Positions 1 through 64,000 of a stretch of DNA of 64,000 nt are shown here, piece after piece (position 1 is the first letter of the stretch; every line of letters starts with the position of its first letter). The DNA lies in assembly GCA_032622095.1 (NCBI GenBank), contig CP136061.1, positions 87,784,983-87,848,982 on the forward strand. The letters run 5' to 3'. Made by a program: the position numbers and the translations under genes. The notes beneath the pieces were generated by a model. It worked only from the letters and a program-made list of their open reading frames with translations, did no database searches and had not been told where the DNA came from. The stretch is from Siphonodentalium dalli (lineage: Eukaryota > Mollusca > Scaphopoda > Gadilida > Siphonodentaliidae).

Positions 1-242
1 AAGTGAATATTCCATTAGGAACGGAAATTTTGACAATAAAGCCAAAAATATGACCCTATTTCAAATGGCTCTATAAATTTTTCCACAAAGCGGATGTTAT
101 GGGATTTTGGATATTTTCCCCCCAGATTCTGCCCGACACAATGATAGCAAAAACAGATTATTACCAATTTGTTCTATAGGTTCAATGATTCAACGACCAG
201 ACTATTAACTATTAGTCCAGGAGATATTGATCAATCTCTGCA

Positions 243-250
243 CCCCCCCC
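243..250 (+). repeat. Length-variable poly-C tract
   Basis: A run of 8 C here; the equivalent run has 11, 17, 10, 9, 9, 10, 10, 11, 11, 11, 11, 11, 10 and 9 C in units 2 to 15. The base before it also varies: units 3-8 read GCAA before the run, the others GCA. This is ordinary slippage and a useful unit fingerprint, though homopolymer length is also where sequencing error is most likely. Confidence 0.85.
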
Positions 251-319
251 AGGACTTAACTTCACCCCACTAATTTTCTTCCTTAAGGTCTCCTCTAATT
301 TTTTTCACTTGTTAACAAG

Positions 320-381
320 AAAAAAAAGTGGCCGCAGAGACTCCAGACAAGATGGCGTCCATCATGGCGGCCATTTTTTTT
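320..381. repeat. Foldback at the leader/pol junction
   Basis: Eight A followed by GTGGCCGC (320-335) pairs with GCGGCCA followed by eight T (367-381), about 15 paired bases with one bulged G and a loop of about 31 nt. The loop and right arm hold the repeated core ATGGCG. The structure is present in all 15 units (one unpaired change in the A run of units 10 and 11) and ends within a few bases of where the retroelement reading frame becomes recognisable. It may be a relic of the end of another element or of the joining event; its origin is not known. Confidence 0.6.
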
Positions 382-385
382 AAAT

Positions 386-2845
386 GCACCAGGTTTCTTT
401 GATCTTCGTGCTGGTAAAACTCTTCTTGGTGGATATTACTCTGCTAAGTTGAAACCTCACCAACTAAAGTGGCTTACTTGCGAGATTGAAGCACTCGCCT
501 TTGGTTCCGCTGTTAATCATTGGAGCTCCTGTATCTTGGAATCTGAGAACACCACCCAGATTTTGACTGATTCCCGCCCTTGTGTTCAAGCTTTCTCAAA
601 ATTGTCTAGAGGTGAATTCTCCACTAGTGCCCGCATTTCTTTCTTCCTATCCACCCTAAGTCGGTATAAAGTCATTCTCAAGCATATTTCTGGTTCTAAC
701 AATCTCCTGACTGACTTTCTCAGTCGTAATTCTGCCCAGTGTCCATCTAGTAGTTGTCAACTTTGTCAGTTTGTGTCACAAAACGAAGATTCAACCATCA
801 GATCTATCAGTGTTGAAGATATTCTTTCCAGATCAGCCCCCATGCCGTTTCTCAATGCTACTTCTTGGCAAGCTGCCCAACAAACTTGTCCTACCTTGCG
901 TCGAGTTTATTCGCACCTCTCTCAGGGCACTCGACCTCCCAAAAAGGCTAGAGGTGTTCGTGATGCCAAGAAATACATGAAAGTTTGCACCATTAGTGGT
1001 GGCCTGCTGATAGTCAAGAATACTACACCATTTCAACATGCTTTCAACACTATAGTTGTCCCAAACCATATTCTATCTGGCCTGCTGACAGCTTTACATA
1101 TCCGCCTACAACACCCAACTGCCTGTCAGCTCAAGAAATTATTTCAGAGATATTTTTTTGCACTTAGTATTGACCAAGTTATTGATTCTGTCACTAAGTC
1201 CTGTGCTCAGTGTACTGCCATCAGTACACATCCTCCCACCCTTCCAGTGTTCACATCATCACCTCCATGCTCTGGTCCTGGATTGGAGTTCGCCTGCGAC
1301 ATAATGTGTCGAGCAAGACAGAAGATACTTGTCGTCCGGGATACTTTCTCTTCCTTTACATTTGCTCGCCTAATTGCTGACGAGCGGTCTTCGACCTTGC
1401 GTGATGGTATTTTCGAAGTCATTGCTGATCTTAAATCACCTCAGGGTTGTTCTATTCGCACAGACGGTGCTCCTGCTTTCCAAAGTCTTTGCAATTATCC
1501 TACCATGGAGGCTCGTAGCATTCGTATTGAGATTGGCCGTCTCAAGAATTGTAACACGAAGCCTGTCGCAGAGAAGGCCATCCAAGAGCTCCAGTGTGAG
1601 TTGAAGCGACTCTCTCCGGCAGGAGACCCAGTGTCAACCACTCATCTTGCTGAAGCTGTCAGTATCCTTAACTCACGTATACGTAATCGTGGGCTCAGTG
1701 CTAAGGAGATTCTTTATCAGAGGGATGGCATCTCTGGCCAACAGTTGAACTTCTCTGACAAGGACATGGCTTCCAAACAGTTTGATCTCCGCACCAGAAA
1801 CCACGAATCCAGCGCCCGCTCTAAAGTACCCCATGGATGTTTCCTTCATCAGAAGTTCTCACCTGGTGATCTTGTCTTTCTCAAGTCTGAAGGCGATAAA
1901 CATCATGCTCGCCCCCAATACATTGTCACCTCATCTGATGAGAGCTATGTACACATTCAGAAATTTGCTGGCCAACAGTTCAGATCCAAGACATATCCCG
2001 TCAAGCCTTCTGAAATTATCCGCTCCCCTAACATGGTGTCATCCACATCAGATTACGGCAAGGAAACTGATCCCTTTGCATCAAACACCTCAGACGCAGA
2101 ATCAGAATCAGAACAAACACCATCTGACACACATGACTCAGGCCAATTACCCAATGATTCACACAGCTTGCTCAATCCACAAGATTCAGATTCAGATGAT
2201 GAATCTCACACACAGCAGACCCTTCCTACACCAAACATGGAATCACTGAACTAAATGGTTTCCCATAGGCGACAGTGTTAACGTTTCCGCCAAATTCACT
2301 GAATTGAAGCCTGCAGGCCATACCAGTGATGTTTACCCAGCTAGATTGACACCAGTTGATCACGAAAATGCAAGAAAAATCATAGGTCATGTGTTTACTT
2401 TTAAAAATAAATCCCCAAGTGTACGACGGGGTTATCCCACAGCCAAATTTGATCTGGAAAAATCCAGAACTACAGCAGCTAGTTAAATAAATTTCCCGCT
2501 CACAAAAATCCATTCCCCCATTCATTCACCAGTTTAAATTATTTAGATATTATGTACAAATCAAATAAACGCGATGTCATCCTTTAACAACGTGTCGCAT
2601 GTATCAGGTGAAGGTCATTCTTCAGTTACCTTCACCTTTAGGGTTCCACGGTGTACTCGCTCCCCGACTCTAGAACACATTTAGCTCCCTGATTCCACAT
2701 GCAACCCTCTCATGATTGCGATTTCTCAAATCAGGCCAACCCCGGTGGTAGCCCGTGTTCAAAGCCCACCAGGCGTTCTGAACGACCTTCTAGAAAACCT
2801 AATTGGCTCTTATCCGGTGTTTGGGATACCTCCGAGGATGTGTAA
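386..2845 (+). pseudogene. Ty3/gypsy pol 3' fragment, unit 1 (RNase H end, integrase), carrying a transposon insert
   Basis: Fossil fragment of a Ty3/gypsy pol gene. The frame becomes recognisable near 386 (GFFDLRAG, then GGYYSAKL), which matches the middle of RNase H; the upstream part of pol, with reverse transcriptase, protease and gag, is absent. It then runs through the integrase and into the acidic tail, where a reverse M element (2239-2696) interrupts it; retroelement sequence resumes at 2697 and ends at 2845. Apart from that insertion the frame looks open. No ATG lies at the head of the frame, so it is not an independent gene start. Residue landmarks are given under the unit 3 copy. 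Confidence 0.88.
2239..2696 (-). mobile_element. M element at site A, unit 1 (non-autonomous DNA transposon)
   Basis: 458 bp inserted in the pol tail. Flanked on both sides by ACAT (2235-2238 and 2697-2700), present once in units lacking the insert (for example unit 3 near 11054), so a 4-bp target-site duplication is directly visible. Ends are GGAATCA and TGATTCC; the imperfect terminal inverted repeat covers about 19 bp, 16 matching (GGAATCACTGAACTAAATG against GGAATCAGGGAGCTAAATG). An internal 10-bp inverted repeat (AGGTGAAGGT/ACCTTCACCT) lies near 2608-2639. No transposase, so a MITE-like element. Four-bp duplications occur in several superfamilies (Chapaev, Ginger, some Sola and Academ); I cannot choose among them. 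Strand is given relative to the site B copies. Confidence 0.9.
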
Positions 2846-2974
2846 AGTAAATCTAACTCAGCAATTTTCCCTTCATTCCAATTCTGCTCTGCATTTTATC
2901 TCAAATTCCATGGAATTTTGTATTTTTGCTTTATTACCTTAACATTCTTTTTACCGGTATGTTCTTTATTTCAC
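2846..2974 (+). other. Retroelement 3' untranslated segment
   Basis: About 130 bp between the end of the pol frame and the polypurine tract, T-rich with no gene. Found at the same relative place in every complete unit. Confidence 0.6.
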
Positions 2975-2988
2975 AAGGAGAGAAGAGA
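2975..2988 (+). promoter_or_regulatory. Candidate polypurine tract (plus-strand primer)
   Basis: AAGGAGAGAAGAGA, 14 purines in a row, followed by C and then TG. In LTR retrotransposons a purine tract directly upstream of the 3' LTR primes plus-strand DNA synthesis. Position after the pol end and before a TG-starting block fits. It is the same in all 14 complete units. Confidence 0.6.
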
Positions 2989-2989
2989 C

Positions 2990-3153
2990 TGCGCCACTCT
3001 CTTGAGTTCGTTAATTATCATGTACGAGTAGAGTTATCTTTCCTCTTCCATGCGTTTGTCTTTTGCATTAAATGTTCGTACTAAAAACGTGTTCTCGAAT
3101 ATTTACTAAAATAGTTCGATAAGAGAGCTACAGTTCCTCTACGTGACGCCACA
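2990..3153 (+). mobile_element. Candidate 3' LTR, uninterrupted, 164 bp (unit 1)
   Basis: Block starting TGCGC one base after the purine tract and ending GCCACA, so TG...CA ends. Short LTRs under 200 bp are known in Ty3/gypsy elements of bivalves such as Steamer, so the size is acceptable. The right end is the weaker boundary: it is supported because the tail duplication (3157-3399) begins within a few bases of it. No 5' LTR exists in the unit to confirm it. Site B is empty here (CTCTTGAGTTCG). Confidence 0.4.
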
Positions 3154-3156
3154 AGT

Positions 3157-3399
3157 TTGACCGAATGTACTAAACTATTGTTTTGTTAAACTAATTAGCA
3201 GTTTTGTATTGGTCACGGGGAGGGACAGTGACACACCGGGCCGACCATGGTGTTCGAAAATTTTGAAATCTGAACAAGAAAATCGCAAAATCCTAGCATC
3301 TAGACTAGCCCCTAGTCTTCTTAGAGTTGGAAATTTCAAACCTGACACCCCCCACTTAGGTTGGAAAATTTCCAAATGATGACAATTCCAATGACAATG
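3157..3399 (+). repeat. Tail duplication, copy D1
   Basis: Begins TTGACCGAATGTACT and reads through GTCACGGGGAGGGACAGTGA to a TTGGAAAATTTCC motif. It aligns with the following block (D2) at both ends, but holds about 95 bp in the middle (about 3234-3325) that D2 lacks. The two are well diverged, so the duplication is much older than the array amplification. Confidence 0.7.
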
Positions 3400-3556
3400 T
3401 TGACCAAATGTATGACAATATTGTTTTCTTAAATTTAGTAGCTGTTTTGACTAGCCACGGGGGAGGACCAGGACACAAGCTTAAATGTTGGAAATTTCCA
3501 ACCTGTCACCCCCCTAAGGTTGGAACATTTCCAACTGATGACCATTCCAACTAATG
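3400..3556 (+). repeat. Tail duplication, copy D2
   Basis: Begins TTGACCAAATGTATGAC and continues with GCCACGGGGGAGGACCAGGA, parallel to D1. Contains the perfect palindrome GTTGGAAATTTCCAAC at 3487-3502 and further half-sites GGTTGGAA/TTTCCAAC. D1 carries the same motif in less perfect form. Confidence 0.7.
3487..3502. repeat. 16-bp perfect palindrome GTTGGAAATTTCCAAC
   Basis: Self-complementary over all 16 bases and surrounded by near copies of the GGAAA/TTTCC half-sites about every 40 bp. Units 8 and 9 carry one change here (GGAAACTTCC), so the perfect form is not kept in every unit. Confidence 0.75.
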
Positions 3557-3603
3557 TTTTGGAAGGTATGAAATTTCCAACTGTTGAAAATGTTGCCAAA
3601 GTT

Positions 3604-3628
3604 GGGGGGGGGGGGTGAGACACCCCCC
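3604..3628. repeat. Poly-G tract with adjacent hairpin
   Basis: Twelve G, then TG, loop AGA, then CACCCCCC: an 8-bp stem GGGGGGTG/CACCCCCC (3610-3628) with a 3-nt loop. The G run varies between units (9 in unit 8, 10 in unit 6, 13 in unit 14). C-rich CACACCCCC repeats follow. Such runs can form quadruplex or hairpin structures and slip during replication. Confidence 0.7.
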
Positions 3629-3730
3629 ACACCCCCTCTAGCCACACCCCCCTCTAGCCACATCCCTGTTTGTAACATCACATACATGTATTATTTTGGA
3701 CAATCCGTGCATGGTGGCATATATCTGGCA

Positions 3731-4038
3731 ATTGTTGGGTGGTTTGGAACACACATTGGTGGGTTTGGACACGATTTAGATAGTTATGGGACTCTAGTTG
3801 AGTTGGTTGGGATACTTATTAGGTGGTTTGGGACACAAGCTGGCTGATTTGGAACGCTAGTTATATATGGACAGTGACACTCGTCGGTTGGTTTTAGCAT
3901 AATATTATATGATGGTGGTTTGAGACGCCCGTTGCCTGGTTTTAAGCTTTATCACTCGTTAATTGGTTTTGGACATTCATTTAATGTATTTGTAAGTCTA
4001 ATTGATTTTGACAGTCATCTAGTGACATATAGGACTAT
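3731..4038 (+). repeat. Degenerate minisatellite, period about 21 bp
   Basis: Roughly 14 worn copies of a motif near GTTGGTTGGTTTGGGACACTA can be followed by eye: GGGTGGTTTGGAACAC, GGTGGGTTTGGACAC, GTGGTTTGGGACAC, GGCTGATTTGGAACGC, AATTGGTTTTGGACATTC and others, spaced 18-26 bp. Copies within a unit are far more diverged than the same copy between units, so the minisatellite predates amplification. Confidence 0.65.
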
Positions 4039-4315
4039 AGGCTATAAATTATAATCGATATGAGAAGATTTAGATAGAAATAAATGAGAATACTTAAATT
4101 TTTAACTTTCGACAGACATTTTTGGATACCGAAGAGAAAATCCTCGGTATATAGCTCACTATTATCGAATTATTATTGGACATCATTTACGGTGGGGCAA
4201 ATAGCTATTCACGCGAATAAATTTCGTCTAAATGGAAACAATTTGGTGAACTTTAGCGAAATTTGCGCCATTTTGTCCGACATTTTGGATTTTGACAATC
4301 GAATGGTACACGAGA

Positions 4316-4331
4316 TGACATAATTATGTCA
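4316..4331. repeat. 16-bp perfect palindrome TGACATAATTATGTCA
   Basis: Self-complementary over 16 bases, repeated once per unit about 75-90 bp before the unit boundary used here. It resembles a pair of half-sites for a dimeric DNA-binding protein, but no binding protein can be named from sequence alone. Confidence 0.7.
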
Positions 4332-4793
4332 GTCATGACAATACTATTAATTTGTTTTTGTTGCATGTTTCTGCCATATCTAAAACTTAAATATAAATGT
4401 CATTTAAGTGAATATTCCATTAGGAACGGAAATTTTGACAATAAAGCCAAAAATATGACCCTATTTCAAATGGCTCTATAAATTTTTCCACAAAGCGGAT
4501 GTTATGGGATTTTGGATATTTTCCCCCCAGATTCTGCCCGACACAATGATAGCAAAAACAGATTATTACCAATTTGTTCTATAGGTTCAATGATTCAACG
4601 ACCAGACTATTAACTATTAGTCCAGGAGATATTGGTCAACCTCTGCACCCCCCCCCCCAGGACTTAACTTCACCCCACTAATTTTCTTCCTTAAGGTCTC
4701 CTCTAATTTTTTTCACTTGTTAACAAGAAAAAAAAGTGGCCGCAGAGACTCCAGACAAGATGGCGTCCATCATGGCGGCCATTTTTTTTAAAT

Positions 4794-6794
4794 GCACCAG
4801 GTTTCTTTGATCTTCGTGCTGGTAAAACTCTTCTTGGTGGATATTACTCTGCTAAGTTGAAACCTCACCAACTAAAGTGGCTTACTTGCGAGATTGAAGC
4901 ACTCGCCTTTGGTTCCGCTGTTAATCATTGGAGCTCCTGTATCTTGGAATCTGAGAACACCACCCAGATTTTGACTGATTCCCGCCCTTGTGTTCAAGCT
5001 TTCTCAAAATTGTCTAGAGGTGAATTCTCCACTAGTGCCCGCATTTCTTTCTTCCTATCCACCCTAAGTCGGTATAAAGTCATTCTCAAGCATATTTCTG
5101 GTTCTAACAATCTCCTGACTGACTTTCTCAGTCGTAATTCTGCCCAGTGTCCATCTGGTAGTTGTCAACTTTGTCAGTTTGTGTCACAAAACGAAGATTC
5201 AACCATCAGATCTATCAGTGTTGAAGATATTCTTTCCAGATCAGCCCCCATGCCGTTTCTCAATGCTACTTCTTGGCAAGCTGCCCAACAAACTTGTCCT
5301 ACCTTGCGTCGAGTTTATTCGCACCTCTCTCAGGGCACTCGACCTCCCAAAAAAGGCTAGAGGTGTTCGTGATGCCAAGAAATACATGAAAGTTTGCACC
5401 ATTAGTGGTGGCCTGCTGATAGTCAAGAATACTACACCATTTCAACATGCTTTCAACACTATAGTTGTCCCAAACCATATTCTATCTGGCCTGCTGACAG
5501 CTTTACATATCCGCCTACAACACCCAACTGCCTGTCAGCTCAAGAAATTATTTCAGAGATATTTTTTTGCACTTAGTATTGACCAAGTTATTGATTCTGT
5601 CACTAAGTCCTGTGCTCAGTGTACTGCCATCAGTAAACTTCCTCCCACCCTTCCAGTGTTCACATCATCACCTCCATGCTCTGGTCCTGGATTGGAGTTC
5701 GCCTGCGACATAATGTGTCGAGCAAGACAGAAGATACTTGTCGTCCGGGATACTTTCTCTTCCTTTACATTTGCTCGCCTAATTGCTGACGAGCGGTCTT
5801 CGACCTTGCGTGATGGTATTTTCGAAGTCATTGCTGATCTTAAATCACCTCAGGGTTGTTCTATTCACACAGACGGTGCTCCTGCTTTCCAAAGTCTTTG
5901 AAATTATCCTACCATGGAGGCTCGTAGCATTCGTATTGAGATTGGCCGTCTCAAGAATTGTAACAAGAAGCCTGTCGCAGAGAAGGCCATCCAAGAGCTC
6001 CAGTGTGAGTTGAAGCTACTCTCTCCGACAGGAGACCCAGTGTCAACCACTCATCTTGCTGAAGCTGTCAGTATCCTTAACTCACGTATACGTAATGGTG
6101 GGCTCAGTGCTAAGGAGATTCTTTATCAGAGGGATGGCATCTCTGGCCAACAGTTGAACTTCTCTGACAAGGACATGGCTTCCAAACAGTTTGATCTCCG
6201 CACCAGAAACCACGAATCCAGCGCCCGCTCTAAAGTACCCCATGGATGTTTCCTTCATCAGAAGTTCTCACCTGGTGATCTTGTCTTCCTCAAGTCTGAA
6301 GGCGATAAACATCATGCTCGCCCCCAATACATTGTCACCTCATCTGATGAGAGCTATACGTACACATTCAGAAATTTGCTGGCCAACAGTTCAGATCCAA
6401 GACATATCCCGTCAAGCCTTCTGAAATTATCCGCTCCCCTAACATGGTGTCATCCACATCAGCTTACGGCAAGGAAACTGATCCCTTTGCATCAAACACC
6501 TCAGACTCAGAATCAGAATCAGAACAAACACCATCTGACACACATGACTCAGGCCAATTACCCAATGATTCACACAGCTTGCTCAATCCACAAGATTCAG
6601 ATTCAGATGATGAATCTCACACACAGCAGACGCTTCCTACACCAAACATGCAACCCTCTCATGATTGCGATTTCTCAAATCAGGCCAACCCCGGTGGTAG
6701 CCCGTGTTCAAAGCCCACCAGGCGTTCTGAACGACCTTCTAGAAAACCTAATTGGCTCTTATCCGGTGTTTGGGATACCTCCGAGGATGTGTAA
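4794..6794 (+). pseudogene. Ty3/gypsy pol 3' fragment, unit 2
   Basis: Same RNase H end plus integrase fragment as in other units, reaching the retroelement's own C-terminus. Broken in about three places. The same set of breaks occurs in units 5 and 6, so these three descend from one already broken copy. Confidence 0.87.
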
Positions 6795-6938
6795 AGTAAA
6801 TCTAACTCAGCAATTTTCCCTTCATTCCAATTCTGCTCTGCATTTTATCTCAAATTCCATGGAATTTTGTATTTTTGCTTTATTACCTTAACATTCTTTT
6901 TACCGGTATGTTCTTTATTTTACAAGGAGAGAAGAGAC

Positions 6939-7564
6939 TGCGCAACTCTCTTGAGGAATCAGGGAGCTAAATGTGTTCTAGAGTAGGGGAGCGAGTACAC
7001 CGTGGAACCCTAAAGGTGAAGGTAACTGAAGAATGACCTTCACCTGATACATGCGACACGTTGTTAAAGGATGACATCGCGTTTATTTGATTTGTACATA
7101 ATATCTAAATAATTTAAACTGGTGAATGAATGGGGGAATGGATTTTTGTGAGCGGGAAATTTATTTAACTAGCTGCTGTAGTTCGGGATTTTTCCAGATC
7201 AAATTTGGCTGTGTGATAGCCCCGTCGTACACTTGGGGATTTATTTTTAAAAGTAAACACATGACCTATGATTTTTCTTGCATTTTCGTGATCAACTGGT
7301 GTCAATCTAGCTGGGTAAACATCACTGGTATGGCCTGCAGGCTTCAATTCAGTGAATTTGGCGGAAACGTTAACACTGTCGCCTATGGGAAACCATTTAG
7401 TTCAGTGATTCCTTGAGTTCGTTAATTATCATGTACGAGTAGAGTTATCTTTCCTCTTCCATGCGTTTGTCTTTTGCATTAAATGTTCGTACTAAAAACG
7501 TGTTCTCGAATATTTACTAAAATAGTTCGATAAGAGAGCTACAGTTCCTCTACGTGACGCCACA
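6939..7564 (+). mobile_element. Candidate 3' LTR split by M, unit 2
   Basis: The 164-bp block enlarged to 626 bp by M (458 bp) plus its 4-bp duplication; the insertion lies 16 bp from the TG start. Confidence 0.4.
6955..7412 (+). mobile_element. M element at site B, unit 2
   Basis: 458 bp inside the LTR-like block, flanked by TTGA on both sides (6951-6954 and 7413-7416); unit 1 shows the empty site CTCTTGAGTTCG. Orientation opposite to the site A copies. Its sequence differs from the reverse complement of the unit 1 copy by only a handful of bases and its length is identical, so the two insertions are close in age and came from near-identical sources. Internal 10-bp inverted repeat at 7014-7045. 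Confidence 0.9.
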
Positions 7565-9204
7565 AGTTTGACCGAATGTACTAAACTATTGTTTTGTTAA
7601 ACTAATTAGCAGTTTTGTATTGGTCACGGGGAGGGACAGTGACACACCGGGCCGACCATGGTGTTCGAAAATTTTGAAATCTGAACAAGAAAATCGCAAA
7701 ATCCTAGCATCTAGACTAGCCCCTAGTCTTCTTAGAGTTGGAAATTTCAAACCTGACACCCCCCACTTAGGTTGGAAAATTTCCAAATGATGACAATGAC
7801 AATGTTGACCAAATGTATGACAATATTGTTTTCTTAAATTTAGTAGCAGTTTTGACTAGCCACGGGGGAGGACCAGGACACAAGCTTAAATGTTGGAAAT
7901 TTCCAACCTGTCACCCCCCTAAGGTTGGAAAATTTCCAACTGATGACCATTCCAACTAATGTTTTGGAAGGTATGAAATTTCCAACTGTTGAAAATGTTG
8001 CCAAAGTTGGGGGGGGGGGGTGAGACACCCCCACACCCCCTCTAGCCACACCCCCCTCTAGCCACATCCCTGTTTGTAACATCACATACATGTATTATTT
8101 TGGACAATCCGTGCATGGTGGCATATATCTGGCAATTGTTGGGTGGTTTGGAACACACATTGGTGGGTTTGGACACGATTTAGATAGTTATGGGACTCTA
8201 GTTGAGTTGGTTGGGATACTTATTAGGTGGTTTGGGACACAAGCTGGCTGATTTGGAACGCTAGTTATATATGGACAGTGACACTCGTCGGTTGGTTTTA
8301 GCATAATATTATATGATGGTGGTTTGAGACGCCCGTTGCCTGGTTTTAAGCTTTATCACTCGTTAATTGGTTTTGGACATTCATTTAATGTATTTGTAAG
8401 TCTAATTGATTTTGACAGTCATCTAGTGACATATAGGACTATAGGCTATAAATTATAATCGATATGAGAAGATTTAGATAGAAATAAATGAGAATACTTA
8501 AATTTTTAACTTTCGACAGACATTTTTGGATACCGAAGAGAAAATCCTCGGTATATAGCTCACTATTATCGAATTATTATTGGACATCATTTACGGTGGG
8601 GCAAATAGCTATTCACGCGAATAAATTTCGTCTAAATGGAAACAATTTGGTGAACTTTAGCGAAATTTGCGCCATTTTGTCCGACATTTTGGATTTTGAC
8701 AATCGAATGGTACACGAGATGACATAATTATGTCAGTCATGACAATACTATTAATTTGTTTTTGTTGCATGTTTCTGCCATATCTAAAACTTAAATATAA
8801 ATGTCATTTAAGTGAATATTCCATTAGGAACGGAAATTTTGACAATAAAGCCAAAAATATGACCCTATTTCAAATGGCTCTATAAATTTTTCCACAAAGC
8901 GGATGTTATGGGATTTTGGATATTTTCCCCCCAGATTCTGCCCGACACAATGATAGCAAAAACAGATTATTACCAATTTGTTCTATAGGTTCAATGATTC
9001 AACGACCAGACTATTAACTATTAGTCCAGGAGATATTGGTCAACCTCTGCAACCCCCCCCCCCCCCCCCAGGACTTAACTTCACCCCACTAATTTTCTTC
9101 CTTAAGGTCTCCTCTAATTTTTTTCACTTGTTAACAAGAAAAAAAAGTGGCCGCAGAGACTCCAGACAAGATGGCGTCCATCATGGCGGCCATTTTTTTT
9201 AAAT
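7565..9204. other. Non-coding tail of unit 2 plus leader of unit 3
   Basis: Same layout as 3154-4793. No gene seen. The unit 3 leader has the longest poly-C run of the window (17 C ending near 9069). Confidence 0.7.
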
Positions 9205-11202
9205 GCACCAGGTTTCTTTGATCTTCGTGCTGGTAAAACTCTTCTTGGTGGATATTACTCTGCTAAGTTGAAACCTCACCAACTAAAGTGGCTTACTTGC
9301 GAGATTGAAGCACTCGCCTTTGGTTCCGCTGTTAATCATTGGAGCTCCTGTATCTTGGAATCTGAGAACACCACCCAGATTTTGACTGATTCCCGCCCTT
9401 GTGTTCAAGCTTTCTCAAAATTGTCTAGAGGTGAATTCTCCACTAGTGCCCGCATTTCTTTCTTCCTATCCACCCTAAGTCGGTATAAAGTCATTCTCAA
9501 GCATATTTCTGGTTATAACAATCTCCTGACTGACTTTCTCAGTCGTAATTCTGCCCAGTGTCCATCTGGTAGTTGTCAACTTTGTCAGTTTGTGTCACAA
9601 AACGAAGATTCAACCATCAGATCTATCAGTGTTGAAGATATTCTTTCCAGATCAGCCCCCATGCCGTTTCTCAATGCTACTTCTTGGCAAGCTGCCCAAC
9701 AAACTTGTCCTACCTTGCGTCGAGTTTATTCGCACCTCTCTCAGGGCACTCGACCTCCCAAAAAGGCTAGAGGTGTTCGTGATGCCAAGAAATACATGAA
9801 AGTTTGCACCATTAGTGGTGGCCTGCTGATAGTCAAGAATACTACACCATTTCAACATGCTTTCAACACTATAGTTGTCCCAAACCATATTCTATCTGGC
9901 CTGCTGACAGCTTTACATATCCGCCTACAACACCCAACTGCCTGTCAGCTCAAGAAATTATTTCAGAGATATTTTTTTGCACTTAGTATTGACCAAGTTA
10001 TTGATTCTGTCACTAAGTCCTGTGCTCAGTGTACTGCCATCAGTACACTTCCTCCCACCCTTCCAGTGTTCACATCATCACCTCCATGCTCTGGTCCTGG
10101 ATTGGAGTTCGCCTGCGACATAATGTGTCGAGCAAGACAGAAGATACTTGTCGTCCGGGATACTTTCTCTTCCTTTGCATTTGCTCGCCTAATTGCTGAC
10201 GAGCGGTCTTCGACCTTGCGTGATGGTATTTTCGAAGTCATTGCTAATCTTAAATCACCTCAGGGTTGTTCTATTCGCACAGACGGTGCTCCTGCTTTCC
10301 AAAGTCTTTGCAATTATCCTACCATGGAGGTTCGTAGCATTCGTATTGAGATTGGCCGTCTCAAGAATTGTAACACGAAGCCTGTCGCAGAGAAGGCCAT
10401 CCAAGAGCTCCAGTGTGAGTTGAAGCGACTCTCTCCGACAGGAGACCCAGTGTCAACCACTCATCTTGCTGAAGCTGTCAGTATCCTTAACTCACGTATA
10501 CGTAATCGTGGGCTCAGTGCTAAGGAGATTCTTTATCAGAGGGATGGCATCTCTGGCCAACAGTTGAACTTCTCTGACAAGGACATGGCTTCCAAACAGT
10601 TTGATCTCCGCACCAGAAACCACGAATCCAGCGCCCGCTCTAAAGTACCCCATGGATGTTTCCTTCATCAGAAGTTCTCACCTGGTGATCTTGTCTTCCT
10701 CAAGTCTGAAGGCGATAAACATCATGCTCGCCCCCAATACATTGTCACCTCATCTGATGAGAGCTATGTACACATTCAGAAATTTGCTGGCCAACAGTTC
10801 AGATCCAAGACATATCCCGTCAAGCCTTCTGAAATTATCCGCTCCCCTAACATGGTGTCATCCACATCAGATTACGGCAAGGAAACTGATCCCTTTGCAT
10901 CAAACACCTCAGACGCAGAATCAGAATCAGAACAAACACCATCTGACACACATGACTCAGGCCAATTACCCAATGATTCACACAGCTTGCTCAATCCACA
11001 AGATTCAGATTCAGATGATGAATCTCACACACAGCAGACGCTTCCTACACCAAACATGCAACCCTCTCATGATTGCGATTTCTCAAATCAGGCCAACCCC
11101 GGTGGTAGCCCGTGTTCAAAGCCCACCAGGCGTTCTGAACGACCTTCTAGAAAACCTAATTGGCTCTTATCCGGTGTTTGGGATACCTCCGAGGATGTGT
11201 AA
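9205..11202 (+). pseudogene. Ty3/gypsy pol 3' fragment, unit 3, open to its own C-terminus (reference copy)
   Basis: The best copy for reading the parts. The frame has no internal break from the junction to the native end. Numbering from the TTG at 9268 (644 residues): second half of RNase H at 1-95, with LTDSRP at 39-44 and the clade-typical end NLLTDFLSRN; a Cys-rich linker (CPSGSCQLC); integrase zinc finger H217, H222, C252, C255 (H-x4-H-x29-C-x2-C); integrase core D284, D339, E375, the last pair 35 residues apart as in DD35E integrases; GDLVFLK at 473-479, the start of the C-terminal integrase domain; acidic Ser/Asp/Glu tail about 541-590; basic end RRSERPSRKPNW at 621-632. These enzymes remove RNA from the hybrid and insert retroelement DNA. 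Gag, protease and reverse transcriptase are absent, so it is a fragment, and no start codon leads the frame. Confidence 0.9.
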
Positions 11203-11346
11203 AGTAAATCTAACTCAGCAATTTTCCCTTCATTCCAATTCTGCTCTGCATTTTATCTCAAATTCCATGGAATTTTGTATTTTTGCTTTATTACCTTAAC
11301 ATTCTTTTTACCGGTATGTTCTTTATTTTACAAGGAGAGAAGAGAC

Positions 11347-11972
11347 TGCGCAACTCTCTTGAGGAATCAGGGAGCTAAATGTGTTCTAGAGTAGGGGAGC
11401 GAGTACACCGTGGAACCCTAAAGGTGAAGGTAACTGAAGAATGACCTTCACCTGATACATGCGACACGTTGTTAAAGGATGACATCGCGTTTATTTGATT
11501 TGTACATAATATCTAAATAATTTAAACTGGTGAATGAATGGGGGAATGGATTTTTGTGAGCGGGAAATTTATTTAACTAGCTGCTGTAGTTCGGGATTTT
11601 TCCAGATCAAATTTGGCTGTGTGATAGCCCCGTCGTACACTTGGGGATTTATTTTTAAAAGTAAACACATGACCTATGATTTTTCTTGCATTTTCGTGAT
11701 CAACTGGTGTCAATCTAGCTGGGTAAACATCACTGGTATGGCCTGCAGGCTTCAATTCAGTGAATTTGGCGGAAACGTTAACACTGTCGCCTATGGGAAA
11801 CCATTTAGTTCAGTGATTCCTTGAGTTCGTTAATTATCATGTACGAGTAGAGTTATCTTTCCTCTTCCATGCGTTTGTCTTTTGCATTAAATGTTCGTAC
11901 TAAAAACGTGTTCTCGAATATTTACTAAAATAGTTCGATAAGAGAGCTACAGTTCCTCTACGTGACGCCACA
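11347..11972 (+). mobile_element. Candidate 3' LTR split by M, unit 3
   Basis: 626 bp including the insert; same ends TGCGC and GCCACA. Confidence 0.4.
11363..11820 (+). mobile_element. M element at site B, unit 3
   Basis: 458 bp, TTGA on both sides (11359-11362, 11821-11824). Same insertion event as in unit 2, carried along by amplification. Confidence 0.9.
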
Positions 11973-13605
11973 AGTTTGACCGAATGTACTAAACTATTGT
12001 TTTGTTAAACTAATTAGCAGTTTTGTATTGGTCACGGGGAGGGACAGTGACACACCGGGCCGACCATGGTGTTCGAAAATTTTGAAATCTGAACAAGAAA
12101 ATCGCAAAATCCTAGCATCTAGACTAGCCCCTAGTCTTCTTAGAGTTGGAAATTTCAAACCTGACACCCCCCACTTAGGTTGGAAAATTTCCAAATGATG
12201 ACAATGACAATGTTGACCAAATGTATGACAATATTGTTTTCTTAAATTTAGTAGCAGTTTTGACTAGCCACGGGGGAGGACCAGGACACAAGCTTAAATG
12301 TTGGAAATTTCCAACCTGTCACCCCCCTAAGGTTGGAAAATTTCCAACTGATGACCATTCCAACTAATGTTTTGGAAGGTATGAAATTTCCAACTGTTGA
12401 AAATGTTGCCAAAGTTGGGGGGGGGGGGTGAGACACCCCCACACCCCCTCTAGCCACACCCCCCTCTAGCCACATCCCTGTTTGTAACATCACATACATG
12501 TATTATTTTGGACAATCCGTGCATGGTGGCATATATCTGGCAATTGTTGGGTGGTTTGGAACACACATTGGTGGGTTTGGACACGATTTAGATAGTTATG
12601 GGACTCTAGTTGAGTTGGTTGGGATACTTATTAGGTGGTTTGGGACACAAGCTGGCTGATTTGGAACGCTAGTTATATATGGACAGTGACACTCGTCGGT
12701 TGGTTTTAGCATAATATTATATGATGGTGGTTTGAGACGCCCGTTGCCTGGTTTTAAGCTTTATCACTCGTTAATTGGTTTTGGACATTCATTTAATGTA
12801 TTTGTAAGTCTAATTGATTTTGACAGTCATCTAGTGACATATAGGACTATAGGCTATAAATTATAATCGATATGAGAAGATTTAGATAGAAATAAATGAG
12901 AATACTTAAATTTTTAACTTTCGACAGACATTTTTGGATACCGAAGAGAAAATCCTCGGTATATAGCTCACTATTATCGAATTATTATTGGACATCATTT
13001 ACGGTGGGGCAAATAGCTATTCACGCGAATAAATTTCGTCTAAATGGAAACAATTTGGTGAACTTTAGCGAAATTTGCGCCATTTTGTCCGACATTTTGG
13101 ATTTTGACAATCGAATGGTACACGAGATGACATAATTATGTCAGTCATGACAATACTATTAATTTGTTTTTGTTGCATGTTTCTGCCATATCTAAAACTT
13201 AAATATAAATGTCATTTAAGTGAATATTCCATTAGGAACGGAAATTTTGACAATAAAGCCAAAAATATGACCCTATTTCAAATGGCTCTATAAATTTTTC
13301 CACAAAGCGGATGTTATGGGATTTTGGATATTTTCCCCCCAGATTCTGCCCGACACAATGATAGCAAAAACAGATTATTACCAATTTGTTCTATAGGTTC
13401 AATGATTCAACGACCAGACTATTAACTATTAGTCCAGGAGATATTGGTCAACCTCTGCAACCCCCCCCCCAGGACTTAACTTCACCCCACTAATTTTCTT
13501 CCTTAAGGTCTCCTCTAATTTTTTTCACTTGTTAACAAGAAAAAAAAGTGGCCGCAGAGACTCCAGACAAGATGGCGTCCATCATGGCGGCCATTTTTTT
13601 TAAAT
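11973..13605. other. Non-coding tail of unit 3 plus leader of unit 4
   Basis: Same layout as 3154-4793, lacking the 6-bp TTCCAA segment. No gene seen. Confidence 0.7.
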
Positions 13606-15603
13606 GCACCAGGTTTCTTTGATCTTCGTGCTGGTAAAACTCTTCTTGGTGGATATTACTCTGCTAAGTTGAAACCTCACCAACTAAAGTGGCTTACTTG
13701 CGAGATTGAAGCACTCGCCTTTGGTTCCGCTGTTAATCATTGGAGCTCCTGTATCTTGGAATCTGAGAACACCACCCAGATTTTGACTGATTCCCGCCCT
13801 TGTGTTCAAGCTTTCTCAAAATTGTCTAGAGGTGAATTCTCCACTAGTGCCCGCATTTCTTTCTTCCTATCCACCCTAAGTCGGTATAAAGTCATTCTCA
13901 AGCATATTTCTGGTTATAACAATCTCCTGACTGACTTTCTCAGTCGTAATTCTGCCCAGTGTCCATCTGGTAGTTGTCAACTTTGTCAGTTTGTGTCACA
14001 AAACGAAGATTCAACCATCAGATCTATCAGTGTTGAAGATATTCTTTCCAGATCAGCCCCCATGCCGTTTCTCAATGCTACTTCTTGGCAAGCTGCCCAA
14101 CAAACTTGTCCTACCTTGCGTCGAGTTTATTCGCACCTCTCTCAGGGCACTCGACCTCCCAAAAAGGCTAGAGGTGTTCGTGATGCCAAGAAATACATGA
14201 AAGTTTGCACCATTAGTGGTGGCCTGCTGATAGTCAAGAATACTACACCATTTCAACATGCTTTCAACACTATAGTTGTCCCAAACCATATTCTATCTGG
14301 CCTGCTGACAGCTTTACATATCCGCCTACAACACCCAACTGCCTGTCAGCTCAAGAAATTATTTCAGAGATATTTTTTTGCACTTAGTATTGACCAAGTT
14401 ATTGATTCTGTCACTAAGTCCTGTGCTCAGTGTACTGCCATCAGTACACTTCCTCCCACCCTTCCAGTGTTCACATCATCACCTCCATGCTCTGGTCCTG
14501 GATTGGAGTTCGCCTGCGACATAATGTGTCGAGCAAGACAGAAGATACTTGTCGTCCGGGATACTTTCTCTTCCTTTGCATTTGCTCGCCTAATTGCTGA
14601 CGAGCGGTCTTCGACCTTGCGTGATGGTATTTTCGAAGTCATTGCTGATCTTAAATCACCTCAGGGTTGTTCTATTCGCACAGACGGTGCTCCTGCTTTC
14701 CAAAGTCTTTGCAATTATCCTACCATGGAGGCTCGTAGCATTCGTATTGAGATTGGCCGTCTCAAGAATTGTAACAAGAAGCCTGTCGCAGAGAAGGCCA
14801 TCCAAGAGCTCCAGTGTGAGTTGAAGCGACTCTCTCCGACAGGAGACCCAGTGTCAACCACTCATCTTGCTGAAGCTGTCAGTATCCTTAACTCACGTAT
14901 ACGTAATCGTGGGCTCAGTGCTAAGGAGATTCTTTATCAGAGGGATGGCATCTCTGGCCAACAGTTGAACTTCTCTGACAAGGACATGGCTTCCAAACAG
15001 TTTGATCTCCGCACCAGAAACCACGAATCCAGCGCCCGCTCTAAAGTACCCCATGGATGTTTCCTTCATCAGAAGTTCTCACCTGGTGATCTTGTCTTCC
15101 TCAAGTCTGAAGGCGATAAACATCATGCTCGCCCCCAATACATTGTCACCTCATCTGATGAGAGCTATGTACACATTCAGAAATTTGCTGGCCAACAGTT
15201 CAGATCCAAGACATATCCCGTCAAGCCTTCTGAAATTATCCGCTCCCCTAACATGGTGTCATCCACATCAGATTACGGCAAGGAAACTGATCCCTTTGCA
15301 TCAAACACCTCAGACGCAGAATCAGAATCAGAACAAACACCATCTGACACACATGACTCAGGCCAATTACCCAATGATTCACACAGCTTGCTCAATCCAC
15401 AAGATTCAGATTCAGATGATGAATCTCACACACAGCAGACGCTTCCTACACCAAACATGCAACCCTCTCATGATTGCGATTTCTCAAATCAGGCCAACCC
15501 CGGTGGTAGCCCGTGTTCAAAGCCCACCAGGCGTTCTGAACGACCTTCTAGAAAACCTAATTGGCTCTTATCCGGTGTTTGGGATACCTCCGAGGATGTG
15601 TAA
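13606..15603 (+). pseudogene. Ty3/gypsy pol 3' fragment, unit 4, open to its own C-terminus
   Basis: Like unit 3, with no break seen between the junction and the native end; differs from unit 3 by only a few residues. Zinc finger and DD35E spacing as in unit 3. Confidence 0.9.
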
Positions 15604-15747
15604 AGTAAATCTAACTCAGCAATTTTCCCTTCATTCCAATTCTGCTCTGCATTTTATCTCAAATTCCATGGAATTTTGTATTTTTGCTTTATTACCTTAA
15701 CATTCTTTTTACCGGTATGTTCTTTATTTTACAAGGAGAGAAGAGAC

Positions 15748-16373
15748 TGCGCAACTCTCTTGAGGAATCAGGGAGCTAAATGTGTTCTAGAGTAGGGGAG
15801 CGAGTACACCGTGGAACCCTAAAGGTGAAGGTAACTGAAGAATGACCTTCACCTGATACATGCGACACGTTGTTAAAGGATGACATCGCGTTTATTTGAT
15901 TTGTACATAATATCTAAATAATTTAAACTGGTGAATGAATGGGGGAATGGATTTTTGTGAGCGGGAAATTTATTTAACTAGCTGCTGTAGTTCGGGATTT
16001 TTCCAGATCAAATTTGGCTGTGTGATAGCCCCGTCGTACACTTGGGGATTTATTTTTAAAAGTAAACACATGACCTATGATTTTTCTTGCATTTTCGTGA
16101 TCAACTGGTGTCAATCTAGCTGGGTAAACATCACTGGTATGGCATGCAGGCTTCAATTCAGTGAATTTGGCGGAAACGTTAACACTGTCGCCTATGGGAA
16201 ACCATTTAGTTCAGTGATTCCTTGAGTTCGTTAATTATCATGTACGAGTAGAGTTATCTTTCCTCTTCCATGCGTTTGTCTTTTGCATTAAATGTTCGTA
16301 CTAAAAACGTGTTCTCGAATATTTACTAAAATAGTTCGATAAGAGAGCTACAGTTCCTCTACGTGACGCCACA
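15748..16373 (+). mobile_element. Candidate 3' LTR split by M, unit 4
   Basis: 626 bp including the insert. Confidence 0.4.
15764..16221 (+). mobile_element. M element at site B, unit 4
   Basis: 458 bp, TTGA on both sides (15760-15763, 16222-16225). One private base change near 16144 (GGCATGC instead of GGCCTGC). Confidence 0.9.
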
Positions 16374-18005
16374 AGTTTGACCGAATGTACTAAACTATTG
16401 TTTTGTTAAACTAATTAGCAGTTTTGTATTGGTCACGGGGAGGGACAGTGACACACCGGGCCGACCATGGTGTTCGAAAATTTTGAAATCTGAACAAGAA
16501 AATCGCAAAATCCTAGCATCTAGACTAGCCCCTAGTCTTCTTAGAGTTGGAAATTTCAAACCTGACACCCCCCACTTAGGTTGGAAAATTTCCAAATGAT
16601 GACAATGACAATGTTGACCAAATGTATGACAATATTGTTTTCTTAAATTTAGTAGCAGTTTTGACTAGCCACGGGGGAGGACCAGGACACAAGCTTAAAT
16701 GTTGGAAATTTCCAACCTGTCACCCCCCTAAGGTTGGAAAATTTCCAACTGATGACCATTCCAACTAATGTTTTGGAAGGTATGAAATTTCCAACTGTTG
16801 AAAATGTTGCCAAAGTTGGGGGGGGGGGGGTGAGACACCCCCACACCCCCTCTAGCCACACCCCCCTCTAGCCACATCCCTGTTTGTAACATCACATACA
16901 TGTATTATTTTGGACAATCCGTGCATGGTGGCATATATCTGGCAATTGTTGGGTGGTTTGGAACACACATTGGTGGGTTTGGACACGATTTAGATAGTTA
17001 TGGGACTCTAGTTGAGTTGGTTGGGATACTTATTAGGTGGTTTGGGACACAAGCTGGCTGATTTGGAACGCTAGTTATATATGGACAGTGACACTCGTCG
17101 GTTGGTTTTAGCATAATATTATATGATGGTGGTTTGAGACGCCCGTTGCCTGGTTTTAAGCTTTATCACTCGTTAATTGGTTTTGGACATTCATTTAATG
17201 TATTTGTAAGTCTAATTGATTTTGACAGTCATCTAGTGACATATAGGACTATAGGCTATAAATTATAATCGATATGAGAAGATTTAGATAGAAATAAATG
17301 AGAATACTTAAATTTTTAACTTTCGACAGACATTTTTGGATACCGAAGAGAAAATCCTCGGTATATAGCTCACTATTATCGAATTATTATTGGACATCAT
17401 TTACGGTGGGGCAAATAGCTATTCACGCGAATAAATTTCGTCTAAATGGAAACAATTTGGTGAACTTTAGCGAAATTTGCGCCATTTTGTCCGACATTTT
17501 GGATTTTGACAATCGAATGGTACACGAGATGACATAATTATGTCAGTCATGACAATACTATTAATTTGTTTTTGTTGCATGTTTCTGCCATATCTAAAAC
17601 TTAAATATAAATGTCATTTAAGTGAATATTCCATTAGGAACGGAAATTTTGACAATAAAGCCAAAAATATGACCCTATTTCAAATGGCTCTATAAATTTT
17701 TCCACAAAGCGGATGTTATGGGATTTTGGATATTTTCCCCCAGATTCTGCCCGACACAATGATAGCAAAAACAGATTATTACCAATTTGTTCTATAGGTT
17801 CAATGATTCAACGACCAGACTATTAACTATTAGTCCAGGAGATATTGGTCAACCTCTGCAACCCCCCCCCAGGACTTAACTTCACCCCACTAATTTTCTT
17901 CCTTAAGGTCTCCTCTAATTTTTTTCACTTGTTAACAAGAAAAAAAAGTGGCCGCAGAGACTCCAGACAAGATGGCGTCCATCATGGCGGCCATTTTTTT
18001 TAAAT
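16374..18005. other. Non-coding tail of unit 4 plus leader of unit 5
   Basis: Same layout as 3154-4793; poly-G run long, poly-C run of 9. No gene seen. Confidence 0.7.
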
Positions 18006-20006
18006 GCACCAGGTTTCTTTGATCTTCGTGCTGGTAAAACTCTTCTTGGTGGATATTACTCTGCTAAGTTGAAACCTCACCAACTAAAGTGGCTTACTTG
18101 CGAGATTGAAGCACTCGCCTTTGGTTCCGCTGTTAATCATTGGAGCTCCTGTATCTTGGAATCTGAGAACACCACCCAGATTTTGACTGATTCCCGCCCT
18201 TGTGTTCAAGCTTTCTCAAAATTGTCTAGAGGTGAATTCTCCACTAGTGCCCGCATTTCTTTCTTCCTATCCACCCTAAGTCGGTATAAAGTCATTCTCA
18301 AGCATATTTCTGGTTCTAACAATCTCCTGACTGACTTTCTCAGTCGTAATTCTGCCCAGTGTCCATCTGGTAGTTGTCAACTTTGTCAGTTTGTGTCACA
18401 AAACGAAGATTCAACCATCAGATCTATCAGTGTTGAAGATATTCTTTCCAGATCAGCCCCCATGCCGTTTCTCAATGCTACTTCTTGGCAAGCTGCCCAA
18501 CAAACTTGTCCTACCTTGCGTCGAGTTTATTCGCACCTCTCTCAGGGCACTCGACCTCCCAAAAAAGGCTAGAGGTGTTCGTGATGCCAAGAAATACATG
18601 AAAGTTTGCACCATTAGTGGTGGCCTGCTGATAGTCAAGAATACTACACCATTTCAACATGCTTTCAACACTATAGTTGTCCCAAACCATATTATATCTG
18701 GCCTGCTGACAGCTTTACATATCCGCCTACAACACCCAACTGCCTGTCAGCTCAAGAAATTATTTCAGAGATATTTTTTTGCACTTAGTATTGACCAAGT
18801 TATTGATTCTGTCACTAAGTCCTGTGCTCAGTGTACTGCCATCAGTAAACTTCCTCCCACCCTTCCAGTGTTCACATCATCACCTCCATGCTCTGGTCCT
18901 GGATTGGAGTTCGCCTGCGACATAATGTGTCGAGCAAGACAGAAGATACTTGTCGTCCGGGATACTTTCTCTTCCTTTACATTTGCTCGCCTAATTGCTG
19001 ACGAGCGGTCTTCGACCTTGCGTGATGGTATTTTCGAAGTCATTGCTGATCTTAAATCACCTCAGGGTTGTTCTATTCGCACAGACGGTGCTCCTGCTTT
19101 CCAAAGTCTTTGAAATTATCCTACCATGGAGGTTCGTAGCATTCGTATTGAGATTGGCCGTCTCAAGAATTGTAACAAGAAGCCTGTCGCAGAGAAGGCC
19201 ATCCAAGAGCTCCAGTGTGAGTTGAAGCTACTCTCTCCGACAGGAGACCCAGTGTCAACCACTCATCTTGCTGAAGCTGTCAGTATCCTTAACTCACGTA
19301 TACGTAATCGTGGGCTCAGTGCTAAGGAGATTCTTTATCAGAGGGATGGCATCTCTGGCCAACAGTTGAACTTCTCTGACAAGGACATGGCTTCCAAACA
19401 GTTTGATCTCCGCACCAGAAACCACGAATCCAGCGCCCGCTCTAAAGTACCCCATGGATGTTTCCTTCATCAGAAGTTCTCACCTGGTGATCTTGTCTTC
19501 CTCAAGTCTGAAGGCGATAAACATCATGCTCGCCCCCAATACATTGTCACCTCATCTGATGAGAGCTATACGTACACATTCAGAAATTTGCTGGCCAACA
19601 GTTCAGATCCAAGACATATCCCGTCAAGCCTTCTGAAATTATCCGCTCCCCTAACATGGTGTCATCCACATCAGCTTACGGCAAGGAAACTGATCCCTTT
19701 GCATCAAACACCTCAGACTCAGAATCAGAATCAGAACAAACACCATCTGACACACATGACTCAGGCCAATTACCCAATGATTCACACAGCTTGCTCAATC
19801 CACAAGATTCAGATTCAGATGATGAATCTCACACACAGCAGACGCTTCCTACACCAAACATGCAACCCTCTCATGATTGCGATTTCTCAAATCAGGCCAA
19901 CCCCGGTGGTAGCCCGTGTTCAAAGCCCACCAGGCGTTCTGAACGACCTTCTAGAAAACCTAATTGGCTCTTATCCGGTGTTTGGGATACCTCCGAGGAT
20001 GTGTAA
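18006..20006 (+). pseudogene. Ty3/gypsy pol 3' fragment, unit 5
   Basis: Broken about three times, with the same set of breaks as units 2 and 6. Confidence 0.87.
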
Positions 20007-20150
20007 AGTAAATCTAACTCAGCAATTTTCCCTTCATTCCAATTCTGCTCTGCATTTTATCTCAAATTCCATGGAATTTTGTATTTTTGCTTTATTACCT
20101 TAACATTCTTTTTACCGGTATGTTCTTTATTTTACAAGGAGAGAAGAGAC

Positions 20151-20776
20151 TGCGCAACTCTCTTGAGGAATCAGGGAGCTAAATGTGTTCTAGAGTAGGG
20201 GAGCGAGTACACCGTGGAACCCTAAAGGTGAAGGTAACTGAAGAATGACCTTCACCTGATACATGCGACACGTTGTTAAAGGATGACATCGCGTTTATTT
20301 GATTTGTACATAATATCTAAATAATTTAAACTGGTGAATGAATGGGGGAATGGATTTTTGTGAGCGGGAAATTTATTTAACTAGCTGCTGTAGTTCGGGA
20401 TTTTTCCAGATCAAATTTGGCTGTGTGATAGCCCCGTCGTACACTTGGGGATTTATTTTTAAAAGTAAACACATGACCTATGATTTTTCTTGCATTTTCG
20501 TGATCAACTGGTGTCAATCTAGCTGGGTAAACATCACTGGTATGGCCTGCAGGCTTCAATTCAGTGAATTTGGCGGAAACGTTAACACTGTCGCCTATGG
20601 GAAACCATTTAGTTCAGTGATTCCTTGAGTTCGTTAATTATCATGTACGAGTAGAGTTATCTTTCCTCTTCCATGCGTTTGTCTTTTGCATTAAATGTTC
20701 GTACTAAAAACGTGTTCTCGAATATTTACTAAAATAGTTCGATAAGAGAGCTACAGTTCCTCTACGTGACGCCACA
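20151..20776 (+). mobile_element. Candidate 3' LTR split by M, unit 5
   Basis: 626 bp including the insert. Confidence 0.4.
20167..20624 (+). mobile_element. M element at site B, unit 5
   Basis: 458 bp, TTGA on both sides (20163-20166, 20625-20628). Confidence 0.9.
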
Positions 20777-22408
20777 AGTTTGACCGAATGTACTAAACTA
20801 TTGTTTTGTTAAACTAATTAGCAGTTTTGTATTGGTCACGGGGAGGGACAGTGACACACCGGGCCGACCATGGTGTTCGAAAATTTTGAAATCTGAACAA
20901 GAAAATCGCAAAATCCTAGCATCTAGACTAGCCCCTAGTCTTCTTAGAGTTGGAAATTTCAAACCTGACACCCCCCACTTAGGTTGGAAAATTTCCAAAT
21001 GATGACAATGACAATGTTGACCAAATGTATGACAATATTGTTTTCTTAAATTTAGTAGCAGTTTTGACTAGCCACGGGGGAGGACCAGGACACAAGCTTA
21101 AATGTTGGAAATTTCCAACCTGTCACCCCCCTAAGGTTGGAAAATTTCCAACTGATGACCATTCCAACTAATGTTTTGGAAGGTATGAAATTTCCAACTG
21201 TTGAAAATGTTGCCAAAGTTGGGGGGGGGGGGTGAGACACCGCCACACCCCCTCTAGCCACACCCACCTCTAGCCACATCCCTGTTTGTAACATCACATA
21301 CATGTATTATTTTGGACAATCCGTGCATGGTGGCATATATCTGGCAATTGTTGGGTGGTTTGGAACACACATTGGTGGGTTTGGACACGATTTAGATAGT
21401 TATGGGACTCTAGTTGAGTTGGTTGGGATACTTATTAGGTGGTTTGGGACACAAGCTGGCTGATTTGGAACGCTAGTTATATATGGACAGTGACACTCGT
21501 CGGTTGGTTTTAGCATAATATTATATGATGGTGGTTTGAGACGCCCGTTGCCTGGTTTTAAGCTTTATCACTCGTTAATTGGTTTTGGACATTCATTTAA
21601 TGTATTTGTAAGTCTAATTGATTTTGACAGTCATCTAGTGACATATAGGACTATAGGCTATAAATTATAATCGATATGAGAAGATTTAGATAGAAATAAA
21701 TGAGAATACTTAAATTTTTAACTTTCGACAGACATTTTTGGATACCGAAGAGAAAATCCTCGGTATATAGCTCACTATTATCGAATTATTATTGGACATC
21801 ATTTACGGTGGGGCAAATAGCTATTCACGCGAATAAATTTCGTCTAAATGGAAACAATTTGGTGAACTTTAGCGAAATTTGCGCCATTTTGTCCGACATT
21901 TTGGATTTTGACAATCGAATGGTACACGAGATGACATAATTATGTCAGTCATGACAATACTATTAATTTGTTTTTGTTGCATGTTTCTGCCATATCTAAA
22001 ACTTAAATATAAATGTCATTTAAGTGAATATTCCATTAGGAACGGAAATTTTGACAATAAAGCCAAAAATATGACCCTATTTCAAATGGCTCTATAAATT
22101 TTTCCACAAAGCGGATGTTATGGGATTTTGGATATTTTCCCCCCAGATTCTGCCCGACACAATGATAGCAAAAACAGATTATTACCAATTTGTTCTATAG
22201 GTTCAATGATTCAACGACCAGACTATTAACTATTAGTCCAGGAGATATTGGTCAACCTCTGCAACCCCCCCCCAGGACTTAACTTCACCCCACTAATTTT
22301 CTTCCTTAAGGTCTCCTCTAATTTTTTTCACTTGTTAACAAGAAAAAAAAGTGGCCGCAGAGACTCCAGACAAGATGGCGTCCATCATGGCGGCCATTTT
22401 TTTTAAAT
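20777..22408. other. Non-coding tail of unit 5 plus leader of unit 6
   Basis: Same layout as 3154-4793; the C-rich arm after the G run carries private changes (CACCGCCACAC, CACCCACCTC), which weaken the hairpin in this unit. No gene seen. Confidence 0.7.
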
Positions 22409-24409
22409 GCACCAGGTTTCTTTGATCTTCGTGCTGGTAAAACTCTTCTTGGTGGATATTACTCTGCTAAGTTGAAACCTCACCAACTAAAGTGGCTTAC
22501 TTGCGAGATTGAAGCACTCGCCTTTGGTTCCGCTGTTAATCATTGGAGCTCCTGTATCTTGGAATCTGAGAACACCACCCAGATTTTGACTGATTCCCGC
22601 CCTTGTGTTCAAGCTTTCTCAAAATTGTCTAGAGGTGAATTCTCCACTAGTGCCCGCATTTCTTTCTTCCTATCCACCCTAAGTCGGTATAAAGTCATTC
22701 TCAAGCATATTTCTGGTTCTAACAATCTCCTGACTGACTTTCTCAGTCGTAATTCTGCCCAGTGTCCATCTGGTAGTTGTCAACTTTGTCAGTTTGTGTC
22801 ACAAAACGAAGATTCAACCATCAGATCTATCAGTGTTGAAGATATTCTTTCCAGATCAGCCCCCATGCCGTTTCTCAATGCTACTTCTTGGCAAGCTGCC
22901 CAACAAACTTGTCCTACCTTGCGTCGAGTTTATTCGCACCTCTCTCAGGGCACTCGACCTCCCAAAAAAGGCTAGAGGTGTTCGTGATGCCAAGAAATAC
23001 ATGAAAGTTTGCACCATTAGTGGTGGCCTGCTGATAGTCAAGAATACTACACCATTTCAACATGCTTTCAACACTATAGTTGTCCCAAACCATATTCTAT
23101 CTGGCCTGCTGACAGCTTTACATATCCGCCTACAACACCCAACTGCCTGTCAGCTCAAGAAATTATTTCAGAGATATTTTTTTGCACTTAGTATTGACCA
23201 AGTTATTGATTCTGTCACTAAGTCCTGTGCTCAGTGTACTGCCATCAGTAAACTTCCTCCCACCCTTCCAGTGTTCACATCATCACCTCCATGCTCTGGT
23301 CCTGGATTGGAGTTCGCCTGCGACATAATGTGTCGAGCAAGACAGAAGATACTTGTCGTCCGGGATACTTTCTCTTCCTTTACATTTGCTCGCCTAATTG
23401 CTGACGAGCGGTCTTCGACCTTGCGTGATGGTATTTTCGAAGTCATTGCTGATCTTAAATCACCTCAGGGTTGTTCTATTCGCACAGACGGTGCTCCTGC
23501 TTTCCAAAGTCTTTGAAATTATCCTACCATGGAGGCTCGTAGCATTCGTATTGAGATTGGCCGTCTCAAGAATTGTAACAAGAAGCCTGTCGCAGAGAAG
23601 GCCATCCAAGAGCTCCAGTGTGAGTTGAAGCTACTCTCTCCGACAGGAGACCCAGTGTCAACCACTCATCTTGCTGAAGCTGTCAGTATCCTTAACTCAC
23701 GTATACGTAATGGTGGGCTCAGTGCTAAGGAGATTCTTTATCAGAGGGATGGCATCTCTGGCCAACAGTTGAACTTCTCTGACAAGGACATGGCTTCCAA
23801 ACAGTTTGATCTCCGCACCAGAAACCACGAATCCAGCGCCCGCTCTAAAGTACCCCATGGATGTTTCCTTCATCAGAAGTTCTCACCTGGTGATCTTGTC
23901 TTCCTCAAGTCTGAAGGCGATAAACATCATGCTCGCCCCCAATACATTGTCACCTCATCTGATGAGAGCTATACGTACACATTCAGAAATTTGCTGGCCA
24001 ACAGTTCAGATCCAAGACATATCCCGTCAAGCCTTCTGAAATTATCCGCTCCCCTAACATGGTGTCATCCACATCAGCTTACGGCAAGGAAACTGATCCC
24101 TTTGCATCAAACACCTCAGACTCAGAATCAGAATCAGAACAAACACCATCTGACACACATGACTCAGGCCAATTACCCAATGATTCACACAGCTTGCTCA
24201 ATCCACAAGATTCAGATTCAGATGATGAATCTCACACACAGCAGACGCTTCCTACACCAAACATGCAACCCTCTCATGATTGCGATTTCTCAAATCAGGC
24301 CAACCCCGGTGGTAGCCCGTGTTCAAAGCCCACCAGGCGTTCTGAACGACCTTCTAGAAAACCTAATTGGCTCTTATCCGGTGTTTGGGATACCTCCGAG
24401 GATGTGTAA
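22409..24409 (+). pseudogene. Ty3/gypsy pol 3' fragment, unit 6
   Basis: Broken about three times, same set as units 2 and 5. Confidence 0.87.
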
Positions 24410-24553
24410 AGTAAATCTAACTCAGCAATTTTCCCTTCATTCCAATTCTGCTCTGCATTTTATCTCAAATTCCATGGAATTTTGTATTTTTGCTTTATTA
24501 CCTTAACATTCTTTTTACCGGTATGTTCTTTATTTTACAAGGAGAGAAGAGAC

Positions 24554-25179
24554 TGCGCAACTCTCTTGAGGAATCAGGGAGCTAAATGTGTTCTAGAGTA
24601 GGGGAGCGAGTACACCGTGGAACCCTAAAGGTGAAGGTAACTGAAGAATGACCTTCACCTGATACATGCGACACGTTGTTAAAGGATGACATCGCGTTTA
24701 TTTGATTTGTACATAATATCTAAATAATTTAAACTGGTGAATGAATGGGGGAATGGATTTTTGTGAGCGGGAAATTTATTTAACTAGCTGCTGTAGTTCG
24801 GGATTTTTCCAGATCAAATTTGGCTGTGTGATAGCCCCGTCGTACACTTGGGGATTTATTTTTAAAAGTAAACACATGACCTATGATTTTTCTTGCATTT
24901 TCGTGATCAACTGGTGTCAATCTAGCTGGGTAAACATCACTGGTATGGCCTGCAGGCTTCAATTCAGTGAATTTGGCGGAAACGTTAACACTGTCGCCTA
25001 TGGGAAACCATTTAGTTCAGTGATTCCTTGAGTTCGTTAATTATCATGTACGAGTAGAGTTATCTTTCCTCTTCCATGCGTTTGTCTTTTGCATTAAATG
25101 TTCGTACTAAAAACGTGTTCTCGAATATTTACTAAAATAGTTCGATAAGAGAGCTACAGTTCCTCTACGTGACGCCACA
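24554..25179 (+). mobile_element. Candidate 3' LTR split by M, unit 6
   Basis: 626 bp including the insert. Confidence 0.4.
24570..25027 (+). mobile_element. M element at site B, unit 6
   Basis: 458 bp, TTGA on both sides (24566-24569, 25028-25031). Confidence 0.9.
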
Positions 25180-26810
25180 AGTTTGACCGAATGTACTAAA
25201 CTATTGTTTTGTTAAACTAATTAGCAGTTTTGTATTGGTCACGGGGAGGGACAGTGACACACCGGGCCGACCATGGTGTTCGAAAATTTTGAAATCTGAA
25301 CAAGAAAATCGCAAAATCCTAGCATCTAGACTAGCCCCTAGTCTTCTTAGAGTTGGAAATTTCAAACCTGACACCCCCCACTTAGGTTGGAAAATTTCCA
25401 AATGATGACAATGACAATGTTGACCAAATGTATGACAATATTGTTTTCTTAAATTTAGTAGCAGTTTTGACTAGCCACGGGGGAGGACCAGGACACAAGC
25501 TTAAATGTTGGAAATTTCCAACCTGTCACCCCCCTAAGGTTGGAAAATTTCCAACTGATGACCATTCCAACTAATGTTTTGGAAGGTATGAAATTTCCAA
25601 CTGTTGAAAATGTTGCCAAAGTTGGGGGGGGGGTGAGACACCCCCACACCCCCTCTAGCCACACCCCCCTCTAGCCACATCCCTGTTTGTAACATCACAT
25701 ACATGTATTATTTTGGACAATCCGTGCATGGTGGCATATATCTGGCAATTGTTGGGTGGTTTGGAACACACATTGGTGGGTTTGGACACGATTTAGATAG
25801 TTATGGGACTCTAGTTGAGTTGGTTGGGATACTTATTAGGTGGTTTGGGACACAAGCTGGCTGATTTGGAACGCTAGTTATATATGGACAGTGACACTCG
25901 TCGGTTGGTTTTAGCATAATATTATATGATGGTGGTTTGAGACGCCCGTTGCCTGGTTTTAAGCTTTATCACTCGTTAATTGGTTTTGGACATTCATTTA
26001 ATGTATTTGTAAGTCTAATTGATTTTGACAGTCATCTAGTGACATATAGGACTATAGGCTATAAATTATAATCGATATGAGAAGATTTAGATAGAAATAA
26101 ATGAGAATACTTAAATTTTTAACTTTCGACAGACATTTTTGGATACCGAAGAGAAAATCCTCGGTATATAGCTCACTATTATCGAATTATTATTGGACAT
26201 CATTTACGGTGGGGCAAATAGCTATTCACGCGAATAAATTTCGTCTAAATGGAAACAATTTGGTGAACTTTAGCGAAATTTGCGCCATTTTGTCCGACAT
26301 TTTGGATTTTGACAATCGAATGGTACACGAGATGACATAATTATGTCAGTCATGACAATACTATTAATTTGTTTTTGTTGCATGTTTCTGCCATATCTAA
26401 AACTTAAATATAAATGTAATTTAAGTGAATATTCCATTAGGAACGGAAATTTTGACAATAAAGCCAAAAATATGACCCTATTTCAAATGGCTCTATAAAT
26501 TTTTCCACAAAGCGGATGTTATGGGATTTTGGATATTTTCCCCCCAGATTCTGCCCGACACAATGATAGCAAAAACAGATTATTACCAATTTGTTCTATA
26601 GGTTCAATGATTCAACGACCAGACTATTAACTATTAGTCCAGGAGATATTGGTCAACCTCTGCAACCCCCCCCCCAGGACTTAACTTCACCCCACTAATT
26701 TTCTTCCTTAAGGTCTCCTCTAATTTTTTTCACTTGTTAACAAGAAAAAAAAGTGGCCGCAGAGACTCCAGACAAGATGGCGTCCATCATGGCGGCCATT
26801 TTTTTTAAAT
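25180..26810. other. Non-coding tail of unit 6 plus leader of unit 7
   Basis: Same layout as 3154-4793. No gene seen. Confidence 0.7.
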
Positions 26811-29272
26811 GCACCAGGTTTCTTTGATCTTCGTGCTGGTAAAACTCTTCTTGGTGGATATTACTCCGCTAAGTTGAAACCTCACCAACTAAAGTGGCTT
26901 ACTTGCGATATTGAAGCACTCGCCTTTGGTTCCGCTGTTAATCATTGGAGCTCCTGTATCTTGGAATCTGAGAACACCACCCAGATTTTGACTGATTCCC
27001 GCCCTTGTGTTCAAGCTTTCTCAAAATTGTCTAGAGGTGAATTCTCCACTAGTGCCCGCATTTCTTTCTTCCTATCCACCCTAAGTCGGTATAAAGTCAT
27101 TCTCAAGCATATTTCTGGTTATAACAATCTCCTGACTGACTTTCTCAGTCGTAATTCTGCCCAGTGTCCATCTGGTAGTTGTCAACTTTGTCAGTTTGTG
27201 TCACAAAACGAAGATTCAACCATCAGATCTATCAGTGTTGAAGATATTCTTTCCAGATCAGCCCCCATGCCGTTTCTCAATGCTACTTCTTGGCAAGCTG
27301 CCCAACAAACTTGTCCTACCTTGCGTCGAGTTTATTCGCACCTCTCTCAGGGCACTCGACCTCCCAAAAAGGCTAGAGGTGTTCGTGATGCCAAGAAATA
27401 CATGAAAGTTTGCACCATTAGTGGTGGCCTGCTGATAGTCAAGAATACTACACCATTTCAACATGCTTTCAACACTATAGTTGTCCCAAACCATATTCTA
27501 TCTGGCCTGCTGACAGCTTTACATATCCGCCTACAACACCCAACTGCCTGTCAGCTCAAGAAATTATTTCAGAGATATTTTTTTGCACTTAGTATTGACC
27601 AAGTTATTGATTCTGTCACTAAGTCCTGTGCTCAGTGTACTGCCATCAGTACACTTCCTCCCACCCTTCCAGTGTTCACATCATCACCTCCATGCTCTGG
27701 TCCTGGATTGGAGTTCGCCTGCGACATAATGTGTCGAGCAAGACAGAAGATACTTGTCGTCCGGGATACTTTCTCTTCCTTTGCATTTGCTCGCCTAATT
27801 GCTGACGAGCGGTCTTCGACCTTGCGTGATGGTATTTTCGAAGTCATTGCTGATCTTAAATCACCTCAGGGTTGTTCTATTCGCACAGACGGTGCTCCTG
27901 CTTTCCAAAGTCTTTGCAATTATCCTACCATGGAGGCTCGTAGCATTCGTATTGAGATTGGCCGTCTCAAGAATTGTAACAAGAAGCCTGTCGCAGAGAA
28001 GGCCATCCAAGAGCTCCAGTGTGAGTTGAAGCGACTCTCTCCGACAGGAGACCCAGTGTCAACCACTCATCTTGCTGAAGCTGTCAGTATCCTTAACTCA
28101 CGTATACGTAATCGTGGGCTCAGTGCTAAGGAGATTCTTTATCAGAGGGATGGCATCTCTGGCCAACAGTTGAACTTCTCTGACAAGGACATGGCTTCCA
28201 AACAGTTTGATCTCCGCACCAGAAACCACGAATCCAGCGCCCGCTCTAAAGTACCCCATGGATGTTTCCTTCATCAGAAGTTCTCACCTGGTGATCTTGT
28301 CTTCCTCAAGTCTGAAGGCGATAAACATCATGCTCGCCCCCAATACATTGTCACCTCATCTGATGAGAGCTATACGTACACATTCAGAAATTTGCTGGCC
28401 AACAGTTCAGATCCAAGACATATCCCGTCAAGCCTTCTGAAATTATCCGCTCCCCTAACATGGTGTCATCCACATCAGATTACGGCAAGGAAACTGATCC
28501 CTTTGCATCAAACACCTCAGACGCAGAATCAGAATCAGAACAAACACCATCTGACACACATGACTCAGGCCAATTACCCAATGATTCACACAGCTTGCTC
28601 AATCCACAAGATTCAGATTCAGATGATGAATCTCACACACAGCAGACCCTTCCTACACCAAACATGGAATCACTGAACTAAATGGTTTCCCATAGGCGAC
28701 AGTGTTAACGTTTCCGCCAAATTCACTGAATTGAAGCCTGCAGGCCATACCAGTGATGTTTACCCAGCTAGATTGACACCAGTTGATCACGAAAATGCAA
28801 GAAAAATCATAGGTCATGTGTTTACTTTTAAAAATAAATCCCCAAGTGTACGTCGGGGTTATCCCACAGCCAAATTTGATCTGGAAAAATCCAGAACTAC
28901 AGCAGCTAGTTAAATAAATTTCCCGCTCACAAAAATCCATTCCCCCATTCATTCACCAGTTTAAATTATTTAGATATTATGTACAAATCAAATAAACGCG
29001 ATGTCATCCTTTAACAACGTGTCGCATGTATAAGGTGAAGGTCATTCTTCAGTTACCTTCACCTTTAGGGTTCCACGGTGTACTCGCTCCCCGACTCTAG
29101 AACACATTTAGCTCCCTGATTCCACATGCAACCCTCTCATGATTGCGATTTCTCAAATCAGGCCAACCCCGGTGGTAGCCCGTGTTCAAAGCCCACCAGG
29201 CGTTCTGAACGACCTTCTAGAAAACCTAATTGGCTCTTATCCGGTGTTTGGGATACCTCCGAGGATGTGTAA
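26811..29272 (+). pseudogene. Ty3/gypsy pol 3' fragment, unit 7, carrying a transposon insert
   Basis: RNase H end plus integrase, interrupted by M at 28666-29123 and otherwise broken about once. Shares a residue variant near its start (CDIEAL) only with unit 8. Confidence 0.87.
28666..29123 (-). mobile_element. M element at site A, unit 7
   Basis: 458 bp, ACAT on both sides (28662-28665, 29124-29127). Faces the forward copy in the same unit across 309 bp. Confidence 0.9.
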
Positions 29273-29416
29273 AGTAAATCTAACTCAGCAATTTTCCCTT
29301 CATTCCAATTCTGCTCTGCATTTTATCTCAAATTCCATGGAATTTTGTATTTTTGCTTTATTACCTTAACATTCTTTTTACCGGTATGTTCTTTATTTTA
29401 CAAGGAGAGAAGAGAC

Positions 29417-30042
29417 TGCGCAACTCTCTTGAGGAATCAGGGAGCTAAATGTGTTCTAGAGTAGGGGAGCGAGTACACCGTGGAACCCTAAAGGTGAAGG
29501 TAACTGAAGAATGACCTTCACCTGATACATGCGACACGTTGTTAAAGGATGACATCGCGTTTATTTGATTTGTACATAATATCTAAATAATTTAAACTGG
29601 TGAATGAATGGGGGAATGGATTTTTGTGAGCGGGAAATTTATTTAACTAGCTGCTGTAGTTCGGGATTTTTCCAGATCAAATTTGGCTGTGTGATAGCCC
29701 CGTCGTACACTTGGGGATTTATTTTTAAAAGTAAACACATGACCTATGATTTTTCTTGCATTTTCGTGATCAACTGGTGTCAATCTAGCTGGGTAAACAT
29801 CACTGGTATGGCCTGCAGGCTTCAATTCAGTGAATTTGGCGGAAACGTTAACACTGTCGCCTATGGGAAACCATTTAGTTCAGTGATTCCTTGAGTTCGT
29901 TAATTATCATGTACGAGTAGAGTTATCTTTCCTCTTCCATGCGTTTGTCTTTTGCATTAAATGTTCGTACTAAAAACGTGTTCTCGAATATTTACTAAAA
30001 TAGTTCGATAAGAGAGCTACAGTTCCTCTACGTGACGCCACA
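29417..30042 (+). mobile_element. Candidate 3' LTR split by M, unit 7
   Basis: 626 bp including the insert. Confidence 0.4.
29433..29890 (+). mobile_element. M element at site B, unit 7
   Basis: 458 bp, TTGA on both sides (29429-29432, 29891-29894). With the A copy it forms an inverted repeat with 458-bp arms. Confidence 0.9.
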
Positions 30043-31675
30043 AGTTTGACCGAATGTACTAAACTATTGTTTTGTTAAACTAATTAGCAGTTTTGTATTG
30101 GTCACGGGGAGGGACAGTGACACACCGGGCCGACCATGGTGTTCGAAAATTTTGAAATCTGAACAAGAAAATCGCAAAATCCTAGCATCTAGACTAGCCC
30201 CTAGTCTTCTTAGAGTTGGAAATTTCAAACCTGACACCCCCCACTTAGGTTGGAAAATTTCCAAATGATGACAATGACAATGTTGACCAAATGTATGACA
30301 ATATTGTTTTCTTAAATTTAGTAGCAGTTTTGACTAGCCACGGGGGAGGACCAGGACACAAGCTTAAATGTTGGAAATTTCCAACCTGTCACCCCCCTAA
30401 GGTTGGAAAATTTCCAACTGATGACCATTCCAACTAATGTTTTGGAAGGTATGAAATTTCCAACTGTTGAAAATGTTGCCAAAGTTGGGGGGGGGGGGTG
30501 AGACACCCCCACACCCCCTCTAGCCACACCCCCCTCTAGCCACATCCCTGTTTGTAACATCACATACATGTATTATTTTGGACAATCCGTGCATGGTGGC
30601 ATATATCTGGCAATTGTTGGGTGGTTTGGAACACACATTGGTGGGTTTGGACACGATTTAGATAGTTATGGGACTCTAGTTGAGTTGGTTGGGATACTTA
30701 TTAGGTGGTTTGGGACACAAGCTGGCTGATTTGGAACGCTAGTTATATATGGACAGTGACACTCGTCGGTTGGTTTTAGCATAATATTATATGATGGTGG
30801 TTTGAGACGCCCGTTGCCTGGTTTTAAGCTTTATCACTCGTTAATTGGTTTTGGACATTCATTTAATGTATTTGTAAGTCTAATTGATTTTGACAGTCAT
30901 CTAGTGACATATAGGACTATAGGCTATAAATTATAATCGATATGAGAAGATTTAGATAGAAATAAATGAGAATACTTAAATTTTTAACTTTCGACAGACA
31001 TTTTTGGATACCGAAGAGAAAATCCTCGGTATATAGCTCACTATTATCGAATTATTATTGGACATCATTTACGGTGGGGCAAATAGCTATTCACGCGAAT
31101 AAATTTCGTCTAAATGGAAACAATTTGGTGAACTTTAGCGAAATTTGCGCCATTTTGTCCGACATTTTGGATTTTGACAATCGAATGGTACACGAGATGA
31201 CATAATTATGTCAGTCATGACAATACTATTAATTTGTTTTTGTTGCATGTTTCTGCCATATCTAAAACTTAAATATAAATGTAATTTAAGTGAATATTCC
31301 ATTAGGAACGGAAATTTTGACAATAAAGCCAAAAATATGACCCTATTTCAAATGGCTCTATAAATTTTTCCACAAAGCGGATGTTATGGGATTTTGGATA
31401 TTTTCCCCCCAGATTCTGCCCGACACAATGATAGCAAAAACAGATTATTACCAATTTGTTCTATAGGTTCAATGATTCAACGACCAGACTATTAACTATT
31501 AGTCCAGGAGATATTGGTCAACCTCTGCAACCCCCCCCCCAGGACTTAACTTCACCCCACTAATTTTCTTCCTTAAGGTCTCCTCTAATTTTTTTCACTT
31601 GTTAACAAGAAAAAAAAGTGGCCGCAGAGACTCCAGACAAGATGGCGTCCATCATGGCGGCCATTTTTTTTAAAT
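30043..31675. other. Non-coding tail of unit 7 plus leader of unit 8
   Basis: Same layout as 3154-4793. No gene seen. Confidence 0.7.
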
Positions 31676-34135
31676 GCACCAGGTTTCTTTGATCTTCGTG
31701 CTGGTAAAACTCTTCTTGGTGGATATTACTCTGCTAAGTTGAAACCTCACCAACTAAAGTGGCTTACTTGCGATATTGAAGCACTCGCCTTTGGTTCCGC
31801 TGTTAATCATTGGAGCTCCTGTATCTTGGAATCTGAGAACACCACCCAGATTTTGACTGATTCCCGCCCTTGTGTTCAAGCTTTCTCAAAATTGTCTAGA
31901 GGTGAATTCTCCACTAGTGCCCGCATTTCTTTCTTCCTATCCACCCTAAGTCGGTATAAAGTCATTCTCAAGCATATTTCTGGTTATAACAATCTCCTGA
32001 CTGACTTTCTCAGTCGTAATTCTGCCCAGTGTCCATCTGGTAGTTGTCAACTTTGTCAGTTTGTGTCACAAAACGAAGATTCAACCATCAGATCTATCAG
32101 TGTTGAAGATATTCTTTCCAGATCAGCCCCCATGCCGTTTCTCAATGCTACTTCTTGGCAAGCTGCCCAACAAACTTGTCCTACCTTGCGTCGAGTTTAT
32201 TCGCACCTCTCTCAGGGCACTCGACCTCCCAAAAAGGCTAGAGGTGTTCGTGATGCCAAGAAATACATGAAAGTTTGCACCATTAGTGGTGGCCTGCTGA
32301 TAGTCAAGAATACTACACCATTTCAACATGCTTTCAACACTATAGTTGTCCCAAACCATATTCTATCTGGCCTGCTGACAGCTTTACATATCCGCCTACA
32401 ACACCCAACTGCCTGTCAGCTCAAGAAATTATTTCAGAGATATTTTTTTGCACTTAGTATTGACCAAGTTATTGATTCTGTCACTAAGTCCTGTGCTCAG
32501 TGTACTGCCATCAGTACACTTCCTCCCACCCTTCCAGTGTTCACATCATCACCTCCATGCTCTGGTCCTGGATTGGAGTTCGCCTGCGACATAATGTGTC
32601 GAGCAAGACAGAAGATACTTGTCGTCCGGGATACTTTCTCTTCCTTTGCATTTGCTCGCCTAATTGCTGACGAGCGGTCTTCGACCTTGCGTGATGGTAT
32701 TTTCGAAGTCATTGCTGATCTTAAATCACCTCAGGGTTGTTCTATTCGCACAGACGGTGCTCCTGCTTTCCAAAGTCTTTGCAATTATCCTACCATGGAG
32801 GCTCGTAGCATTCGTATTGAGATTGGCCGTCTCAAGAATTGTAACAAGAAGCCTGTCGCAGAGAAGGCCATCCAAGAGCTCCAGTGTGAGTTGAAGCGAC
32901 TCTCTCCGACAGGAGACCCAGTGTCAACCACTCATCTTGCTGAAGCTGTCAGTATCCTTAACTCACGTATACGTAATCGTGGGCTCAGTGCTAAGGAGAT
33001 TCTTTATCAGAGGGATGGCATCTCTGGCCAACAGTTGAACTTCTCTGACAAGGACATGGCTTCCAAACAGTTTGATCTCCGCACCAGAAACCACGAATCC
33101 AGCGCCCGCTCTAAAGTACCCCATGGATGTTTCCTTCATCAGAAGTTCTCACCTGGTGATCTTGTCTTCCTCAAGTCTGAAGGCGATAAACATCATGCTC
33201 GCCCCCAATACATTGTCACCTCATCTGATGAGAGCTATGTACACATTCAGAAATTTGCTGGCCAACAGTTCAGATCCAAGACATATCCCGTCAAGCCTTC
33301 TGAAATTATCCGCTCCCCTAACATGGTGTCATCCACATCAGATTACGGCAAGGAAACTGATCCCTTTGCATCAAACACCTCAGACGCAGAATCAGAATCA
33401 GAACAAACACCATCTGACACACATGACTCAGGCCAATTACCCAATGATTCACACAGCTTGCTCAATCCACAAGATTCAGATTCAGATGATGAATCTCACA
33501 CACAGCAGACCCTTCCTACACCAAACATGGAATCACTGAACTAAATGGTTTCCCATAGGCGACAGTGTTAACGTTTCCGCCAAATTCACTGAATTGAAGC
33601 CTGCAGGCCATACCAGTGATGTTTACCCAGCTAGATTGACACCAGTTGATCACGAAAATGCAAGAAAAATCATAGGTCATGTGTTTACTTTTAAAAATAA
33701 ATCCCCAAGTGTACGTCGGGGTTATCCCACAGCCAAATTTGATCTGGAAAAATCCAGAACTACAGCAGCTAGTTAAATAAATTTCCCGCTCACAAAAATC
33801 CATTCCCCCATTCATTCACCAGTTTAAATTATTTAGATATTATGTACAAATCAAATAAACGCGATGTCATCCTTTAACAACGTGTCGCATGTATAAGGTG
33901 AAGGTCATTCTTCAGTTACCTTCACCTTTAGGGTTCCACGGTGTACTCGCTCCCCGACTCTAGAACACATTTAGCTCCCTGATTCCACATGCAACCCTCT
34001 CATGATTGCGATTTCTCAAATCAGGCCAACCCCGGTGGTAGCCCGTGTTCAAAGCCCACCAGGCGTTCTGAACGACCTTCTAGAAAACCTAATTGGCTCT
34101 TATCCGGTGTTTGGGATACCTCCGAGGATGTGTAA
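31676..34135 (+). pseudogene. Ty3/gypsy pol 3' fragment, unit 8, carrying a transposon insert
   Basis: Open from the junction to the M insertion at 33529-33986, apart from which no break is seen; start region matches unit 7. Confidence 0.88.
33529..33986 (-). mobile_element. M element at site A, unit 8
   Basis: 458 bp, ACAT on both sides (33525-33528, 33987-33990). Confidence 0.9.
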
Positions 34136-34279
34136 AGTAAATCTAACTCAGCAATTTTCCCTTCATTCCAATTCTGCTCTGCATTTTATCTCAAATTCCA
34201 TGGAATTTTGTATTTTTGCTTTATTACCTTAACATTCTTTTTACCGGTATGTTCTTTATTTTACAAGGAGAGAAGAGAC

Positions 34280-34443
34280 TGCGCAACTCTCTTGAGTTCG
34301 TTAATTATCATGTACGAGTAGAGTTATCTTTCCTCTTCCATGCGTTTGTCTTTTGCATTAAATGTTCGTACTAAAAACGTGTTCTCGAATATTTACTAAA
34401 ATAGTTCGATAAGAGAGCTACAGTTCCTCTACGTGACGCCACA
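34280..34443 (+). mobile_element. Candidate 3' LTR, uninterrupted, unit 8
   Basis: 164 bp, TGCGC to GCCACA, directly after the purine tract; empty site B. Confidence 0.4.
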
Positions 34444-36067
34444 AGTTTGACCGAATGTACTAAACTATTGTTTTGTTAAACTAATTAGCAGTTTTGTATT
34501 GGTCACGGGGAGGGACAGTGACACACCGGGCCGACCATGGTGTTCGAAAATTTTGAAATCTGAACAAGAAAATCGCAAAATCCTAGCCCCTAGTCTTCTT
34601 AGAGTTGGAAATTTCAAACCTGACACCCCCCACTTAGGTTGGAAAATTTCCAAATGATGACAATTCCAATGACAATGTTGACCAAATGTATGACAATATT
34701 GATTTCTTAAATTTAGTAGCAGTTTTGACTAGCCACGGGGGAGGACCAGGACACAAGCTTAAATGTTGGAAACTTCCAACCTGTCACCCCCCTAAGGTTG
34801 GAAAATTTCCAACTGATGACCATTCCAACTAATGTTTTGGAAGGTATGAAATTTCCAACTGTTGAAAATGTTGCCAAAGTTGGGGGGGGGTGAGACACCC
34901 CCACACCCCCCCTAGCCACGCCCCCCTCTAGCCACATCCCTGTTTGTAACATCACATACATGTATTATTTTGGACAATCCGTGCATGGTGGCATATATCT
35001 GGCAATTGTTGGGTGGTTTGGAACACACATTGGTGGGTTTGGACACGATTTAGATAGTTATGGGACTCTAGTTGAGTTGGTTGGGATACTTATTAGGTGG
35101 TTTGGGACACAAGCTGGCTGATTTGGAACGCTAGTTATATATGGACAGTGACACTCGTCGGTTGGTTTTAGCATAATATTATATGATGGTGGTTTGAGAC
35201 GCCCGTTGCCTGGTTTTAAGCTTTATCACTCGTTAATTGGTTTTGGACATTCATTTAATGTATTTGTAAGTCTAATTGATTTTGACAGTCATCTAGTGAC
35301 ATATAGGACTATAGGCTATAAATTATAATCGATATGAGAAGATTTAGATAGAAATAAATGAGAATACTTAAATTTTTAACTTTCGACAGACATTTTTGGA
35401 TACCGAAGAGAAAATCCTCGGTATATAGCTCACTATTATCGAATTATTATTGGACATCATTTACGGTGGGGCAAATAGCTATTCACGCGAATAAATTTCG
35501 TCTAAATGGAAACAATTGGGTGAACTTTAGCGAAATTTGCGCCATTTTGTCCGACATTTTGGATTTTGACAATCGAATGGTACACGAGATGACATAATTA
35601 TGTCAGTCATGACAATACTATTAATTTGTTTTTGTTGCATGTTTCTGCCATATCTAAAACTTAAATATAAATGTCATTTAAGTGAATATTCCATTAGGAA
35701 CGGAAATTTTGACAATAAAGCCAAAAATATGACCCTATTTCAAATGGCTCTATAAATTTTTCCACAAAGCGGATGTTATGGGATTTTGGATATTTTCCCC
35801 CCAGATTCTGCCCGACACAATGATAGCAAAAACAGATTATTACCAATTTGTTCTATAGGTTCAATGATTCAACGACCAGACTATTAACTATTAGTCCAGG
35901 AGATATTGGTCAATCTCTGCACCCCCCCCCCCAGGACTTAACTTCACCCCACTAATTTTCTTCCTTAAGGTCTCCTCTAATTTTTTTCACTTGTTAACAA
36001 GAAAAAAAAGTGGCCGCAGAGACTCCAGACAAGATGGCGTCCATCATGGCGGCCATTTTTTTTAAAT
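34444..36067. other. Non-coding tail of unit 8 plus leader of unit 9
   Basis: Same layout as 3154-4793 with the 12-bp deletion in D1 and the shortest G run (9). No gene seen. Confidence 0.7.
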
Positions 36068-38528
36068 GCACCAGGTTTCTTTGATCTTCGTGCTGGTAAA
36101 ACTCTTCTTGGTGGATATTACTCTGCTAAGTTGAAACCTCACCAACTAAAGTGGCTTACTTGCGAGATTGAAGCACTCGCCTTTGGTTCCGCTGTTAATC
36201 ATTGGAGCTCCTGTATCTTGGAATCTGAGAACACCACCCAGATTTTGACTGATTCCCGCCCTTGTGTTCAAGCTTTCTCAAAATTGTCTAGAGGTGAATT
36301 CTCCACTAGTGCCCGCATTTCTTTCTTCCTATCCACCCTAAGTCGGTATTAAAGTCATTCTCAAGCATATTTCTGGTTCTAACAATCTCCTGACTGACTT
36401 TCTCAGTCGTAATTCTGCCCAGTGTCCATCTGGTAGTTGTCAACTTTGTCAGTTTGTGTCACAAAACGAAGATTCAACCATCAGATCTATCAGTGTTGAA
36501 GATATTCTTTCCAGATCAGCCCCCATGCCGTTTCTCAATGCTACTTCTTGGCAAGCTGCCCAACAAACTTGTCCTACCTTGCGTCGAGTTTATTCGCACC
36601 TCTCTCAGGGCACTCGACCTCCCAAAAAGGCTAGAGGTGTTCGTGATGCCAAGAAATACATGAAAGTTTGCACCATTAGTGGTGGCCTGCTGATAGTCAA
36701 GAATACTACACCATTTCAACATGCTTTCAACACTATAGTTGTCCCAAACCATATTCTATCTGGCCTGCTGACAGCTTTACATATCCGCCTACAACACCCA
36801 ACTGCCTGTCAGCTCAAGAAATTATTTCAGAGATATTTTTTTGCACTTAGTATTGACCAAGTTATTGATTCTGTCACTAAGTCCTGTGCTCAGTGTACTG
36901 CCATCAGTACACTTCCTCCCACCCTTCCAGTGTTCACATCATCACCTCCATGCTCTGGTCCTGGATTGGAGTTCGCCTGCGACATAATGTGTCGAGCAAG
37001 ACAGAAGATACTTGTCGTCCGGGATACTTTCTCTTCCTTTGCATTTGCTCGCCTAATTGCTGACGAGCGGTCTTCGACCTTGCGTGATGGTATTTTCGAA
37101 GTCATTGCTGATCTTAAATCACCTCAGGGTTGTTCTATTCGCACAGACGGTGCTCCTGCTTTCCAAAGTCTTTGCATTTATCCTACCATGGAGGTTCGTA
37201 GCATTCGTATTGAGATTGGCCGTCTCAAGAATTGTAACAAGAAGTCTGTCGCAGAGAAGGCCATCCAAGAGCTCCAGTGTGAGTTGAAGCGACTCTCTCC
37301 GACAGGAGACCCAGTGTCAACCACTCATCTTGCTGAAGCTGTCAGTATCCTTAACTCACGTATACGTAATCGTGGGCTCAGTGCTAAGGAGATTCTTTAT
37401 CAGAGGGATGGCATCTCTGGCCAACAGTTGAACTTCTCTGACAAGGACATGGCTTCCAAACAGTTTGATCTCCGCACCAGAAACCACGAATCCAGCGCCC
37501 GCTCTAAAGTACCCCATGGATGTTTCCTTCATCAGAAGTTCTCACCTGGTGATCTTGTCTTCCTCAAGTCTGAAGGCGATAAACATCATGCTCGCCCCCA
37601 ATACATTGTCACCTCATCTGATGAGAGCTATGTACACATTCAGAAATTTGCTGGCCAACAGTTCAGATCCAAGACATATCCCGTCAAGCCTTCTGAAATT
37701 ATCCGCTCCCCTAACATGGTGTCATCCACATCAGATTACGGCAAGGAAACTGATCCCTTTGCATCAAACACCTCAGACGCAGAATCAGAATCAGAACAAA
37801 CACCATCTGACACACATGACTCAGGCCAATTACCCAATGATTCACACAGCTTGCTCAATCCACAAGATTCAGATTCAGATGATGAATCTCACACACAGCA
37901 GACCCTTCCTACACCAAACATGGAATCACTGAACTAAATGGTTTCCCATAGGCGACAGTGTTAACGTTTCCGCCAAATTCACTGAATTGAAGCCTGCAGG
38001 CCATACCAGTGATGTTTACCCAGCTAGATTGACACCAGTTGATCACGAAAATGCAAGAAAAATCATAGGTCATGTGTTTACTTTTAAAAATAAATCCCCA
38101 AGTGTACGTCGGGGTTATCCCACAGCCAAATTTGATCTGGAAAAATCCAGAACTACAGCAGCTAGTTAAATAAATTTCCCGCTCACAAAAATCCATTCCC
38201 CCATTCATTCACCAGTTTAAATTATTTAGATATTATGTACAAATCAAATAAACGCGATGTCATCCTTTAACAACGTGTCGCATGTATAAGGTGAAGGTCA
38301 TTCTTCAGTTACCTTCACCTTTAGGGTTCCACGGTGTACTCGCTCCCCGACTCTAGAACACATTTAGCTCCCTGATTCCACATGCAACCCTCTCATGATT
38401 GCGATTTCTCAAATCAGGCCAACCCCGGTGGTAGCCCGTGTTCAAAGCCCACCAGGCGTTCTGAACGACCTTCTAGAAAACCTAATTGGCTCTTATCCGG
38501 TGTTTGGGATACCTCCGAGGATGTGTAA
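36068..38528 (+). pseudogene. Ty3/gypsy pol 3' fragment, unit 9, carrying a transposon insert
   Basis: Interrupted by M at 37922-38379 and otherwise broken about once. Confidence 0.87.
37922..38379 (-). mobile_element. M element at site A, unit 9
   Basis: 458 bp, ACAT on both sides (37918-37921, 38380-38383). Confidence 0.9.
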
Positions 38529-38672
38529 AGTAAATCTAACTCAGCAATTTTCCCTTCATTCCAATTCTGCTCTGCATTTTATCTCAAATTCCATGGAATT
38601 TTGTATTTTTGCTTTATTACCTTAACATTCTTTTTACCGGTATGTTCTTTATTTTACAAGGAGAGAAGAGAC

Positions 38673-39298
38673 TGCGCAACTCTCTTGAGGAATCAGGGAG
38701 CTAAATGTGTTCTAGAGTAGGGGAGCGAGTACACCGTGGAACCCTAAAGGTGAAGGTAACTGAAGAATGACCTTCACCTGATACATGCGACACGTTGTTA
38801 AAGGATGACATCGCGTTTATTTGATTTGTACATAATATCTAAATAATTTAAACTGGTGAATGAATGGGGGAATGGATTTTTGTGAGCGGGAAATTTATTT
38901 AACTAGCTGCTGTAGTTCGGGATTTTTCCAGATCAAATTTGGCTGTGTGATAGCCCCGTCGTACACTTGGGGATTTATTTTTAAAAGTAAACACATGACC
39001 TATGATTTTTCTTGCATTTTCGTGATCAACTGGTGTCAATCTAGCTGGGTAAACATCACTGGTATGGCCTGCAGGCTTCAATTCAGTGAATTTGGCGGAA
39101 ACGTTAACACTGTCGCCTATGGGAAACCATTTAGTTCAGTGATTCCTTGAGTTCGTTAATTATCATGTACGAGTAGAGTTATCTTTCCTCTTCCATGCGT
39201 TTGTCTTTTGCATTAAATGTTCGTACTAAAAACGTGTTCTCGAATATTTACTAAAATAGTTCGATAAGAGAGCTACAGTTCCTCTACGTGACGCCACA
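38673..39298 (+). mobile_element. Candidate 3' LTR split by M, unit 9
   Basis: 626 bp including the insert. Confidence 0.4.
38689..39146 (+). mobile_element. M element at site B, unit 9
   Basis: 458 bp, TTGA on both sides (38685-38688, 39147-39150). Pairs with the reverse copy 309 bp upstream. Confidence 0.9.
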
Positions 39299-40924
39299 AG
39301 TTTGACCGAATGTACTAAACTATTGTTTTGTTAAACTAATTAGCAGTTTTGTATTGGTCACGGGGAGGGACAGTGACACACCGGGCCGACCATGGTGTTC
39401 GAAAATTTTGAAATCTGAACAAGAAAATCGCAAAATCCTAGCCCCTAGTCTTCTTAGAGTTGGAAATTTCAAACCTGACACCCCCCACTTAGGTTGGAAA
39501 ATTTCCAAATGATGACAATTCCAATGACAATGTTGACCAAATGTATGACAATATTGATTTCTTAAATTTAGTAGCAGTTTTGACTAGCCACGGGGGAGGA
39601 CCAGGACACAAGCTTAAATGTTGGAAACTTCCAACCTGTCACCCCCCTAAGGTTGGAAAATTTCCAACTGATGACCATTCCAACTAATGTTTTGGAAGGT
39701 ATGAAATTTCCAACTGTTGAAAATGTTGCCAAAGTTGGGGGGGGGGGTGAGACACCCCCACACCCCCTCTAGCCACACACCCCTCTAGCCACATCCCTGT
39801 TTGTAACATCACATACATGTATTATTTTGGACAATCCGTGCATGGTGGCATATATCTGGCAATTGTTGGGTGGTTTGGAACACACATTGGTGGGTTTGGA
39901 CACGATTTAGATAGTTATGGGACTCTAGTTGAGTTGGTTGGGATACTTATTAGGTGGTTTGGGACACAAGCTGGCTGATTTGGAACGCTAGTTATATATG
40001 GACAGTGACACTCGTCGGTTGGTTTTAGCATAATATTATATGATGGTGGTTTGAGACGCCCGTTGCCTGGTTTTAAGCTTTATCACTCGTTAATTGGTTT
40101 TGGACATTCATTTAATGTATTTGTAAGTCTAATTGATTTTGACAGTCATCTAGTGACATATAGGACTATAGGCTATAAATTATAATCGATATGAGAAGAT
40201 TTAGATAGAAATAAATGAGAATACTTAAATTTTTAACTTTCGACAGACATTTTTGGATACCGAAGAGAAAATCCTCGGTATATAGCTCACTATTATCGAA
40301 TTATTATTGGACATCATTTACGGTGGGGCAAATAGCTATTCACGCGAATAAATTTCGTCTAAATGGAAACAATTTGGTGAACTTTAGCGAAATTTGCGCC
40401 ATTTTGTCCGACATTTTGGATTTTGACAATCGAATGGTACACGAGATGACATAATTATGTCAGTCATGACAATACTATTAATTTGTTTTTGTTGCATGTT
40501 TCTGCCATATCTAAAACTTAAATATAAATGTCATTTAAGTGAATATTCCATTAGGAACGGAAATTTTGACAATAAAGCCAAAAATATGACCCTATTTCAA
40601 ATGGCTCTATAAATTTTTCCACAAAGCGGATGTTATGGGATTTTGGATATTTTCCCCCCAGATTCTGCCCGACACAATGATAGCAAAAACAGATTATTAC
40701 CAATTTGTTCTATAGGTTCAATGATTCAACGACCAGACTATTAACTATTAGTCCAGGAGATATTGGTCAACCTCTGCACCCCCCCCCCCAGGACTTAACT
40801 TCACCCCACTAATTTTCTTCCTTAAGGTCTCCTCTAATTTTTTTCACTTGTTAACAAGAACAAAAAGTGGCCGCAGAGACTCCAGACAAGATGGCGTCCA
40901 TCATGGCGGCCATTTTTTTTAAAT
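39299..40924. other. Non-coding tail of unit 9 plus leader of unit 10
   Basis: Same layout as 3154-4793 with the 12-bp deletion. The unit 10 leader has the A run of the foldback changed to AACAAAAA, shared only with unit 11. No gene seen. Confidence 0.7.
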
Positions 40925-43384
40925 GCACCAGGTTTCTTTGATCTTCGTGCTGGTAAAACTCTTCTTGGTGGATATTACTCTGCTAAGTTGAAACCTCACC
41001 AACTAAAGTGGCTTACTTGCGAGATTGAAGCACTCGCCTTTGGTTCCGCTGTTAATCATTGGAGCTCCTGTATCTTGGAATCTGAGAACACCACCCAGAT
41101 TTTGACTGATTCCCGCCCTTGTGTTCAAGCTTTCTCAAAATTGTCTAGAGGTGAATTCTCCACTAGTGCCCGCATTTCTTTCTTCCTATCCACCCTAAGT
41201 CGGTATAAAGTCATTCTCAAGCATATTTCTGGTTCTAACAATCTCCTGACTGACTTTCTCAGTCGTAATTCTGCCCAGTGTCCATCTGGTAGTTGTCAAC
41301 TTTGTCAGTTTGTGTCACAAAACGAAGATTCAACCATCAGATCTATCAGTGTTGAAGATATTCTTTCCAGATCAGCCCCCATGCCGTTTCTCAATGCTAC
41401 TTCTTGGCAAGCTGCCCAACAAACTTGTCCTACCTTGCGTCGAGTTTATTCGCACCTCTCTCAGGGCACTCGACCTCCCAAAAAGGCTAGAGGTGTTCGT
41501 GATGCCAAGAAATACATGAAAGTTTGCACCATTAGTGGTGGCCTGCTGATAGTCAAGAATACTACACCATTTCAACATGCTTTCAACACTATAGTTGTCC
41601 CAAACCATATTCTATCTGGTCTGCTGACAGCTTTACATATCCGCCTACAACACCCAACTGCCTGTCAGCTCAAGAAATTATTTCAGAGATATTTTTTTGC
41701 ACTTAGTATTGACCAAGTTATTGATTCTGTCACTAAGTCCTGTGCTCAGTGTACTGCCATCAGTAAACTTCCTCCCACCCTTCCAGTGTTCACATCATCA
41801 CCTCCATGCTCTGGTCCTGGATTGGAGTTCGCCTGCGACATAATGTGTCGAGCAAGACAGAAGATACTTGTCGTCCGGGATACTTTCTCTTCCTTTACAT
41901 TTGCTCGCCTAATTGCTGACGAGCGGTCTTCGACCTTGCGTGATGGTATTTTCGAAGTCATTGCTGATCTTAAATCACCTCAGGGTTGTTCTATTCGCAC
42001 AGACGGTGCTCCTGCTTTCCAAAGTCTTTGCAATTATCCTACCATGGAGGCTCGTAGCATTCGTATTGAGATTGGCCGTCTCAAGAATTGTAACAAGAAG
42101 CCTGTCGCAGAGAAGGCCATCCAAGAGCTCCAGTGTGAGTTGAAGCGACTCTCTCCGACAGGAGACCCAGTGTCAACCACTCATCTTGCTGAAGCTGTCA
42201 GTATCCTTAACTCACGTATACGTAATCGTGGGCTCAGTGCTAAGGAGATTCTTTATCAGAGGGATGGCATCTCTGGCCAACAGTTGAACTTCTCTGACAA
42301 GGACATGGCTTCCAAACAGTTTGATCTCCGCACCAGAAACCACGAATCCAGCGCCCGCTCTAAAGTACCCCATGGATGTTTCCTTCATCAGAAGTTCTCA
42401 CCTGGTGATCTTGTCTTCCTCAAGTCTGAAGGCGATAAACATCATGCTCGCCCCCAATACATTGTCACCTCATCTGATGAGAGCTATGTACACATTCAGA
42501 AATTTGCTGGCCAACAGTTCAGATCCAAGACATATCCCGTCAAGCCTTCTGAAATTATCCGCTCCCCTAACATGGTGTCATCCACATCAGATTACGGCAA
42601 GGAAACTGATCCCTTTGCATCAAACACCTCAGACGCAGAATCAGAATCAGAACAAACACCATCTGACACACATGACTCAGGCCAATTACCCAATGATTCA
42701 CACAGCTTGCTCAATCCACAAGATTCAGATTCAGATGATGAATCTCACACACAGCAGACCCTTCCTACACCAAACATGGAATCACTGAACTAAATGGTTT
42801 CCCATAGGCGACAGTGTTAACGTTTCCGCCAAATTCACCGAATTGAAGCCTGCAGGCCATACCAGTGATGTTTACCCAGCTAGATTGACACCAGTTGATC
42901 ACGAAAATGCAAGAAAAATCATAGGTCATGTGTTTACTTTTAAAAATAAATTCCCAAGTGTACGACGGGGTTATCCCACAGCCAAATTTGATCTGGAAAA
43001 ATCCAGAACTACAGCAGCTAGTTAAATAAATTTCCCGCTCACAAAAATCCATTCCCCCATTCATTCACCAGTTTAAATTATTTAGATATTATGTACAAAT
43101 CAAATAAACGCGATGTCATCCTTTAACAACGTGTCGCATGTATAAGGTGAAGGTCATTCTTCAGTTACCTTCACCTTTAGGGTTCCACGGTGTACTCGCT
43201 CCCCGACTCTAGAACACATTTAGCTCCCTGATTCCACATGCAACCCTCTCATGATTGCGATTTCTCAAATCAGGCCAACCCCGGTGGTAGCCCGTGTTCA
43301 AAGCCCACCAGGCGTTCTGAACGACCTTCTAGAAAACCTAATTGGCTCTTATCCGGTGTTTGGGATACCTCCGAGGATGTGTAA
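40925..43384 (+). pseudogene. Ty3/gypsy pol 3' fragment, unit 10, carrying a transposon insert
   Basis: Open from the junction to the M insertion at 42778-43235. Confidence 0.88.
42778..43235 (-). mobile_element. M element at site A, unit 10
   Basis: 458 bp, ACAT on both sides (42774-42777, 43236-43239). Shares internal variants (TTCACCGAATTG, AAATTCCC) with the copies in units 12 and 14. Confidence 0.9.
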
Positions 43385-43528
43385 AGTAAATCTAACTCAG
43401 CAATTTTCCCTTCATTCCAATTCTGCTCTGCATTTTATCTCAAATTCCATGGAATTTTGTATTTTTGCTTTATTACCTTAACATTCTTTTTACCGGTATG
43501 TTCTTTATTTCACAAGGAGAGAAGAGAC

Positions 43529-43692
43529 TGCGCCACTCTCTTGAGTTCGTTAATTATCATGTACGAGTAGAGTTATCTTGCCTCTTCCATGCGTTTGTCT
43601 TTTGCATTAAATGTTCGTACTAAAAACGTGTTCTCGAATATTTACTAAAATAGTTCGATAAGAGAGCTACAGTTCCTCTACGTGACGCCACA
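43529..43692 (+). mobile_element. Candidate 3' LTR, uninterrupted, unit 10
   Basis: 164 bp after the purine tract; carries the TCTTGCCTC variant also found in units 11, 12 and 14. Confidence 0.4.
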
Positions 43693-45330
43693 AGTTTGAC
43701 CGAATGTACTAAACTATTGTTTTGTTAAACTAATTAGCAGTTTTGTATTGGTCACGGGGAGGGACAGTGACACACCGGGCCGACCATGGTGTTCGAAAAT
43801 TTTGAAATCTGAACAAGAAAATCGCAAAATCCTAGCATCTAGACTAGCCCCTAGTCTTCTTAGAGTTGGAAATTTCAAACCTGACACCCCCCACTTAGGT
43901 TGGAAAATTTCCAAATGATGACAATTCCAATGACAATGTTGACCAAATGTATGACAATATTGTTTTCTTAAATTTAGTAGCAGTTTTGACTAGCCACGGG
44001 GGAGGACCAGGACACAAGCTTAAATGTTGGAAATTTCCAACCTGTCACCCCCCTAAGGTTGGAAAATTTCCAACTGATGACCATTCCAACTAATGTTTTG
44101 GAAGGTATGAAATTTCCAACTGTTGAAAATGTTGCCAAAGTTGGGGGGGGGGGTGAGACACCCCCACACCCCCTCTAGCCACACCCCCCTCTAGCCACAT
44201 CCCTGTTTGTAACATCACATACATGTATTATTTTGGACAATCCGTGCATGGTGGCATATATCTGGCAATTGTTGGGTGGTTTGGAACACACATTGGTGGG
44301 TTTGGACACGATTTAGATAGTTATGGGACTCTAGTTGAGTTGGTTGGGATACTTATTAGGTGGTTTGGGACACAAGCTGGCTGATTTGGAACGCTAGTTA
44401 TATATGGACAGTGACACTCGTCGGTTGGTTTTAGCATAATATTATATGATGGTGGTTTGAGACGCCCGTTGCCTGGTTTTAAGCTTTATCACTCGTTAAT
44501 TGGTTTTGGACATTCATTTAATGTATTTGTAAGTCTAATTGATTTTGACAGTCATCTAGTGACATATAGGACTATAGGCTATAAATTATAATCGATATGA
44601 GAAGATTTAGATAGAAATAAATGAGAATACTTAAATTTTTAACTTTCGACAGACATTTTTGGATACCGAAGAGAAAATCCTCGGTATATAGCTCACTATT
44701 ATCGAATTATTATTGGACATCATTTACGGTGGGGCAAATAGCTATTCACGCGAATAAATTTCGTCTAAATGGAAACAATTTGGTGAACTTTAGCGAAATT
44801 TGCGCCATTTTGTCCGACATTTTGGATTTTGACAATCGAATGGTACACGAGATGACATAATTATGTCAGTCATGACAATACTATTAATTTGTTTTTGTTG
44901 CATGTTTCTGCCATATCTAAAACTTAAATATAAATGTCATTTAAGTGAATATTCCATTAGGAACGGAAATTTTGACAATAAAGCCAAAAATATGACCCTA
45001 TTTCAAATGGCTCTATAAATTTTTCCACAAAGCGGATGTTATGGGATTTTGGATATTTTCCCCCCAGATTCTGCCCGACACAATGATAGCAAAAACAGAT
45101 TATTACCAATTTGTTCTATAGGTTCAATGATTCAACGACCAGACTATTAACTATTAGTCCAGGAGATATTGGTCAACCTCTGCACCCCCCCCCCCAGGAC
45201 TTAACTTCACCCCACTAATTTTCTTCCTTAAGGTCTCCTCTAATTTTTTTCACTTGTTAACAAGAACAAAAAGTGGCCGCAGAGACTCCAGACAAGATGG
45301 CGTCCATCATGGCGGCCATTTTTTTTAAAT
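43693..45330. other. Non-coding tail of unit 10 plus leader of unit 11
   Basis: Same layout as 3154-4793. No gene seen. Confidence 0.7.
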
Positions 45331-47790
45331 GCACCAGGTTTCTTTGATCTTCGTGCTGGTAAAACTCTTCTTGGTGGATATTACTCTGCTAAGTTGAAAC
45401 CTCACCAACTAAAGTGGCTTACTTGCGAGATTGAAGCACTCGCCTTTGGTTCCGCTGTTAATCATTGGAGCTCCTGTATCTTGGAATCTGAGAACACCAC
45501 CCAGATTTTGACTGATTCCCGCCCTTGTGTTCAAGCTTTCTCAAAATTGTCTAGAGGTGAATTCTCCACTAGTGCCCGCATTTCTTTCTTCCTATCCACC
45601 CTAAGTCGGTATAAAGTCATTCTCAAGCATATTTCTGGTTCTAACAATCTCCTGACTGACTTTCTCAGTCGTAATTCTGCCCAGTGTCCATCTGGTAGTT
45701 GTCAACTTTGTCAGTTTGTGTCACAAAACGAAGATTCAACCATCAGATCTATCAGTGTTGAAGATATTCTTTCCAGATCAGCCCCCATGCCGTTTCTCAA
45801 TGCTACTTCTTGGCAAGCTGCCCAACAAACTTGTCCTACCTTGCGTCGAGTTTATTCGCACCTCTCTCAGGGCACTCGACCTCCCAAAAAGGCTAGAGGT
45901 GTTCGTGATGCCAAGAAATACATGAAAGTTTGCACCATTAGTGGTGGCCTGCTGATAGTCAAGAATACTACACCATTTCAACATGCTTTCAACACTATAG
46001 TTGTCCCAAACCATATTCTATCTGGCCTGCTGACAGCTTTACATATCCGCCTACAACACCCAACTGCCTGTCAGCTCAAGAAATTATTTCAGAGATATTT
46101 TTTTGCACTTAGTATTGACCAAGTTATTGATTCTGTCACTAAGTCCTGTGCTCAGTGTACTGCCATCAGTAAACTTCCTCCCACCCTTCCAGTGTTCACA
46201 TCATCACCTCCATGCTCTGGTCCTGGATTGGAGTTCGCCTGCGACATAATGTGTCGAGCAAGACAGAAGATACTTGTCGTCCGGGATACTTTCTCTTCCT
46301 TTACATTTGCTCGCCTAATTGCTGACGAGCGGTCTTCGACCTTGCGTGATGGTATTTTCGAAGTCATTGCTGATCTTAAATCACCTCAGGGTTGTTCTAT
46401 TCGCACAGACGGTGCTCCTGCTTTCCAAAGTCTTTGCAATTATCCTACCATGGAGGCTCGTAGCATTCGTATTGAGATTGGCCGTCTCAAGAATTGTAAC
46501 AAGAAGCCTGTCGCAGAGAAGGCCATCCAAGAGCTCCAGTGTGAGTTGAAGCGACTCTCTCCGACAGGAGACCCAGTGTCAACCACTCATCTTGCTGAAG
46601 CTGTCAGTATCCTTAACTCACGTATACGTAATCGTGGGCTCAGTGCTAAGGAGATTCTTTATCAGAGGGATGGCATCTCTGGCCAACAGTTGAACTTCTC
46701 TGACAAGGACATGGCTTCCAAACAGTTTGATCTCCGCACCAGAAACCACGAATCCAGCGCCCGCTCTAAAGTACCCCATGGATGTTTCCTTCATCAGAAG
46801 TTCTCACCTGGTGATCTTGTCTTCCTCAAGTCTGAAGGCGATAAACATCATGCTCGCCCCCAATACATTGTCACCTCATCTGATGAGAGCTATGTACACA
46901 TTCAGAAATTTGCTGGCCAACAGTTCAGATCCAAGACATATCCCGTCAAGCCTTCTGAAATTATCCGCTCCCCTAACATGGTGTCATCCACATCAGATTA
47001 CGGCAAGGAAACTGATCCCTTTGCATCAAACACCTCAGACGCAGAATCAGAATCAGAACAAACACCATCTGACACACATGACTCAGGCCAATTACCCAAT
47101 GATTCACACAGCTTGCTCAATCCACAAGATTCAGATTCAGATGATGAATCTCACACACAGCAGACCCTTCCTACACCAAACATGGAAACACTGAACTAAA
47201 TGGTTTCCCATAGGCGACAGTGTTAACGTTTCCGCCAAATTCACTGAATTGAAGCCTGCAGGCCATACCAGTGATGTTTACCCAGCTAGATTGACACCAG
47301 TTGATCACGAAAATGCAAGAAAAATCATAGGTCATGTGTTTACTTTTAAAAATAAATCCCCAAGTGTACGACGGGGTTATCCCACAGCCAAATTTGATCT
47401 GGAAAAATCCAGAACTACAGCAGCTAGTTAAATAAATTTCCCGCTCACAAAAATCCATTCCCCCATTCATTCACCAGTTTAAATTATTTAGATATTATGT
47501 ACAAATCAAATAAACGCGATGTCATCCTTTAACAACGTGTCGCATGTATAAGGTGAAGGTCATTCTTCAGTTACCTTCACCTTTAGGGTTCCACGGTGTA
47601 CTCGCTCCCCGACTCTAGAACACATTTAGCTCCCTGATTCCACATGCAACCCTCTCATGATTGCGATTTCTCAAATCAGGCCAACCCCGGTGGTAGCCCG
47701 TGTTCAACGCCCACCAGGCGTTCTGAACGACCTTCTAGAAAACCTAATTGGCTCTTATCCGGTGTTTGGGATACCTCCGAGGATGTGTAA
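45331..47790 (+). pseudogene. Ty3/gypsy pol 3' fragment, unit 11, carrying a transposon insert
   Basis: Open from the junction to the M insertion at 47184-47641. Confidence 0.88.
47184..47641 (-). mobile_element. M element at site A, unit 11
   Basis: 458 bp, ACAT on both sides (47180-47183, 47642-47645). One terminal base differs (GGAAACA), the only A copy with a changed end. Confidence 0.9.
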
Positions 47791-47934
47791 AGTAAATCTA
47801 ACTCAGCAATTTTCCCTTCATTCCAATTCTGCTCTGCATTTTATCTCAAATTCCATGGAATTTTGTATTTTTGCTTTATTACCTTAACATTCTTTTTACC
47901 GGTATGTTCTTTATTTCACAAGGAGAGAAGAGAC

Positions 47935-48098
47935 TGCGCCACTCTCTTGAGTTCGTTAATTATCATGTACGAGTAGAGTTATCTTGCCTCTTCCATGCGT
48001 TTGTCTTTTGCATTAAATGTTCGTACTAAAAACGTGTTCTCGAATATTTACTAAAATAGTTCGATAAGAGAGCTACAGTTCCTCTACGTGACGCCACA
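47935..48098 (+). mobile_element. Candidate 3' LTR, uninterrupted, unit 11
   Basis: 164 bp after the purine tract. Confidence 0.4.
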
Positions 48099-49737
48099 AG
48101 TTTGACCGAATGTACTAAACTATTGTTTTGTTAAACTAATTAGCAGTTTTGTATTGGTCACGGGGAGGGACAGTGACACACCGGGCCGACCATGGTGTTC
48201 GAAAATTTTGAAATCTGAACAAGAAAATCGCAAAATCCTAGCATCTAGACTAGCCCCTAGTCTTCTTAGAGTTGGAAATTTCAAACCTGACACCCCCCCA
48301 CTTAGGTTGGAAAATTTCCAAATGATGACAATTCCAATGACAATGTTGACCAAATGTATGACAATATTGTTTTCTTAAATTTAGTAGCAGTTTTGACTAG
48401 CCACGGGGGAGGACCAGGACACAAGCTTAAATGTTGGAAATTTCCAACCTGTCACCCCCCTAAGGTTGGAAAATTTCCAACTGATGACCATTCCAACTAA
48501 TGTTTTGGAAGGTATGAAATTTCCAACTGTTGAAAATGTTGCCAAAGTTGGGGGGGGGGGTGAGACACCCCCACACCCCCTCTAGCCACACCCCCCTCTA
48601 GCCACATCCCTGTTTGTAACATCACATACATGTATTATTTTGGACAATCCGTGCATGGTGGCATATATCTGGCAATTGTTGGGTGGTTTGGAACACACAT
48701 TGGTGGGTTTGGACACGATTTAGATAGTTATGGGACTCTAGTTGAGTTGGTTGGGATACTTATTAGGTGGTTTGGGACACAAGCTGGCTGATTTGGAACG
48801 CTAGTTATATATGGACAGTGACACTCGTCGGTTGGTTTTAGCATAATATTATATGATGGTGGTTTGAGACGCCCGTTGCCTGGTTTTAAGCTTTATCACT
48901 CGTTAATTGGTTTTGGACATTCATTTAATGTATTTGTAAGTCTAATTGATTTTGACAGTCATCTAGTGACATATAGGACTATAGGCTATAAATTATAATC
49001 GATATGAGAAGATTTAGATAGAAATAAATGAGAATACTTAAATTTTTAACTTTCGACAGACATTTTTGGATACCGAAGAGAAAATCCTCGGTATATAGCT
49101 CACTATTATCGAATTATTATTGGACATCATTTACGGTGGGGCAAATAGCTATTCACGCGAATAAATTTCGTCTAAATGGAAACAATTTGGTGAACTTTAG
49201 CGAAATTTGCGCCATTTTGTCCGACATTTTGGATTTTGACAATCGAATGGTACACGAGATGACATAATTATGTCAGTCATGACAATACTATTAATTTGTT
49301 TTTGTTGCATGTTTCTGCCATATCTAAAACTTAAATATAAATGTCATTTAAGTGAATATTCCATTAGGAACGGAAATTTTGACAATAAAGCCAAAAATAT
49401 GACCCTATTTCAAATGGCTCTATAAATTTTTCCACAAAGCGGATGTTATGGGATTTTGGATATTTTCCCCCCAGATTCTGCCCGACACAATGATAGCAAA
49501 AACAGATTATTACCAATTTGTTCTATAGGTTCAATGATTCAACGACCAGACTATTAACTATTAGTCCAGGAGATATTGGTCAACCTCTGCACCCCCCCCC
49601 CCAGGACTTAACTTCACCCCACTAATTTTCTTCCTTAAGGTCTCCTCTAATTTTTTTCACTTGTTAACAAGAAAAAAAAGTGGCCGCAGAGACTCCAGAC
49701 AAGATGGCGTCCATCATGGCGGCCATTTTTTTTAAAT
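48099..49737. other. Non-coding tail of unit 11 plus leader of unit 12
   Basis: Same layout as 3154-4793; one extra C in the D1 C run (ACACCCCCCCAC), shared with units 12 and 14. No gene seen. Confidence 0.7.
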
Positions 49738-52197
49738 GCACCAGGTTTCTTTGATCTTCGTGCTGGTAAAACTCTTCTTGGTGGATATTACTCTGCTAAG
49801 TTGAAACCTCACCAACTAAAGTGGCTTACTTGCGAGATTGAAGCACTCGCCTTTGGTTCCGCTGTTAATCATTGGAGCTCCTGTATCTTGGAATCTGAGA
49901 ACACCACCCAGATTTTGACTGATTCCCGCCCTTGTGTTCAAGCTTTCTCAAAATTGTCTAGAGGTGAATTCTCCACTAGTGCCCGCATTTCTTTCTTCCT
50001 ATCCACCCTAAGTCGGTATAAAGTCATTCTCAAGCATATTTCTGGTTCTAACAATCTCCTGACTGACTTTCTCAGTCGTAATTCTGCCCAGTGTCCATCT
50101 GGTAGTTGTCAACTTTGTCAGTTTGTGTCACAAAACGAAGATTCAACCATCAGATCTATCAGTGTTGAAGATATTCTTTCCAGATCAGCCCCCATGCCGT
50201 TTCTCAATGCTACTTCTTGGCAAGCTGCCCAACAAACTTGTCCTACCTTGCGTCGAGTTTATTCGCACCTCTCTCAGGGCACTCGACCTCCCAAAAAGGC
50301 TAGAGGTGTTCGTGATGCCAAGAAATACATGAAAGTTTGCACCATTAGTGGTGGCCTGCTGATAGTCAAGAATACTACACCATTTCAACATGCTTTCAAC
50401 ACTATAGTTGTCCCAAACCATATTCTATCTGGCCTGCTGACAGCTTTACATATCCGCCTACAACACCCAACTGCCTGTCAGCTCAAGAAATTATTTCAGA
50501 GATATTTTTTTGCACTTAGTATTGACCAAGTTATTGATTCTGTCACTAAGTCCTGTGCTCAGTGTACTGCCATCAGTAAACTTCCTCCCACCCTTCCAGT
50601 GTTCACATCATCACCTCCATGCTCTGGTCCTGGATTGGAGTTCGCCTGCGACATAATGTGTCGAGCAAGACAGAAGATACTTGTCGTCCGGGATACTTTC
50701 TCTTCCTTTACATTTGCTCGCCTAATTGCTGACGAGCGGTCTTCGACCTTGCGTGATGGTATTTTCGAAGTCATTGCTGATCTTAAATCACCTCAGGGTT
50801 GTTCTATTCGCACAGACGGTGCTCCTGCTTTCCAAAGTCTTTGCAATTATCCTACCATGGAGGCTCGTAGCATTCGTATTGAGATTGGCCGTCTCAAGAA
50901 TTGTAACAAGAAGCCTGTCGCAGAGAAGGCCATCCAAGAGCTCCAGTGTGAGTTGAAGCGACTCTCTCCGACAGGAGACCCAGTGTCAACCACTCATCTT
51001 GCTGAAGCTGTCAGTATCCTTAACTCACGTATACGTAATCGTGGGCTCAGTGCTAAGGAGATTCTTTATCAGAGGGATGGCATCTCTGGCCAACAGTTGA
51101 ACTTCTCTGACAAGGACATGGCTTCCAAACAGTTTGATCTCCGCACCAGAAACCACGAATCCAGCGCCCGCTCTAAAGTACCCCATGGATGTTTCCTTCA
51201 TCAGAAGTTCTCACCTGGTGATCTTGTCTTCCTCAAGTCTGAAGGCGATAAACATCATGCTCGCCCCCAATACATTGTCACCTCATCTGATGAGAGCTAT
51301 GTACACATTCAGAAATTTGCTGGCCAACAGTTCAGATCCAAGACATATCCCGTCAAGCCTTCTGAAATTATCCGCTCCCCTAACATGGTGTCATCCACAT
51401 CAGATTACGGCAAGGAAACTGATCCCTTTGCATCAAACACCTCAGACGCAGAATCAGAATCAGAACAAACACCATCTGACACACATGACTCAGGCCAATT
51501 ACCCAATGATTCACACAGCTTGCTCAATCCACAAGATTCAGATTCAGATGATGAATCTCACACACAGCAGACCCTTCCTACACCAAACATGGAATCACTG
51601 AACTAAATGGTTTCCCATAGGCGACAGTGTTAACGTTTCCGCCAAATTCACCGAATTGAAGCCTGCAGGCCATACCAGTGATGTTTACCCAGCTAGATTG
51701 ACACCAGTTGATCACGAAAATGCAAGAAAAATCATAGGTCATGTGTTTACTTTTAAAAATAAATTCCCAAGTGTACGACGGGGTTATCCCACAGCCAAAT
51801 TTGATCTGGAAAAATCCAGAACTACAGCAGCTAGTTAAATAAATTTCCCGCTCACAAAAATCCATTCCCCCATTCATTCACCAGTTTAAATTATTTAGAT
51901 ATTATGTACAAATCAAATAAACGCGATGTCATCCTTTAACAACGTGTCGCATGTATAAGGTGAAGGTCATTCTTCAGTTACCTTCACCTTTAGGGTTCCA
52001 CGGTGTACTCGCTCCCCGACTCTAGAACACATTTAGCTCCCTGATTCCACATGCAACCCTCTCATGATTGCGATTTCTCAAATCAGGCCAACCCCGGTGG
52101 TAGCCCGTGTTCAACGCCCACCAGGCGTTCTGAACGACCTTCTAGAAAACCTAATTGGCTATTATCCGGTGTTTGGGATACCTCCGAGGATGTGTAA
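49738..52197 (+). pseudogene. Ty3/gypsy pol 3' fragment, unit 12, carrying a transposon insert
   Basis: Open from the junction to the M insertion at 51591-52048. Confidence 0.88.
51591..52048 (-). mobile_element. M element at site A, unit 12
   Basis: 458 bp, ACAT on both sides (51587-51590, 52049-52052). Confidence 0.9.
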
Positions 52198-52342
52198 AGT
52201 AAATCTAACTCAGCAATTTTCCCTTCATTCCAATTCTGCTCTGCATTTTATCTCAAATTCCATGGAATTTTGTATTTTTGCTTTATTACCTTTAACATTC
52301 TTTTTACCGGTATGTTCTTTATTTCACAAGGAGAGAAGAGAC

Positions 52343-52506
52343 TGCGCCACTCTCTTGAGTTCGTTAATTATCATGTACGAGTAGAGTTATCTTGCCTCTT
52401 CCATGCGTTTGTCTTTTGCATTAAATGTTCGTACTAAAAACGTGTTCTCGAATATTTACTAAAATAGTTCGATAAGAGAGCTACAGTTCCTCTACGTGAC
52501 GCCACA
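52343..52506 (+). mobile_element. Candidate 3' LTR, uninterrupted, unit 12
   Basis: 164 bp after the purine tract. Confidence 0.4.
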
Positions 52507-54147
52507 AGTTTGACCGAATGTACTAAACTATTGTTTTGTTAAACTAATTAGCAGTTTTGTATTGGTCACGGGGAGGGACAGTGACACACCGGGCCGACCA
52601 TGGTGTTCGAAAATTTTGAAATCTGAACAAGAAAATCGCAAAATCCTAGCATCTAGACTAGCCCCTAGTCTTCTTAGAGTTGGAAATTTCAAACCTGACA
52701 CCCCCCCACTTAGGTTGGAAAATTTCCAAATGATGACAATTCCAATGACAATGTTGACCAAATGTATGACAATATTGTTTTCTTAAATTTAGTAGCAGTT
52801 TTGACTAGCCACGGGGGAGGACCAGGACACAAGCTTAAATGTTGGAAATTTCCAACCTGTCACCCCCCTAAGGTTGGAAAATTTCCAACTGATGACCATT
52901 CCATCTAATGTTTTGGAAGGTATGAAATTTCCAACTGTTGAAAATGTTGCCAAAGTTGGGGGGGGGGGGTGAGACACCCCCACACCCCCTCTAGCCACAC
53001 CCCCCATCTAGCCACATCCCTGTTTGTAACATCACATACATGTATTATTTTGGACAATCCGTGCATGGTGGCATATATCTGGCAATTGTTGGGTGGTTTG
53101 GAACACACATTGGTGGGTTTGGACACGATTTAGATAGTTATGGGACTCTAGTTGAGTTGGTTGGGATACTTATTAGGTGGTTTGGGACACAAGCTGGCTG
53201 ATTTGGAACGCTAGTTATATATGGACAGTGACACTCGTCGGTTGGTTTTAGCATAATATTATATGATGGTGGTTTGAGACGCCCGTTGCCTGGTTTTAAG
53301 CTTTATCACTCGTTAATTGGTTTTGGACATTCATTTAATGTATTTGTAAGTCTAATTGATTTTGACAGTCATCTAGTGACATATAGGACTATAGGCTATA
53401 AATTATAATCGATATGAGAAGATTTAGATAGAAATAAATGAGAATACTTAAATTTTTAACTTTCGACAGACATTTTTGGATACCGAAGAGAAAATCCTCG
53501 GTATATAGCTCACTATTATCGAATTATTATTGGACATCATTTACGGTGGGGCAAATAGCTATTCACGCGAATAAATTTCGTCTAAATGGAAACAATTTGG
53601 TGAACTTTAGCGAAATTTGCGCCATTTTGTCCGACATTTTGGATTTTGACAATCGAATGGTACACGAGATGACATAATTATGTCAGTCATGACAATACTA
53701 TTAATTTGTTTTTGTTGCATGTTTCTGCCATATCTAAAACTTAAATATAAATGTCATTTAAGTGAATATTCCATTAGGAACGGAAATTTTGACAATAAAG
53801 CCAAAAATATGACCCTATTTCAAATGGCTCTATAAATTTTTCCACAAAGCGGATGTTATGGGATTTTGGATATTTTCCCCCCAGATTCTGCCCGACACAA
53901 TGATAGCAAAAACAGATTATTACCAATTTGTTCTATAGGTTCAATGATTCAACGACCAGACTATTAACTATTAGTCCAGGAGATATTGGTCAACCTCTGC
54001 ACCCCCCCCCCCAGGACTTAACTTCACCCCACTAATTTTCTTCCTTAAGGTCTCCTCTAATTTTTTTCACTTGTTAACAAGAAAAAAAAGTGGCCGCAGA
54101 GACTCCAGACAAGATGGCGTCCATCATGGCGGCCATTTTTTTTAAAT
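52507..54147. other. Non-coding tail of unit 12 plus leader of unit 13
   Basis: Same layout as 3154-4793. No gene seen. Confidence 0.7.
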
Positions 54148-56144
54148 GCACCAGGTTTCTTTGATCTTCGTGCTGGTAAAACTCTTCTTGGTGGATATTA
54201 CTCTGCTAAGTTGAAACCTCACCAACTAAAGTGGCTTACTTGCGAGATTGAAGCACTCGCCTTTGGTTCCGCTGTTAATCATTGGAGCTCCTGTATCTTG
54301 GAATCTGAGAACACCACCCAGATTTTGACTGATTCCCGCCCTTGTGTTCAAGCTTTCTCAAAATTGTCTAGAGGTGAATTCTCCACTAGTGCCCGCATTT
54401 CTTTCTTCCTATCCACCCTAAGTCGGTATAAAGTCATTCTCAAGCATATTTCTGGTTCTAACAATCTCCTGACTGACTTTCTCAGTCGTAATTCTGCCCA
54501 GTGTCCATCTGGTAGTTGTCAACTTTGTCAGTTTGTGTCACAAAACGAAGATTCAACCATCAGATCTATCAGTGTTGAAGATATTCTTTCCAGATCAGCC
54601 CCCATGCCGTTTCTCAATGCTACTTCTTGGCAAGCTGCCCAACAAACTTGTCCTACCTTGCGTCGAGTTTATTCGCACCTCTCTCAGGGCACTCGACCTC
54701 CCAAAAAGGCTAGAGGTGTTCGTGATGCCAAGAAATACATGAAAGTTTGCACCATTAGTGGTGGCCTGCTGATAGTCAAGAATACTACACCATTTCAACA
54801 TGCTTTCAACACTATAGTTGTCCCAAACCATATTCTATCTGGCCTGCTGACAGCTTTACATATCCGCCTACAACACCCAACTGCCTGTCAGCTCAAGAAA
54901 TTATTTCAGAGATATTTTTTTGCACTTAGTATTGACCAAGTTATTGATTCTGTCACTAAGTCCTGTGCTCAGTGTACTGCCATCAGTAAACTTCCTCCCA
55001 CCCTTCCAGTGTTCACATCATCACCTCCATGCTCTGGTCCTGGATTGGAGTTCGCCTGCGACATAATGTGTCAAGCAAGACAGAAGATACTTGTCGTCGG
55101 GATACTTTCTCTTCCTTTACATTTGCTCGCCTAATTGCTGACGAGCGGTCTTCGACCTTGCGTGATGGTATTTTCGAAGTCATTGCTGATCTTAAATCAC
55201 CTCAGGGTTGTTCTATTCGCACAGACGGTGCTCCTGCTTTCCAAAGTCTTTGCAATTATCCTACCATGGAGGTTCGTAGCATTCGTATTGAGATTGGCCG
55301 TCTCAAGAATTGTAACAAGAAGCCTGTCGCAGAGAAGGCCATCCAAGAGCTCCAGTGTGAGTTGAAGCTACTCTCTCCGACAGGAGACCCAGTGTCAACC
55401 ACTCATCTTGCTGAAGCTGTCAGTATCCTTAACTCACGTATACGTAATCGTGGGCTCAGTGCTAAGGAGATTCTTTATCAGAGGGATGGCATCTCTGGCC
55501 AACAGTTGAACTTCTCTGACAAGGACATGGCTTCCAAACAGTTTGATCTCCGCACCAGAAACCACGAATCCAGCGCCCGCTCTAAAATACCCCATGGATG
55601 TTTCCTTCATCAGAAGTTCTCACCTGGTGATCTTGTCTTCCTCAAGTCTGAAGGCGATAAACATCATGCTCGCCCCCAATACATTGTCACCTCATCTGAT
55701 GAGAGCTATGTACACATTCAGAAATTTGCTGGCCAACAGTTCAGATCCAAGACATATCCCGTCAAGCCTTCTGAAATTATCCGCTCCCCTAACATGGTGT
55801 CATCCACATCAGATTACGGCAAGGAAACTGATCCCTTTGCATCAAACACCTCAGACGCAGAATCAGAATCAGAACAAACACCATCTGACACACATGACTC
55901 AGGCCAATTACCCAATGATTCACACAGCTTGCTCAATCCACAAGATTCAGATTCAGATGATGAATCTCACACACAGCAGACCCTTCCTACACCAAACATG
56001 CAACCCTCTCATGATTGCGATTTCTCAAATCAGGCCAACCCCGGTGGTAGCCCGTGTTCAAAGCCCACCAGGCGTTCTGAACGACCTTCTAGAAAACCTA
56101 ATTGGCTCTTATCCGGTGTTTGGGATACCTCCGAGGATGTGTAA
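54148..56144 (+). pseudogene. Ty3/gypsy pol 3' fragment, unit 13
   Basis: Uninterrupted by transposons and reaching its native C-terminus; broken about once. Confidence 0.87.
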
Positions 56145-56288
56145 AGTAAATCTAACTCAGCAATTTTCCCTTCATTCCAATTCTGCTCTGCATTTTATCT
56201 CAAATTCCATGGAATTTTGTATTTTTGCTTTATTACCTTAACATTCTTTTTACCGGTATGTTCTTTATTTTACAAGGAGAGAAGAGAC

Positions 56289-56907
56289 TGCGCAACTCTC
56301 TTGAGTTCGTTAAGGTTACAGTGAAGTAATTCGATTGGTAGCGCCCTCCGACGGATTTTGGACCAAGATGCAGGAGAGAATTAAAAAAATTCTGGGCTCT
56401 GGTTGGTTAATAGTAGTTTCGATATTTAAACATATAAAATACATGCAATCACTCCTCTTGAAATTTCAGACTCCAAACAAAACATTGGCACATTGTAAAG
56501 CACGTGGTTCCTAGATTTTATTTTTTTGGTGTGAGGTAAAAAATGTCAATATTTTTTTCATGCAATTCTGACTCTCGATTATAAATCCCAAATTTAAAGG
56601 TACATTCCATGCTCGACGATATGATTTTTTTCATGCAGAAACTTTGCGCAGATGCCAATTCCGGTGACCGTGTACTCATTTATCACAATTTTTGGATAGT
56701 CAGGGCTGCAGGCCATTATATGTTAACACTGAGGCCTATGGGAAATAATTACTTCACTGTAACCTAAATTATCATGTACGAGTAGAGTTATCTTTCCTCT
56801 TCCATGCGTTTGTCTTTTGCATTAAATGTTCGTACTAAAAACGTGTTCTCGAATATTTACTAAAATAGTTCGATAAGAGAGCTACAGTTCCTCTACGTGA
56901 CGCCACA
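56289..56907 (+). mobile_element. Candidate 3' LTR split by element N, unit 13
   Basis: 164-bp block enlarged to 619 bp by N and its duplicated target bases. Confidence 0.4.
56314..56764 (+). mobile_element. Element N, a second non-autonomous DNA transposon, private to unit 13
   Basis: 451 bp with perfect 18-bp terminal inverted repeats, GGTTACAGTGAAGTAATT at 56314-56331 and its complement at 56747-56764. Left flank is TTAA (56310-56313), right flank TAAA (56765-56768); against the uninterrupted sequence GTTCGTTAATTATC this fits a 4-bp duplication with one changed base. No coding capacity. Its right end resembles M: read inward, both have GG..(3 variable)CA.TGAA, then TTTCCCATAGGC, two differing bases, CAGTGTTAAC, then GCCTGCAG. 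N and M are therefore diverged members of one transposon group. Confidence 0.88.
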
Positions 56908-58544
56908 AGTTTGACCGAATGTACTAAACTATTGTTTTGTTAAACTAATTAGCAGTTTTGTATTGGTCACGGGGAGGGACAGTGACACACCGGGCCGACC
57001 ATGGTGTTCGAAAATTTTGAAATCTGAACAAGAAAATCGCAAAATCCTAGCATCTAGACTAGCCCCTAGTCTTCTTAGAGTTGGAAATTTCAAACCTGAC
57101 ACCCCCCACTTAGGTTGGAAAATTTCCAAATGATGACAATTCCAATGACAATGTTGACCAAATGTATGACAATATTGTTTTCTTAAATTTAGTAGCAGTT
57201 TTGACTAGCCACGGGGGAGGACCAGGACACAAGCTTAAATGTTGGAAATTTCCAACCTGTCACCCCCCTAAGGTTGGAAAATTTCCAACTGATGACCATT
57301 CCAACTAATGTTTTGGAAGGTATGAAATTTCCAACTGTTGAAAATGTTGCCAAAGTTGGGGGGGGGGGTGAGACACCCCCACACCCCCTCTAGCCACACC
57401 CCCCTCTAGCCACATCCCTGTTTGTAACATCACATACATGTATTATTTTGGACAATCCGTGCATGGTGGCATATATCTGGCAATTGTTGGGTGGTTTGGA
57501 ACACACATTGGTGGGTTTGGACACGATTTATATAGTTATGGGACTCTAGTTGAGTTGGTTGGGATACTTATTAGGTGGTTTGGGACACAAGCTGGCTGAT
57601 TTGGAACGCTAGTTATATATGGACAGTGACACTCGTCGGTTGGTTTTAGCATAATATTATATGATGGTGGTTTGAGACGCCCGTTGCCTGGTTTTAAGCT
57701 TTATCACTCGTTAATTGGTTTTGGACATTCATTTAATGTATTTGTAAGTCTAATTGATTTTGACAGTCATCTAGTGACATATAGGACTATAGGCTATAAA
57801 TTATAATCGATATGAGAAGATTTAGATAGAAATAAATGAGAATACTTAAATTTTTAACTTTCGACAGACATTTTTGGATACCGAAGAGAAAATCCTCGGT
57901 ATATAGCTCACTATTATCGAATTATTATTGGACATCATTTACGGTGGGGCAAATAGCTATTCACGCGAATAAATTTCGTCTAAATGGAAACAATTTGGTG
58001 AACTTTAGCGAAATTTGCGCCATTTTGTCCGACATTTTGGATTTTGACAATCGAATGGTACACGAGATGACATAATTATGTCAGTCATGACAATACTATT
58101 AATTTGTTTTTGTTGCATGTTTCTGCCATATCTAAAACTTAAATATAAATGTCATTTAAGTGAATATTCCATTAGGAACGGAAATTTTGACAATAAAGCC
58201 AAAAATATGACCCTATTTCAAATGGCTCTATAAATTTTTCCACAAAGCGGATGTTATGGGATTTTGGATATTTTCCCCCCAGATTCTGCCCGACACAATG
58301 ATAGCAAAAACAGATTATTACCAATTTGTTCTATACGTTCAATGATTCAACGACCAGACTATTAACTATTAGTCCAGGAGATATTGGTCAACCTCTGCAC
58401 CCCCCCCCCAGGACTTAACTTCACCCCACTAATTTTCTTCCTTAAGGTCTCCTCTAATTTTTTTCACTTGTTAACAAGAAAAAAAAGTGGCCGCAGAGAC
58501 TCCAGACAAGATGGCGTCCATCATGGCGGCCATTTTTTTTAAAT
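56908..58544. other. Non-coding tail of unit 13 plus leader of unit 14
   Basis: Same layout as 3154-4793; the minisatellite has GATTTATATAG instead of GATTTAGATAG, shared only with unit 14. The unit 14 leader has ATACGTTC instead of ATAGGTTC, shared only with unit 15. No gene seen. Confidence 0.7.
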
Positions 58545-61004
58545 GCACCAGGTTTCTTTGATCTTCGTGCTGGTAAAACTCTTCTTGGTGGATATTACTC
58601 TGCTAAGTTGAAACCTCACCAACTAAAGTGGCTTACTTGCGAGATTGAAGCACTCGCCTTTGGTTCCGCTGTTAATCATTGGAGCTCCTGTATCTTGGAA
58701 TCTGAGAACACCACCCAGATTTTGACTGATTCCCGCCCTTGTGTTCAAGCTTTCTCAAAATTGTCTAGAGGTGAATTCTCCACTAGTGCCCGCATTTCTT
58801 TCTTCCTATCCACCCTAAGTCGGTATAAAGTCATTCTCAAGCATATTTCTGGTTCTAACAATCTCCTGACTGACTTTCTCAGTCGTAATTCTGCCCAGTG
58901 TCCATCTGGTAGTTGTCAACTTTGTCAGTTTGTGTCACAAAACGAAGATTCAACCATCAGATCTATCAGTGTTGAAGATATTCTTTCCAGATCAGCCCCC
59001 ATGCCGTTTCTCAATGCTACTTCTTGGCAAGCTGCCCAACAAACTTGTCCTACCTTGCGTCGAGTTTATTCGCACCTCTCTCAGGGCACTCGACCTCCCA
59101 AAAAGGCTAGAGGTGTTCGTGATGCCAAGAAATACATGAAAGTTTGCACCATTAGTGGTGGCCTGCTGATAGTCAAGAATACTACACCATTTCAACATGC
59201 TTTCAACACTATAGTTGTCCCAAACCATATTCTATCTGGTCTGCTGACAGCTTTACATATCCGCCTACAACACCCAACTGCCTGTCAGCTCAAGAAATTA
59301 TTTCAGAGATATTTTTTTGCACTTAGTATTGACCAAGTTATTGATTCTGTCACTAAGTCCTGTGCTCAGTGTACTGCCATCAGTAAACTTCCTCCCACCC
59401 TTCCAGTGTTCACATCATCACCTCCATGCTCTGGTCCTGGATTGGAGTTCGCCTGCGACATAATGTGTCGAGCAAGACAGAAGATACTTGTCGTCCGGGA
59501 TACTTTCTCTTCCTTTACATTTGCTCGCCTAATTGCTGACGAGCGGTCTTCGACCTTGCGTGATGGTATTTTCGAAGTCATTGCTGATCTTAAATCACCT
59601 CAGGGTTGTTCTATTCGCACAGACGGTGCTCCTGCTTTCCAAAGTCTTTGCAATTATCCTACCATGGAGGCTCGTAGCATTCGTATTGAGATTGGCCGTC
59701 TCAAGAATTGTAACAAGAAGCCTGTCGCAGAGAAGGCCATCCAAGAGCTCCAGTGTGAGTTGAAGCGACTCTCTCCGACAGGAGACCCAGTGTCAACCAC
59801 TCATCTTGCTGAAGCTGTCAGTATCCTTAACTCACGTATACGTAATCGTGGGCTCAGTGCTAAGGAGATTCTTTATCAGAGGGATGGCATCTCTGGCCAA
59901 CAGTTGAACTTCTCTGACAAGGACATGGCTTCCAAACAGTTTGATCTCCGCACCAGAAACCACGAATCCAGCGCCCGCTCTAAAGTACCCCATGGATGTT
60001 TCCTTCATCAGAAGTTCTCACCTGGTGATCTTGTCTTCCTCAAGTCTGAAGGCGATAAACATCATGCTCGCCCCCAATACATTGTCACCTCATCTGATGA
60101 GAGCTATGTACACATTCAGAAATTTGCTGGCCAACAGTTCAGATCCAAGACATATCCCGTCAAGCCTTCTGAAATTATCCGCTCCCCTAACATGGTGTCA
60201 TCCACATCAGATTACGGCAAGGAAACTGATCCCTTTGCATCAAACACCTCAGACGCAGAATCAGAATCAGAACAAACACCATCTGACACACATGACTCAG
60301 GCCAATTACCCAATGATTCACACAGCTTGCTCAATCCACAAGATTCAGATTCAGATGATGAATCTCACACACAGCAGACCCTTCCTACACCAAACATGGA
60401 ATCACTGAACTAAATGGTTTCCCATAGGCGACAGTGTTAACGTTTCCGCCAAATTCACCGAATTGAAGCCTGCAGGCCATACCAGTGATGTTTACCCAGC
60501 TAGATTGACACCAGTTGATCACGAAAATGCAAGAAAAATCATAGGTCATGTGTTTACTTTTAAAAATAAATTCCCAAGTGTACGACGGGGTTATCCCACA
60601 GCCAAATTTGATCTGGAAAAATCCAGAACTACAGCAGCTAGTTAAATAAATTTCCCGCTCACAAAAATCCATTCCCCCATTCATTCACCAGTTTAAATTA
60701 TTTAGATATTATGTACAAATCAAATAAACGCGATGTCATCCTTTAACAACGTGTCGCATGTATAAGGTGAAGGTCATTCTTCAGTTACCTTCACCTTTAG
60801 GGTTCCACGGTGTACTCGCTCCCCGACTCTAGAACACATTTAGCTCCCTGATTCCACATGCAACCCTCTCATGATTGCGATTTCTCAAATCAGGCCAACC
60901 CCGGTGGTAGCCCGTGTTCAACGCCCACCAGGCGTTCTGAACGACCTTCTAGAAAACCTAATTGGCTCTTATCCGGTGTTTGGGATACCTCCGAGGATGT
61001 GTAA
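58545..61004 (+). pseudogene. Ty3/gypsy pol 3' fragment, unit 14, carrying a transposon insert
   Basis: Open from the junction to the M insertion at 60398-60855. Confidence 0.88.
60398..60855 (-). mobile_element. M element at site A, unit 14
   Basis: 458 bp, ACAT on both sides (60394-60397, 60856-60859). Confidence 0.9.
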
Positions 61005-61148
61005 AGTAAATCTAACTCAGCAATTTTCCCTTCATTCCAATTCTGCTCTGCATTTTATCTCAAATTCCATGGAATTTTGTATTTTTGCTTTATTACCTTA
61101 ACATTCTTTTTACCGGTATGTTCTTTATTTCACAAGGAGAGAAGAGAC

Positions 61149-61312
61149 TGCGCCACTCTCTTGAGTTCGTTAATTATCATGTACGAGTAGAGTTATCTTG
61201 CCTCTTCCATGCGTTTGTCTTTTGCATTAAATGTTCGTACTAAAAACGTGTTCTCGAATATTTACTAAAATAGTTCGATAAGAGAGCTACAGTTCCTCTA
61301 CGTGACGCCACA
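61149..61312 (+). mobile_element. Candidate 3' LTR, uninterrupted, unit 14
   Basis: 164 bp after the purine tract. Confidence 0.4.
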
Positions 61313-62951
61313 AGTTTGACCGAATGTACTAAACTATTGTTTTGTTAAACTAATTAGCAGTTTTGTATTGGTCACGGGGAGGGACAGTGACACACCGGGC
61401 CGACCATGGTGTTCGAAAATTTTGAAATCTGAACAAGAAAATCGCAAAATCCTAGCATCTAGACTAGCCCCTAGTCTTCTTAGAGTTGGAAATTTCAAAC
61501 CTGACACCCCCCCACTTAGGTTGGAAAATTTCCAAATGATGACAATTCCAATGACAATGTTGACCAAATGTATGACAATATTGTTTTCTTAAATTTAGTA
61601 GCAGTTTTGACTAGCCACGGGGGAGGACCAGGACACAAGCTTAAATGTTGGAAATTTCCAACCTGTCACCCCCCTAAGGTTGGAAAATTTCCAACTGATG
61701 ACCATTCCAACTAATGTTTTGGAAGGTATGAAATTTCCAACTGTTGAAAATGTTGCCAAAGTTGGGGGGGGGGGGGTGAGACACCCCCACACCCCCTCTA
61801 GCCACACCCCCCTCTAGCCACATCCCTGTTTGTAACATCACATACATGTATTATTTTGGACAATCCGTGCATGGTGGCATATATCTGGCAATTGTTGGGT
61901 GGTTTGGAACACACATTGGTGGGTTTGGACACGATTTATATAGTTATGGGACTCTAGTTGAGTTGGTTGGGATACTTATTAGGTGGTTTGGGACACAAGC
62001 TGGCTGATTTGGAACGCTAGTTATATATGGACAGTGACACTCGTCGGTTGGTTTTAGCATAATATTATATGATGGTGGTTTGAGACGCCCGTTGCCTGGT
62101 TTTAAGCTTTATCACTCGTTAATTGGTTTTGGACATTCATTTAATGTATTTGTAAGTCTAATTGATTTTGACAGTCATCTAGTGACATATAGGACTATAG
62201 GCTATAAATTATAATCGATATGAGAAGATTTAGATAGAAATAAATGAGAATACTTAAATTTTTAACTTTCGACAGACATTTTTGGATACCGAAGAGAAAA
62301 TCCTCGGTATATAGCTCACTATTATCGAATTATTATTGGACATCATTTACGGTGGGGCAAATAGCTATTCACGCGAATAAATTTCGTCTAAATGGAAACA
62401 ATTTGGTGAACTTTAGCGAAATTTGCGCCATTTTGTCCGACATTTTGGATTTTGACAATCGAATGGTACACGAGATGACATAATTATGTCAGTCATGACA
62501 ATACTATTAATTTGTTTTTGTTGCATGTTTCTGCCATATCTAAAACTTAAATATAAATGTCATTTAAGTGAATATTCCATTAGGAACGGAAATTTTGACA
62601 ATAAAGCCAAAAATATGACCCTATTTCAAATGGCTCTATAAATTTTTCCACAAAGCGGATGTTATGGGATTTTGGATATTTTCCCCCCAGATTCTGCCCG
62701 ACACAATGATAGCAAAAACAGATTATTACCAATTTGTTCTATACGTTCAATGATTCAACGACCAGACTATTAACTATTAGTCCAGGAGATATTGGTCAAC
62801 CTCTGCACCCCCCCCCAGGACTTAACTTCACCCCACTAATTTTCTTCCTTAAGGTCTCCTCTAATTTTTTTCACTTGTTAACAAGAAAAAAAAGTGGCCG
62901 CAGAGACTCCAGACAAGATGGCGTCCATCATGGCGGCCATTTTTTTTAAAT
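61313..62951. other. Non-coding tail of unit 14 plus leader of unit 15
   Basis: Same layout as 3154-4793; G run of 13. No gene seen. Confidence 0.7.
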
Positions 62952-64000
62952 GCACCAGGTTTCTTTGATCTTCGTGCTGGTAAAACTCTTCTTGGTGGAT
63001 ATTACTCTGCTAAGTTGAAACCTCACCAACTAAAGTGGCTTACTTGCGAGATTGAAGCACTCGCCTTTGGTTCCGCTGTTAATCATTGGAGCTCCTGTAT
63101 CTTGGAATCTGAGAACACCACCCAGATTTTGACTGATTCCCGCCCTTGTGTTCAAGCTTTCTCAAAATTGTCTAGAGGTGAATTCTCCACTAGTGCCCGC
63201 ATTTCTTTCTTCCTATCCACCCTAAGTCGGTATAAAGTCATTCTCAAGCATATTTCTGGTTCTAACAATCTCCTGACTGACTTTCTCAGTCGTAATTCTG
63301 CCCAGTGTCCATCTGGTAGTTGTCAACTTTGTCAGTTTGTGTCACAAAACGAAGATTCAACCATCAGATCTATCAGTGTTGAAGATATTCTTTCCAGATC
63401 AGCCCCATGCCGTTTCTCAATGCTACTTCTTGGCAAGCTGCCCAACAAACTTGTCCTACCTTGCGTCGAGTTTATTCGCACCTCTCTCAGGGCACTCGAC
63501 CTCCCAAAAAGGCTAGAGGTGTTCGTGATGCCAAGAAATACATGAAAGTTTGCACCATTAGTGGTGGCCTGCTGATAGTCAAGAATACTACACCATTTCA
63601 ACATGCTTTCAACACTATAGTTGTCCCAAACCATATTCTATCTGGTCTGCTGACAGCTTTACATATCCGCCTACAACACCCAACTGCCTGTCAGCTCAAG
63701 AAATTATTTCAGAGATATTTTTTTGCACTTAGTATTGACCAAGTTATTGATTCTGTCACTAAGTCCTGTGCTCAGTGTACTGCCATCAGTAAACTTCCTC
63801 CCACCCTTCCAGTGTTCACATCATCACCTCCATGCTCTGGTCCTGGATTGGAGTTCGCCTGCGACATAATGTGTCGAGCAAGACAGAAGATACTTGTCGT
63901 GCGGGATACTTTCTCTTCCTTTACATTTGCTCGCCTAATTGCTGACGAGCGGTCTTCGACCTTGCGTGATGGTATTTTCGAAGTCATTGCTGATCTTAAA
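62566..64000 (+). repeat. Array unit 15, cut by the window end
   Basis: First 1435 bp of a further unit in register; shows the array continues. Which inserts it carries cannot be seen. Confidence 0.95.
62952..64000 (+). pseudogene. Ty3/gypsy pol 3' fragment, unit 15, incomplete in the window
   Basis: RNase H end, zinc finger and the first part of the integrase core; broken about once within the visible part. Confidence 0.85.

Follow-up and report, generated by a model that had tools for sequence, protein, structure and literature searches.

A macrosatellite built from part of a Ty3-like LTR element, its flank and a filler, with a probable local origin

The window, that is the whole stretch of 64,000 nucleotides analyzed here (C1:87784983-87848982), is filled by a tandem array, whose features are listed in Table 1. 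From the unit starts we recovered exactly the number and range given in an earlier note on this DNA, 14 complete units of 4392-4865 bp that follow one another with no spacer. Comparison of the window with itself gave direct repeats with periods near 4.40 and 4.86 kb and no inverted match longer than 500 bp. When 100 kb was added on each side, the array was found to extend beyond the window in both directions. It begins at a gap of 100 Ns that lies 41.6 kb to the left, ends approximately 20.8 kb to the right, and in its length of about 126 kb contains 28 unit starts (U01-U28). Nearly all spacings of these starts are 4392-4411 bp, and two are 4857-4865 bp. Together with an edge unit at C1:89.53 Mb, 29 units were examined; the genome searched comprises 2.23 Gb in 9 contigs. 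The marker families PF14830, PF00379 and PF01353 gave no match in it, which is a weak negative because the control genomes gave none either.

The locus is a macrosatellite in that its kilobase-sized units lie head to tail in a single orientation. The units are homogeneous, the median difference between them being 0.33%. This value comes from pairwise comparison of all 29 units (406 pairs) over segments free of joining or removal, and individual pairs differ by 0-1.05%. Within U01-U28, neighbours have on average 6.7 differences and units at least nine apart about 14, and U28 at the right edge is the most divergent, with 28 differences from its nearest unit. Divergence rising with distance is the pattern that unequal exchange and conversion would be expected to leave.

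Table 1. Positions of the array, its parts and its MITE inserts (window coordinates unless units are named)
Feature	Position	Strand	Remark
Window share of the array	1-64000	+	14 complete units spanning 404-62969, with an incomplete unit on either side
Unit starts, first part	404, 4812, 9223, 13624, 18024, 22427, 26829, 31694
Unit starts, second part	36086, 40943, 45349, 49756, 54166, 58563, 62970
Lengths of complete units 1-7 (bp)	4408, 4411, 4401, 4400, 4403, 4402, 4865
Lengths of complete units 8-14 (bp)	4392, 4857, 4406, 4407, 4410, 4397, 4407
3′ flank of the ancestral insertion, apparently native; first part is a dispersed repeat	3149-4617	+	Tail of the unit starting at 404; reference-unit bases 149-1617
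Filler, 194 bp, from the interior of another dispersed repeat; connects flank to RNase H	4618-4811	+	Reference-unit bases 1618-1811
3′ part of the Ty3-like element, RNase H break to polypurine tract	4812-6938	+	Reference unit (starts at 4812); opens every unit
First bases of the 3′ LTR, then MITE	6939-6954	+	Reference unit; dispersed copies, edge copy
TTGA-site MITE, 458 bp, in the 3′ LTR	6955-7412	+	Reference unit
Remaining 3′ LTR after the MITE	7413-7560	+	Reference unit; 3002-3148 in the preceding unit; transferred via unit spacing
TTGA-site MITE, further copies (about)	11363-11820, 15764-16221, 20167-20624, 24570-25027, 29433-29890, 38689-39146	+
TTGA-site MITE, by unit	U11-U16, U18	+	Inside the 3′ LTR
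ACAT-site MITE	2239-2696	-	
ACAT-site MITE, further copies	28666-29123, 33529-33986, 37922-38379, 42778-43235, 47184-47641, 51591-52048, 60398-60855	-
ACAT-site MITE, by unit	U09, U10, U16-U21, U23-U27	-
GACT-site MITE, by unit	Edge unit, U01-U08	-
ACCA-site MITE, by unit	U28	+
Related but distinct MITE in the LTR of U22	56314-56764	+	TTAA-like site, imperfect duplication; by eye

In the phase chosen in the earlier note, every unit starts at a common break in RNase H and ends with a common tail, as had been stated there. This tail consists of flank and filler; its last 194 bp belong to a third, unrelated repeat that the earlier description did not contain. The proposed composition, the 3′ part of an element plus flanking DNA, was borne out as far as it went, and the filler fragment and MITEs must be added to it.

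The source element was characterized from five dispersed copies (L012-L015 and L018, among the matches listed in a genome DNA search). Its boundary at RNase H is sharp, because all five match from that point and have element sequence upstream of it. In four of them the 3′ LTR ends at a common base, within a few, and is followed by differing DNA, and the fifth ends earlier; the polypurine tract and the start of the LTR are visible in three of the four copies that reach the LTR. No 5′ LTR of a dispersed copy was found in L041. A fuller copy (hereafter the edge copy) lies at C1:89.53 Mb. Upstream of the RNase H break it retains RT, gag and the 5′ LTR, the last with a deletion. The hallmarks of an LTR element are present in it, namely an LTR pair, a TGG-starting primer-binding site after the deleted 5′ LTR, a purine tract preceding the 3′ LTR and a short target duplication. 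The duplication was read by eye as CCAC, which is likely and remains uncertain because the 5′ LTR lost bases.

When one unit frame was compared with Pfam, an RT_RNaseH match starting at position 41 of 105 of the profile was obtained (E 0.0045, under the Pfam cut-off) together with zf-H2C2, likewise under the cut-off, and the integrase core rve was absent from the matches at E 0.01 or better. A PDB search with the unit frame gave no match. Residues that we take to be the D-D-E integrase motif were read by eye in the element part of the reference unit. Pieces of the edge copy matched RVT_1 over the Pfam cut-off and the aspartyl protease gag-asp_proteas under it. BEL/Pao elements have the order protease, RT, RNase H and integrase as in Ty3/gypsy. 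Ty3-like is the best label for the source element, with BEL/Pao as a less favoured possibility.

The long open integrase frame attributed to the units in the earlier note is found in part of them, since the frame is open to the native integrase stop in 3 of the 29 units, taking the sequences as they stand. It has 615-616 codons and ends at a stop within the MITE in 10, and is stopped at codon 322 or earlier in 16. The damage is common within blocks, the first stop being codon 299 in U01-U08 and codon 182 in U11, U14 and U15. With so few units open to the native stop, selection on the integrase frame is not indicated. There is likewise no indication of a function for the array or the frame.

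The interior of the unit is its variable part, with a 458-bp MITE at differing places that lengthens most units from 3.95 to 4.40 kb. It is short, has terminal inverted repeats of 25 nt (80%), and is flanked by target duplications of constant length: its four sites carry four different 4-bp duplications (read in one copy per site), after which they are named in Table 1. This MITE is present in 28 of the 29 units, twice in U16 and in U18, which form the 4.86-kb class. U22 gave no match to it and has instead, in this one unit only, the related MITE, in which a terminal inverted repeat of 18 bp was read by eye and which has an end resembling that of the first; every one of the 29 units therefore carries some insert, one or two. 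Identity to the MITE query is 99.8-100% at the TTGA site, 99.8% at GACT, 99.6% at ACCA and 98.5-99.1% at ACAT. A single MITE that hopped from site to site in the array is not favoured, as the empty sites (one unit per site) are free of footprints and the copies differ between sites.

The MITE is also common elsewhere in the genome. It occurs at 100% in at least 40 of the genomic places listed, 34 of them outside the window, and 16 of those belong to a tandem series on C4 (C4:140504810-140526902) with a spacing of about 1353 bp, at least 16 copies at 100% and one step of double length. One unit of that series holds the MITE at a TA-rich site where, by eye, TATA is duplicated. MITE pairs 1352-1374 bp apart were also seen on C3 and C4.

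The five insert sites of the array span about 312 bp, for which the chance is about 2 in 10,000 if insertion were uniform on a 3950-bp circle, in a test that was framed post hoc and used hand-entered positions. Because of this clustering within a unit of about 3.95 kb, the inserts in all units examined and the occurrence of the MITE in the C4 series, it could be imagined that the MITE promotes array growth and that insert-bearing units are preferentially amplified, possibly by stalling replication or promoting exchange, an idea that we regard as improbable.

The flank occupies approximately 1.47 kb per unit and is common to all units examined, as is the filler, save in the last unit. DNA just upstream of the 5′ LTR of the edge copy matches, at about 85% over 70 bp, one half of a stretch that lies later in the unit, and the first bases beyond the 3′ LTR match the other half of the same stretch at 76-78% over about 85 bp. 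Because the two sides of the insertion thus resemble the two halves of one dispersed repeat, the flank looks like native insertion-site DNA, the later stretch being an uninterrupted relative of the split repeat; this is an empty-site argument that rests on a paralogue. The repeat that supplied the filler extends past both filler ends in the two other loci read (L042 and L043). Inspected by eye, the joint of filler and RNase H shares about 2 bp and the joint of flank and filler shares 0 bp.

In the assembly, the edge copy lies 1.7 Mb from the array in the opposite orientation. Downstream of the RNase H break it continues through MITE, LTR, flank, filler and the next RNase H, and then its contig ends at a gap of 100 Ns. 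The start of the array on the side of the window is likewise at a 100-N gap, which falls within a unit. On the simplest reading, a segment of 1.79 Mb between the two gaps is reversed in the scaffold and both ends come from one array; such an inversion is probable because the array DNA that stops at each gap is oriented as such a joining would require. The segment in question is C1:87743347-89533934, and the gaps are C1:87743247-87743346 and C1:89533935-89534034. A comparison of repeat continuity across the two gaps gave nothing clear for the inversion. The edge copy would then be the edge of the array, a reading that depends on the two gaps. The array in this way draws attention to what is probably a scaffolding error, an inversion of about 1.79 Mb.

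At the right edge, the flank continues beyond unit base 1617 into DNA absent from the units, and the filler is missing. A relative of the filler (76%) lies inverted approximately 3.3 kb past this edge, and the last unit has an extra insertion of about 460 bp after unit base 1607 (C1 ~87869790-87870260) with an 8-bp duplication, GACCAGAC, read by eye, which we take to be a hAT-type hallmark. Given the inverted relative and the extra insertion, the right edge may itself have been rearranged.

As read from these comparisons, a Ty3-like LTR element sits within a dispersed repeat, and one joint runs from a point in the flank through 194 bp of unrelated filler to a point in the RNase H of the element and is repeated by the units examined. 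The 5′ part of the element is kept at one edge, and the flank without filler continues at the other. We consider it likely that the macrosatellite was born locally, by one duplication in place that was later expanded. A single break-repair or template-switching event would have made the first duplication and captured the filler, and unequal exchange and gene conversion among out-of-register units may then have produced the array of at least 28 units. MITEs would have entered several sites by separate insertions, and units marked in this way would have multiplied with their neighbours. That a single joined segment was amplified, as the earlier note had argued, is supported by both edges, since the edge copy runs into flank, filler and next unit, and the flank continues on the other side.

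Another route to the same units is an extrachromosomal circle of the joined segment, copied as a rolling circle and reintegrated as a finished array. One review counts rolling-circle amplification among the models for transposon satellites (PMC12628747), the near-identity of neighbouring units is compatible with it, and homology-guided reinsertion at the original place could mimic the in-place pattern. However, the array lies between a fuller element copy and a continuing flank, as duplication in place predicts, and neither variants nor MITE sites are uniform, both being graded along its length, so that we think this route unlikely. It is still less probable that the assembler multiplied one or few real units. 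Array and edge copy do both stop at 100-N gaps, where assembly failed, and the count of at least 28 units is as assembled, but the differing MITE sites, the shared and private variants and the divergent edge unit are not what copying of one unit is expected to give. Multiple independent or nested insertions of truncated elements at a single site, in whose favour the genome does contain other element copies, are hardly credible and were rejected, because the units share flank, RNase H joint and (save the last) filler, whereas none of the five dispersed copies read has either flank or filler.

The array belongs to a known class, the transposon-derived macrosatellites. The earlier note had called a satellite of this kind unusual; it is less so, as two reviews name pieces of LTR, gag and pol from LTR elements as sources of satellites and also list MITE-based ones (PMC12628747, PMC9659126). 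Like the satellites covered there, the present array repeats a portion of an LTR element in tandem; unlike them in general, its unit also contains filler and native flank, and a fuller copy stands at an edge. Human K222 is likewise a 5′-deleted LTR element multiplied with its flanks through recombination and not by new insertions, but it is spread over the pericentromeres of nine chromosomes, whereas the present array is local and head to tail (PMC4425911). The long tandem LTR-element arrays of Cassandra are also attributed to recombination, but what is repeated there is the LTR together with the internal domain of a non-coding element, without flank (PMC7215508). In Lathyrus sativus, 9 of 11 satellites studied are described as derived from short arrays inside LTR elements. 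The satellite E3900 of rye has a unit of about 3.9 kb. It likewise carries a coding piece of an LTR element, but this is a plant satellite with a gag piece, whereas RNase H and integrase are found here (PMC9659126).

At the level of titles and abstract openings, no description was found of an array that combines part of an element with native flank and filler and of which both edges are known. Age or homogenization hides the origin of most satellites; the birth of this one is unusually clearly readable. The fuller source copy, the founding joint with its filler, the far-side flank and the MITE marks of sub-blocks have survived, so that a detailed and testable course from single copy to array can be put forward. 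Elsewhere in the genome, three integrase-core matches of equal score in the same open frame lie exactly 9050 bp apart (C6:61713664, 61722714 and 61731764), and they probably represent another tandem array with an integrase frame.
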